Below, one piece after another: positions 1 through 64,000 of a stretch of DNA of 64,000 nucleotides (its first letter is position 1; every line of letters begins with the position of its first letter). The stretch covers positions 1,123,915-1,187,914 of the forward strand of contig NC_049988.1 of the NCBI RefSeq assembly GCF_000003815.2. The letters are read 5' to 3'. The position numbers and the translations under genes are program-made. Below the pieces are notes generated by a model. The model had not been told where the DNA came from and searched no databases. It saw only the letters and a program-made list of their open reading frames with translations. This DNA comes from Branchiostoma floridae. Lineage: Eukaryota > Chordata > Leptocardii > Amphioxiformes > Branchiostomatidae.

Positions 1-114
1 CTTGTACAGGGTGACAGCGGTGTGGAATTGTCGTCGGAACTGTAGTGATGGAAGGGATAACTGGGTGTACAGGGATTGGTATGACGGGTACGGGAGTCCA
101 TGTTGTCCACTGTA

Positions 115-294
115 TCATCTTTTTAACATTTGATGTTAAGAATATGATGTATACTAGTATACTTAGGTATCTTTACATCCATAAACCCATGAAAATATTT
201 GGGTACACCCTGTGCACCCACAGAAAAAAATTGGGTGCACAGCTCCAATTTTGGGTGCACCTGGGTGCACATGCACCCAGTATTTCGAGCTCTG
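115..294. repeat. MITE fragment, CAGGGCTCGAAAT family
   Basis: This stretch matches a near full-length copy at 61487-61856. Both share blocks such as AAGAATATGATGTATACT and the GGGTGCAC-rich right half. It ends with ATTTCGAGCTCTG, a one-base variant of the family's right terminus. The left terminus is missing, so this is a 5'-truncated copy. No coding capacity is evident; the overlapping open frames at the start of the window are repeat sequence. Confidence 0.7.
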
Positions 295-1388
295 TAAATC
301 CACCGAGTGAGCGAAGTGAGTCTCAATCTGTCTTTGAGATTTCTTGGAAGAAAAACTGTAGCACTTCGTCCACGTATTGTGATCCAGCGCAGTTCAAAGA
401 CAGAAGAACAGGATGTTGACTGCAATGGGGCATATGTTGCACCTTTTGTGTGGTCAATCATCTCAATGTCCTATATATCCTTCTGATTGGATCCAAGGGG
501 TTATAATTTATGGACCGGGCCGGTATACTGACCGCTGGATATTTCCACTTGTGGCACCTCTATGATGTTACCGCGTCATGACCGATATGAAATGGTCTTC
601 TTATGCTTCACTCACTCACACACGGCCCATAACCACAGCTGTCGTAGGGGCTCCACGACATCCATCAGCGGTGATGGCCTCATGACAAATTAAAGATAAA
701 AACATACAATCTTAATTGTAACATTTTTCCCAGACCGTACCCTGGGACCAACATCTAATAGTCAATAGAGCATTGACTCATCATTCTCCAAGCAGATCCA
801 TTGGGGCAAAATCATAACAATTTTTAACTGACCCTCAAGATCTCCCAGCTCCCAGGACAGATCTTGGAATCCAATCACAGATCTGCTTGGAGAAGGATAT
901 TGGCATGTGGGGGTCTGCAGGGGTTTGTGCTTTTGCTGACTTCACCGCAGTATATCTATGTACTAGTACTCAAGCAGCAGCCTTCAGGAAAGAAAATCAC
1001 TTAGCCCAATAACTGTAATTTTTTTCAGCCAACATTACTTTAAAGTTTAAAGGAAGCAACTACACAATAGCTCTTTATTAAGATATCTTAGAAATTGTAG
1101 TCTTTGGTGATCTTATTAATTTTTATTGTTATACTTTTGGAAGTGTTTGAGATACAGCACTGTTTAGTATGCACAACTTTGTATTTGTCCAGACTTGTAA
1201 TATAAGTTGTACGGCTCAATAAAAGTCTCACATCCATCTGCATGACTGCTGTGTGTGTTTTATATAGGGTAGGCAATTTGTACAGCATGAGCCAAGTATA
1301 TGGATGCTATAGGAAAAAAAAGCAACAAGTTTGTAAGATAAAGATGGGACTGTAACCATGGTAACCATCTCCTGCACTTCTGCCCCAG
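295..1388. other. Non-coding stretch upstream of ISCA1
   Basis: I see no supported gene here. A pyrimidine-rich tract ending in CCCCAG at 1383-1388 looks like a splice acceptor just before the ISCA1 coding exon, so an upstream non-coding exon may lie in this interval, but I could not place it. Confidence 0.4.
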
Positions 1389-1418
1389 GTGGTGGCCCGC
1401 TGGAGTCCGTACCCGGTC

Positions 1419-1805
1419 ATGGCAGGCCCGCTCTCCGCCACGGTTCGCGCCGCAACCCGCCGACGACTCATCCCCCAGCGTGTCGCTCTGGTGCTGACGC
1501 AAGCGGCAGTGAAGAAAGTCCGAACAATCATGGATAGTCGACCCGACATGATCGGGCTTAAAGTCGGCGTCCGCACGAGAGGATGCAACGGACTGTCGTA
1601 TACCATCGAGTACGCCAAAGAGAAAAACAAGCAAGACGAGGTGGTGGTTCAGGATGGCGTGACCGTATTGATCGACAAGAAGGCACAACTCACCCTTCTA
1701 GGAACAGAGATGGACTATCAGGAATCGAAACTAGCTTCAGAATTTGTCTTCCACAACCCAAACATTAAAGGGACATGTGGCTGTGGAGAGAGTTTCTCGC
1801 TATGA
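1419..1805 (+). CDS. ISCA1: Iron-sulfur cluster assembly 1 (mitochondrial A-type carrier), single exon
   Basis: The frame encodes 128 residues, against 129 in vertebrate ISCA1, and covers the whole HesB/IscA domain. The three metal/cluster-binding cysteines are present: C56 in the RTRGCNGLSY block, and C120 and C122 in the C-terminal KGTCGCGES block. The family acts in mitochondria with ISCA2 and IBA57 to mature [4Fe-4S] proteins. The basic N-terminus (TVRAATRRR) fits a mitochondrial targeting sequence. The ATG at 1419 is chosen because the protein from there aligns end to end with the family; an in-frame GTG at 1389 lies in presumed 5' UTR. The whole CDS lies in one exon, whereas the human gene is split. 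It is intact, so either an intron-poor true gene or a functional retrocopy. An AATAAA lies 271 bases after the stop. Confidence 0.95.
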   Translation: MAGPLSATVRAATRRRLIPQRVALVLTQAAVKKVRTIMDSRPDMIGLKVGVRTRGCNGLSYTIEYAKEKNKQDEVVVQDGVTVLIDKKAQLTLLGTEMDYQESKLASEFVFHNPNIKGTCGCGESFSL

Positions 1806-2075
1806 TGCATCACGATACAATGCACATTTTAGTTTTCGAAGAGATGGTATATTCTCACATGGAACATGTGAACAGCAACCTTCGATGAAGATATTATCAC
1901 AAATGGATACTTTGATGAAACTATTATTGTTGCCAAGGATTGACAAGATAACCGTTTCTTGAGGAGGTCATCTGCAGAAGGATTCTGAGACCGGATCGGA
2001 CACTAGTTTCTCCAGACAAGTTCACTGTCATCACGATGGGAAAGGAACTGGTCAAATCAGCAACTATTTTGAACT

Positions 2076-2081
2076 AATAAA
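2076..2081 (+). promoter_or_regulatory. Candidate ISCA1 polyadenylation signal
   Basis: A canonical AATAAA hexamer lies about 270 bases after the ISCA1 stop codon, a plausible 3' UTR length. No transcript evidence is available. Confidence 0.4.
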
Positions 2082-2261
2082 CTTGATAAGGGGATTGGAC
2101 ACCATAAGGCCTGACTGCTGGTGTACCACATGACCAATCAGATCTTTAGTTCTTGAATATTTGTGAAAACATTAGGATGGACATGACAGAAATAAGCTAT
2201 TAAAGTCAGTATCTCTGACATGCGTAACAAATAATTAAGCCGAAGATATACCTGTTTATGT

Positions 2262-2660
2262 AGACTATGTTGATTCGATTATTTGGGTGACACCCTCTGA
2301 AAACCCCATAACTTATGCAAGCGTGCTTATGCAAAAATGAATTTGGCAAAAAAAAGTTGCCTTCATTATGAAATCTAATTGGTGAGGAAGGTTGAACAAA
2401 TGACTTACTGTAAAACACAGAGTATGGTATACCAAACAACAGATGCTTCATTTTTGCCCTTTCACATTTTCTCCGAATTTGCATTCTACAACATTATTAT
2501 CTGTTTCCCGATACTTTTTTTAGCAGTTCATGGCAGTTACATTGCTCCTTTTGCAGGTGCTTTGTACATTTGACAGTTTAAATGTAAACGTTTCTTTAGA
2601 AATGGACCAAGCTTGATGCTGCTCATGTATGTTGTCCATATAATTGAATCAACATGGCCT
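2262..2660. repeat. MITE, AGGCCATGTTGATT / TGGATGACAT family, copy A
   Basis: The ends are imperfect inverted repeats: AGACTATGTTGATTCGATTA on the left and the reverse complement of AGGCCATGTTGATTCAATTA on the right. The interior is shared with the copy at 13551-13934, for example in the GAAGGTTGAACA block. Other relatives lie at 43492-44031 and 48676-48813. Confidence 0.65.
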
Positions 2661-5470
2661 AACATGTCAAATATGCACGTTTTGGCAGGTCCTGTTGCCT
2701 ACCTGGCTTGATTTAGATGAATGGTTGGGATGTAACATGTCTTAACTTTCTGTCTTTGGGAGATATCAGACCAGTACGAAGACACTGTGTCTATTCAGTA
2801 TTCTCAATCTTGTTAAGCCTTTTTTAATAGTTTTTGCTGTGCAAATAAGAAGAAAGGCTTTTCTCATTAACGTAATAGTTTCTGAAGTTTTTGTAACATT
2901 CATAATTGGTGTGTAAGGCAGGAAAGTAGAAATTTGACTTTTGATGACAATAAATTAAAGGGCAGTGTTCAACACAGATGATTACCCTAGCGAACATGGG
3001 ACTTATGAACAACTTATTATGGACCATAGTCCTCTTTTCACCCACAGTAAGTCAAATGGTCTGAAAGTGGACTTAATCAGGGAGGGTTGCTTAATAACCG
3101 TGATCAACTGCCCCTCCCATGGACTTACTGTGGACAGGCTGGATCTGTCACCCAGCTGCCCTGCCCAGTAGAGGCCCCTGTGTGCTTCTGAAGTTGTTTT
3201 GGGATTAGTAATGCCAGATGTACCATGTAATTGAGATAGCCACAAGACTCAAGTCTGTTTACACTGTTATTGATGGTTCAGTGTGTTAGCACCTTTTGTG
3301 CTCCTCTCAGTTCTCTGGTTGAAGAAGACCAAACATCATCTTGTTACCAAGGTTGGATTGTCCCTTAGTTACATTTTGAGGGGTGCATCTATTTAATGCT
3401 TAATATATGATCCAGAATTGGGCTGTCACATCCATTCTTTTTTGGAGGGGTACCTTAAAGAGTTTACAGGTTTTGTCCACAGTTATAACTGGAAATACAA
3501 CTCTGCACATATGCCAGTAATCCCCTAGAAATAATAGTGTTCATTTGCCACAGTAATGACAGCCCTCAAGTATTACCAACAGTGTCAACACTACCCAACC
3601 AGTAGAGTGGCCAGGTCACATGATGGATCAGGCCAGCAGAACCCTGATAGGTCATGTGACCTGGCCACTCCATACCAAGTTGCCAAAATGAAACAAACTA
3701 AAGAATTCGTGGCTTTCTCCAACCTAAGAAACAGACAAGGGAGCATTGACCAGAATCTGGGGCAGTCATTCCCTCATGAGTTGTGCTTAATTAGAAAGAC
3801 ATGGTCCAGTTCAGTGAAGAGAAGGGCTCTAACTTAAGAGAGGGGTCATGAGGTCATGAAGCTTCTAGGTCACTGAAAGGTCAGTTCACACTCAGACTGC
3901 TATCAGGTTTATCAAAGATGAACATGAGTATGGAAGACAGGTTGCTTCATTCCCAATCCACAGTATATGTAAATGATGAAATATAAATAAGCCAATTGCA
4001 AGAATCTGGAGGTATCAGACTTTTCCACCGAACTGAAGGAAATTGTACTTTGTAGGCACATGTAAACATGATACTCCAGGGTCCCTGGGCAGCATACAGT
4101 GGAAGTGGTCACACCAAATTAATGCTGACTCCAAATGATACCTACAGTCTACCACTGTCTCTACCCTTATGTACCTGGCTGGCAGTGTTATGTATTCTGT
4201 AAAAAGGAGGAAATCACCAGGATTGGATTGTGCCTGTTAGTGTTAATGTTGTTCAGAGCACATCAGATACATGTAAAAATATACACAGGTGGGGTTTGAT
4301 TTTCATCATAGCTGATCATATTTGAAAAACTGAAACTTGATCCAATTACAGTGCGCTTGCATCTGTATATCAAGGTACCCTGTAGAAGAACACTTTTGAA
4401 GATGTAATAAAGCCAGCAATTGCAGGGGCTCTCCTTCTCTGTGACCTCCCTCAGCAGTACAAGTCAGCTATAAAAACTCATCTGTCTTGCCTGTAATCAT
4501 TAAACAAACAAAGGTGGTCTGTAACCCCAGGACACTAACAGCTACTGGTCATGGTATTTCTCTATTGGCCTTTCTGTAATAATTGTCATGTAAATAGCAA
4601 TGTTTTATTTGTAGACTATGATCAACTTGATGAACCAGCCCATGTTAACTCAGCTCACACTAAGTTACAGTCTATAGTTTTCTTCTGCAAGACCTTCCTG
4701 TAAGTTGAGCTTGGATGCATGACAAATTGATGTCACCCCATGATGAGCCCCAGAGATAACGAACAGAGGGGCACATCTTACACATGTGCTGGGCCTTCTC
4801 CCAGCACTGGTGATTAATGAGCAGGACATAATAGGGACTAAAGATGGACTTACTCTCTTAATCAGTGTGAAGGACTCAGTGCGGATAATAGCCCACCAAA
4901 GCTAACACCAACAACCCTCAGACATGATAACATGGGGTGGACTTATTCTGGGACTAACTCCCCTTTTGCCAGCAGTAAGTCCACCTTCTGTCTACCTTCA
5001 GTCTGTGTTAAAACCCATGTTCGCAAGGGCATCAATAATACTTATTCTATTATTAAAGGTAGTTTGTGCCCAGTTGGTAGATAGTTGACAGTAGGTACCA
5101 TACAATTCACAGATGTCAAGTGTGCTGCAGTGCAGAATTATAATCTGATGAAAACACTCAGATTGTGGTGGTGGTTTCTTTGTTCAGGTTCAAGTTTAAG
5201 AGAAATTTTGTATCTGAGGCATAACTTTTTCCTGATATTATGTCTAAAACAAAATGTCTCCTAACTCAAGTGCTCGATGCACAAGAACATTTGTACAAAT
5301 GTTCATATATACTAGTACTGGTCTTACTCTTAGTGCAAATGTACATTTTTGTCTATCAAAACCGTCATTGGCACACCAAATTAGTGACTGTGTTTGTCAT
5401 TAATGTTCTATCCTGTTCCATTGTGCCTTGCCTGTTGCTTAGTCCTGCAGCCATTTTAGCATATAACTGT
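2661..5470. other. Non-coding, repeat-derived sequence
   Basis: I find no exon I can support here. Short open frames lack family resemblance and good splice context. The interval contains a perfect 19 bp inverted repeat at 3605-3670, listed separately, and related GGACTTACTG-type blocks near 3010-3140 and 4840-4985, probably copies of an unclassified repeat. Confidence 0.4.
3605..3670. repeat. Perfect 19 bp inverted repeat (hairpin) with CACATG core
   Basis: GAGTGGCCAGGTCACATGA at 3605-3623 is exactly repeated in reverse complement at 3652-3670, separated by 28 bases. Each arm holds GTCACATGA, an E-box/M-box-like sequence. It could be a cruciform-forming site, a paired bHLH site or a MITE relic. 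Confidence 0.7.
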
Positions 5471-5476
5471 AAGGTG

Positions 5477-5650
5477 TCATCTTGACTTTCTGGGTGAAGT
5501 ACAGTTTCACATCATCAATCAGTCAGTCTAGAAGGCCTTTGCTGCGCCTACCCATCCTAGGTGTCAGTTTTTTGTTGAAGGCGATGTTGAGCGCCTTTTG
5601 GGCAGGTGATGAGTCAGACATACGAAGGATGTGTCCAAAAAGATGCCATT
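5477..5650 (-). pseudogene. LINE ORF2 C-terminal fragment
   Basis: On the minus strand this translates as WHLFGHILRMSDSSPAQ, then a basic stretch with RMGRRSKGLLD, a stop, and a continuing LIDDVKLYF block. The W-x-G-H-(I/V)-L-R-M pattern followed by a basic G-R-P/S-like segment is typical of the region after the reverse transcriptase domain in non-LTR retrotransposons. It has an in-frame stop and no catalytic domain, so it is a 5'-truncated, decayed copy. Confidence 0.6.
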
Positions 5651-8046
5651 GTGGTGGAGAAGTTTTGCACCTCTTGTAGACGTACAAGAACAGACAATAG
5701 ATATCCCCACAGTGAAGGTAAAGGTAGTCACATAATCTCTTTTGAGGCCTTACAGGAACAGTGGGTTGTTAATCCACATTGTCTAGTGATGGGCATTGGA
5801 AGGCAGAGACCATTGATACATGTATAATTTTTTTCATACACATGCAAATATCCGTAATTCCTTAGTCGTAAATGATTGGAATATGATGTACATTGTATTA
5901 TGCATGAAGATGAATACCGCCATGCGTTACAAAATATAAAATAGCACTAACTTACTTATTCTCAAACACTATTACACATTATTTTTAAGATCAGTCCTAG
6001 ATTTCTGAACCTCACCTATTTTTTCCCAGAGCACTGTTTTTTAATCTCAAGGCCATCAATTTTCAGACTTGACTCTAGATCACCTCTTTCCTGCATCATC
6101 AGTATTATTCCTCTGGAACCCATCCTGGAAGGTGCATTGAACTCACAAATGTCAAGTGCTGCTCTCCAGTAGATTCTTCAGCAATGAATACATCATCAGT
6201 CAACTTTAAATTTATAATCATGATAACGTAACATGACGATATCAGTATCACTCATCCAAGCAGACCCTCTTTTGTTACATCGATGAATTTTGAATTTCAC
6301 AATGATAGACCTGGACATGTCAGACCAAGATGGATTACCAAACTGACACATGCTTTAAAGAAAATGAATGTTTCAGTCACTAGACCCTATAGCTAACAAC
6401 ACCAAGCCACAGTGTCATATTACATGCAGAAGGAAAGTCGCTACATGCATGACATGTAAGTGTGAGTATTATATGAACACACCAAGGCTGAACTGTTGAA
6501 ATGATATCAAAGAATACAAAAGACAATTTCAGGTAGAGCTGTGTACTTGAGTAGACAGTAAGTGTTTAAGGCTTGTATGCCACTTTGACAGATAGAATTA
6601 CCATGATGAAATTACTGTGGCACTGAACTAAAGCCACATCTCTAGATATCCCGGTCTAAAGCACAGAATAACACTTTTTTAAGGCCAGAGTCAAATTTTC
6701 ATCTTTGTTTTCATAAAGATTACTGACAAGGTTAGGCCTCACCAATTCAAATTGTTGTATCTCGGATTTTTTCAGAAAAAAATTGGACCTGTAGGTCCGA
6801 AAAAAGAAAGAAAATTGTTTTGTCTGTTGGAGAGATCAAGGGGCTTAATCAAGTTTCACAACATAAATTAAAACAGATTCAACAAATACATGTAAGTTTT
6901 CAGGTTTCCTTGGCACATTTTCTGCAACAAATCAATGTCTAAAGTGGTCCCTGATTAGCAAAGCCCCAATTTTGAAAAAAAGGTAATATCAATACCGTAT
7001 AAAATAACCACATACAGGTACTGAAATTTGAGGCCATAGTTTACTTAGGAGTTAGGAAAGGCAGTGATTTTTTTTTTCCAAATTGGAAAAAATATGACAG
7101 CAGAATCCAACAAGCAACAAATAAAATTGATGTGGCCTAATGACAAATATTGTATTCTGGCGCTTAAGTCACTTTTAATCCTTATCCTGTGACTACTGTG
7201 TTCTATTGTTTCCCAGGTCTCCAATGGAACACAACTAAGTATCAGCAGAATCAACCAGCTCCTCCAGAGTAAGGTCCTGTCATCACCAGTGAAGTACACT
7301 TCATCTACAATGTGTGGTCCTGACTTAAACTGAACAGGCTAGGGGTCAAGGTGGACGTCTCAAAAGGATATCAGCAAGGTAAATATGCTGACTGACAGTA
7401 GTTTTTGACAAACAGTTAAAGAAGAGGCCAAAACCATGACATTTCCCTCATCATGCCAAAATAGATGTTCCATGTGCCTATATTTCAGGAGTAAAGGAGT
7501 AAAAAATCCTTGTTCAGTTTTGCAGCAATTCAAGGTTTAGTCTTACCAGTGATGTGCATGTGATTTCACCTAGACTGGGCATGCCCACAAGCTGTGTTTG
7601 ATCAATCCCAATATCTGTTTAGCCTTAGTTGTTATTTTATTAACATGGGCATCCCACTTCAGCCCGGTTGTTAATCAAACACCCAGGTATGGATAGGTTT
7701 TTGTGTATGGCCTTTGCAAAGAAACTGAAATGTATGACCAACCATAAGATAACGAGATTAATCATTCTCATCAGATATGTAGTGATGGGCTTTTCAAGGT
7801 CATGACACCTTAAGTGAGAGCTGTTGGCTATCTGAGTGGTGTACATTACTGCATTAACAGATTGGAATAAGGGAATCCCAGCAGTGTTAAGTGGACCATT
7901 GATGGGCATTCTGAAAGTGCTGTCATGTATTTCTACTCAAATCTGTGTCATATTTGCATTAGATAGATTGCTCCCTCCAGTAGCACTTCTGTCCACTGGA
8001 TGAAATGACTTGAACAGCCGGTTTAGCTATTGTATTTGTCACATCA
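5651..8046. other. Non-coding, no gene recognised
   Basis: No ORF here has recognisable family features or a convincing exon structure. The sequence is AT-rich and looks like old repeat and intergenic DNA. Confidence 0.35.
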
Positions 8047-8142
8047 TTATCGGTTGGCTGTAGAGCAGGTGACAGCAAGCTTTCTCCATTTTTCCCTGTT
8101 GCTGGCAACGTCAGATATCTGTTTTAGTGTGACTTGGCTGAA
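8047..8142 (-). pseudogene. LINE ORF2 extreme C-terminus fragment
   Basis: The minus-strand translation FSQVTLKQISDVASNREKW continues to RKLAVTCSTANR and two stops. The pattern x-N-R-x-x-W-R-K-L-A at the very end of ORF2 is a common ending of non-LTR retrotransposon proteins. The same type of ending occurs on the plus strand at 63800-63922. Only about 32 residues are left. Confidence 0.6.
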
Positions 8143-8767
8143 TGTACTGTAAACAGGTTATTTGCTAGGATCTTATGATAGAGGGTCCAAATTTCTTGGT
8201 GAGTCATGGTATTGATAAAGGCACGGCTTTCGTCGGGGGGTCCAGGGGCATCCACCTTCCATGGTGCAGAATTTTCTAGAATTTTAAGTTAAAATGGTGC
8301 ATTCTAAGGTATCCTGAGGGGCAAAATTTCTGTCAGAGAAGTCACAGTAGAAGACTATGACCACAAATGACCTAGTGGCATCCCTGGTCAATCAGAATTT
8401 CATGCCTCTGATTGACAGAGGATCTGCTCCCCCTTGTAAGGGCATTTAGTGCATCCAATCTCTTCTTATTTTGAGAAAAGTGCATCTACCTGAAACATGC
8501 TGGGCTAAAAGCCTGACTGCAAATATGGCATCCTCTGGCCATGAGTTGTGACAGAGAGAATGTACAGTTTTATAGGTTCCTCTTCAGAATACATTGTCTC
8601 AGAAATTTCAGCTGTCTCATCACACAATCTCTATCAAGAGAGAAATTTACATTTACATGAAGCGCTAAAGGTATGATATAAAAATATCGGCATACAGAAA
8701 GAAATCAGAGTGTACTTATGGTAGTCTAGTAAAGGAATACATGAAAACTATTTAGTAAGAAGACTAT

Positions 8768-8801
8768 GATCTCTCTCTCTCTTACTCTCTCTCTCTCTAT
8801 C
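8768..8801. repeat. (CT)n microsatellite
   Basis: Interrupted CT dinucleotide run next to the 3' end of a minus-strand LINE fragment; such tails often mark LINE 3' ends. Confidence 0.7.
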
Positions 8802-8975
8802 CATTGTATGATCAAACTGCTGCTTGAGTCCCTGACACGGGTAGGCAGCAGTCGGCTAGTCTTCACACCCTGCTTCCATGCGGCTCTGTCCAGTGAGTCG
8901 ACCCCTGTCAGACCGCACACCTTGATGTCCCTCCTAATACACTCCATCCAAGTTTTTCCCGGTCTACATGATACA
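8800..8975 (-). pseudogene. LINE ORF2 C-terminal fragment, a third family
   Basis: The minus strand reads GKTWMECIRRDIKVCGLTG, then VDSLDRAAWKQGVKTSRLLPT. A (R/K)-x-T-W-x-x-C-(V/I)-x-x-D segment, then L-D-R-x-x-W and a short tail, is a familiar ending for LINE ORF2 proteins in invertebrate chordates. No reverse transcriptase domain remains. It lies about 100 bases upstream of the first INPP1 coding exon. Confidence 0.6.
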
Positions 8976-9074
8976 GTGTACTTTGTCTCTAGGCGTTGTC
9001 TGATAACATTTTGAGCACAGTCCCATTTTTCAAATCTCTCAGGACTTATCGTTTACTGTCCACTTGATTACAGG

Positions 9075-9299
9075 ATGACTGACACAACTGTTAAGATGGC
9101 GGACTTCCTGACCAGTTTGGTCCGTCTGTCAGAGAAAGCTGCTCACCTGGCCCGGACCATCCGCTTGGAGCACGCTCTGTTTGAGCTTCTAGTGGAGGAG
9201 AAGACGGGGACGGCCAAGAACAAACGTTTCCAGCAGGACTTTAAGACACTGGCAGACGTCTTGATACAGGAGATGATTAAACATGACCTTGGCAAACAG
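9075..9299 (+). CDS. INPP1: INPP1 exon 1
   Basis: Encodes residues 1-75, including the FKTLADVLIQE helix that is near identical across the family. The donor is CAG|GTTGGT and the phase is 0. Confidence 0.93.
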
Positions 9300-12200
9300 G
9301 TTGGTTCCTGAACAAGTTTCTTTATAGACAACCAAGTGTTTTTATATTCATGATATTTGGCAGGTGGGTAGTTACCGTAAGACAAAGGGCAAGTGCGATA
9401 ATTGGCATGGTAGCCGCTTCTTGTATGTTTGTGTGTTTATTTGTAAACAGTATATCTTAAGAATCTTTGGATGTACAAGTGTACTTGATACTGTAAATGC
9501 AGAAACGTTTGCGGTGGTTTAATGTTCATGGTGTTTGCAGCGGCCGCTTCACCGCGAATTTAAAATCACTGCGAACATTTTTCCATAACAGTAAGAGACT
9601 ACAGTGCTTGGTGCTACCGCAAAATTGTAACCACCGCGAAAAGTCCATTTTCCTGCTACCGCGAAATTAAATCTCCGCGAACTTAAATGCATTTACAGTA
9701 TATGGTACATGTAGTTGGGTAGATGACGGGTCAAGCAAGACTAAAAGTAAAAGTTCAATGATAGGCATCCTAGCGGCTTCCTACAGCACTACAGTGGGGC
9801 CTCTGATCTTGAAGTGCTATTGAACAAGACTGATCTTTGAGTGCTAACATTCTGTAGAAACATGTTTTTGCTGTTGTTCATGTCCTTCTTCTTTCATCTT
9901 CTGTCATTTTGGCGATGTCTCAGGGGTGAGCCTGTCTTTTCTCCTGTTTTCAGTACCATGTGGTAGTGAGCCTAATGGTATAGTATTGTGGGCAAAAGCC
10001 AAATTACTGGATCGGAAACATGCTTCATTTTCTTGAAAATGTTGCATTATCTTCTAGTTGATAGATGTATAGCTGATATTGATTTATTTTTCAGTTCCCT
10101 TCCATCGTTGGCCACATCCATGGTGAAGAAGACAACACCTTCACCAACCAGCTGGGAGAGACAGTCACAGTGCAGGTGCAGCCCTCCCTGCAGCAGACTG
10201 CAGACCTACTCTGCACTGTACTGGATGGGAACAAACATGCTGCAGCATTATTGGCTGAAGCAGTGCACTGGGACGTCGCCATGGAGATGGATGAGAGATT
10301 GACAGCTGCTACCATGGACATCTCTGTGGAGTCACTGGGGATATGGATAGACCCTATAGGTGAGATAGTGGGAACGAGGGATGGAGTATTAGGGAAGGTT
10401 ATGTACGAGACATTTTCACATCCAAGGCAGCTTTACTTCTATATTGTATTTATTGATTTGCCCTCGAGCTGTCCCCAGGACTCTTACCTCCTTCCAGGGA
10501 TGGAAATTACATTCAACATTTTAGAACAGACTAGGATTTTATGCCGTCCATCCAAAACATAATTTATTTATTAGGAAATGTCATTTGAATTTTGTGACAT
10601 GAAAATGTATTTTTCTAAGTTTAAAAAGATGAATTTGACAAGGAAAATTATCAACATGGCTCCCACATGATGAGTGGAGCAAAAAAAAAGTAAAGCTGGA
10701 GACAGTGAATGATAAGAAATGTCACTTGTAGGTGAGTATTGTGCATCACCCTTTCTCCCAGCCCTCCCTTTGGTTGGATCACTGGGGATTCTACCCGCGA
10801 TTGGGCTGGTATCTGATACAGAATACAATGTGTTGTATTCCGTATTCATCAGGGCTATGTATGACATAAAGTCACGAGACAGTCAAATTTGGCAGCTGAC
10901 AGACTTTTTACTGCTTTGCACATCATGATTAGAATGATAACTGTATACTTTGCTTGGCTAAAGTAATTTGAAAAAAGATACAACCAGGGAAATGTAAGCT
11001 GCCATCTTTGTTAAAGGTGCACTCTTACCGCACTTGTGTCAAGCTTGCGTCACTGCAGTTTTTGTTCACTGTGTCACTGTTTCGTTATTTTCTCCGATTT
11101 TTTATAACTCAGATATTGCGTAATACATAAAAGTTTGACTTGGAAGACGACAAAACACACAATGTTAAGTAAGAAAATTTGTTCTTTATCTCTGAAATTC
11201 GTTGAGCATCTTTTGAACCCTGCAGTGGCGCAAGCATGACGCAGTGAGAGTGCACCTTTAGACAGAAAGGCATTTATTCTTGATATATCATGCAAACAGC
11301 AATGATCCAGTGACTGAGTAAATACTGCCCCATGTAATTTTGTTTTGATTGCAGACTCTACAGCAGAGTACATCCGTGGTGCGGAGGATGAGACAGCGAC
11401 AGACGGCGTGTATCACCGCGGCCTGCAGTGCTGCACTATTCTCATTGGTGCTTTTGATCGTGAGTCAGGGCTGCCTGTCATGGGAGTCATCAATCAACCA
11501 TTTGCCCAGAAGGACCAAGAAACTCTGAGGTGAGACCCAGATTGTTTGGTTCTGGAAGTTTTCCTAAGAAAAGCATGCAACCATACATGTACAAATATTA
11601 TGTAACTTGAAAAATTTGTTTTGGTTGAAGTCACTTGGATTGATTTACTGTAATTTTGAACTGTATACCAAAATGAATAGACTTAGCCAAATTTTTACTA
11701 TCCAACTCCAGTCTTTGTCAAGGAATGGACAATTCACTGCTTCTGTCTCGTCACCTTATGCAGATAGAACACGTGACTTTTTTTACAGTGATCATAACAA
11801 AGTCATTATTAGACTAGCTAAACATGTGGCTCAGTAAGCAGTGGATCATAGGTTGCAGGAAGTCCATCCTTACTGAGTCACGTGTTCTATCTGCATAACA
11901 TGACGTCACGACAGCAGTGTATTGTTCATTCCTTGACAAAGACTTGTGCTTGTCAGTCAAAAATTTTGGGTGAGTTCAATTTTTGTGTTGGATACTACAT
12001 TTAAACTAGTTCAATAATGACTTCTACCAACACAGATAAACTTTCAAGTTAACTTACAAAGTTGTCCAATCAATGTCCATATTAAACATTAATGATTCCT
12101 CTCCACCAGCTGGAAGAGCCGACACCTGTGGGGAGTGTGTTACAACGGGTACAGCTGCCACTCACTCACTGCTACCATGGCAACGGAACCGTCCCACCAA

Positions 12201-12617
12201 TCAGAAGCAAGCAGGGTAGTGCTGAGTGAAAGTGAGTCGGATGACATAAAGTCTCTTCTAAGCAAGGCTGGGTACAGAATTTGTTACGCCAATGGTGCCG
12301 GGTACAAGATGCTCTGTGTGATCGACCGTCTGGTGGACGCCTACTTACTGACCAAGTCCTCTACGTACAAATGGGACACGTGCGGGCCTCACGCCATCCT
12401 TCGCTCACTCGGTGGGGGCATGGTGGACCTAGACGCAACAATACAGTTATTTACTGGTAAAGAAGAGACTGGAGAAGCGGTCTTGCAAAATTTGCAAATC
12501 AAATACAACCAACGAGATTCAGGTAGCTCAACATGGGGGAACATGGGAGGGTTGTTAGCTTACTGGTCACCAGCGTGTGCACTTAATTTACCAAGGACCT
12601 TTTGTTCATTAAGTTAG
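9075..12617 (+). CDS. INPP1: Inositol polyphosphate 1-phosphatase, complete four-exon gene
   Basis: Coding exons are 9075-9299, 10095-10359, 11355-11529 and 12110-12617, giving 1173 nt and 390 residues (vertebrate INPP1 about 399). The enzyme removes the 1-phosphate from Ins(1,4)P2 and Ins(1,3,4)P3 in the cytosol, is Mg2+-dependent and is inhibited by Li+. The metal-binding motifs of the IMPase superfamily are present in order: G85-E86-E87, D161-P-I-D164-S-T split across the second intron, and W310-D311-x4-H316-A near the C-terminus followed by GGG. The initiator ATG follows a TTACAG acceptor directly, so the 5' UTR is probably spliced. All exon phases agree (0, 1, 2). The C-terminal tail is divergent. 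Introns hold several MITEs. Nothing suggests a broken gene. Confidence 0.95.
9489..9700. repeat. MITE with TACTGTAAATGC termini, copy 1
   Basis: It begins TACTGTAAATGCAG and ends GCATTTACAGTA, an exact 12 bp terminal inverted repeat. The interior is rich in paired CCGCGAA/TTCGCGG blocks. It lies in INPP1 intron 1. Relatives are at 48341-48464, 48953-49164 and 55334-55535. Confidence 0.8.
10095..10359 (+). CDS. INPP1: INPP1 exon 2
   Basis: Encodes FPSIVGHIHGEEDNTFTN at its start, with the E86-E87 metal ligands, and ends LGIWIDPI plus the first base of Asp164. The acceptor is TTTTTCAG and the donor ATAG|GTGAG. Confidence 0.93.
11012..11260. repeat. MITE with TAAAGGTGCACTCT termini
   Basis: TTAAAGGTGCACTCTTACCG at the left matches the reverse complement of the right end (GAGAGTGCACCTTTA) with few changes, and the similarity continues for about 45 bp to CACTGCAG. 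It lies in INPP1 intron 2. Confidence 0.7.
11355..11529 (+). CDS. INPP1: INPP1 exon 3
   Basis: Completes Asp164 and encodes STAEYIRG, then GLQCCTILIGAFD and MGVINQPF, all conserved family blocks. The donor is TGAG|GTGAGA, phase 2. Confidence 0.93.
11660..11990. repeat. Foldback element in INPP1 intron 3
   Basis: The arm near 11690-11785 (CTTTGTCAAGGAATG ... TATGCAGATAGAACACGTGA) is repeated in inverse near 11872-11960 (TCACGTGTTCTATCTGCATA ... CATTCCTTGACAAAG). The longest block, GCAGATAGAACACGTGACT, is identical in both arms. Confidence 0.7.
12110..12617 (+). CDS. INPP1: INPP1 exon 4 (terminal)
   Basis: Begins SWKSRHLWGVCYNG and holds GYRICYANGAGYKMLCV and WDTCGPHAILRSLGGG, the second metal-binding signature, with a TAG stop at 12615-12617. 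The last 20 or so residues (ACALNLPRTFCSLS) do not resemble the vertebrate tail. Confidence 0.93.
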
Positions 12618-13550
12618 ATTATTGCATATAGTCACACCATTGAGTTGTCATGGAAGCTCATCTGTGTTGGTAGTGATTATACATTGTAGTACAATGCTTA
12701 ACTCTTTTTCAACAGAAAGGTGTAGACGGACAACCACTGTTGCCTTCTTCAGGATCAATTATGAAATGACCAATCACTTCAGAATGTAAACTCGCAAGAG
12801 TTACAAAACAGTCCCTAGAGATGGTTGGCGATATGATTAACTTCCTGGCATGTTTGCCTAGTTGCTTTCATCACGTATTTGCAAGATCATCTGTCAGTAG
12901 GTCACGTGCATGTAACTTTCTTGAGTTTATATTCAGGTCATTATTGATCCTGAAGAAGGTGACAGTGGTCACAGAAAATTTGATCCGTGTATACCGTTTG
13001 TGTTTGATGACAGATAAGCATTGTACCGATGCATTGTGATTGGCTGTCGGTAAGAGGTACAAGATGTACATAATGTATTAAGTACATGTTGGCAGGATTC
13101 TCATATATTTAACAGCAGTGTGTATGTTGGCAGGATTCTCATATATTTAACAGCAGTGTGCTCTGTATGATTATGAGTTCATAAAAGCTGGACTTAAAAT
13201 GAACATTGTCAAACAAAGTGCCAACTGGACAGAAGTCTTGGTCTTAGTAGAAAGTTCCAAATCACAGTCAATGTAGACACTATTGTGAGAACTGAAGAAG
13301 CAAGAAGTCATGTAGGCTTAGTTATATTACAAGAATCAGGAAATCGATCCTAAAACCTGTCCTCGATCACAGTTCAGTTTAAAGTGAACTGTTTACATTT
13401 TGATTTATGATTGGAGAGGGGAGTGTTCTATCACTGCTGAATGTCATGTACAATCTTTTATGTACTGTAAAAAAAACAGTGTAATTGTTTTTAACAGATT
13501 AACTACTAATAGGTTAAATTTTCACAGCCAGATAATTCTTCTCACTCTTC
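12618..13550. other. INPP1 3' UTR and intergenic DNA
   Basis: No second gene is visible. A 36 bp segment (TGTTGGCAGGATTCTC followed by ATATATTTAACAGCAGTGTG) is tandemly duplicated near 13087-13160. Confidence 0.45.
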
Positions 13551-13934
13551 AGGCCATCTTGATTTGATTATATGGATGACAATTCCACTGGTACCCCCCC
13601 CCCCCCAAACTGTTCATAGCGTCGCAAAGGAAAAAGATTGGTCACCGAAAAGTTGCCTTCTTTGTGAAGCTAAGTGGTCAGGAAGGTTGAACATTCAAAT
13701 GACTATACTCAGAAAACATGGTATAGCAAACAATAGATTCTTCGTTTTTGTTCTTTCACATCTTCCTCTTTGCGTTTGGGATCAACTTTTGCATACTAGT
13801 CCATTTTCCAAACTTTCCTTTGCCATTTTTTAACTGATTTGCACCATTTGCAATATGGTTAAAAACGTTTTGCAGAGAAGGACAAAAATGATATGCAGGA
13901 AATATGTCATCCATATAATCGAATCAACATAGCT
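13551..13934. repeat. MITE, AGGCCATGTTGATT / TGGATGACAT family, copy B
   Basis: The left end AGGCCATCTTGATTTGATTA and the inverse right end (ATGTCATCCATATAATCGAA) form terminal inverted repeats. The interior is shared with copy A at 2262-2660, for example around TTGAACATTCAAATGAC and TTTTTGTTCTTTCACATC. Confidence 0.65.
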
Positions 13935-14042
13935 TTGCTCACCATGACGTGTGGCTGTGCCTGCTATAGTTAAGTTTATTTGTACTCAAGAAAGAGTCTT
14001 TGAGATACTTCACTGCAAGAAGGATAATAGAGATTTTGAATG

Positions 14043-14142
14043 NNNNNNNNNNNNNNNNNNNNNNNNNNNNNNNNNNNNNNNNNNNNNNNNNNNNNNNNNN
14101 NNNNNNNNNNNNNNNNNNNNNNNNNNNNNNNNNNNNNNNNNN
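14043..14142. other. Assembly gap (100 N)
   Basis: Exactly 100 Ns, the usual placeholder for a scaffold gap of unknown size. Open frames across it are meaningless. Exons of the orphan cassette at 16999-19142 could be missing here. Confidence 0.98.
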
Positions 14143-14523
14143 CAAAATTTCTCCGGACCTACCTTGCGACGGCTTGTGCTTTCGAAATCGTGAAAATACA
14201 TTGGTGGCGTCGTCTCCCTCAATAATTACTTGGCTAAAACCGTCTGAATTTCCACTAGGCTTTTAAACTTAGCTTAGTCTTCCAGCAAAATTTGCTTCTC
14301 AAACTGCAGAAAATAGCTCGATAAAACCTCCTTGGATTTAGAGCGTCAATATTTCAAAATTTTCCGGGTGGATCCCCTAGGATTACGTCAATATAGTTCA
14401 GCCTACCCATAAGGAATTTGCTGATGCCGCCTCTGTTATGTGATTCCATGTTCACACGAAGTTTACGAAGACTAAAATTTGTATCAATATCAATCCTACG
14501 TGCATTGATCCTCCTAGTCTCTA

Positions 14524-16615
14524 AAGGCCCCCTCTCACTTGACGTGGGGCACGCTTGCGGCATTGCTGCGTTCGAAAACGCAGATGTACCCCCACGGAAC
14601 CTAGAGGTGTCGCTTGCAAGCGCGACGTTTTTTAAAAAGTTTAAAAATAACGCAAGTGGCAAGATGGCGCAACAGTGCCGCAACAGTGCCGCAACAGTGC
14701 CCCAACGGTGCCCCAACAATGCCCCAACAGTGCCCCCACAGTGCCGCCACCATGCCCCAAACAGTATCAAGGATATATTTTGCCTATTTTAAACCAAGAA
14801 TCAAAAGTAAACATCCTTTTATCACCGAAAAACTATTTTAGATGCATTTCTAATAATTTTACAGCGGTTTTCGAGCCAGTAAAAATACTGCGAATTCCAC
14901 AAAACTTACATTGTATTCGTATTCAGAGTTAACTCAAAAATACATCTTTTGATTTATTTAATGGGAAGTAGGTCACTATCTTATACTTGAAAACAAAAAA
15001 TAAGTAACATGCATTGGCATAATACCGGTAGTAAGACTTATACCGGTAGATTAAAAATACTGGAACTTAAAGAGATCTACACATGCAACAATAGTTATTT
15101 CTGAGCTGTGCACACTTCAGACATCTAGGTGTCCAATACACCATTTACAAAGCATCGATAACAATGCATTCGAAGACAACAAGGCCAAAAGTTTTCAGTA
15201 TCTTTTTCGGGGTAGGCAGCTCGTCGTGGGACGAACACACTGTCACATTCATTGCCAAATTTATATAGATCATAATTACACATGCTCACGGCACAAGACG
15301 AACATGATTCAACAACAATCTTGAATTTCTGTTGGAGACCTACAACTCATGTAAAAGTGTGAAGAACCGTTGCATAATAGCCCGGATCTACGACTGAATG
15401 GGCAAAATTGAACGTACGCAGCCATTTTTCCGCCATTTTTATATCTACGCTAGCAGTTAAGTGTTACGTCATAGCGGTTGTGACGGACAGAAGTTAAATG
15501 AAAATTCTTGACAGTATACGTCCGTTTTCTCATGACATTTTGTATGCTCATGCAGGTTTATGTTTTATGCATTTACTGACAGAAAAGGAAGGAACATCAG
15601 AGGATGTATAAATGTACATAGCGGCAGTTAATTGTGCCGTGTTTCTTCCTACCGGTATTTTGTACCCCCTCCCAACCACGCGCCCGTTCGCCGTGTGTTA
15701 CAATTACAATATTACGCTTTTAGCAGGACAAGAGTGGCAGAAAAGTTACACAGAAGAAGTGGCAAGGGTAACCTATAACAGCAACATGTAACTGGAGAAA
15801 ATGATGCGTTGACAATTTGTCAAATCAGTATGGCTAGAGAAATCGTCGTAAACGTACCGGTATTATGATAATAGATGTTAACTGGTTTATCGATTAACCT
15901 ACGGATGTAGAGAAAAAGATACAAGTACAACATTCGAAAAGAAATTATTTATGTTGGATGATAACGTTTGCTTTTGAGTTTGCGTTATAACGTTACAAGC
16001 TTATCGTTACTGGTAGCCTGCCGCCGATGAAATACAAAATTGCAGTCATTCGGACCCATGGGCCATATTTTTCTCACTTTTTACAAAATTATATGGTAGA
16101 CTTAGACATCAATAGGCTGGCAAGCCATCCACCGACAATGAAAATACTCGCCATACAAAAAAGGGACGAAATATCAAGCATTTTCATTTCAAAAATTAGC
16201 AAAATTGGTGAATAAACATATAAACCTACATAATTACACATAACGTTACATGGTGAAAACATACACATCGAGTCAAATCTGGTATATGGTTCGTGTCCGT
16301 TCATTTGGGTCATTTCCTTTACAGTAAAAGTCTTTCAAGGTTATTTATAGCATATGTATCATATAATTCATTATCATAAGGGAAATCTTTTCATTATAAA
16401 TCTCATTTTTGGGCATTCTCATCATTTTACAGTGATTTTTCATAAATCGACAACGCTGCAATTGTCAATAACATGTTCATTTAGTTCAGAAACGGAACAG
16501 TGCCGCACGTCAGTGTGAGTGCAAGACAAAATCGGCGAAATTAACACAACAGTGCCGCAGTGAACGAACGCAGCAATGCCGCAAGCGTGCCCCACGTCAA
16601 GTGAGAGGAGGCCTT
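14524..16615. mobile_element. DNA transposon-like element with 51 bp terminal inverted repeats
   Basis: Left AAGGCCCCCTCTCACTTGAC continues to TGCTGCGTTCG. The same 51 bases appear inverted at 16565-16615 with one mismatch. A tandem array of CAACAGTGCC units lies just inside the left end (14669-14755), and CAACAGTGCCGCAG recurs inside the right end, so these look like subterminal repeats. The interior has no recognisable transposase, so this appears non-autonomous. I could not identify a clean target-site duplication, so the superfamily is open. Confidence 0.75.
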
Positions 16616-16998
16616 AACAGACTTCCGCCTGGCCGAATAAGGGGACTTTGGCCAAGTTCAGAATAAAAGCCTAGTAGGAGTTGATTGACCAAGGACTGTT
16701 GGCCGACTTGACGGTCACAAACCGTACTCCCCTGGTGTGTCTTATTTGGCCATTTTTTACTATTTTTCTAGCGACCTGTGGAGCCTGGTAAAGGCTACAG
16801 TCAAGGTCCTTAGCGCCTGTCTTCATAAATTTGCCACTTGTGATTTGATTAAAAGTGTTCCTGGCGTCCTTTTACTTGGATAAGTTGCAAAGCTATTCCA
16901 GGTTAACATTTTCTCATCATTTCTTGTTCTGTGTGTTTGATTAGCTGTTTTTAGATTGTGCCTTACCAAGTCCTTTGAACTGTTGTTTTATTTTGCAG

Positions 16999-17117
16999 GG
17001 TGTAAATTGAGACGTGTGGGCGTTGCTGTTATAGCAGTTCCATTTTTTACCTTGTTGATCATTAATTGCCTCTTTATCGGGTTATACGTCAGCACCAACG
17101 GCCAGAACAGTCAAGTG
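16999..17117 (+). CDS. Orphan transmembrane exon of a lectin-receptor-like gene
   Basis: After a TTTTGCAG acceptor the frame reads GCKLRRVGVAVIAVPFF, then TLLIINCLFIGLYVS and a short polar end, with donor GTG|GTGAGC. This is one strongly hydrophobic helix flanked by basic residues on the N-terminal side, as in a type II membrane protein. It enters in phase 1 and leaves in phase 0, the same pattern as the transmembrane exon at 32486-32634 of the large lectin gene. I found no cytoplasmic exon upstream; the assembly gap and a 2.1 kb element intervene. Confidence 0.55.
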
Positions 17118-17929
17118 GTGAGCCTACATTTTGCCTTCCTTTGAGGTTGCTAAGCATTGATTGATAGTTATTTTGTTTGTTTTTGAAAGATAGTGTAAGT
17201 CACCTATTTCCCCTTTAAAAAATAATTGCATGAAAGTGCATCTGAGTTAAACTAAAGCTAAGGGCACAACATCTGTGACCGTACGTGCAATTTGTCCCCA
17301 CGTTTTCGTTGGGAGGCTACGTCCGCCACGTATTTCTGAGAACTGTACAAGCTGTACAGGGCAGGTGCTTCGCACGTAATGGCACGTACGGGAGCGAATC
17401 CGCAGCCCGATGGCACACAAAGTACTTTTGCCTGCACGTAAAGTTCTACGACGTGTCTGCGTTCTCCAAACTCCCTCGGATTCCCTGCGAGTTCGTACGA
17501 AGGCATAATTTGCATAATTGATGAGGAAATGCTATAATCCCATTGTGGTAAATGACAGGATTTTCTTACTTGTGACATTTTGAAGCTATGTATAGGTAAT
17601 CATTAAGCCTAAATTGTGCAAATAAGGACCTCGTTAGCATAAATCATAAGACTTGTTTATAAGCCATTACTTCCCTAATTGTTTACAAAACATAAACGTG
17701 TTTCATTGTCAATAAAGTAAAGTAAAGTAAGTAAGGAAATACAATGAATGCCATTTTTACCATAGATTGTGTACATCTGTGTACATCTTTGGGTGGAGAT
17801 GATCAACTAAAACAATCTATACAAATGAGGACGCATAAATAATGTCAAACATAGCTAATACATCAGTTGTAAAGGTTAACATCATTTGGGGTCATGGAAC
17901 TCTAGTTGTTTATTGTATTGCCGCAACAG

Positions 17930-18035
17930 ACTGTGACCGATAGCGGCAGCTTGGGGTATCCAACATCAACATCACCTTCCAAGAACATGCGAGAGGCCAC
18001 TGTGACAATGTCTACAACCTCCAACAGCTCACCAG
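17930..18035 (+). CDS. Orphan stalk exon 1
   Basis: Acceptor GCAACAG, donor CACCAG|GTGAAT. The frame TVTDSGSLGYPTSTSPSKNM continues to TMSTTSNSSPG: Ser/Thr/Pro-rich, suited to O-glycosylation. It enters in phase 0, matching the end of the transmembrane exon at 17117, and leaves in phase 1. Confidence 0.5.
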
Positions 18036-18427
18036 GTGAATTGAATAAGATACTAATTTATAAGTATCTAGTTGGCTGAAGGGAGACATCATGTGATTTC
18101 TGTGTTGTTACATGGGTCAATGAGTTTAATGATTTGGATATGTGACAAGAGAAATCCAAGAGGAGATGTACCGGATGCAAAAAGAGACAGAATGTGTCTC
18201 TTTATTTTGTGAATTTTTTCTTTACATATTTCGTCATAAGTTATCCTTCTTTGTCCCTTCTCTTGTGCCCTTGTGTATTTTCTTTTGCTGATGAGAAATA
18301 GATGATGATAATGTTATTCTAGTTTGCAGCCGAATATTCTATGTATACCCTGTTTCAACACATGTTTTGTGTTAGTACAGTATAAAATCTGAGTTTTTAT
18401 GCTTGTCTTTGGCATGTATCGGTAGGT

Positions 18428-18811
18428 TCATTTTAGTGGGTTGGGGGCTGCTGTAGGCAACGTTGCACTCTCCAAGCAGAGGTTCGGAATCTTACTTTCT
18501 TTAGATCTCTTTTTGAGTTTTCGTCGGGCTCTGTATTTTGTCACGTTTTCTTCATGTCTGCCGGCCAAATATAGTTGTAAAACTGCTGTGATGGGTTTAT
18601 AGGGTTTGTAGGCCATGTACGCGTGAGTTGCTGACAGAGGTATACGGCCACGGAAAAATACGGGACGAAATAGAAAACCCATCAAAAGACACACAAACGC
18701 CTCAAAAACAGCCGCAGCCAAACCTCTGTTTGGACAGTAGCAATAATGTACTTCCTGAATATTCTCTCCAGTTCCTTTGCGACCCTTAATGTAAGGTATA
18801 AAACTATTCAA
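18428..18811 (-). other. Unassigned 127-codon open frame
   Basis: The minus strand is open for 127 codons, with a hydrophobic stretch (GLAAAVFEAFVCLLMGFLF) and a basic segment (RARRKLKKRSKES) near the end. I recognise no family, and no splice site in the right phase links it to the minus-strand first exon at 21700-21760. It may be repeat sequence or chance. Confidence 0.2.
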
Positions 18812-18956
18812 ACCTTCGGCTTCGCAACCTGATGAAACTGAATCTATCTTTTACTTCCTCAAGATATATTTTTGTTCCTAAGACGCTTTACGTTATTTTA
18901 ATGATAAATATACAAAGTAACCAAACGAAAGTTACAATCTGCTGTGCTATGTTCAG

Positions 18957-19142
18957 CTTCTACACCAAAAGCGGGATATACAACTACCCCACGTGCAGAT
19001 TCAACAATGACTTTAGACTCAAACTCAGCAAAGATGTCCTCCCACCGAACGACGATGCCCTTGCACACCACCAACCCGGAATCGATGTGGGAAGTTTATA
19101 CAAGTGGTGTTACTGCTACATCGACATCCTTCAGCAATAAAG
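18957..19142 (+). CDS. Orphan stalk exon 2
   Basis: Acceptor GTTCAG, donor AAAG|GTATGG, phase 1 in and 1 out. The frame begins ASTPKAGYTTTPRADSTM and continues Thr/Ser-rich to TATSTSFSNK, a mucin-like stalk. It joins in frame to 17930-18035. No CTLD or other ectodomain exon follows before the foldback repeat at 19363. The phase 1 exit is compatible with the CTLD exon at 34906, so it may be an alternative 5' module or the remains of a tandem paralogue. Confidence 0.5.
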
Positions 19143-19362
19143 GTATGGTATGGTTTTACATGTATCTACCTCAGCAACTAGGGAAGTGGTGGCTTCCAAG
19201 TGACTTTTGTGATTTTTTTTACACTGGAATCCTATGGCTAAGTCACTGGATACCTCAAATAATCATAATTACACTGATTGCTAAGTTTGAAAAGAATATC
19301 TAGTTGAAATTGTCAATTCCAGGGCCACGTAACAATCTAGGTCTAATTACTGATCACCCATG

Positions 19363-20930
19363 CCCAGTATCAGGGTGAAATGCACGAAGTTGTCCTAAGT
19401 TAATTTAAATGTCTGAAGTTGTCCAAAGTTGTCCAAAGTTGTACGAACTTGTCCGAAGTTATGACGTCATCTAAACTTTGGACAGTCAGCCGGGTGGTGT
19501 ACGAAGTTGTCCGAAGTTGTTCGAAGTTATGACGTGACGCTAACCATGACGTCATCCTAACTTTGGACAGTCAGCCGGGGGGTGTACGAAGTTGTCCGAA
19601 GTTGTCCAAAGTTATGACGTCACCTTAACCATGACGTCATCTTACTTTGGACAGTCAGCCGGGGGTGTACGAAGTTGTCCGAAGTTATGACGTCATCTTA
19701 ATTATGACGTCATCCAAACTTTGAATAAGAAGACGGGAGTTTACCAAAGTTGTCTGTACTTCAATTAATTGTTAAATTACAAGGAATAAAATAACAACTA
19801 CTACTTCTTATGATACAAAGTAGTGCAAGATGACTGCAATACATGTAGTTTATGAATAGATAGGGGAGATGTTTTCAGGTACTTGTATTTAGAAGTGACG
19901 TCATCTAACTTTGGACAGTCAGCCGGGAGGTGTACGAAGTTGTCCTAAGTTGTCCGAAGTTATGACATCATCCTAACCATTACGTCATCCAAACTTTGGA
20001 CAGGCAGCCGGGTGGTGTACGAAGTTGTCCGAAGTTGTCCGAAGTTATGACGTCATCTTAATCATGAAATAATCCAAACTTTGTACAGCCAGCCGGGTGG
20101 TGTAGGAATTTGTCGGAAGTTATGAACGTAATTAGATCGAGATCTACATAGTCTGTGTTTTTCTAGCCGTCACCTATCAGTGGGAGTACGAAGGCGTAAC
20201 TTACTTATGTCTTGTGGGAATAAGAATTTCCTTTTTTAATATTTACATAAATATTTCATAGAAAATTGTATATATTTGTGCCTATGCTGTGTATTATATT
20301 TACATTTATTTAAAGTTTTCGCTATGTAACTTTGCACAACTTCGTACACTTGTTGACTTTCACTGCCCACTGTCCGAAGTTAGATGACGTCACGTAACTT
20401 TGCACAACTTCGGACACGTGCCACCCTACCCCTCCTACTGTACGAAGTTAGATGACGTCACGTAACTTTGCAGAACTTCGGACAACTTCTTACACATGCC
20501 ACCCTACCCCTCCTACTGTACGACGTTAGATGACGTCACGTAACTTTGCACAACTTCGTACACATGCCACCCTACCCTGCCTACTGTACGAAGTTAGATG
20601 ACGTCAGGTAACTTTGCACAACTTCGGACAACTTCGTACACATACCACCCTACCCCTCCTACTGTACGAAGTTAGATACGTCACGTAACTTTGCACAACT
20701 TCGGACAACTTCGTACACATGCAACCCTACCCTGCCTAGTGTACGAAGTTAGATGACGTCACGTAACTTTGCACAACTTCGGACAACTTTGCACACTTGC
20801 AACTCTACCCTAATAAAATATTTGACGTCATCTTTGACCCCTGATACAGCCTCAAAGCCAGTAGGAAACTGTTGTAACTTCGTACAACTTCGTACACCCT
20901 AACTCCGTGCACTTCACCCTGATACTGGAC
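19363..20930. repeat. Large foldback element with internal tandem arrays and TGACGTCA palindromes
   Basis: The two ends are inverted copies: CAGTATCAGGGTGAAATGCA on the left and the reverse complement of TGCACTTCACCCTGATACTG on the right. The left half is a run of GAAGTTGTCC and ATGACGTCAT units. The right half is an inverted array of 68-78 bp units carrying GATGACGTCACGTAACTTTG. By eye there are about fourteen exact TGACGTCA octamers. No coding frame is recognisable. A right-end copy lies at 51833-52280. Confidence 0.8.
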
Positions 20931-21087
20931 ATACCTCATAACGTTGATGTTAAAATGATACTGATATTACAATCATGTTATGTCAGAAGAAAAGGTATGA
21001 AAATCTTACGTTAGAAATTTATATCAGCTCAGGTATATTTTCTTTAAAAATATCTTATTTCTCACTTTAAATCTTTATCAATTGGGA

Positions 21088-22882
21088 AAATCTTCACTTG
21101 TCTAAGCACAGATAATTAGTGCTAATTATCTTCAAGCAGAATGACGACAAACCATGCAGGTTTTACACTGAAATGCCAAATTCCTTCCCCAAAAGTTGTT
21201 CTTTTCTTTGTCAAACAACAATAAAATGTTACTTTAGTTGCAAAGGTGATGAATTCCTTTTATTGTAGTGAAATTTCTTGATACATATAGAATACAACAC
21301 GGTGTGGGCAATTCGACCCTCGGGAGGGCTGGGACCGAGGGTGATACGGAACACACCGTTAAGAAGCCTGTGTGATACGGAAAATTACCCGGTCCGGAAC
21401 ACCTGTATCGAACGTTATCGCGGCCCAGGTATGACATAATAGATGGTATATAATGCATAATTTGCTGGGGTCAATTTCGACCCCGCCGAACCATTCACAA
21501 ACTTTCAAGTATAGCTTATACAGCGATTGGCTAAACCCGGTGAAAATTTGTTAGAAGTGGTAAAGCATGTATACAAACTCAAAGAGGGAAATTATTTTCT
21601 CTTATGAAAAATGTTGATATGGCAGATATGAATATACGCCTGGTGATCCATACGATCGGATTAAAGTTAAAACAACTCATCAGTAAAACAAAAACATACC
21701 TGTATGTCCGTCTAATGATGGAGACGATACTGCAATATGAATACCTCCCTGTGTAGCCATCGTCCGTCGATTAACAGAGAGACCAGAATACTGGAACCAG
21801 CCTAGACTAAGAGAACTCCTCGTCCACGCAATATAATTGTCTGGTGGAAAGTTCATGTAATTGAAATGATTATGAAAAACTATCTGCAGCACGTAATATA
21901 TCGACAACTAAAAGGAGTGCACGGCAGTTGAAACAAATGTCAAAACAAGCTGATATTTAAGTACAAACAAGCAGAATATGTCTTACTCCAAAATCAATCA
22001 TGTTGTATTTAATGACTAATGCAAGAGTTTGATGACATATACATGTTTATCTTATCTTTGTCTAATGTTGTATAAGCGTGGTACATGAGACGACATAAAG
22101 GTGATTTCCATTATCGAAATAATTTGAGAAAAGTCATGGATGGAAATGTTTCCATACTGCTGTTATGACTTTGAATTTTACCTGGTCGGCTTGAAAATAA
22201 TTTTTGAATGTTATGAAACGTTTCCATGACAAAGAGAAGCTTTTTTTATCTTATTTCTTAAACTGTTTTTTAATTCTTAATTTTCTTGTTCCTTCTTTAT
22301 TGAATTTTTCAACATGAACTCATAGATACACACACACACGGAAAAACAATACAAAACGAGCTTCCCTAATGCACTATCCCTCATTATATACATTTTACCA
22401 GTCAGTTAATTGTCATTGAAAAATATCACTGTTTGATTTTTTGCCCCTCCCTCTTGATTGTTTAAGACACGAAATGTCCGGATCATTTAGATGGTGATAG
22501 GTTTAAAGGCTGATAGCCGGTATGAAGCTACCATACCAGATTGGCTATCACACATCAAAATATATACATGTACCACAGGACTTCTACTATTCAAAATAAC
22601 AAGGAGAATTTCATCATCAAGGAGAATTTGCCACCTCGGAGGTACCGATTTCCCCTCTGGCCCATTGACTAATAATGTGTCATATCATTGACAAGGAGAA
22701 GTTTCAAAGTTCTCGTGGTATTACTTGCGACATTTATTCCATATAATCAGACACATAAGACCAAAATTTGTTTAAAATATCTAATGCTTTGTAAGAGAAA
22801 CTAGAAAACATCTTTGTTTACGCCATTGATTGGCAGGAGGTTGATTGTTCGTCATAGAATTCAAAGGGACTGAGTATCACTC
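21088..22882 (-). repeat. Left arm of a large inverted duplication
   Basis: This arm is the reverse complement of 24050-25938. Diagnostic blocks include CTGTATGTCCGTCTAATGAT against the right-arm exon end, and GTTGATTGTTCGTCATAGAA at the inner edge (22840s). It carries an extra block near 21298-21440 with no counterpart in the right arm. It contains an intact copy of the receptor's first coding exon on the minus strand. Confidence 0.85.
21700..21760 (-). CDS. Inverted copy of lectin-receptor first coding exon
   Basis: The ATG is at 21760-21758 and the donor CATACAG|GTATG is kept at 21700/21699. It encodes MATQGGIHIAVSS plus seven residues and one base, the same 61 nt as the plus-strand exon at 25421-25481. 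Only four bases differ: one silent, two giving Pro to Leu and one giving Ala to Thr. No downstream minus-strand exon in phase 1 was found, so it may be a remnant or the start of a gene whose other exons I cannot see. Confidence 0.55.
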
Positions 22883-24049
22883 GGCAGAGCTAAGGCGGCC
22901 CAGGCACGCTCGATCCGTGTTCGAGCTGGGGCGCCTATCCCCTTGTCCGGCCGAATTCGAACGATTTTCGATGATGTCAATTCCTATCACGTAATTCGAA
23001 CCGAAGGCGCGTTCGAATCTTTGGTTATTTGCGACTATTCAATGTAAACACGCACCGCAAGGACCATCCTTGGTGGGTGCTTGTGCGGATCAGGTTGATA
23101 TTTACGGCTTTATGCCTAGGTCAAAATAAGAGTATTGATCATTATAGTACTCAAGTTTTACTTATTATCCCTTTCTTATCGAAATTGTCCGAGGTTATTT
23201 TGTGTAATAATTTAATGTTTTTAACTATGGTGCATTTTCAACCAAAAATTGAAAATAGATAGTCGTTTCTGATGTTTTCGGTCCCGAAAAAACAATATAA
23301 TCTTAATTTCAAACAAAATACCCACGGATACAAATGATAAGTATAAGGTAGGCTTTCATCCTTCAGAATATAATAATTGTCGGTCTTGTTTCCACCTGGG
23401 CGTAGACCCATGAAGTATACGAAACGTTTTTGAACCAAAACGTGTATTTCTAACCCAAAATCCTGTATGTAAAAAGAACAAAATCACAACTATTCAATGT
23501 GTTTCTAGTAGTACTAAAATTGTGTGAAGTTTCATCGTAGTGCGACCAATCAAAAGTTACATTCATATGTAAAGAATACAACTTTACTACGAACATGGCC
23601 GCCTTACGCCATTGGGTTATGTTAATGAGTTAGTGACGTCACTGCCTTGACTGTCAGGGATCCCATGATCCTCTTCGCCCTCTTCTATCATGGCTGTACT
23701 TGAGTGAGCATCACGGATTAAACGCCTCTTCCAATCAAGTTGCATCGGCTCCTATGATTCACTATCGCGTCCCCTTGTCAATGTTGGCGTTAAGCAAACC
23801 GAGCAAACAATAACCAGACAAATATATCAGTAATCAATCTGCGCTTGTAAAGTTCGACCGAATCTTAAAGTCATATGGGATTTATGTTAACTTGTTTTTT
23901 TCTGCAAAGGTAAATGAACAGACCTAACAGTATTTTGCAGTATTTTGTTGATTAGTATGATCGCTCAACATATTTCAGTAATCGTATTAAAACATTGGAA
24001 ACTGCACACACACACATGAATACTAATATAATTGTCTGGTTATTGTTTG
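22883..24049. other. Spacer between the arms of the inverted duplication
   Basis: About 1.17 kb of single-copy-looking sequence. Either side of it the arms carry the probable upstream regions of the two divergent first exons, so it may hold shared regulatory sequence. It includes a TGACGTCA at 23635. I see no coding exon I can support. Confidence 0.5.
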
Positions 24050-25938
24050 ATCAGTCCCTTTGAATTCTATGACGAACAATCAACCTCCTCTCAATCAATG
24101 GCGCAAACAAAGATGTTTTCTAGTGATAGATATGTTAAACAAATGTGGTCTAATGTGTCTGATCATATGAAATAGATGTAGCAAGCGATACCACGAGAAT
24201 TTTGAAACTTCTCCTTGTCAACTTGTCAATGATATAACATGTTATTAGTCCATTGACCAGAGGAGAAATCTGTACCTCCGGGCTGGCATATTCTCCATGT
24301 TATTTTTGAATAGTAGAAGGCTTGTGGTATATATTTTTATGTGATTGCCATTCTGATATAGTAGCTTTATACCGGCTATCAGCCTTCAAACCTATCACTA
24401 TCTAAATGATCCGGAAATTTCGTGTCTTAAACAATTAAGGGGGAGGGACATAAATCAAACATTAATATTTTTCAATGAAAATTAAATGGCTCATAGAATG
24501 TATATAAGGAGTGATAGTAGTTTGGTGCATTAGGGAGGCTCATTTTGTTTTGTTTCGTGTTTCCGTTTGTGTGTATCTATGAGTTCATGTTGAAAAATTC
24601 AAAAAAAGAAGGAACAAAATTAGAAAAAAATAAAATAGAATAAAACTTCTCATTGTTATCAAAACGTTTCATATCATTCGAAAATCTTTTTATAACGGCG
24701 CCCTTACAAAATTCAAAGTTATAATAGCAGTACAGAAATATTTCGACCCATGACTTCTCTCAAATCATTTTGATAGTGTGTTGACGAAATATTTACGATT
24801 GTCCATTACGATACTAGAATTTAGACAAATTGTAAATACCCGAATTGTGTACAATATTGACGTGCAATATTTTAAAGTGCAATATCAGTAATCCTCCATA
24901 ACTTTATTATGCTTTTAATCCTATTGTAACAACAGAGTTTCTCACTTTTATACAGTGTTGTAGTGCGGACGATAATTGTTAAACGTTCACCGCAATTCAG
25001 TCTTAGGACTGCAAGTGTGATGTTTTTATATGTGACCTTTTATGTCAAATAAACCATTCATTCATTCATAATGGATAACCTTTATGTCATCTCATGTACC
25101 AGGCTAATATAACATTAGAAAAAGATAAAATAAACAAGTACATTTCATCCGACTATTGCAATAGTAATTACATACATGTACGCGTAGAATTGATTTTGGG
25201 GTAAAGCAGATATTGTTTGTTTGTACTTAAATGTCAACTAGTTTTGACATTTTTTTTCAGCTGCCGTGCACTCCTTTTTACTTGTCAACATTACGTACTA
25301 CTGATGTCATAATCATTTTATTTACATGAACTTTCCACCAGACAATTTGTTGCGTGGGTGAGGAGTTCTCTTAGTCTAGGCTGGTTCCAGTATTCTGGTC
25401 TCCCTGTTACTGGACAGACGATGGCCACACAGGGAGGTATTCATATTGCAGTATCGTCTCCATCACCAGACGGACATGCAGGTATGTTTTTGTTTTGCTA
25501 AATTGTTTTAACTCTTATCCGGTCGTATGGGTCGTATCTAAGGACAAGCGTATATTCATATCTGCCATATCAATATTTTTTATCGGAGAAAATAATTTCC
25601 TTCTTTGAGTTTGTATACATGGACTTCTAACAAATGTTCACTGAGCTTAGCAAAATTGCTGTATAAGCTATACTGTACTTGAAAGTTCGTGCATTGTTCG
25701 GCGGGGTCCAAACCGTTGGACCACAGCAAATTATATCTATATATACTACCTTGTATCTAGAAATGTCACTTCAAAACAGGGATTCATTATCAATGCAATT
25801 AAAGCAACAGGGTATAGTTGCCAAAAAAAGGAAAATAACTTTGGGGAAAGAAATTCACTATTTTAGTGTAAAACGTGGTGCATTAATTATGATAATGAGC
25901 TATTAACCAATTATCTGTGCCTAGACAAGTGAAAATAT
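24050..25938 (+). repeat. Right arm of the large inverted duplication
   Basis: Reverse complement of 21088-22882, starting at CAGTCCCTTTGAATTCTATG and running through the first coding exon into intron 1. It includes about 1.37 kb upstream of the receptor ATG, so the promoter region of the lectin gene lies inside the duplication. Confidence 0.85.
25421..25481 (+). CDS. Lectin receptor exon 1 (start codon)
   Basis: Begins MATQGGIHIAVSSPS and ends GHA plus one base before GTATG. The start is supported by the conserved duplicate on the minus strand, where the ATG, frame and donor are kept. Phase 1 out. Confidence 0.75.
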
Positions 25939-28900
25939 TCCTAACCCTCTCTTATGAAATAACGTCAACATTTCTTTTCACAAATTGAAAAGACGAAATG
26001 ATTGTTGAAAAGCTGGAGCATTATAGAGTTTGAGGGGGGGGGGGCTGGCTTCTATCTCCTGGCCCCGTTTCGCCATAAAATATGATAATGAGCACCATAA
26101 CATATCACAGTGACAGCAAAACTGAAAATATTTTTCATAGATTGATGAAACTGTGTATACAAAGTAATGACAAAAAGAACCATAAGAAATATGTCTAAAT
26201 CTTTTTTTAAATCGACTTCCTTTTGGCAAACCACATTGTATACTATGTAGGTACTATTAGGTTTACCAAAATAAATACATACATAATTTTACCGAAATGT
26301 TACTATTTTCGACATCAAATGGTTAATTTCCAAAAATTAAAAAAAAACTCATTTTGTTGGACGTTGGTCTGTTAACTGTCCCATACCTTAAAAGCCAAAA
26401 CCCACAATAGTGAATGTAGTACCTTTTAGTTGATTGGAAAGTTTTTTCCGACATTTCTCTTTCACTTGAGTTTCACTTTCATACTGCGCATTAGACTTTT
26501 TGGTATTATTTTGGAAATAAGATCAAACAATTAAACATTATCCTTTTGTCGCAGGTATTGACAATACCGTACAATCATCGACTACCGACGAAAGTAACGA
26601 TACCCCTGACTGCCATGTCAACCACCACACCGAAAGGGATCACAACACCACCCTCCGGGAAATCCGTGCCTCAAAGAAAGGCGGTGATCCAGCAAATGAC
26701 ATGGAAGCAAGGGGCACGTTTACCGTAACTGTAGGCCGTAATGTCATTGGATTGGCTGCCAACACGATGTACAAGACTGGTTCAGCCCAGCAATCAGGAC
26801 ACAAAGGTATTGATGTCGTTTGTATTCTATTGGTATTGACATTGACATAGGTATTCTTGTCGTTTGTTTTCTATTTCCATGAGTATTGTTTTCGTTTTAC
26901 GTTTTATTGGCATTCATGTTGAAAGCTTTTGAGGTACCTCCACTTCTAAGTCCTGTAACTTTTAAATGCTGTAGACATGATATCTGACAATTGTAAGAAT
27001 TTTGACGCTATTATGTGGTGATATAAAGTAATTATGACGCGTCGACGCCATCATTTTGATTGTATTGGCTAGATTGGATTGGATTTTTGTCAAAAACGCC
27101 AGTGCGTACCAACACGAAAAACTGAATTTTTTCATACTTCTTGATATTGTTGCCAACAATGTCTAAGTAAAACGCACCAAATTTTGTGGCTCTAGCGTAT
27201 TCCGTTCTAGCGTTATACGATATGAAAGTTGGCGTAGGCCTCAAAAGCCAATAAATATCATTAACTACTAAAAAGGTATCATAATTACAAATAAGCAGTT
27301 TGTTTGACATGCGACCTTAACAGTATTACTAAGATGAAATTATGTTTGGGTTGAAAGAAATAGGCATTTTAAGCGAAAGGTAAGGTAAAGTGACCGATCT
27401 TTTTACAGAATATTATCTGACAAAGTATTTCTAATAAATGACATGAATCCCGCAGCTTGTAACTCGAATACAAACGAAGTCTATTCATATATTTTCTAAT
27501 CATTGGTATGGAACAACAGGGCACGTGTGCCAACACAATTATGTTTTTCGATGATTGCATCGGATTTTCCTTGCGACAAATTCATGATGTATTCTTTGAT
27601 ATTTTTTTCTTCAAATGAAGGGCGTGGCATAGATAGAACTTTATTGCATGACACCTGTACAGGATACAGTGTATGGCAACTTGAACATACAATACATACA
27701 TACAGAACAGTTTAACTACATGAGTTACTAGTATCTAAAAACGTAGGAAACTAATCTATTTTACACATGGTATATATTATTGACAATCAGGCTAGCATTA
27801 TGTGCTGGTTCATTACAGTATAATATTGTCTCGTTTTTTAAATGAGTTATATATAAATACATAGGCAGATATATCAGCAGGATATGATAGTAACATATTA
27901 AACATTTCTGTCTTATTAGGTGGTAACATTGTATCAGATTTGTATTTGATAGACTGTAACAATTCTTGTCTCTCTCTATCATAAGTTGGGCAATCCATTA
28001 TAAAGTGGGATTCATTTTCAATATTATCATGGCACGTTCGACAAAATCTCTCGCTGGCTGGTGTGTTGTGATGTCTACCCTTTTCGATATGTAGGGAGTG
28101 GGCACTAATTCTAAGTTTCGTAATGATATTTCTAAAAGATTTGTTTTGAACAGTTGAAAGGTAATTTTCAAGACAGAAATCTTTTTTGATTCTGCAATAG
28201 GTACTAAGTTTGCTTAGACTTCTTATTTCTTGTCTCCAGCCAGAGAGAAATGTATCTATCAGGCGGTATTTGAATAAATTTCCACGGTAGGGTTGAGCCA
28301 AACAGTTTGGAAGCTATGTCTACATAACATGTCTTGTACATGGACAGCCCAGTCTTGTTGTAGATGAACAGAAGTATTGTATGCTTTCTTTACGCGTCTG
28401 TCATTTGGGAGGCCATGTAATCTAAGCCAGTATTTTATCAACTGTGTTTGTGAATCAATGTATAGAGGAAAAACTCCTAGCTCGCCCCTGACCGCAGTGT
28501 TAATAGAGCTTTTGGGAACGCCGAGTGTGTCTTGATAATCATTATTATGTTTATTTTGAAAACTAATGGTACACGGGATATGACGTTCCAGTACTCTATG
28601 GAGATTTTTTAGCCCATAAACTAACAAAACAAGACCAAGGTGGCAAGGTAAAAACGTGCAAAAGTTGAAAATTTTAAGGTGGTAAACTTTGTGTTTACAC
28701 ATATTCGTGGATGCTACATCTGAGTACCGTAGCATCAAAAAGTTCTATGAACTAAGCACAAGCTGCAAATTATAAGCAGATAAAATAGGATTTTCAACGC
28801 AGCAAATTCTGGGCGGTTTGATATTGATTCCAGGTGTTGTTTACGACAAAAATGCCACAACCAAGCACAATCCTCCGATCTCTGATTGGTCGAAGATAGT

Positions 28901-31900
28901 GACACTCCATGTGGCCATCTTCTTGGAATTCTCTCTCAGTCATTCACTTCCATTCTAGCTGTAGCACAAGCAACAGCAAAGCTTGTCTTTCTTACGGTCT
29001 AGTCACAAAGACGATTTTCCACCTGACTGCCCCGTACCTCCGTGCCAAAATTCACACCTCTCCAAATAACTATTTGCCACCTCGGCCGATCATGCAATTT
29101 GTCAATACGGTCCTTGCATTATGGTCATTACAAGAAGCTATACCTAGTCTACCTTTAGTTTCGTTCAACTTCTACACCGTTTCTATCTTCTGCATTTAAA
29201 CGTTATAGATACTTTTATTGCGTTCATGAATGAAGCTTCCAATGTTTCTCGTTACTTTTTTTCTATCCGTACACCGTGTGCATCTATGACTTCTATACTG
29301 TAATTTTCATACTTGACTGCACAGAACTGACGGCAATGCCACAAGGTTGTTCCGGATGGAGCACGGAAGAGTTTGCATATTACTAAGGAATAACTGCTCG
29401 GATTTTATTTGATATCATAATAATAATGTGTAATGCATAATCATATATACCCCGAGTCTAGATAGGGTTAAGAAAACTTTCGGAAATAATGTCAGAATGT
29501 GAGTTTCAATTTGGTGAAATTGGCATATTGGGCTGACATTCCAGTTGGACCTCTACATAGGAAAGCATTATAAAATACACTAAAACAAGGCTTCAGAAAA
29601 GTACTAACCCCAATTTCAATCTTAACAAAAATTCTCCACCAGACAGCCACAAGGGTCATCTTTGTAAAAACTGAAAGAAAACAGAGGTTCAACCACCTCA
29701 AACTCCAAGGAATCCCCGCTCTATGAAAGAAACCTCACCTTTGACCCCAGTTTTCTCCTGATACCACCAATATGACACAACAACTAAAATCCTTCTGCGC
29801 GCCACCTAAACTGCTAAACTGAGCAAATTTTGACACAAATGGGAAAGATTAGACCTTACATGTTCCTTCTATCACAAAAAGGCTACTGGTTGGGCCAAAA
29901 TTTTCAAGGAAAAAGAAGATTTGAAAGGATTTTAAGTCACACCCAAACCGCGCAGCTCAACTGTGACGTCAGCCCTATTGGCGCATAACAAACCCATTGT
30001 TAACAAGAATGGATGTCATATTTAGTATGTTTTGCTACATAGACTCTATTGACTTGCGATATATTATTAATCCAGAAGACGGAACACCCGATGACTGCAA
30101 TAATGACCCTGAAAGCCACGTGCACAACAATTCCGACACAGATGACATCGACAGGCCACAGCAGCCTGCTGCAGACAGAGGGCAGAGAGCTGATAAACAG
30201 GAAAACACCACAGCATCAAACAATGTACAGAAGGACGACTCGGGCCTGCTGAACAACCCTACCTACGTGCCTGGCGCACTTCGACAAGATAACAACAAAG
30301 GTACATATAGTATTAGGGGTGGGTACCGGTACGGATTCCCGGTACAAAATAGTTAGGTCCTGGTTCAGATCCGGACCTGGACCTGATCCTCTGGACCTGG
30401 ACCGTACCTGGACCTAAATTATCTGTACCGGTACCCACCCCTAGTCCATGTAGATTTTAGAAGTTATTTTTCCTATGAGGGGGAGGAGGTACACTGTCCC
30501 ATGCCCTAATAGTACTCAATATAAATCTGTATCTGTATTATATTTTATATGACCCTGACCTCCCTCATGACCTCAATGAAAAGCGGCCTGCTGGCCGATT
30601 TGAGCTTCTCATGAATAAACAAAGGTTCAAACAAACAAACAAACAAACAAACCATGCACACCATTATCATGAGTAGCAGATAATCAGACAGGATGTTTTT
30701 GATTTGATTTGATTTATTCAGCTGTATAGAAAGAAATACAGCCAGGGCTACCCAACAGCCGGAGGCTGTTATCTAGGACTTACTGTCAACATAGTCTTTA
30801 AATGTGACCTGTCTAACAGTATGTTCCCCTCAATAAACCTCAACATTCCTAATCTAAACTGTACTCTAAACTATACTCTGCCATAGTGAAGAGGGTTAAC
30901 CAAAACCATACCCTGTGCAGTCAGCTTCATTGACATTTTTTCTTTGTGTGTTCACGAACCACTATCACTACTTTTGTTGGCAAATTACATTATATTGAAT
31001 TCATGAACGCCGAGGCAGTGGCATCTATGGCGTTCAGGATTCTCTCCATAAGTCTCAGTCTCTATGCTTTAACCATATTAATCATATAACCAGGTGGGTA
31101 TGGCTCACGTGGAACTCCATTAATTCAATTTTCAATTCAATCTTTATCGCGCAACAATTGTACAGGTACAACGCATGGCAAACAAATCAAGAGTAATACA
31201 TGTACAGAACACTTAGAATAATATCTAGTACTTATACACAATGATAAGGAGTTCTAGGTAACAAATGACTAATCGCTATGCCACTTTAGCTGAGTGGTTC
31301 AATTCATGGGAACAAGTATTACATAGTGATACAGAGTAACCATCAATTCTTTGTGTCCTTTTTAGAAAAGAAGGAGGTATGCATGGTCCTATGTAAACGA
31401 AAATTGCATCAGGACATGACATGGCATAAGTAAATTGAAGGTCTCTGAGCTTGTCTAAGGTTGGGCTATGTCTGTATTTGATAGTTGATAATGCCTTGAA
31501 GAACCAAGCTAAAAATAACTAACACTTTGTCAAATCACTGTTGTTGCCCTAAAATTTTTACTTCTGTGTTACTTACTTATCCTCTTCGTCCCATTAGTGG
31601 TATACGAGGGGCATTCAATAAGTAATCCACCTGACCCACTTCCAGTTGTCTGATCTAAATAAAATTTTGCATGTTTAATGAGTCATATCTCTATGGGTTA
31701 TGTTGCAAAAAACAGCCCTGAACTAATTGCGGTTACTGATTTACTGGTGTTTGAACTGAGTCAGGTGTGAAATGGACCAGGTGTGAAATGGAGCAAGTTG
31801 AGTGTCGCGCAGTGATCCGGTTTTTGTATTTGAAAGGACGCACACCAAAGGGGACTTTTGATGAAATGAAAAAAACTTATGGTGATGATGCCCCATCATA

Positions 31901-34900
31901 TGGCCTTGTAAAACGCTGGCATCCTGAATTCAAACAAGGCCGGAAGTCTGTGGAAACAGCTCCCAGACCTGGTCGTCCCTCTTCTGCCATTGATGAGGCA
32001 TCTGTCGGAGGACCAACCTGGGATGTCCTACAAGAACGGTGTCCAGAGCGGGTCAGGTGGATTACTTATTGAATGCCCCTCGTAAGGCAGCGATGAGTTC
32101 CTCCACTGTGGTCTGTTTTGTGCTAGGGTCTGAGCAGCATCCCAGGGGATCCCAATGGCCGCTAGGTCTTAAGCCACAGTACTAGTGCGCCTCCATGTAA
32201 CTTTGGGACGTTCCCGTTTCCTCTTCCGCTCAGGGGCCCAATGAAGAGCAACTTTGGGGATACGGTCATCCGACATCTGGAGAACACGGCCCAGCTATTT
32301 TAGTTGGTCTTCTGATGGCATTTTCAGCCGACAACTGTCTTGCGTTCGTTATTCTGTACAGTTCTCCATTACAGACTTTGTCTAGCCAGTAGATGTTACA
32401 AATTCTACGCTGACAACCATTGTTAAATACATCAATTTCTGCCTTTGTATAGGTAACTTCTGTGTTAATCATTGCATTTTCTTAGGTAAGACAGGGTGGT
32501 GGTTGACATGTTTCAGCTCCCGTCTAGTCCGCGGCATCATCATAGCTGTTTCTTTGGGATCCTTGGTTGCTTCGGGAGTTATAATCGGCATTTATGTCAC
32601 CAGTCTACTGGGGAACAAAGCAGACATCTATCCGGTCAGTCTCCTAAGTATTTAGCAACAGCTTAAACACCTTAATATGCGGTCTCTCTACATGACTACG
32701 ATTGGGTTTCCAGTATCTACACAAAAACTATTACAGAACAGCAGCCTGAAATACTAGCATTCAATTATGAAATTTTCTTCAAATGGGCGGCTGTAAGGTT
32801 GTGGATAGGAAAATTTCTGCGAAACAGACTTGATTACGATTTATCTGATTTTGAAATTTTGTAGGCTGATTTTCGTACTTTGACATGGTCAGTAAAATCA
32901 ATATTAAAACAATAGCTGATGTTACATATACAATGTTGAAAGGAAAACGTCGATAAGAACACCACAAATTTACAATTTTTTTCATACTTTCGAACTTTTC
33001 AGTCAGATACGAAAGAAATAAGAAGCCACAATGTTGAGTACGAACTCGCTTTAGAGTTTTCGTTTCGCATATCACTCTCTGTTTCTAATAATGTCACTCG
33101 TATTTCCTTATGAATTTGACCCCTATAGCGATATTTTTTTCACATAGCTCCATACAAACCAGATTTCTACAACCGACTCATCTTGGGGGGCAACTGGTGA
33201 TGATCGTAAAGCAACGTCTACACTGACAAAGATGACATCCACCCTGCCGCCCGTGACACCCACAACAAAGGTGACAGCGACACTAACAGCCTTGACAACC
33301 ACAATGTCATCCGTGACAACCACAATGCCAGGAGAGACAACCAAAATACCAGCAGTTACAACCACTGTGCCAGCCGTGATAACCACACTACCAGCGGTGA
33401 CAACCACACTACCAGCTGTGACAACCACACTACCAGCGGTAACAACCACACTACCAGCGGTGACAACCACACTGTCAGGAGTGACAACCAAAATACCAGC
33501 AGTTACAACCACTGTGCCAGCCGTGACAAACACACTGCCAGTTGCGACAACCATACCGCTAGAAGTGACTTCGAAACTGCCGGATATGACAACGACATAC
33601 AAAAAGGTAACAAGAATGTCCTACATTCGAAGCGTTCACATGGAAATGTACAATTTTAACTTGTTTTGTTTGTCCTATTTTGAAATACCTTGACTTTATT
33701 ATGTTTTTACAAAATTCAATGTCTTTGAACCATTTCTCATTTCTTGATTGAGATTTAATGTGATTTTTTTCAAAGAAATACATTAATTTAAGATAAGCGT
33801 GATACAGTTTTTTCTTATTACTCTAGTATCTGTTACTTACGACAAGTGTGACGCGACGGAGAAAGTATCTTGAGACTACGAAGCAAGAGACGTCAACATA
33901 CATGAAAGGTAAACACTGCTTTGGCTTTTGGACATTTCTTCACTTCGGTCACATTATCAACCAATGAATAAGAGAAATGCTAAGTAATGTATTTGTTACC
34001 ATTGCTAGATATCTTTATTGTCCGGTTTATGGTAATATATTTGTTTCAGAAATACATGACCCATATACGTGACGCTTTATCTAAATTCACGTCACATGGG
34101 ACGTAAAATACGTGACGTCCGATGTATTACAGAAACGTCACACTTACGTGTGGCATACGTAACGTATCTTTATCAATAACTTAGTTAACGATTGAGTAGG
34201 ACGTGACTTATGTCCACGTCCCACTTTGTAAAACGTACGTGACGTGTTTTGACAGATCCTTGTTTAATTCACGTCACGTGTGCCACAAAGTACGTGGCGT
34301 CTATGGCAATATATTTGTCGCTATATACGTGACGTTTTTCCTAATTCACGTCACATGGGACGTAAAATACGTAACGTCCGACCTATTCCAAACACGTCAC
34401 AGGCTACGTGCAAGATACGTGACGTCTTTTTATCAATAACTTAGTTAAGATTTAGTGACTGATGACTGTCTTTGTAGTATGTGTGTGACGTGTTTTAACA
34501 GATCCGTGTTTAATTTACGCCACGTGTTACACAAAGTACGTGACGTCTTTTACACGTCACGTCCGGTTCGACATACCAAAACACGTCACACGTTCCTTAA
34601 TGCGTGACATAAGCTATCGCCTAAATGACCCTGTTGCAAACTCCAAATCCTCGCAAACTAGATTTTAACCCGGGCGGAGAGATAGGGTTAAAAATATCCG
34701 CGCAAAATAGTACCATTTCCACTTCATTCACGTCACAAATGACATAAAGTAGTCGTCATTTTTTTACTAACACGTCACGATTCATGGTATCACAGGTGAC
34801 TATCTTCTATATACGTACGACTTTCTTGTTTCGATGTACATATCAGCGATTTTGTTTAGCACCTTTTTGACATGGGATGCTCTTAATACGTTTGTGCCCC

Positions 34901-37900
34901 AACAGGGTTTCCAGGGTACACAGAGCGAAGTGGAACCTGGTACAAGGTTGTTGCGGTGAGCATGACGTACGTCGCTGCTGCCCAGACCTGTGCCGCAGAT
35001 GGAGGCCGTCTTGCCGTTGTGAAGTCACAGGATGTGCAGGACTTCCTTGTCGCTATGATTGCGGAGGTTAATGCTGGTACAGATTATTGGATTGGACTTC
35101 TACAAATGACAGTGAGTGTCACGCCTGATAAAAGTGTACTACTTTGTCTGTTTGCTCCCCAATCTATCATTTTCTCATTTTCTTCCGTCATTTTTGTTCG
35201 TCATCTTTTCTTCCTTGTTTTTATATGACCTTGCATCCGGCTTAATTTTTTTCTTCATGTATTTCATTGATGCCATTCTACCCAAACACTTAATATACAT
35301 TCTATAGTACAATGCAAACTTTCTTTCAACATAGATAGACAGGACGTGTGGCATAAAGGCAGGGTGATAGCATGCAGACAAATAGCGGCCACAATTTCAA
35401 TTCGGCACATGCAAAAAAGGGGCTACTCTACGTCAGAAAAAAATAGAAAAGTGGGAAAATACACCTAATCCTCACTGGCATTTTCGGAATTTTTCTCTGT
35501 CAACGGGACTTTTGTATCGACAGAAACAAGGAGCAGTCATCAGTTTTCATCTGATGAAAGCCGCTTGACGTAAATGAGTTTCTTTTAATAATAGTTTTAA
35601 TCAAAAGATACGCTTTGATATGTTTTCTGACATTTGCCTTTCATTGTAAAGGGAGGATGGACATGGTCTGATGGAACAGCGGTTAACAGTGGCTTCACCA
35701 ACTGGGCACCAGGAGAGCCCAACAATGTTGATGAGCAATGTGGGCAACTCCTGCAGGTTCGAGGCTTCAAATGGGACGACACTCGCTGCTATTATCAAAA
35801 GCACTTCGTCTGCCAAATAGGTACTTTTGTTACGCTCTCGAAGCCTCCTTGTAGAAAATTACCCTCGCCAAGCGAGAATATGTAGCGTTTGTGTGTATGT
35901 ATTTATGTATGTATACACGTATACATGTGGGTGACTGTGTGTGTGTACATGTATGTGTGTGTGTGTGTGTGCGCGCGTGTGTAAGAGAGAAAGAGAGAGA
36001 GAGAGAGAGAGATAGTGAGTGAGTGAGTGAGTGAGTGTAGAAGACTGTTTGAGGGTTACTGAGGTAGTGTATAGACATTATCCTTGCAAATCATATAACT
36101 AGAGTTCCACGACCCCATATCTTCACCAAATGATTCTATCTTTTACAACTGCTGTATTGATTGTCGTGGATTATGCAAATACGGTTCTCATTTGCATAAA
36201 TCATATTACTTGATCATGTCCCCATCTATGTTAAGAAAGAAGGCGTTCATCGCAATTTCTGATAATTTATGCAAATAACTAATGTTCAATTATATTCACC
36301 TGTACATAACTTGCAAATGCTACAAGTAAGAAGTTGGCATTATTTACCACAATGGCATTATAGCATTTTATCATTAATAATGCAAATTCGGTATTTATTT
36401 AGCATAACATATATCTTTCATTATTCTTCTCTTTCTCAGTTACAGCTTGTTTCTTGACAGTATCACGACAGTTTGTCCGACTTACGATATTCCAGTAGCG
36501 TGTACCTGAGCAGAATCACGACAGTTTGCACAACTTACGATATTTCTGTAAAGTATTCGTAGCAGCATGACGACAGTTTGTCCATTTACGATACTTCAAT
36601 AGCATGATCTTTGTAGCCATCTTTGGGAGTGGTTATTTGCATTGTTGACATGATGATCATGTCAACTGTGGGAAAATTTGCCTTGTTGACAGGATCATGC
36701 TGTCAGCGCGATTTAAAAGAATTTATCATGAACAGACATTCCTTAAATCTTTTGTCAAGACATTATTGCAGTCATTGTAACATGGTCAGCTACTGGTGAA
36801 TAATTTTTCTGTAATATTGGTTTGGATTTGACTTAATTCTGTTATAAAATCCGTCTTGCATGTCTTACCGCGTGTCACTGTGCTAATGATAAAACGTTGT
36901 GCTGACGTATTTGGTCGTTCCCATTGCCGGACGGGGGTACCGGTGTGACGATACTTTGCACGAAAGGCTTTATTCAAATTGTCGTTCCCATTGTTCGGAC
37001 GGGGGTGTGGCCATACTTTACCGCGCTGCAACCAAATGGGCCAGCTCGCGCGCTACGATAGACGTATCATTTTATCATGCCTATTATGGCATCATTTCCT
37101 GTCAAAATATCATATTCAAAAACGTACCTTGAACTAGCGTAAATACGTCTACGGTATACGTAATTTTCGATTAAAAGGACATCGTTTTATGTATACGATA
37201 TCGTCTCGGAACAAAAATATCAATACACCCCATTATACTCAGCAAAACGCGTCGCTGCTTGATGGTATGTCACACGTGACGTTATTTAAAAGTGGGACGT
37301 GGTTAAGTAACGTCCTGCTCAATCTGTAGTCATTGATCGTTAACTAAGTTATCGATACAATGAAGTAACGCATGCGGCGCTTTTGTGTGACGTGTTCGTA
37401 ATTGGTCGGACGTCACGTAATTAACGTCCGATGTGACGTCAATTTAGGAAAAACGTCACGTATATAGCTCCCGTATTTTTGAAACAAATATATTGCCATA
37501 TAGCGTCTTTTACAGATGTCACACGTCACGTTCGACATATCAAAACACGTCACATGTTTTTCGAACGTGTGACATAAGGTACGTGACGTCTTTTACTGAT
37601 GTCACACGTCACATGGGCATGCCTTTCTGTTTCTGTTCCTCATGGTTATGGCTATGGTAAAGTGACCCGAGACCGGGAGAGCTGAGATCTTATCTAGTTA
37701 TGAACCCACGTGTATGTAACCTTCAAACATCACGTGATATCACTACAAGGTGCATAAATGTAAAAATTATGTGAATCTGTTGCAAAATTTCAAGAAAATG
37801 TGATATAATGGGAACCATTTTGAGCTCGAGGTTCAACGGCATCACATTTTATCACATAAGTTAACACATAATTACATAAAATAACATTCTTGTCACAATT

Positions 37901-40900
37901 CTGATTGCTAGCACAGAAATTGAGCTTTAAGTGAAAAATGTTACTAGTATTAGTTAACATCACATGTTTTCACATTTCCCCCAAACGGTCTGGAAAAATC
38001 ACATTTTAGAATATATTTCAATTATGTAAATTTCACTTTCTCAATGTAGTTTTTAACCTTTAATTGTACTGTGTTTTATAGGCCAAAGGCCTGATACAAA
38101 TAAATAAATAAATAGATAAATAAATAAATAAAAAACATGTTATCTAAATGTGACATTGGCTGTGCACCCATTATGTGAAATAATGTGACTGCCCGTACCA
38201 CAGGTATGGTTAAATATATTGCATTCGTAATGTTTCTTCTTCTTTCTGTTTCTCCTGTCCAATCTTCAAAGCGCTTCATCTCCGTCGTTTCTGGACCGAA
38301 TGATTTGAAACAGAGTGGTCTAATACCTCCTGGCATTTTTTCTCTCATTTTTTTCATATCTGCCTTTAAAACTGTATATTTTGGCCACCTGTACCCTGAT
38401 ATTACAACCGAATGACCTGGTACAGAGGTGCCTTGATCATGTCCATTCAGATTCAATAACACTTTTGGCATACAGTACAACAAAATGCTCAATTTGCAAT
38501 TTTGGCAGTTTTTTTACAAAGAAAGTACATTTTTGGCTCCTAAACCCTGGTTTGACATTCAAATGACCTGAAATTTGGTATAAGAGTGCCCTGGACATGT
38601 TCGCACATGGATTCAATAACACTAGTCACAGTATCAACAAAATGCTTAATTTTGCGATTTTTTGCCCATTTTTTTTACCAAAAAATGACATTTTTGGCTC
38701 CTGTACCCTGGTACCTAAATTCTGGTAAAGGGGTGCACTAGATATTGATCCAAATGACCCATCTTCAATTTTTGGCATGTACCACTTCAAAATGATTTAG
38801 TTGGGGATTTTTGGGTCATTTTCAAATTGGCCAGAGGTCAACGACCTTCTCTTTCAGGTGCTTGGCCTCGACATGTCTATAATATAACTTAATCAAAGGC
38901 AGCCAATGATCTAGCCTGAATCAAAAACCTGAAAAGGATTCGGCAGCCAATCAGCGAGGCTGGTGTAATCTGGAAGAATCGATTTATGCACGGGAGACTT
39001 TTTAAAGAATTCAATTTTGGACTGGGTTGCTTATACAAAAGGCTATAATTTCAGTGGGAGTATTTCTGGACTGGTCTATTTTGCAAGTAAAATGGGGTGC
39101 GCTGTAAGATTTGATTCTTGCACGGAAGGGGCATTTTTTAAAATTCATTTTTGGACTTGGGTGATTATGTCAAAGTCCTATTTTAGCAGAAGTTTTTTTA
39201 ACATAGGGATATCACAGGGAGTATTATTGCACGGAGGGGGAATTTTTTTCAAATTCATTTTTGGACGGGTGATGATTCAAAATTCCATTTTTTAGCGGAA
39301 GTGTTTTTGGACTGGTCTATTTTACCTTTTTTGGGCTAAATTGTGTTTAGTAGAAGTCATTTTTAAGAAGAAGTGCTTCATTTTCGCACATGGGTGATTT
39401 TGGAACAGTCTATTGTTGCATGGGGAGGGAGATGGCTGAAATATGCTGTATTTTCTCTCTAACAAATGTCGGCCTTTCTAATGTTCGTTTATTCTGCTTG
39501 ACCCGGCGTAAAGAAAAACATCCGAAACATCGCAGTTATTTACTTTCCACTACGGCTCATTTGCAGGGAAAGGCAACCTGGCTATTGGTAAGACAGCAAC
39601 CCAGAGTTCCGACTTTGTTCACCTGGGGGAAGCCTTGGGTGCCGGAAAGGCTGTTGATGGTTCCAGAGCGACGGACATTAAGCCAGGAAAAGCGTGTACT
39701 CACACCGAAAATGAGTATCAACCATGGTGGAAGGTGGATTTGTCACGTACCTACACAATAAAGCAGATCAGCATTCTAAACAGGGGCGACTGCTGTGGTA
39801 AGTCTTATCTTATTCCACGCAATAATGGTGGATTTCTACAGAACTACATTATTGTAATTATCATAAACGGATTTGAGAAGCTTAAACGAGTTTGAGAAGC
39901 AGTTCAAATTTCGAAGAGCACTGGGCACAGATAAATTTTCACGACTTTGTCAATAAGATGACGTTGATGTTGATTTGATAGGAATTTAAACCATGTGAGA
40001 ATAAGTAAATACCTCTACGGAGGTTTAGTGTGCTTTTAAAATGCTAGGATAAATACTTATTCAGCTTGCTCTTGAAAGACGCAAATGGGTTACATTTTGT
40101 AGATTTTTTGGTGTTATTGTTATGTTATTGTGTGGGCCGACTACTCTCTCTTCACAGCCAGGGGTTGAATTGCGAGGAGCTTACAATAGGCGCGGGGGTA
40201 AATCGCAAGGGTTTTAACGTCTTATCCGAGGACGGCCCTAACCTAAGCTAGGTACTCATTTTCACCTGAGTGAAGTGAGGAAAGTCGTGTTAAGTGCCTC
40301 TCCCAAGGGCACAACATCAGAACAAATCAGCGGTTTCGAACCCGTTACGTCTTGGGTCTGGGTCAAATACGTTACCGATTGCGCCACACGATGCCGAAAG
40401 ATGTCGAAAGATGTAATTACATTCTATGAATGTTTGTATTTGAAGGAGAACGATTGAAGAACTTCATGGTGCGCGTCGGCCCGAATGAGGACTTTGCCCA
40501 GAATGATCAGTGCGGAGAGATGTACACGGGCACACCAGAGGATGGGCAGACTATCGTGGTGTACTGCAGCCCGCCGATACCCGGCCGTTATGTATCCGTA
40601 CAGCTGATGGGACGGGAAGACAACTTGTCACTGTGCGAAGTGGAGGTCTATGCTGAGACAGGTCAGAAACACTTTATTTTCAAATATGACATGTTTATCA
40701 GCATGAAAGCTCATCTGTGTTGCGTTGGTATAATCCATATTGAAGTTTTGGAACTGTCATCTGACATGTGACCGGAGACCGGGAGAGCTGAAATCTTATC
40801 TAATCATTAACCCACGTATGTAGCCTTCAAACATCACGTGCATGTGCGTGATACTGAATCTGTCACGTGGAAAACCTTGCCTTGGAGGCAGGCTCTTCTA

Positions 40901-43900
40901 CGGGCGTGCTGTTCTGTGGTTGCTACTGTGAACAGTTGCGACTGATATAGTTTTCCTTTTCGTCAACATTGATAGTATCAGGGAAAACTGAAACCATCAC
41001 AACATGCTAAAGATATGAATCATTAACGTCATCATTAGAAAAATGCCCGTAATTAAATCTGCTATTGGGGCAATAAACATCGTACGACGATGGAGAAACT
41101 TTGAACATATTCAAAATCCATTCCAGCTCTATTTTTGGCATACTCGTAGGAGGCTCCTCGACTTTCTATGATTTGCCTACGATTGCGCTGGTACGCTCTT
41201 ATGACATCACCGTACGATGTGCTAAGACCTTTGTGACCACGGCGTTATAACGTTATATTTAAACTATTGCGCCCGATTGTTCCCCTACTTACGACGTACT
41301 GCGTACTGCGTAAATCGCAGTAAATCGTACGCGCTTGTGACAGGGTCTTCAACCTTTATTCATCTTTTTCAGGAACGTGTGGACTATCAGCGTTTCGCCA
41401 CGTCCCCCGGACTGATTGTTACGGTTCAGACATATCCCGTGTCACTGGTGTTACCCTCCAGGACTGTGCGGAGGCGTGCTGTGCCGACTCGACATGCCTG
41501 TCGTTTCAGTACAACATAGGCATTGAATGCTATGTGAAAAGCAGGCTCTGCTCAGATGAGGAGAAAGTGTCTCTATCTTCTGGAAACATGTACGATCGGA
41601 TTCATCTACCAGGTTGGAGCATTTTGTTCATCTATCAAGTACATCATGTATCAAACTGTGGAATTCAACAGCAGAAGTGGGTATTGGTCTTTGAGATACA
41701 ATTTCTTTACAAAATCATTTGTTATGCCTATGTGATCTTGTACCACGGAAATGCAAACTTCCTACCCAACGAAAGAAGGTCTTTTATGCCTTATTTGTGG
41801 CATCGTCGACGCTTTTTTCGTGTAAATTTCATCGTTTATAGCCCAAGCCTTGTTTTGCGTGACAAACGTGAAACGAATCAAACACAAACATGACAATAGC
41901 CCTCAATATCGGGACGATTGCACAGGTAACGATGCGTTACTACTATGCAAAGTCTATTGACTTTGTAGACCCCCCTTCCCCTTCTCCTTTTAGAGTTTAC
42001 ATATTAACCCTATTCAGACCTGTTTTTTTTTGTGGTCACCCCTGGACGAGGGGAAGGGGGGCTTTTGAGGTCCTCCACTTCTAAGTCATATAACTCTTAA
42101 ACGACGTGTCGTATGGCCACCAAATTTTCAGGACATGATGTAGACATAATAATGACAAGTATAAGACGTTTGAGGCTACGCCGACGTAATATGACGTAAT
42201 TATGACGTCATCAATTTGATTATATTGGCCAGACCCATGAAAAAAGGGTTGTCTCCGAAAACTTCAACTTATACTACAAAAATGTAACAGCAAGTACATA
42301 TAACAAAATCATGCCAAAAGCAATATATCAATGACGTCAAAATGACGTCAAAAATGGACGTAAATCACATCTAAGATCATACCAGTTGGGCTCCGCCATA
42401 TCATATCCAACACGTTGAAATTTCAAACATCCTTTTTTTAGAAAAAATAAAGTTTAACGTCCATTATTGCGTTTTGTCTCCAGCATGCCACAATGGTTAC
42501 CAAATACATAACAACATCTGCTACAAGGCCTTCAACATGCAGATGACTTTTCTCGACGCGTCTTGGACCTGTCGTACTGAGGGTGGGAGCCTCGCTATGC
42601 CAAAGGACGCCGGCACAGACGACTTCCTGGTCTCCCTGAAGAAAGATGTGGATGAGAGAGGCCGTTTCCGGTTCGGTTTGGCGGATCGGCGTCAAGAGGG
42701 AGTCTGGGAGTGGGTAGATGGCACCCCACTTGGAGGCTACAGCGCATGGATGCCAGGGGAACCCAACAACGACAACGATGAGGATTGCGTCCTTTATTAT
42801 GACCGAAAGACGAATGACGGAAAGACATGGAATGACGACAAATGTTCATCAGCAAAGAAATTCATCTGTGAAGTTAAACTACCAGGTGTGTTTTCCTTTA
42901 ATTTGAGCATTCACTCAAAATAAAATTATGTATCATTAATATTTCATCATTCAATATTATCTGTTGCCAATTGTAAATATCTTTTTAAAAGTAGAAGCTT
43001 ACAGGCCACACATATGATTTCCGTGTCTCTCATGATCACCCATGCAACAAAAAGCTGTTCACAAATCAAATCATTAATTGTATAACTCAGACAAATTTGA
43101 TTTTCCAAACGCCTATGAAAGGCGAGACACTGACTGATATGGAAATATAACCAAAAAGCCTATCAGCACAATCAATATGAAAATATCGTATTGTAATATG
43201 AATTTTATACTTAAGCTACTTTACTTAAAGGTTAACATTACAATGATTAAACACCAGATGAGTATAACCTGGCATTTTCGAATTCATTTTTCGATATGAT
43301 ATGCAGTTTGAGAAAAAAAAGACTATTAGTGTAAAAATGCTAAGACGAACTCATTTATATCATGAATATTTTGGGGGTGTTCATCTGAATTTCCTACTTG
43401 TCACTTTTAAATCAATTCTGAAGTGACATATATACATTTACTACATATTTCCAGTCTTCAGCCTTAGGTATTCCCCACCTAACGTTACCTAAGGCCACAG
43501 CAAGTAAATTTTATGGATGACATCCTCTGCAGACTGCAAAAATAGTGCGATAGGGCGAAAAAAAACAAGATGGGTGAAAAAAAACAAGATGGCTACATTT
43601 TCAAAAATAGACACCATAAAGTTGTGAAGAATGTTGTAACAAGAATTAAAGGGACAAAACATGGTATCAGAGCCAACAAGGCATTCATACCTGTATTCAA
43701 GACATGTACTGGTGTGGTAAAAGTGACACTAGTGTGGTAGACTGGCATCATGAACAAAGTTGGTAACCACACTCATGGATTCCATATTGATGTCACTTTT
43801 ACAACTATCCAATAAGTTTCATTTCTACAACTTCAGCCCTGGGTACCTCGCAAGTGTCACTTCTACAAGTACAATTATTAGGCTACGATACAACATATTT

Positions 43901-46900
43901 GCTCATTTTGGTACCTTATCGTCATGTTGACCATCCCTGCAGAAGAACAAAATTCTTGTTTTTTTTTCTGAAATCAGGCGAAAATTAATGCGCGCGCTGA
44001 TGTCATCCATAAAATTTACTTGATGTGGCCTAATGTGATATTACTATGCATAGATCACGGGAAAGTAATTTGAATAAAATCTACAAATGTTGAAATGATA
44101 ATGGTAGTATAACGTCTTGACACGCGCATTGTAGGAGAGTATCCTCCTTTCCAAGTCAAAGCAAAGATATATAAGATGAAATTTATTCTTTCTACCCTGT
44201 TTTAGCTCCTATGATTGACAACTGCCAAGTCGGATACAAACTCCTAGCCAGGACCTGCATCCGGATTTATTTCAGGGAAGTGGGCCACAAAGATGCCAGG
44301 AAGATCTGTGAGACGGATGGGGCTACACTAGCCATGCCTAAAACAGAAGAGTTGGATCAGGCTTTGAGAAGCTTTGTCCACAAGGAAGGCCACAACGCCC
44401 AGTTTTGGATCGGCTTGAGGAACAAACCATTGATTTTTCATAAGCTATCTAAGAGACACTGGATTTGGGAAGATGGGTCTACATTGGGCTACTACAAAGT
44501 ACGTTGTTCAAGACATGCCTCGCTTTCACCTAACAGAAACAGATTCAAATATACATTTTATGTCATTGTTGAGCTAGAAAAGTTATAAAACTCCCAATGG
44601 GGTAAAGGAATATTACAAAACTACTAATATAGGACATTTGATTCGATTTATTTCTTTTCTCTTTGTACGATCTACCCAATGATATCAAGTTTGAAAAGTT
44701 ACGAAGTGTTTGAAATTTTTGTGCACTACCCACTAATTTGAGACAGCTATATTGACCTTGAATTTTGACAGACAAATAACAACCTTTAATAGAAAAGTAT
44801 GTTAGATTATAGAAATAGAACTACAAAACTAACTAGAAAGGCCGGCATTTGCTTGGGTGCAAATACAGCATATTTCAGCCATACCCATTCCCACGCAACA
44901 TTGGACTGTTCCAAGTCACCCCTGCGCAAAAATGCAATATTTTAATGTAAGTTATCCCCAAAAGAGAACTAATATTGTGAATTGATTCCATGTCAAAAAA
45001 GAGCTTGCCCAATATGCCCCGGGCCCATATGGGAGAATATAATCTTCCACAGGAGCGCCTATGCATAACTGATTGGTTTTTAGAATTGCGGCAGCTCTTT
45101 TTTTTTCCGAGAGTGAAAAAAAAACGCATCTTCCATTTAGAAGATTTTCGTCATGAAATTACATGACTCCATTCAACAATTTCCACTTCGATAACTTGGT
45201 CTAAGTACCGTCATAATCTCCTTGTGATGTGAGTACATTTATTATTGCAGTGAACTTTTTTTAAGCAAGTAGGGCATACGTTTTAATAATTGTCAGGTGC
45301 AGGTACTGTGTAGTAGGAGTGTTGTTGTTTTTTTCAAGCTAAAAACTTCAATCTTCTTCTTGTTTTTTATGAGCCATTACATAAACGGAGACGTCTCGAA
45401 ATTGTACAAGAATTTTACCACTCTGTCGCTTAATTTCTTTTCTGAAAGATCCCAGGACCAACAAGTTGATTTTGCTTTATCTATATATTTCATTTTCCTT
45501 CGAATTTTTTGTTAAGTAAATGCCCCTGCATACCACTGTTAAATTGTTTTACTTTGTATGCAATCCGCTGAGCCATCGGACGTAATCTTGTCTGAGTGTT
45601 ATAATTTCCTGCTCGTAGCGTGCGAGACCTGGAGGATAGGTGTTTCTACTTTGTTCGGGGATTTCTTTTCGGAGGTCAGTGGTGATACTCTGGTACTGAG
45701 AGTGTTTTATTGGGCTCAAACTCTGGCAGTTTAAAGTTACTTACAATTTTAATGTACAAAGTTTACTTCAAAAAAGAACAACAACAACACTAGAAGTACC
45801 TACATTTGTTCGGGAAAAATACATGCATTCTCGCCACTGTCAAACTTACGTATCAAAACTAAACGCAAGCCGTCCAATTTTCCCTGTCCAAATCTGCTAA
45901 AAATGATTGATAGTGCCGTGCGGAATGTTGGTAAATTCATCGACACTAACGTTCAATGCACGCGTACCGTCCGCTACCGCTCAAATGACCCTGTCTGAAC
46001 TCCAAATCCTCGCAAACTACAATTCAAACCGGGCACAGGGTACCATATGGCCACTGTAAGGCTGTAATATGCATCTGTTTGTGTATATACGGGATTGCAA
46101 GGCCCCGCTTATGAATATTAATTAGCATTCGCCTTTCTCGTCGCTGATTGGCTGGCGTACATAAAGTAATTATCTCTCGCTCTCCCCAGACCGCTGGCAC
46201 CTGGCACGTGTGGGCTCTGGGGTCACTGGAGTTCACAGCAGGAAGCCAAAAGAAAACCAATTTCCCCTCAGAAAAGCGCTGAAATTAAGCATTTTAAAGT
46301 AGTTTATGCCCAAAATTTTACTTTGATCATTTTACCAACTATCTAATGCCTATTTACACCGAATTTAAGGTCATTCCATTGTAATTCAAGGGAACAGGGG
46401 CCCACAATATACCGTTTTGGTCAAAACATGACCTTTAAACTTCAATAGAATCATTTTAGAGGCAGATATGAAAAAAATGATAGAACTGCACCTTGGTATT
46501 GACCCAACCTACCCTTGTGCCAAATTTCAGGTTATTCGGTCACGGAACGACGGAGATGAATCGCGGGGAAGATTTGACCGGAGAAAGAAAGAAAGAAAGA
46601 AGCATTACCAATACCATATATTTCACCATACCATATATGGCATGGCTGAAATATAATAACAGAGATGGTAATATTTTGGAAAATCTTATTTTGAAATTTT
46701 GCTTCCCCATACCCCAACCATTTCTGAACAGTTGTACCATTATGCTTCAACAGGGATGGAATCCAGCAGAGCCAGATGACAGCAGATGGACCCATTTTAG
46801 GAACCTATGCGTGACGTACCGGTCATGTCGCCCTGGTTATCCCATGTGGGGTGATACTTGCTGTCATTTCCGGCACGGGTTTATCTGTCAAGCACCTCTG

Positions 46901-46912
46901 ACATACACTTGA
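25421..46912 (+). CDS. Type II membrane receptor: CTLD / F-type lectin / PAN / CTLD / CTLD, 14 exons
   Basis: Exons: 25421-25481, 26555-26806, 30076-30300, 32486-32634, 33148-33606, 33827-33908, 34906-35111, 35652-35820, 39567-39797, 40446-40661, 41373-41612, 42484-42885, 44206-44498, 46754-46912. They sum to 3144 nt, 1047 residues plus TGA, with every splice phase agreeing. Order: acidic, Asn/Asp-rich cytoplasmic tail (1-195) with N165-P-T-Y168; one transmembrane helix (about 196-221); Thr/Pro mucin-like stalk (230-409); CTLD1 (410-534); F-type lectin (535-683); PAN/apple (684-763); CTLD2 (764-897); CTLD3 (898-1047). There is no signal peptide, so the protein is type II with lectins outside. 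NPxY motifs recruit clathrin adaptors, so endocytic glycan recognition is inferred. I know of no named orthologue; the exon chain is my reading, not transcript-proven. Confidence 0.82.
26555..26806 (+). CDS. Lectin receptor exon 2, cytoplasmic
   Basis: Acceptor GTCGCAG, donor AAAG|GTATTG, phase 1 to 1. Encodes residues 21-104: polar, with DTPDCHVNHHTERDHN and an ANTMYKTG segment that resembles a degenerate NPxY. No catalytic domain. Confidence 0.7.
26920..27240. repeat. Dispersed repeat, copy related to 42055-42260
   Basis: GCTTTTGAGGTACCTCCACT, TAATTATGACG and ATCATTTTGATTGTATTGGC-type blocks recur in the same order near 42060-42235. Unclassified; no terminal repeats found. Confidence 0.5.
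27813..28738 (-). pseudogene. LINE ORF2 C-terminal region, frameshifted, in lectin intron 2
   Basis: Two overlapping minus-strand frames belong together. The upstream one has GVPKSSINTAVRGELGVFPL and YWLRLHGLPNDRRVKKAYN. The downstream one has KLRISAHSLHIEKGRHHN and a Cys/His cluster FCRTCHDNIENESHFIMDCP. They overlap by about 40 bases near 28260-28300, so a frameshift separates them. This arrangement, with a basic K-L-R-x-x-x-H segment then a C-x2-C-x8-H-x4-C knuckle, is typical of the end of LINE ORF2 proteins. No reverse transcriptase core is present: a 5'-truncated, inactive copy. Confidence 0.75.
30076..30300 (+). CDS. Lectin receptor exon 3, cytoplasmic with NPTY
   Basis: Acceptor ATCCAG, donor AAAG|GTACAT, phase 1 to 1. 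Encodes residues 105-179: strongly acidic/Asn-rich, ending SGLLNNPTYVPGALRQDNNK. NPTY (165-168) fits the NPxY internalisation / PTB-binding consensus. Confidence 0.8.
30314..30443. repeat. Palindromic MITE, TAGGGGTGGGTACCGGTA family, copy 1
   Basis: Starts TTAGGGGTGGGTACCGGTAC and ends GTACCGGTACCCACCCCTAG, with GGACCTGGACCTG repeats inside. It sits 14 bases after the exon 3 donor. Relatives are at 49544-50004 and 53204-53646. Confidence 0.8.
30700..31600. repeat. Old LINE/SINE 3' remnants in lectin intron 3
   Basis: The block near 30700-30790 (GATTTGATTTGATTTATTCA then ACAGCCAGGGCTACCCAACA) and the one near 31130-31400 (TTTATCGCGCAACAATTGTA) read like inverted 3' ends of non-LTR elements. 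The second shares wording (TGTACAG, GCATGGCAA) with sequence after the LINE end near 27640-27680. No protein remains. Confidence 0.4.
31605..32082 (+). mobile_element. Internally deleted mariner-like element
   Basis: Perfect 33 bp terminal inverted repeats at 31605-31637 and 32050-32082 (starting CGAGGGGCATTCAATAAGTA) are flanked by TA on both sides (31603-31604 and 32083-32084), the Tc1/mariner target duplication. The element is only 478 bp. It lies inside a LINE remnant in lectin intron 3. Confidence 0.9.
31767..32072 (+). pseudogene. Mariner transposase N-terminus, catalytic domain deleted
   Basis: The frame keeps the DNA-binding region: VECRAVIRFLYLKGRTPKGT, then GDDAPSYGLVKRWHPEF and KQGRKSVETAPRPGRPSS, which match the first helix-turn-helix and the GRPR-like linker of mariner transposases. 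It stops being transposase after about 80 residues and then reads straight into the right terminal repeat. The DDD/DDE catalytic region is absent, so it cannot transpose by itself, though it could in principle still bind terminal repeats. Confidence 0.85.
32486..32634 (+). CDS. Lectin receptor exon 4, transmembrane
   Basis: Acceptor TTCTTAG, donor CCG|GTCAGT, phase 1 to 0. Residues 180-229. GIIIAVSLGSLVASGVIIGI then YVTSLL forms one helix (196-221), preceded by SSRLVR, so positive charges lie on the cytoplasmic N-terminal side. Confidence 0.85.
33148..33606 (+). CDS. Lectin receptor exon 5, mucin-like stalk with tandem repeats
   Basis: Acceptor CACATAG, donor AAAAAG|GTAACA, phase 0 to 0, residues 230-382. 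After a short linker it is a tandem array of a 7-residue unit, mostly TTLPAVT or TTVPAVT, encoded by 21 bp repeats (about 33290-33560). Dense Thr with Pro predicts O-glycosylation and an extended stalk holding the lectin domains off the membrane. Confidence 0.85.
33827..33908 (+). CDS. Lectin receptor exon 6, distal stalk
   Basis: Acceptor CTCTAG, donor AAAG|GTAAAC, phase 0 to 1. Encodes YLLLTTSVTRRRKYLETTKQ, then ETSTYMK. The least certain exon of the chain, but its phases are what is needed to join the stalk to the CTLD. Confidence 0.6.
34026..34800. repeat. Tandem repeat rich in ACGTGACGT / ACGTCAC motifs
   Basis: A unit of about 255 bp beginning near 34048 is repeated near 34303 and partly again near 34480. 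Each holds many (T)ACGTGACGT and CACGTCAC words and the shared block TATCAATAACTTAGTTAA. An inverted partial copy lies at 37262-37600, on the other side of the CTLD1 exons. Confidence 0.75.
34906..35111 (+). CDS. Lectin receptor exon 7, CTLD1 first half
   Basis: Acceptor CCAACAG, donor ACA|GTGAGT, phase 1 to 0, residues 410-478. Contains AAAQTCAADGGRLAVVKS and TDYWIGL, the classic CTLD helix-1 cysteine and WIGL core. Confidence 0.9.
35652..35820 (+). CDS. Lectin receptor exon 8, CTLD1 second half
   Basis: Acceptor TGTAAAG, donor ATAG|GTACTT, phase 0 to 1, residues 479-534. GGWTWSDGTAV, NWAPGEPNN and KWDDTRC are the CTLD landmarks. E500-P-N502 and W519-D-D521 form the calcium-site-2 set usually linked with mannose-type sugars, though the usual WND is WDD here. 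Confidence 0.9.
35940..36043. repeat. Compound microsatellite (GT)n(GA)n(GAGT)n
   Basis: GT, then GA, then GTGA runs in sequence, in lectin intron 8. Confidence 0.9.
36458..36612. repeat. Three-copy tandem repeat, about 60 bp
   Basis: ATCACGACAGTTTGTCCGAC / TTACGATATT-type units occur three times with divergence, in lectin intron 8. Another two-copy repeat (GTCGTTCCCATTG..CGGACGGGGGT) follows at 36917-37013. Confidence 0.6.
37262..37600. repeat. Inverted copy of the ACGTGACGT repeat
   Basis: Reverse-complement match to 34030-34260, including TTAACTAAGTTATCGATA and AAACAAATATATTGCCATAT. Confidence 0.75.
37661..37745. repeat. Dispersed repeat, copy also at 40766-40850
   Basis: GACCGGGAGAGCTGAGATCT and CCTTCAAACATCACGTG are shared in the same order with 40766-40850. 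Both copies lie in introns of the lectin gene. Confidence 0.65.
38200..38380. repeat. Dispersed repeat, inverted relative at 46370-46640
   Basis: CTTCATCTCCGTCGTTTCTG with a TTCTTTCTGTTTCTCC run here is the inverse of AACGACGGAGATGAATCGCG with a GAAAGAAAGAAAG run near 46540-46600. Its ends are undefined. Confidence 0.5.
38386..38830. repeat. Tandem repeat, about 155-160 bp unit
   Basis: The sentence-like unit TTTTTGGCTCCTGTACCCTG followed by AAATGACC and AACAAAATGCT recurs about 2.7 times. A second degenerate array (TTTTTGGACTGG, AAATTCATTT) follows at 39010-39310. Confidence 0.55.
39567..39797 (+). CDS. Lectin receptor exon 9, F-type lectin first part
   Basis: Acceptor TTTGCAG, donor TGTG|GTAAGT, phase 1 to 1, residues 535-611. 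NLAIGKTATQSS is the usual start of an F-type (fucolectin/F5/8-like) domain. H580 is followed by exactly 26 residues, then R607-G-D609-C-C611, that is most of the fucose-binding signature H-x26-R-x-D-x4-R, with the adjacent Cys pair. Confidence 0.93.
40131..40397 (-). mobile_element. tRNA-derived SINE
   Basis: On the minus strand the head reads TGGCGCAATCGGTAACG (A-box-like) and then GGGTTCGAAACC (a B-box match) about 40 bases on. The body has CTTGGGAGAGGCACTTAACA and CACTTCACTCAGGTGAAAAT then GAGTACCTAG, which resembles the conserved central domain of widespread deuterostome SINEs. It lies in the intron that splits the F-type lectin domain. Confidence 0.65.
40446..40661 (+). CDS. Lectin receptor exon 10, F-type lectin second part
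   Basis: Acceptor TTTGAAG, donor GACAG|GTCAGA, phase 1 to 1, residues 612-683. Begins GERLKNFMVRVGP, supplying R614, the last residue of the fucose-binding motif, and ends GRYVSVQLMGREDNLSLCEV, the conserved closing strands. Confidence 0.93.
41373..41612 (+). CDS. Lectin receptor exon 11, PAN/apple domain
   Basis: Acceptor CTTTTTCAG, donor CCAG|GTTGGA, phase 1 to 1, residues 684-763. DCYGSDISRVTGVTLQDCA, then EACCADSTCLSFQYN and CYVKSRLCS with a final GNMYDRI, is a PAN/apple pattern (cysteine pairs round the L-x-x-C-A-x-x-C-C helix). One exon, one domain. PAN modules bind protein or carbohydrate. Confidence 0.88.
42055..42260. repeat. Dispersed repeat, relative of 26920-27240
   Basis: GCTTTTGAGGTCCTCCACTT, AATTATGACGTCATCAATTT and GATTATATTGGCCAGA correspond in order to the copy in intron 2. 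Confidence 0.5.
42484..42885 (+). CDS. Lectin receptor exon 12, CTLD2 complete in one exon
   Basis: Acceptor GTCTCCAG, donor CCAG|GTGTGT, phase 1 to 1, residues 764-897. A long-form CTLD: extra N-terminal Cys pair (CHNGY..ICYKAF), SLAMPKD, VWEWVDGTPLG, E856-P-N858 and W879-N-D881, so calcium site 2 is fully kept with mannose-type residues. WIGL is replaced by RFGL. Unlike CTLD1 and CTLD3 it is not split by an intron. Confidence 0.93.
43492..44031. repeat. MITE, TGGATGACAT family, copy C
   Basis: AGGCCACAGCAAGTAAATTT then TATGGATGACATC at the left is inverted at the right as GATGTCATCCATAAAATTTA and CTTGATGTGGCCT. It lies in the intron before the last CTLD. Confidence 0.75.
44206..44498 (+). 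CDS. Lectin receptor exon 13, CTLD3 first part
   Basis: Acceptor TGTTTTAG, donor CAAA|GTACGT, phase 1 to 0, residues 898-995. DNCQVGYKLLARTCIR, KICETDGATLAMPK, FWIGL and HWIWEDGSTLGYYK are CTLD landmarks. Confidence 0.9.
46754..46912 (+). CDS. Lectin receptor exon 14, CTLD3 end and stop
   Basis: Acceptor TTCAACAG, phase 0 in, TGA at 46910-46912, residues 996-1047. GWNPAEPDDSRWTHFRNLC, then MWGDTCCHFRHGFICQ closes the CTLD. The triad positions read E1001-P-D1003 and W1027-G-D1029, neither EPN/QPD nor WND, so sugar binding may be changed or lost. Confidence 0.9.
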   Translation, partial: GWNPAEPDDSRWTHFRNLCVTYRSCRPGYPMWGDTCCHFRHGFICQAPLTYT

Positions 46913-47239
46913 GTTGTCAGCAAAAAGCCAACATGACCAGAAAACATACCGGCGAGTTCTTCATTTTTGTTGTGGTAGTAAGACAAAACAACTTTTCAGA
47001 GTCTGTCCGAAGACTCAATTTTCTATTCTGAAAACTTTCATACTACATGTAAATAATACTAGTATTCTAATACACATTCCAAGCAGCGAAGAATAGGAGT
47101 TTTGAAACCCGACGGGAACCCCAGTTCAACTTGCAAGCGAACACTTTAATATATTTGAAAATGAATTTACAATGTAAAAGGCTTCACAGAATAGAAGCGA
47201 CAATGTAAAAACACACATGTCATAGGTAAAAAGAGTACA

Positions 47240-48215
47240 AAGACTCACTTTTCAAGAGGTATAAAGATTCGGAAGACTCCACTTTTCAAGAGGTAGAGTC
47301 AAAAGACTCCACTTTTCAAGCGGTAGAAAGAGTCGTAAAACTCCACTTTTCAAGAAGTAAAAAGAGCCGGAAAACTCCACTTAGAAGTATAAAGAGCCGA
47401 AAAACGCCACTATTCGAGGGGTAGAAAGAGTGGGCAAACTCCACTTTTCAAGAGGTAGAAAGAGTTGGCAAACTCCACTTTTCAAGGTTTAGAAAGAGTG
47501 GGCAAACTCCACTTTTCAAGGTTTAGAAAGAGTGGGCAAACTCCTCTTGCCAAGAGGTAGAAAGAGTAGGAAAACTCCACTTTTCAAGAAGTAGAAAGAG
47601 CCAGAAGACTCCACTTTTCAAGAGGTAGAAAGATTCGGAAAACTCGTTTTCAAGAAGTAGAAAGAGCCGTAAAACTCCACTTTGCAAGAGGTAGAAAGAG
47701 TCGGAAGACTTCACTTTTCAAGAGGTAGAAAGAGCCGGAAAACTCCACTTTAAGAAGTAGAAAGAGCCGTAAAACTCCACTTTTCGAGATGTAGAAAGAG
47801 TCGGTAAACTCCACTTTCAAGAAGTAGAAATATTTGGAAGACTCCACTTTTCAAGAGGTAGAAAGACTCGGAAAACTCCACTTTTCGAGAGGTAGAAAGA
47901 GCCGAAAAACTCCACTTGGGTAGAAAGAGTGGGGAAACTCCACTTTTCACGAGGTAGACTGAGTCAATCGCTTTTCAAGAGGTAGAAAGAGTGGGCAAAC
48001 TCCACTTTTCAAGAGGTAGAAAGAGTCGGAAAACTCCACTTTTCAAGAAGTAGACAGAGTCAATCGCTTTTCAAGAGGTAGAAAGAGTGGGCAAACTCCA
48101 CTTTTCAAGAGTTGGAAAGAGTGGCCAAACTTTACTTTTCAAGAGGTAGAAAGGGTCGGAAAACTCCACTTTTCAAGAGGTAGAAAGAGTTGGAAGACTC
48201 TACTTTGCAAGAGGT
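47240..48215. repeat. Minisatellite, about 34 bp unit, nearly 1 kb
   Basis: Units of the type ACTCCACTTTTCAAGAGGTA + GAAAGAGTCGGAAA repeat with small changes, roughly 28 times, starting about 330 bp after the lectin receptor stop. Minus-strand open frames through it (LLKSGVF, KWSF) come from the repeat and are not taken as genes. Confidence 0.9.
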
Positions 48216-48340
48216 ATAGTGGACCAAACTGGGTCAATTATTATGAAATATTTAGACTAGCATTGCCACCATATTACACACTAGTGTACCTCCACTCACT
48301 CATTTATGCAAATGCACTACTATATTATAACGCATTTACA

Positions 48341-48464
48341 TACTGTAGATGCATTTAAGTTCGCGGGGATTTAATTTCGGGGTTTTAATTTCGCGATGAA
48401 GTGGCAACTGTGAAAACCGCTAAAATTAAACCACCGCGAAATTAAAGTATCTGCATTTACAGTA
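48341..48464. repeat. MITE with TACTGTAAATGC termini, copy 2 (short, inverted)
   Basis: TACTGTAGATGCATTTAAGT to CTGCATTTACAGTA, with the same CCGCGAA blocks in opposite orientation to the other copies. Confidence 0.7.
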
Positions 48465-48675
48465 TTGTTTCAGGAGCTCTTCGTGCCCAATATTGGGAAT
48501 TTAAAGCCCTTCATACTAGTATTTGAAATGATGAATAGATTGTAGTTGTGAGATGAGGCAACTTAAAGGTAGTTCATAAATGTAGATGTGTTTTTGCAGC
48601 TGTGTAGCCATTTGTATATCAACAATGTCAGAGTAGATTTTATTTGTATCAAGAATGGGACAATTTGATAAGACT

Positions 48676-48813
48676 AGGGCAATGTTGATTTGATTATATT
48701 ACTTAAACGTCTTATACGGTTTACAGTATGGGTGAAAACTTTTTTATGCTTTGAAACGGCCGAAAATTAATGCGCGTGCGAATGTCATCCATATCATCAA
48801 ATCAACATGGCCT
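48676..48813. repeat. MITE, TGGATGACAT family, copy D (short)
   Basis: AGGGCAATGTTGATTTGATT at the left and AAATCAACATGGCCT at the right, with TGTCATCCATATCATC inside; AAAATTAATGCGCG is shared with copy C. Confidence 0.6.
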
Positions 48814-48952
48814 AGTTTGTTTCACCCAAACAACCCAAGTGGTTCCGGTAGGAACCAGGGCAAAACATTCCCGTCCGTGACTTAATCAGTAATCATCTGA
48901 TATAGCAGCACCCATATGTTAATTATTTGGGTGAACAAGCCCATGGATAAAT

Positions 48953-49164
48953 TACTGTAAATGCAGAAATGATCGCGGTGGATCGATATTCGCGGTTTTC
49001 GCGGTGACCACTTCACCGCAAACTTAAAACCACCGCGAACATTTTAATATTATGGTATTAGACTGCAGTCTATGGTGTTACCGCGAACTTAAATCCGCCG
49101 CGAAAAGTCCTTTTTCCCGCTGCCGCGAAATTAAATTCCCGGGAACTTAAATGCATTTACAGTA
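48953..49164. repeat. MITE with TACTGTAAATGC termini, copy 3
   Basis: Exact 12 bp ends (TACTGTAAATGC / GCATTTACAGTA) and the same length (212 bp) as copy 1 at 9489-9700. Confidence 0.85.
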
Positions 49165-49543
49165 TGTAAATCTACATGTCATTTTTATAAAGTCTATTTC
49201 ATGGAGGTATGAAGTCGCCGAACTCTAGTTCGTTCAGTTATTATTCACTTCATGTTTTATGGTATAGCTGTGTAAATCTTAGAAAAAACGCTGCCAGCTG
49301 TTTAAATTGTGTCAAAAAGGACCCAATAACTATGTGCATGCATAAATTAGTGTGACCGATGATTTCGGACCTACCGTTTTTGTTACAAGGTTTTTTTGAA
49401 AATGTTTCGCTGTAAAAATCCATGATAGCACAATGTACTTTAGGGGAATTTTCTCTATTAGCCCACAGTAAGGTATCTAAAGAAAAGTTACTTTTCTATG
49501 GTAGTGCTGTATAAATGGCACTACTGTTGCAATACCTTTTGGC
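49165..49543. other. No feature seen
   Basis: AT-rich sequence between two MITEs with no recognisable exon or repeat structure. Confidence 0.4.
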
Positions 49544-50004
49544 TAGGGGTGGGTACCGGTGTACCGGGGGTACAAAACCGTTTTTTTTTGTCTTGTTGGA
49601 CCGGTCGGAAGAAACGGACCTGAAAATATCAGTGATCGGTTGTTGGACCAATTCGAAAATGAACAGATTATGTCGGCAGGCGTTCACTTGTTTGGGGGAT
49701 TACAGGTCCACGAAAAGAACAAGAGCGAAGTAGAGGAGAGTTCATTGTCATTTGTACCAAGCTGCTACGACCAAACATGGTCTAAAACAGAGGAAGTCAG
49801 TATTGTTTACATGAATTGTAAAATGGACGTCGGATACTCTACCAAACAGAATACGTTGTAGCGAAATGTGCCTTTGATTTGAGCATCACCCATTTAAAGT
49901 TTTTCACAGATAATTAGGTCCAGGTTCACGTCCGGACCTGGACCTGATCCACTGGATCTGAACTATACCTGGACCTGAATTTTCTGTGCCAATACCATCC
50001 CCTA
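49544..50004. repeat. TAGGGGTGGGTACCGGT MITE, copy 2
   Basis: Begins TAGGGGTGGGTACCGGTGTA and ends with AATACCATCCCCTA. The right half has the GGACCTGGACCTG block seen in the other copies. Confidence 0.75.
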
Positions 50005-51058
50005 ATAAATACCATTATTGCTGCCTATCAGAGCTAAGCAACGTCACAGGCCACAACAAATACATGTTTAACAAAATACAAAATGTTGGCATGAGTATCG
50101 TTGGCATAAGCCATATTCTCGTCTCGACTAAAGGTGAAAATGCAAAATTGCATGGATTTTGTTACAGTACGATTATCATAATGAGAAGTATAGATGTTTC
50201 ATTGCTACTCATATATAAATATATACATACTTATAGAGGTACTGATACAGGTACTGTATAGACATTTTATACTAAGATACTAATATAGTGAAACACTAAG
50301 ATCTTTAACAATTCTTCGTTGGAGGCACTGGAAGAAGAAATTACCCTCTTCGTCTATGGTATGTGGGTTTCTTGGTTTTAATACTAGTTGTTGAATTGCT
50401 CTCTTTTCGTCGGTAATGATGGGAAAGCAAAGATATACTTTAGAAGCGTCTGTAAACAGTTTGTCTTCTTTTAAAATCATTTTTAAAATAAATAGCTGGA
50501 GATGAAATTGCTTTCGTCTTTCACTGAATTTATTTGAGCTCGAGGAAGAATGTTTAGCATATCTCTCCGACGCATATAATTTTCACTGTCGGTTTAATGT
50601 AGATACACTGGTGACACCACGTCAGTACGACTGTATCTCGTTATAGATATGCTACTTCAATGTTTATCTAATGCTGGTACGGTCCCACCAATTTTGCTGT
50701 TGTGTCGATCTTTGAAAACCACACAGCTCACCCTGTAGAAAACAAACAAACATTTGGAGCTTAGTGTCCGGAGAGAAACATTAACGGTGTTTAAAATAAC
50801 AGCACATATCAGGGAGTACATCAGTGGTAATTTTCTTTCTACCTTAATAATAATTTATACCTACGTGGTGTAAAGGTCCAATAAATACCATTCTTGGTAT
50901 TTTATCTTATATATATAACGTTTTTTTACCTACACAACAGAATTCATACAATTCAATGGCTTTTCGTATGCAGTACACGGTCTCCAACTGTTCAGGTCTT
51001 GGTGCAGAAGTCAACTAGTAACTGCACCTTATGGTCCCCCGTACCAGCTAAATCTGCA
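50005..51058. other. No gene recognised
   Basis: Short open frames only, without family features. AT-rich, possibly old repeat DNA. Confidence 0.35.
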
Positions 51059-51480
51059 ATACCGGTAGCCTGGTTACCAAACCCCAGCCCGATCTCAAGA
51101 GTCTATCGTGCAGGGGTCTGGCCAGATGGCATAGGCCGGCTTCTCAATTTTGCCCCTTGAAGTGGGCAAAAAACTCCACCAATAGAACAGCAGCAGGATC
51201 AGCAGGAGGTAATTACACCCCTACCATGATTGGTGAAAGACCTCCAACTGTATTTTTTGAATCCATAACAGTGACCACTAAGTACCTGATTCGCTACTGT
51301 CATACCAGCTGACCAACTGTGGTGTGTTGTAGCTGGCTACCTGTGGTGAGAGTGGTCATCAATCCTAGGTTCTCCTCCCTCTGATCAAGGGCCTTCGAGA
51401 AAATTTCTACAGCCATCCTGCCAGACCCCAACACGAAAGATATTTGAGGTTGGGGTATGGTATCCAGGTTACATACCGGT
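51059..51480. repeat. Candidate MITE with imperfect ACCGGTA termini
   Basis: The left ATACCGGTAGCCTGGTTACC + AAACCCCAGCC is matched, inverted and with small gaps, by GGTTGGGGTATGGTATCCAG + GTTACATACCGGT at the right. It lies just past the end of the minus-strand CTLD fragment. Confidence 0.55.
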
Positions 51481-51516
51481 GGCTGAGAGTGGAGTAGGCT
51501 GCAGTAATTACACACT

Positions 51517-51705
51517 CGCGGCATCTGACAGATGTAAGCCTTCCTCTGTCGACACCGGTACAGGTTCCATTTCCCAGACGACATGACGCATGCGCAGTCC
51601 GTACCCGACGACGACGACTGGCCCAGTTCTGGTACTCCAGAGCCGTCCCGTCATTCCACGCGAAATGTTTCTCTCTCGCTGTCGTCCAACCCGATCCAGT
51701 AGTCC
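51517..51705 (-). pseudogene. C-type lectin domain exon with two compensating frameshifts
   Basis: After an acceptor (TTTTCACCAG) the minus strand reads DYWIGLDDSERE, which is CTLD core, then runs to a stop in that frame. The neighbouring frame gives WNDGTALEYQNWA, the expected next block. The first frame then resumes with SSSGTDCACVMSSGKWN and RQRKAYICQMP, the expected C-terminal half with its cysteines. One shift in and one shift back are therefore needed. This is a decayed exon or an assembly error. The CTLD's other half was not found. Confidence 0.7.
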
Positions 51706-51832
51706 CTGGTGAAAAGATGACACTCAAAAAGCTCAATGATCTATTTATCATTTTTACTCTGGAGCATGGAGTTAATTATAAAGTCGTGTGGATCGCCCAG
51801 TTATACTCCCCTCACATTAGGCGGAAATCGAT

Positions 51833-52280
51833 CGTAACTTTGCACAACTTAGGACAACTTCGCACACTTGTTGACCTACCCTGCCCACTGTCCAAAGTTA
51901 GATGACGTCACGTAACTTTGCACAACTTAGGACAACTTCGCACACTTGTTGACCTACCCTGCCCACTGTCCAAAGTTAGATGACGTCACGTAACTTTGCA
52001 CAACTTAGGACAACTTCGCACACTTGTTGACCTACCCTGCCCACTGTCCAAAGTTAGATGACGTCACGTAACTTTGCACAACTTAGGACAACTTCGCACA
52101 CATGCCGCCCTACCCTGCCTACTGTACAAAGTTAGATTACGTCATCCAATAAATGTTTTGACGTCATCTGTGACTCCCGATATAGCCTCAAAGCCAGTGG
52201 GAAACGGTTGTAACTTAGTACAACTTCGTACAACTTCGAACACCCTAACTTCGTGCACTTCACCCTGATACTGGACATAG
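51833..52280. repeat. 78 bp satellite array and right end of the foldback element
   Basis: Four units with an exact 78 bp period start at 51833, 51911, 51989 and 52067, each with CGTAACTTTGCACAACTTAG and GATGACGTCA. The array then continues into the same right terminus as the element at 19363-20930 (GTGCACTTCACCCTGATACT). The left terminus is absent. Confidence 0.88.
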
Positions 52281-52296
52281 CTCTTACTGATTACAG

Positions 52297-53114
52297 AAAG
52301 CCGTGGCGGAATCCTGAACTCGAAGAAGATCATCACTTTCTGTGGGATAGAAGAAGACAATAGCATATTTATTCGTGGAGTCGCCGTGTCCAAATACAAT
52401 GAAATATTTGTGGCTAATCTTAGAAACAAGCGAATCCAGGTCTGCAGCATAAACGGGACATATCTACGCTTCTTCCCAACTGTAGTCCCCGCTGTGAATC
52501 AAGGAGAAGCAATTAACCCGATGGATGTAGCCATTGACGGCAATGGAAACGCATGGGTAGTTGGTACCCTCATTGTCTCAAAGCGTGATCGTCGATTTGT
52601 GGTTAAGTACAATCGAGAAGGACAACCAGAACTCAAAAGAGCATACTCATTAGCAAACAAGCTACATGCAGGCACAGTAAGCGTTGCCTTTGACGCGGCA
52701 AACAACAAAGTCATAGTGGCTGCGGACAATGATATCTATATCTTCTCATCATCCTCGTATGATAGAAAGTTCCAAGCTATGGATTTCGTCTTATGGGTTA
52801 CATCGGACAGCGAAGGTAGAATAATTACTACAGATCCATTCAACGTCCAGGTTTACAGCCACAATGGGCGTCCGCTATCAAATTTTGAAACGTTTCTTCC
52901 AGGTGGTGTCTGCACAGACAGTTTGGGTCGCATCATCATAGCGGATACCAATAACAACAGGGTAGACATGTTCACGAGACGTGGAACATTTGTCCGTACA
53001 GTCGTTAAGGTTGAATCTCCATTGGGCATTGCTGTAGGACCGGATGGACAGTTGGTGGTTACTAGAACGAACAAAAAAACTATAACTATCTTTCCACGGC
53101 ATACAGTATTTTAG
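52297..53114 (+). CDS. NHL-repeat beta-propeller, terminal exon only
   Basis: After a GATTACAG acceptor the frame is open for 271 residues (entering with two bases of a split codon) to TAG. NHL-type repeats are visible: GVAVSKYNEIFVANLRNKRI, DVAIDGNGNAWVVG, a VAFDAANNKVIVAADNDIY blade, VTSDSEGRIITTD, GVCTDSLGRIIIADTNNNRV, GIAVGPDGQLVVT. Six repeats would close a propeller. The family closest in style is the C-terminal exon of amphioxus TRIM/NHL-like proteins, where NHL domains bind protein or RNA. No RING, B-box or other upstream exon is found. The acceptor is only about 17 bases from a foldback repeat, and a MITE begins 90 bases after the stop. It is either an exon of a gene starting outside the recognised exons or an orphan. 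Confidence 0.8.
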
Positions 53115-53203
53115 CCGTTCTGTAATTCATAATCTGACTCTGCGAATGGCCATGATATCTAAGTGCTAGATATATCATCATCTCTGGAAAAATGGGTACG
53201 TAC

Positions 53204-53646
53204 TAGGGGTGAGTACCGGTACAGAAAATCCAGGTCCAGGTCCGGTTCAGGTCCAAAGGATCAGGTCCAGGTCCAAACCTGAACCTGGACCTGATTCATT
53301 ATGACTCATACCAATGATCCTTTTCACTACAAAGAAATCCGTTTGGTAGAGTATTAGACTTGCACTGGCGTTTTAAAATCCTACAACGCTAACTACACCC
53401 GTACGATTGACTGTAAAACTTGGTTGAAATGACTATAAACTCTAATCTGCTTCGCTCTTGTTATTTTCTTCCACCTGCAAACGCCAAAAGATCCCCAAAA
53501 CGTGTGAATGCCTAATCAAATGATCTGTTAATTTTCTAATAGGTCCAACATCCGGTCCACCTAATTTTTTCAGGTCCGGTTTTCTGGACCGGTCCAATAA
53601 GAAAAGCTGGTTTTGTACCGGTACGCTGTACCGGTACCCAGTCCTA
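53204..53646. mobile_element. hAT-like MITE, TAGGGGTG..TACCGGT family, with 8 bp target duplication
   Basis: TAGGGGTGAGTACCGGTACA at the left, and GTACCGGTACCCAGTCCTA at the right, with GTACGTAC directly outside both ends, an 8 bp target-site duplication as made by hAT transposases. The inside has GTCCAGGTCC repeats. Confidence 0.8.
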
Positions 53647-53699
53647 GTACGTACTGATATGAATTTCCTGCTCCGTTATCTTTATATTGCCGAGATGTT

Positions 53700-53783
53700 G
53701 TCACGATATGATGACTTTACAATGTATATGTATGTGTATGTACGTCTGTGTTTGTATGTGTGTATGTGTATGTGTGAGTGTGG

Positions 53784-53844
<61 letters not shown>

Positions 53845-54060
53845 ATTGAATGTGTGTGAGTCTGTGTGTTTGTGTGAGTGAGTGTGTGTGTGTGAGAGTG
53901 TGTGTGTGTATGTGTGTATGTGTGTGTGGGCGCGCGTGCGTGGCTGTGTCTGCTTGCACGCGTGCGTGTGTGTCACTATGTGTGTGTATGTGAGTGTGTG
54001 CATGTGTGTCTCTTTGTGTGTTTGTGTGTATGTTTGTTTGTGTGTCAGCTGTCAGGGAAT
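53700..54060. repeat. Simple repeats: TATG-rich, (GA)n at 53786-53840, GTGT-rich
   Basis: A long uninterrupted AG run follows TATGTGTATG-type sequence and is followed by GT-rich sequence. Open frames on either strand here are low-complexity artefacts. Confidence 0.92.
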
Positions 54061-54374
54061 TGTGTGGATGCATGTGTGGTTGTGAATGGTGTTCAGCACC
54101 TAGGGATAGTGTGTTTACATGTGTGTGAATGCTGTTCTGCACCAGGGTCAGGTGTGTTTACATGTGTGTGGATGGTGTTCAGCACCAAGGGCACGCGTGT
54201 TTGTGTATGGATGGTGTTCAGCACAAAGGACAGGTGTGTTTGTTTGTGGATGGTGGTCAACCTCAGGTACAGGTGTGCTTGCGTGTGAATGGTGTTCAGC
54301 ACCAGGGGAAGGTGTGTTTGTGTGTGGATGGTGTTCAGGGACAGGTCAGGTGTGTTTGCCTGTGTGTGTGTTTG

Positions 54375-54427
<53 letters not shown>

Positions 54428-54545
54428 TGTTCAGCACCAAGTACAGGTTTGTTTACTGTGTGTGGGTTGTGTTCAGCACCAGGTACAGGTGTGTTTGGGA
54501 AATGATCTTGTTCAGGTCCAGGCAGGTGTGTTTGTGTTTAAACAG
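54060..54545. repeat. Degenerate tandem repeat with (GT)n core
   Basis: Units built from GTGTTTGTGTGTGGATGGTG + TTCAGCACCAGG + TACAG recur about ten times with variable length, around a pure (GT)n run at about 54361-54427. Confidence 0.85.
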
Positions 54546-55333
54546 TGTTCAGCATCAAAGACGGACGAACGTGTGAAAAACATTCGGCAGCAGGGACTGG
54601 TGCGTTTGTTTGCGTACGTGTGGATGGTGCAATTTATCCTAGGTAGATACGGATTTGATTTTGGAAAGAACCAACAGTTTATTGTAAGACTATGGAAGAC
54701 GTAAAGCAAGGCTCTTCAGTGAGTTAAACTTTTAGGATATCACTTTCAAATAGAATTTCGAAAATTCCAGAATAGGACTATAATTCGTAACACTATTCGG
54801 ACGACTGTGAACAACTGGTGGGTGAGCACCTGCAGCTGGTTCAATCCTGAGAAGGCATCTAAGGGTGGATGCCTCTAGGAAACCTTTCTAACATACCCTG
54901 CTACTGAAACAGTTGGTGTCGATTTATCCTGATCAATCAGAAAGAGCGATACGCAGGCATTGGTCAATCAAAAGAAGTAAAACATATGCCAGAGGAGAGG
55001 GAATAAGTACACACTGCGAGGGGGAATGGCTCGTTCTGTTAACATTGATTGTGAGTTGTGTTGTTCTAATTGATAAAAAAGCGAAAGACTGCAATGTTTC
55101 GAATATTTTCTTTGGAAATTTAGGTTTCAAAAAGCAATCTGAAATCTCCTTACAAATGTATGTACAAAAGAACAAATGTGATCGTCCGGAATTATAATTG
55201 CCTGTTATACACATTTTCTATTAGCATCTTTTCAAAATAAAATCTGTTTTAGAATAATGCATAAAAATGCGGTCTTTGAAACAATAACTGTTACTGTTCC
55301 TAAGGGCATGCCCTGAAAAAAACAACAATAGTA
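54546..55333. other. No gene recognised
   Basis: A 94-codon plus-strand frame and an overlapping 93-codon minus-strand frame exist near 54913-55214, but neither has family features or good splice context. Confidence 0.35.
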
Positions 55334-55535
55334 TACTGTAAATGCAGAAACGTTCGCGGTGGTTTTAGTTCGAGGTTTTCGCGGTGGCCCCTTCACCGCG
55401 AATTTAAAACCACTGCGAACATGTTTTCATGGCAGTAAGAGACTACGGTGCATGGTGCTTCCCCGAACTTAAAACCACCGCGAAAAGTCCTGTTTCACGC
55501 TACCAAGAAATTAAATCCCCGCGTTTACCAAATGC
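55334..55535. repeat. MITE with TACTGTAAATGC termini, copy 4
   Basis: Left end TACTGTAAATGCAGAAACGT is intact; the right end (CCCGCGTTTACCAAATGCAG) is diverged or interrupted. Confidence 0.75.
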
Positions 55536-56010
55536 AGTTATTAAACCAGAGTTAATATACAGGCTTTTCATTTGACGTCATTTTAATTTGGCGATTTGCG
55601 GCATGTTGGCCTGGATTTCAGTGTATGTCTGTAAAAACACGAGGATGCTACTGCAAATTATAATTAGTATGACGTCAATGAAAAGCCTGTATAATTAATT
55701 TCCAACAGCGTTTCAGAATTCCCCTATCACTTCTGAAAACATATATTGTTAACAAAACAAGAGTTCTCAAAACCCCTATCATATTGAAACGTATATGGCT
55801 CACAAGTATTGTTCTCACACAAAAAAATGTACCTCCAAAACCCCTATCATTTGTTGTATGAGAAAACAGTCAAACAATCATCGAAAAACTTACTGATTTC
55901 CATATTTTCTGCTTTATGCAAATACTTCGACCCCATTGGTCCGAAGTAGAGACTGAAAAGTGAAAGGACCAATCACCGCTAACAGGTACTAACAGATAGG
56001 CAGATACAAA

Positions 56011-56060
56011 ATGGCGGTGTTCCGTAACCGGCCGCGGTTCATGTGCCTCTGTGTGATTTG
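56011..56060 (+). CDS. Possible first coding exon of an unidentified gene
   Basis: ACAAAATGGCGG is a good start context. The frame MAVFRNRPRFMCLCVIW runs to a strong donor (TTTG|GTGAGT). It could be a signal peptide or short membrane anchor start. I found no second exon in frame, so this stays a candidate. Confidence 0.3.
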
Positions 56061-56962
56061 GTGAGTATTTTTGGAACTTTCTACATTATCCGTGACTGTC
56101 ATTAACGGGGAAAATGCGTAACAGACGAAGGAGTAGATGTGTTAATCATTTAAGGAAATATGGTGTAGATTGATCCTAAAAAAGTCACAAAACGACTGAC
56201 ATCGTTTCATCTGCTGTCGTCTGACAATACATTCGGCTTGCACGGTGTCAGATTTGGCGCCCATTTTTGGGAACTCCAGTAGCTTCAGAGCTAAACAAAG
56301 TGTACACTTTGCCCAAAGTACGTTATACTAAGGGTTCATTGGTCAATGAAGATTGATTTGCCTTTGTAGTTCGAGCTGAACTTTGGCCATGTGGCTTGCT
56401 AAATGCAAGGAGGTTATATCACTTGCTATTTCATTGTTTTGATGCGCTCTGTCACTTCACATTTTCTTTCCTAAATTTGATCTTCGCACTATAAGTATAA
56501 CTATTCTCAGAACGAATAGGCTGAGCTGTATGGCCGGAAAATGTGCTGCTATTCATCCATCTGTGTGGCAATATGTTTTTTTTAGTGTATGGCTACTTTG
56601 TTTTGAAGCTGCCCCCCTCCCCTGTGTACCAGTTCCGAAAGAGTTCGGAGACCTCATACCTCCTGGAATTATTTAGACTTTTTTTAGATGCTGTCAAATT
56701 GTCTTTAACATTTACAAACTTCATGCATGGTGACATTCATATTTAACTAATTTACATATGTCAGACATTATGGCAATTTTGCATCAATTTCTAGTATGCT
56801 TATAGGGCCTTATCATTATGTTTATCGTCACAAAAGGTAAACATACTGTTTTTGCTCTGTTTCTGTTTCCTCTTCTACAAACGAAAAAGGTGAATGACCT
56901 GGAACAGCTTACTGTCACTATTGTCACAGAAGCAGACACCATGTGGTGTTTAGTTGCATTAT

Positions 56963-57013
56963 CAGGGCTTGAAATACTTCTTTCTGCACACCTGCACTGG
57001 TGCAGACAACACT
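56963..57013. repeat. Half copy of the CAGGGCTCGAAAT MITE
   Basis: CAGGGCTTGAAATAC and the CACCTGCACTGGTGCAG palindrome typical of this family; the right end is missing. Confidence 0.5.
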
Positions 57014-57325
57014 GAAAACTACCTCAACCTGAATCTGCTAAGATAATGAGAAAGACAACTTATGTTCTGTGTGATGCACTATGTTCTTTGGTTCAGTTCG
57101 CTGTGGTCTAGTGATTTAGAAGCATTCAGGGACTCCAGAAGGTGTCCTGTATGAAATTAAGTCAGTGTGGCCATCCATGAAAAAATGTGCGAAGAGAATA
57201 GAATGAACAGTGGCTTTAGGAGAAATATTAGTCTGATAATATTCACTCCCTGAGACACTACAATGGCACACACTTTCCCCACAAAGAGTCGTAGACATGT
57301 GGATCTTCCAGTTCTGAAGTTTCTA

Positions 57326-59305
57326 CAGTGGAATTCGCTTATTTGGATAGCTCATTTGTCAGCGCATTTTATCCAATAGTCCGAAGTATCCAACAGTCCG
57401 AAGTTGGGACAATTAGACCCGAAGGGAGCCGGGAGGGGGGCGAATATAGGATTACTACTACGCAAGACACAAACACTACACACACGATACGGAACTTCAT
57501 TTACAAAAGACCCACAAAACTTTTAATCAGACATTTGTTCATCTAGAACAGTAGTCTAAGCAGTAGTTAACCTACAGTACTGTTTTGAATGAATGGAACG
57601 TCAACTGTTTGAATCTATAACATCATTAAATAGCCAGCAAAATATCGAACAGATTCCAGTTACAAGCTTTACATAATTATAGAGGGCTCGAAATACCACA
57701 TGCATATGCAAGTTTGTGCATGTAAAATTGGTGTGGTGCAAGTAAGTTTGGACCAAACTTGCACCAGTGCAAGTTACTTTTATCCACTAATACCTGACTT
57801 TAGAAAAAGCTTACACACACCAAGAATATTGTCTGCCATTGAAAGGTAAAAGAAAACAACACTGAATAAAAGAATAGCCTAAATTTGTTATTTCTAAACT
57901 TGGTTAGACATCCAGGTAAACAAAATTTGAAGACAATTCCATCTCTATAATGCTAATAATTCCTATGGTGTTGTCTTACCTTGATTTGCATATGAGTAAA
58001 TACATTTTGCATACAATTTAGTGACTTTGATATGATCAACTGGATTTTCCAGTTATATGTGTTTGTATTGAGTTGTTCTAGCGATGGTTAAGAATAGTGA
58101 TGGAAGTCACTCGAAGAGTCCAGAAGAAATCTATTGATCTTATCAAGTAGTAGACATTGAATTGTCTTAAATTAAGCCTAAATTCACATTTGTTGTACAA
58201 TTTGAAATCCAAAATAAAGTATGCTTTGGAAATTTCAGAAGAAGAATAAAGGGTTAACAGTTCACTATTTTGGGTTGTGCAAGTAAGTTTCTTTTGGTGC
58301 AAGTTACCTTTGGCTTAACTTGCACTGGTGCAAGTTGACTGAAAAGTGTATTTCGAGCCCTGTAATATATGTAGCGATATTATACAATTTACGTGCGGTG
58401 ATAAATCTAATAAAGATTTTTAAGTCGGTGGCTAAATGAACATGTAGAAAAATACGCTTGACTCGCACTGCCGAGGGCATAACTAAATGAACCACAACAA
58501 AGACAAAGACAAACACAACTCTGCTTGTATCGGCGGAAAAATTATGTTGATTTCGTAATTTTGAGGAAAATGACGGTACGTATTGGAGAGATAAACTCTT
58601 CACCTTCTTATTTACATCTTGTGTCCACAAATTACGCTGAAATTTCAAACTCGACGCCGTCTTTCGCGGTGGAAGACGGAAAAAATCACTTTCAAAACAA
58701 TTAAAATGGCGTCGCAGCGTGGGTTGAGATATCCCGCCATTCAATGCGGCTGATTGCAACATCACAGTTCATTGACCCTGTTGCGTTACGTGCGCTGCAA
58801 AAATCTACGTAGCGCAGCCGAAATCAGCTCAATAATGAGGCAGTGGCTATGTAAAACACATTTTTTGTAGGGTAAACCAAGTTTAGACATTGTCTGAAGG
58901 CGAAATATGAACTCAAAAGCGTGTTGACATCCACCCGTCATGCCTTGCGGCAACCTACCAAAATGGGGCCTGACCAAATGTTCGCGCGCTTCCACAGTGG
59001 TATCGGCAAGGTTTTTGGTGGAATCTACCTTTCTTTCGGTTCTTTTCATGATTTTATGCCTTCATACATACAGTTGTTGGTTAATTTTGGCTTCATTTTG
59101 TAAGTTCTAGCGTATATTTTCCCGTTTTTATTCGATATAAGTTGACGTAATCCTATCCAAAAACCCGAAGTTTGAGATGGCGGGTTATCCAATTCTGCGA
59201 TGTCTTAAACAATAGAATGAATGGCAAATGGTTTGGGATTTCGCAATTCTATACAATTACCCGAATTATCCAAATAGGCGTAATACGAATAATTGGAATC
59301 CACTG
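57326..59305. mobile_element. pogo/Tigger-like element with nested MITE
   Basis: The left end CAGTGGAATTCGCTTATTTG and the inverted right end (AATTGGAATCCACTG) resemble the CAGTGGA-type ends of pogo/Tigger elements. TA flanks both sides (57324-57325 and 59306-59307). CCTATTTGGATAATTCGGG on the right (inverted) matches TTATTTGGATAGCTC on the left. No transposase is recognisable inside, and the interior is interrupted by another element at 57683-58362. Confidence 0.6.
57683..58362. mobile_element. CAGGGCTCGAAAT-family MITE nested in the pogo-like element
   Basis: AGGGCTCGAAATACC at the left and GTATTTCGAGCCCT at the right are inverted. TGCACTGGTGCAAG palindromes occur near both ends. It is longer (680 bp) than the copy at 61487-61856. 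Confidence 0.75.
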
Positions 59306-59519
59306 TATAGTATGTATATATGAACAAACAAACTGAATTTGATAATTACTAATGACTTATAAATAGAAAGCTGTTATTTGTACTATGTTATTATTACTCC
59401 AGAAACGAGGGTCACCATCTGAAGGAGTATTAAGATTGGGTTACCGCTGTTCACAGCTGTTTCTCTAAATATGTTCCATTTGCTGCATTCGTATGTATTT
59501 TGGCATGTCGTCTGCTGGT

Positions 59520-60240
59520 CATAGCTGCGTGTTGTTGTTACCTCCATGAAGATGGAGGTATTGTTGCCATACTGTATTCACTCTGGAAGTTATGTGTCAT
59601 ATATCTCAAGAACTGCTGAAAGGTTTGCAATGGTTTTTGGTGCATGGGTAGGTTTGAGGTTGGTGATGGTGCAGGTCGATCTTGGGCCCCTTGGTGGTTG
59701 ACTTTAATACTGCAGCAGCACATTTTGTATTTTGTTTTTGCACCTGGACTTGCTACATGGTGTTGATTTTTATGTGGTGGGTAACTAAGTGTATCAGTAG
59801 AGGCTTCTTGGGTGCTAATTTTGGCCTAAATCTAGCTGTTTGCTGTGGCTCTGCAGGCTTGTTTGTTTTGTGGATGTCCATGTGTCTGGAGAATATCTTA
59901 AGAACTTATGGATGGTAATGCGATGATATTTCTAACTTGGTTAGTTTTTGTGATCCTGATCTTGGTGAGGCACTTTTTGGCCTCCTGGCGGTTGACCATG
60001 GTACAGCAGAAGGTGTTTTATTTTTGTGTTTTAAGTAAACTGTTGTGAAGAACCTCAGGATGGATTGTGATGATTTATGAGGTGTTAGATTATTCTTGTG
60101 CTTTAGAAGAGGTTACATTAGTTTTGGCCTCTTAGCATCAAGTTTTGGAATAGCACTATTAGCAGGGCATTTTTGTCAAGAACTTCTGAGGAGGATCAAT
60201 CAATAACTCAAGAATTTGAGAATGGAATAATAATGGCTTG
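59520..60240. repeat. Unclassified dispersed repeat with GGAGGT / AAGAACTTCTGA-type blocks
   Basis: The imperfect hairpin TACCTCCATGAAGATGGAGGTA and recurring phrases (CTCAAGAACT, TGGTGGTTGACTTT, CTTCTGAGGAGGAT) read like a degenerate repeat family. A 78-codon open frame at 59682-59918 has no protein-like features. Confidence 0.35.
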
Positions 60241-60489
60241 TCGTTATTTTTGTTATGTAGGTAGCTTAGACAAAGATGTACATGTACAAAATGAAATATG
60301 AATTGCAAAATTTGATTAATTCAAAGCGTAATTAATGAGCATATTGTGTGATGCCATTGTGTCTCATTGTGTTAATTCGACTCTAGATCTGAGGTATTAC
60401 AAACATTGAATTGTGCATCTCAAGGCCACAGGACACCAGGGACATATCAATTGCTACATGTAGTACCCTGGCCATATGTGCTAATACAG

Positions 60490-60830
60490 AGGAGGTAATC
60501 TCCAAGAAGATGTGAGTTAATCTCCAAGCATATGTGAGGAATTAATCTCCAAGCAGATGTTAGGAGGTAATGTCCAAGCAGATGTTTGGAGGTAATGTGC
60601 ACATAATATAACTTCTGAGCAGATGTGAGGAGGTAATTTCCAGTCAGATGTTAGGAGGTAATGTGCACATAACGTCCAAGCAGATGTTAGGAGGTAATGT
60701 CCAAACAGATGTGAGGAGGTAATTTCCAGTCAGATGTTTGGAGGTAATGTGCACATAACGTCCAAGCAGGTGTTAGGAGGTAATGTCCAAACAGATGTTA
60801 GGAGGTAATCTCCAAGCAGATGAGTTGCTG
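60490..60830. repeat. Minisatellite, about 26 bp unit with higher-order repeat
   Basis: GGAGGTAATGTCCAAGCAGATGTTA-type units repeat about thirteen times. A larger block including GTGCACATAACGTCCAAGCA recurs two or three times. Confidence 0.85.
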
Positions 60831-61114
60831 GAGGGATTGTGTTAGTTTTTGGTAGGTGGGTGTTTGATTTTGGGTCGTCAGTTTGTTGAACTTGGTGGTG
60901 AAACAACATGTTTGTGTTGTATCTTTGGACCTGGACTTTCTGTGATGTTGATTTTAAAGTGGTGGAACTACAGCAGGTATCTTGAGCACACCATAATACT
61001 GTGCAATGTGTAGCGTGTACATGTAGGAGTTAGAAACAGGGGTAGCTGGCATAGAGTACAAAATAATCTCCCCCCCCCCCCTTCAAACACTCTTGATATT
61101 TCATGGAGATATAA

Positions 61115-61447
61115 CAGGGTTTGAGATACTCTTTTTCTGCATATTGCAAATTACCTGCACCAAACAAACTTTACCTGCAACACTCTGAATATAGAAAGTA
61201 TGGATCATACTTGAATTTTTTAGGAACCATTGTTTTTTCTTTTATACTTACTAGTAATTAATAGGTGGTAAAAGTCAATGCAGCTAATAACAATCCACAT
61301 ACACCTACATCACAGGACATTTATGTATTATTAAAAACCCTTTACATGGAGCTGTGCAAGTTAGGTGCAGGTAGACACCAGAAATACCTGCACAGCTCCA
61401 ATTTTACCTACATTAACCTGCATATGCAGGTGGTATTTTGAGCCCTG
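61115..61447. repeat. CAGGGCTCGAAAT-family MITE, diverged copy
   Basis: CAGGGTTTGAGATAC at the left and GTATTTTGAGCCCTG at the right, with CCTGCACAGCTCCAATTTTA inside shared in style with the next copy. Confidence 0.7.
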
Positions 61448-61486
61448 TATAAGGTCAACAAACTCTTTGGGGGTTTTGTCACCACA

Positions 61487-61856
61487 CAGGGCTCGAAATT
61501 CATTTTTGTGATTAGGTGCACTGGTGCACCCAGCTTAAAAAATTGGGTGCACCAAAAATTTTTTGCGTGCACCACTCAAATTTAAGTAGAATGTCAGAAA
61601 AGCCTAATAACAAGACATAGTTAAATACATGCCATCAAATTCTTAAACAAGTACCATGACAGACATTTTTATTATCTTTCTAACCCTTAGATGTCAAGAA
61701 TATGATGTATACTGTCTAGTACACTTTGATATCTTAACATACATCAACCCAAGAAAATATTTAGGTGCACCCTGTGCACCCACTGAAAATAATTGGGTGC
61801 ACAGCTCCAATTTTGGGTGCACCTGGGTGCACATGCACCCAGTATTTCGAGCCCTG
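61487..61856. repeat. CAGGGCTCGAAAT-family MITE, best-preserved copy
   Basis: Exact 13 bp ends: CAGGGCTCGAAAT at 61487 and ATTTCGAGCCCTG ending 61856. The interior is GGTGCACC-rich and near identical in its right half to the fragment at 115-294. Confidence 0.88.
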
Positions 61857-62384
61857 CCACACCTATATATAAATCAAGATCCGTTTATGAAAGTCACATC
61901 CAGGTAAGCAATATTCAAATACAATTCAATCTCTACAACTGGATAAAAACGGATATTTATTTCCGGACATTTCGAGTGACATCCATCACTCTACTTCAGC
62001 TTTCAAAGAATGAACTAGTCAGAACAATTCAATACCAGTACAGCTAACTAGAAAAACTGGTTTAACCACTAAATTGTTAGGATCGTATGCAAAAGGTTAC
62101 ACAAATGCGAATCAAGTTAGCATACTTCCTATGGTCAGACAAAACTATTGTCCTTTGTGTTGCAAGGCGGGGTCCAATGTACTGGAAAGTTCTACGCGGA
62201 GTCCTCCCTTCCGGTTTAAGGTGGGGTTGTAGATCCGCTCGTAGATGATCCTTTTGAAGGATTGGTCTGACATTTGACCAACTCCTCGGCTCAGCCACAT
62301 CTACAGCAAACATAATAACTACTAGTACTAAGATGATTGTGTGCTACAGACTCTTGTTGTGTATATAGAACAATTGTTTTTCTT

Positions 62385-63710
62385 GTTTGTATTTTGTTTG
62401 TTTGTTTATTTTCATACACCTGGGTAGCCTATTCAGTGCTGGTACACTGGTTTTCAATAGGGCCCAGTTTCACATATACATACAAGGAAATAAAAACTTA
62501 CAGAGAGAAAAGTAGACATATACGTCGGAACATATAAATACAACTGAAACATGAAAGACACAGATAAATCAAAATCATAATCCGATCCAAGGTCAACAGT
62601 TTGGGAGGTCAGAGGTCACTACTCAGTACTGAGACTATGTTATGTCTTTCAAAGCTGACTTAAAGGAATTTAGGCTTTGAGCTTGCTTAATGTAGGCTGG
62701 AAGTGAATTAAAGTGTTTAGCACCTCTGTATGAAAATGTACGCTGTCCTGTTGTGGTCTTGAAAAAGGGTTTGTATAGAAGTGATGTCTGTCTGGTTTGG
62801 TAATTGTGTAAGTTGTGGTTGTGAGAGAAGATGGATGATAGGTATGTTGGTGCTAGCCCATTGATACACTTGTAAACCATAATGCACACATGATCCCGCC
62901 TTCTCCCTGCGAGGTACTGCCAGCTGAGCTTCTCGTGAAGGTTGAGGACACTGCTGGACTGTAGGCTGAGTTGCAGAACTACCCTGGCAGCCCGGTTCTG
63001 TAGCACTTGGAGTTGTTGTTGTCTCCCCACTCCGCAGCTATCCCACACGGTGTCGCAGTAATCCATAAGGGGTAGTACCATTGCTTTATACAACATGTCA
63101 GCTATATTTACAGTGAAACAAGGTCTAAGACGTCTGAGTAAACCTACTCGCTGGGTTACCTTTGAGCAGAGTTTGTCAACATGTTCATTCCACAACAATT
63201 TGTCATCAAGAATAAGCCCTAGGTATTTAAATGAAACCACTCTTTCTATTGACTCTAGTCCAATTTTGATTGACACTGGATGTGCTTTCTTAAGCTTACT
63301 ACTGCTCCCAAAGAGCATCCACTTTGTCTTTGAAGCATTTAGTGTCAAATGGTTTAACTGGAACCATGTAGCTATATGAGAGAGTTCTGAATTCAGAGTG
63401 GCTTCAATGTACCTAGTGTCATCACTGGAGCAAAAAATTGCCGTATCATCAGCATAGAGACATACTTTGTTGGAGATACAGTCAGGTAGATCATTTATAA
63501 ACATAATAAATAACAATGGCCCAAGGATTGACCCTTGTGGCACACCTACTGTCACTGGGAGATAATCAGATACACAACTGTCTAGAGACACTGTTGGTGG
63601 ATGTGATATGTATTTCTCGTCTGTTGGTTGGTACACGAAAACTGCAACTTCGTATGTAATTTGTTGTAATGTAATACATGATTTTTTTGCTTGGTATGTT
63701 GTTTGTTACA
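62385..63710 (-). mobile_element. 5'-truncated non-LTR retrotransposon (LINE)
   Basis: A minus-strand reverse-transcriptase ORF, then about 250 bases of 3' UTR, ending in a TTTG-repeat (62393-62410 on the plus strand, so CAAA-type on the element's strand), the kind of tail that closes CR1/Jockey-like elements. The 5' end stops within the reverse transcriptase domain, and there is a frameshift near 63610-63640 where an adjacent frame holds PTNRREIHITSTNSVSR. It cannot be autonomous. Confidence 0.8.
62635..63636 (-). pseudogene. LINE ORF2: reverse transcriptase core and C-terminal domain
   Basis: 333 open codons. GVPQGSILGPLLFIMFINDL (motif 4), LYADDTAIF with the YADD catalytic pair, TLNASKTKWMLFG, FKYLGLILDD and W-x-x-H are consecutive reverse transcriptase landmarks. 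The later ADMLYKAMVLPLMDYCDTVW and LQNRAARVVLQL blocks are the usual C-terminal region. Motifs before 4 and any endonuclease domain are missing, so this is a truncated copy despite the long clean frame, which suggests a recent insertion. Confidence 0.92.
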
Positions 63711-63799
63711 GACATAGTGGGTGAGACTGCAGGTGGAAAGAAAAAAGCCAGTCCAAGTCCTTTTAAGCTCCTCAAGGTGCTTAACCTACTACTTATCTG

Positions 63800-63922
63800 C
63801 AGTACGTCCAACGGCTAATGGGAGACCATCATGGCCAGATCACCCCCAGGCAGTTTCTCCAACTCGCTGCCAATAGACGGAACTGGAGAAAGCTCGCAGC
63901 CTGCGCTGCAGCCAACCAATGA
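63800..63922 (+). pseudogene. LINE ORF2 C-terminal end fragment
   Basis: QYVQRLMGDHHGQITPRQFL, then AANRRNWRKLAACAAANQ and TGA. The N-R-x-x-W-R-K-L ending matches that of the fragment at 8047-8142, here on the opposite strand. It lies directly beyond the 5' break of the minus-strand LINE. Confidence 0.7.
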
Positions 63923-64000
63923 TGATGAAGGTGCTGGAACAGGGCATCCCTTTTGCAAGGTCAGTGACCCACAAGCAAATCTTAGTCTACTAGGCAGATA

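Follow-up and report, generated by a model that had tools for sequence, protein, structure and literature searches.

A 64-kb window of the Branchiostoma floridae genome (64,000 nucleotides, C10:1123915-1187914) contains what is probably a single gene that encodes a type II transmembrane lectin receptor, in which five modules for binding sugars or proteins appear to be carried on a mucin-like stalk. The gene appears to belong to a modular lancelet family and to have obtained its F-type lectin domain (FTLD) from a cassette whose left edge is the left terminus of a CACTA-type transposon family. The segment around this fucose-lectin module starts precisely at the end of a transposon. As judged from paralogs in the searched genome (513 Mb in 431 contigs, here called C1, C2 and so on), the receptor family is common in tail and transmembrane (TM) helix and variable in its ectodomain by whole modules, and these relatives suggest that the receptor grew by exon shuffling. 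What we observed directly is the anatomy of the gene, its paralogs, the edges of the cassette and the transposon ends.

Fourteen exons between 25421 and 46912 on the plus strand join into 3144 nt, or 1047 codons and a stop, with 0 internal stops (Table 1). All 13 introns have GT/AG borders. A sequence-only reading of the window had proposed these 14 exons, joined in frame without phase conflict, and every one of them was found where that reading had put it, in one frame of 1047 codons. CTLD1, the FTLD, PAN and CTLD2 all have outer phases 1-1, and CTLD3 is entered in phase 1. Splice sites were scored with a generic matrix and ranked against the GT or AG dinucleotides that occur in the region; 16 of 26 rank in the top 5%. 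Lowest-ranked are the acceptor of exon 10 (top 15%) and the donors of exons 8 (13%), 2 (11%) and 11 (10%), followed by the acceptors of exons 3, 8 and 6 (each 9%). At exon 10 the acceptor is AAG in the window versus CAG in five of five sibling FTLD copies read, so the FTLD could be skipped without loss of frame.

Table 1. Exons of the receptor gene model and features of the surrounding introns (window coordinates)
Feature	Position	Strand	Length (nt)	Remarks
Exon 1, start codon and N-terminal tail	25421..25481	+	61	phase 0-1; kept on C12
Exon 2, cytoplasmic tail	26555..26806	+	252	phase 1-1; protein 98% identical on C12
Exon 3, cytoplasmic tail containing DDSGLLNNPTYV	30076..30300	+	225	phase 1-1
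Exon 4, transmembrane helix	32486..32634	+	149	phase 1-0; hydropathy peak, residue 197
Exon 5, Thr/Ser-rich stalk, 21-bp tandem repeat as basis	33148..33606	+	459	phase 0-0
Exon 6, linker	33827..33908	+	82	phase 0-1
Exon 7, first half of CTLD1	34906..35111	+	206	phase 1-0
Exon 8, second half of CTLD1, EPN and WDD	35652..35820	+	169	phase 0-1; AAG acceptor
Host-intron sequence left of FTLD segment	37617..37736	.		homologous to 10721-10842 of joined C12 stretch
FTLD exon cassette, 3.0 kb	37741..40761	+		same DNA, whole or part, at C7, C18, C3
Transposon left terminus (CACTACAAGGTGC...)	37741..37814	+		transposon-end comparison
Exon 9, first half of FTLD	39567..39797	+	231	phase 1-1
Exon 10, second half of FTLD	40446..40661	+	216	phase 1-1; AAG acceptor
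Host-intron sequence resumed	40768..41250	.		C12 10768-11250; first ~75 bp repeat about 37664-37736
Dispersed stretch around PAN exon	41254..41811	+		genome comparison
Exon 11, PAN domain	41373..41612	+	240	phase 1-1
Exon 12, CTLD2, EPN and WND	42484..42885	+	402	phase 1-1
Exon 13, first half of CTLD3	44206..44498	+	293	phase 1-0
Exon 14, second half of CTLD3, EPD and WGD, stop	46754..46912	+	159	Pfam and motifs

The gene presumably starts at 25421, and the same ATG exon is kept on C12. We rejected the idea that exon 1 is repeat debris: its inverted copy is identical at 57 of 61 positions and the exon is also kept on C12. That copy, at 21760-21695 on the minus strand, belongs to a large inverted duplication (21447-22873 against 24051-25743) in which the promoter region and exon 1 are copied head to head. 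A protein search of the 64-kb window found no other exons of the receptor gene on the inverted-duplication side. Intron 3 holds a fragment of a Mos1-type transposase HTH (31755-32072; HTH_48 2.7e-8), and a 34-bp tandem repeat of about 30 copies stands directly after the stop codon (47224-48216). Further downstream are an open frame with NHL repeats (52281-53114; Pfam NHL 1e-15), perhaps from a TRIM/NHL-type gene, and a long minus-strand open frame (62635-63705) that by eye resembles a piece of a non-LTR reverse transcriptase.

The domain kinds that had been named from the sequence, C-type lectin, F5/8 or F-type lectin and PAN_1, were all matched in the 1047-residue product. Pfam gave Lectin_C three times (E 8e-54) and, both over the FTLD, F5_F8_type_C_2 (2.5e-19) and F5_F8_type_C (8e-15). 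PAN_1 reached 2.3e-4 and 21.4 bits in the whole protein, exactly the curated cut-off of 21.4; exon 11 alone scored 1.6e-6 and 28.3 bits against the same cut-off, and the C12 copy 29.9 bits. The AlphaFold model of the PAN domain has low confidence (pLDDT 60.5). The solved structures closest to the FTLD are the fucolectins FBP32 of striped bass (3e-48) and eel agglutinin 1k12 (3e-26). In the alignment with 1k12 both THT and NRGDCCGERL are matched, and NRGDCC.ERL aligns also with domain 1 of 3cqo. The FTLD carries the His, Arg, vicinal Cys pair and Arg that we take to be the fucose-site motif as in eel agglutinin, and this fucolectin-type motif upholds its earlier description as an F-type lectin. 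Structure matches to CTLD2 and CTLD1 are the mannose receptor, DC-SIGN (CD209), the PLA2 receptor and langerin, with the mannose receptor at the top for CTLD2 and the PLA2 receptor for CTLD1. The first two CTLDs have EPN, together with WDD in CTLD1 and WND in CTLD2; CTLD3 has EPD and WGD, which makes it doubtful that this domain binds sugar.

By hydropathy the protein has a type II layout, with an N-terminal tail that has no signal peptide, followed by one TM. There is a single peak above 2 (2.48, at residue 197), which is the TM, and the runner-up of 1.37 lies in the stalk. The stalk is 152 residues long and 41% Ser+Thr. In the cytoplasmic tail, DDSGLL adjoins NPTY. The NPTY tail had been pointed out before, and the motif is present in five of six tail exons compared, including those of the window and of a distant C18 copy; the sixth, on C15, reads NPPTY.

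A genome search with the TM exon gave matches at 8 loci (one on C10, two on C12, one on C15 and four on C18), and downstream DNA was read at seven of them, including three of the four on C18. All the way from exon 1 to the stop, C12:15800001-15830000 runs colinear with the window, and aligned pieces are 80-98% identical. All 10 mapped exons (1-6 and 11-14) are in order with intact splice sites, and the exon length differences from the window, 3, 84, 6, 15 and 6, are all multiples of 3. Exon 14 on C12 runs in open frame to the same APLTYT stop, an end read from the frame and not from the aligner. Between C12 and the window dN/dS is 0.47 over 607 codons with the stalk excluded; per exon it goes from 0.28 in CTLD2 up to 1.67 in the TM exon, which has only 11 changes, and the stalk stands at 0.92. 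At three C18 loci, which were scanned for the model's domains, CTLD3 is the sole one of these downstream of the TM, with the same split point and then a stop, and is 46-68% identical per exon to that of the window. The stalk is recognisable at one of these three loci. On C15 and in the minus-strand C12 copy, tail, TM and stalk are followed by pieces of a different CTLD, less than 1 kb from the stalk on C15 and about 12 kb beyond it on C12.

The C12 colinearity, together with the C18 loci where tail and TM are followed by CTLD3, indicates a single gene for the tail and the last CTLD. These paralogs speak against a split between the two, in agreement with the single type II membrane gene of the sequence-only reading; CTLD1 and the FTLD would be spliced into the same mRNA. 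Because CTLD3 is the only model domain after the TM at three C18 loci, it is probably the oldest lectin part of the receptor, and comparison of the loci makes the simple tail-TM-CTLD3 form the likely ancestor. A neighbouring gene has a minus-strand CTLD exon at 51300-51650, and since the same neighbour is also present 3' of the C12 copy, a segmental duplication seems to have taken it along.

Outside the membrane, the paralogs differ by whole modules. The ectodomain runs CTLD1, FTLD, PAN, CTLD2, CTLD3 in the window, and PAN, an extra CTLD, two CTLD2 copies and CTLD3 on C12, where CTLD1 and the FTLD are absent. This variation, with the 1-1 phases of the modules, agrees with the earlier view that phase-1 symmetry favours shuffling. 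The extra CTLD lies at 13792-14037 and 14339-14565 of the joined C12 stretch (Lectin_C 3e-15). As the parent of CTLD1 it was rejected, its second half sharing about 36% identity with that domain. The C12 copy also has a tandem duplication of CTLD2, at 17599-18884 of the joined stretch (L025-L027).

The PAN exon is dispersed, with 109 matches in the genome, 18 of which, besides the window's own, are at 70% or more over nearly the whole exon; no stops occur among the matches listed. DNA around the PAN copies on C8, C3, C16 and C12 matches the window to 41811 at 86-87%, starting at 41254, 41304 or 41316, and in five pairs compared the surroundings match mutually over about 700-820 bases. Splice sites of the PAN exon are intact in five of five copies, the window included, and pairwise dN/dS is 0.43-0.94. 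The C12 exon is nearer to the C3 and C16 copies than to that of the window, and simple descent with the rest of the gene therefore does not fit. At C4:6609545-6642918, PAN exon matches are densely packed on the minus strand, many of them at a spacing of about 1.5 kb, and may represent a PAN-repeat gene.

Homology of the intron to C12 ends at 37736 and restarts at 40768, and about 75 bases of host sequence (C12 10768-10842) are present on both sides of the cassette in between. The copy of the cassette from C7:23426069 onward has both edges, with main pieces at 86-96%. On C18 there is the left edge, 131 bases, and then 38807-40746 at 90-95%; the C3 copy is partial (39462-40746 at 91-94%). C7, C18 and C3 share sequence past the window's right edge, which makes this edge the window's own. 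Near FTLD exon pairs occur at at least 8 loci besides the window (C18, four on C7, C3, C14 and C5) among the best 150 of 477 FTLD candidates; the CTLD comparison likewise drew on the best 150 of 1565. The FTLD exons of five sibling loci, read out of these at least 8, are 85-96% identical to the window's. Against the C18, C7 and C3 copies the FTLD has a dS of 0.077-0.086, about double the 3.2-4.2% heterozygosity reported for amphioxus genomes (PMC12500494), and a dN/dS versus siblings of 0.61-0.69, a weak constraint. Close to the FTLD copy there is a kringle frame on C18 and an EGF frame on C3, each of them beyond the limits of the CACTA-type element, and an F5/8 frame on C7. On C14 the order is CTLD, FTLD, F5/8, where the F5/8 call is by 63% identity to the C7 frame. 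With the FTLD before F5/8 on both C7 and C14, this is a possible native home, and the transfer to C10 may be plain segmental duplication. The CTLD1 stretch is itself flanked by ACGTGACGT-rich repeats, direct and inverted, at 34025-34613 and 37336-37611, and similar ones are in the C12 intron.

The left edge of the cassette reads CACTACAAGGTGCAT in the window and on C18 and has two changes at C7, with unrelated DNA on its left. At C18 and C3 an inverted copy of this left end stands beyond the FTLD. The best 40 of 59 candidate ends in the genome, scored, listed and paired by hand, form at least 10 convergent pairs, 7-18 kb apart. Two pairs enclose FTLD exons 94-96% identical, C18:7768809-7775970 and C3:1025575-1039227. 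The 3-bp flanks are identical at five of six non-FTLD elements tested (TAG, AGG, AAA in an A run, ATT and TTA) and differ at the C19 element (TAT/AAT). Of the two FTLD elements, that on C18 has ACC/ACC, and that on C3, with a damaged right terminus, GCG versus GTG. Inverted termini starting CACTA, with 3-bp target repeats at five of six, place this family of ends with the CACTA type. The element C1:32660343-32678571 holds Transposase_21 (tnp2), which we take to be the CACTA transposase domain, in two pieces, one with a TGA. None of 28 genome matches to Transposase_21 fell in the other nine elements, so that it is found in one of eight non-FTLD and neither of two FTLD elements. A Helitron as the mover was rejected, since there is no TC start at C18 or C7 and the 3-bp target repeats fit CACTA.

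The left end is upstream of the FTLD at at least six of nine loci (the window, C18, C3 and three on C7), at a distance of 0.8-10.5 kb. In the window cassette we found a left terminus only, at 37741, and no right terminus; as the siblings also share sequence past the right edge, a standard cut-and-paste insertion is not shown. The CACTA family may have captured the complete phase 1-1 FTLD exon pair and may move it as cargo into introns, and the receptor may have gained its FTLD in this way. We give this close to an even chance. The gain would be recent, as the FTLD dS to the copies is about 0.08.

Chimeric gene models are described as common in lancelets, and a Lectin_C and fn2 fusion among them was refuted by ESTs (PMC4967905). 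It is conceivable that our joining of exons has likewise fused two or more neighbouring genes, such as tail-TM-stalk-CTLD1 and FTLD-PAN-CTLD2-CTLD3, which would be parted by intron 8 of 3.7 kb. On C12, however, PAN, CTLD2 and the same terminal CTLD3 come after the tail, TM and stalk exons, and at three C18 loci a CTLD3 stands downstream of tail and TM exons. A separate gene further along, with a signal peptide of its own near 38206, was rejected, because the signal-peptide-like frame near 38206-38310 falls in a stretch that recurs antisense at 46.5 kb. Between 35820 and 38098 the only AATAAA or ATTAAA is an ATTAAA at 37170, and AATAAA appears from 38099 in an AAAT repeat. We consider a fusion of neighbouring genes quite improbable. 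A skipped-exon explanation, in which CTLD1, the FTLD or both are intronic passengers left out of most transcripts and the working receptor is tail-TM-stalk-PAN-CTLD2-CTLD3, agrees with the phases (skipping either keeps the frame), with a C12 copy that has neither, with the AAG acceptors of exons 8 and 10 and with the dN/dS of the FTLD. The four exons concerned are nevertheless intact, without stops and with their lectin motifs preserved, and we find it unlikely that they are mere passengers.

How the FTLD came to the gene is less settled. The cassette could have been placed by ordinary segmental duplication or break repair, with the transposon end an old sequence carried along. Such a route is consistent with the missing right terminus in the window, with the host sequence of about 75 bp flanking both sides, and with C7, where the left terminus is upstream of the FTLD and F5/8 comes after it. 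Against it, the copied segment begins exactly at the terminus, and the two elements with both ends, on C18 and C3, hold FTLD exons between them. We regard this route as a substantial possibility that falls somewhat below even.

The preferred reading of one receptor gene leads to the following proposal for its growth. An old core of NPTY tail, TM helix, mucin-like stalk and terminal CTLD is likely common to other genes of the genome. In the C10/C12 lineage, PAN and CTLD2 would have been inserted as phase 1-1 modules between the stalk and the terminal CTLD. In the window copy, CTLD1 and the FTLD would have been added in one intron of a C12-type gene, the FTLD arriving as a 3-kb cassette that starts at the left terminus of the CACTA-type family. 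We infer the direction, gain of modules rather than loss, as well as the mechanism by which the cassette was integrated. F-type lectins bind fucose and EPN-type CTLDs bind mannose-type sugars. Held out on a stalk that would be O-glycosylated, the FTLD would bind fucosylated glycans of microbes or food particles, and CTLD1 and CTLD2 mannose-type ones. NPxY tails recruit clathrin or PTB adaptors, and the NPTY tail could serve adaptor-mediated uptake. By analogy with what is known of these families, and with NPTY kept in most of the tail exons compared, an endocytic or phagocytic glycan receptor is favoured.

The receptor shares an N-terminal tail, a single TM, a stalk and EPN CTLDs with type II C-type lectin receptors such as DC-SIGN, langerin and the CLEC4 group. 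The neck of those receptors is a coiled-coil; the present one differs in its mucin-like neck, its NPTY tail and its three CTLDs combined with an FTLD and PAN. Several CTLDs in one endocytic-type receptor also recall the macrophage mannose receptor family, which is type I, with cysteine-rich and FN2 domains and eight to ten CTLDs. Membership in that family was rejected, as Pfam matched no cysteine-rich or FN2 domain and the TM is N-terminal. On the transposon side, plant CACTA/EnSpm elements carry gene cargo. The present family resembles them in CACTA termini, 3-bp target repeats, Transposase_21 (in one element) and host exons between the ends; unlike them, it resides in an animal genome, and the window copy has a left terminus only. 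Bishnoi is said to have treated the FTLD proteins of B. floridae in 2015 and may list the protein of this window.

FTLD, CTLD and TM are already known in one protein, and a fucolectin with two CTLDs is known in lancelet ApeC proteins. ApeC proteins of clade I have a fucolectin, 2 CTLDs, CUB and ApeC, and most of the clade is subject to presence-absence variation (PMC12373286). The receptor is like them in uniting an FTLD with CTLDs in one lancelet defence-type protein. Unlike them it has no CUB or ApeC by Pfam, and its TM, stalk and PAN go unmentioned for ApeC proteins in the available part of that source (PMC12373286). Drosophila furrowed and CG9095 combine FTLD, CTLD, CCP and TM (PMC5712786), thus differing from the receptor by CCP repeats in place of PAN; in CG9095 the CTLD reportedly does not have the canonical sugar-binding residues (PMC5712786). 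Among the open-licence PMC papers listed we found no description of the five-module architecture or of FTLD exons inside a transposon. The combination may be new, of a known kind. The sequence-only reading knew it from no named protein, which holds in so far as the literature did not show the architecture; the receptor is, however, one member of a family and not an isolated chimera, and related combinations are in print. Another shuffled lancelet receptor, FrLRR, binds bacteria and promotes phagocytosis; for that gene, the route by way of a transposon was excluded by its authors, who described a fusion transcript arising from read-through (PMC10199209).

Exon shuffling is said to go faster in lancelets than in other animals, and transposons are suspected of a part in it (PMC4284660); the opposing view is that apparent novelty comes from gene-prediction errors (PMC4967905). 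At the coordinates named here this dispute becomes testable. One receptor family is laid out in one genome, from single-CTLD copies up to a five-module ectodomain, and its FTLD module is precisely bounded, has close copies at other places and borders on a transposon end. Each lectin module of the receptor lends itself to a separate assay. Of greater value are the growth of the ectodomain, as dissected here, and the transposon-bordered FTLD cassette. If it is true that the CACTA family moves the FTLD as cargo, the gene would offer a traceable example of an animal immune-type receptor built by exon shuffling through a transposon.
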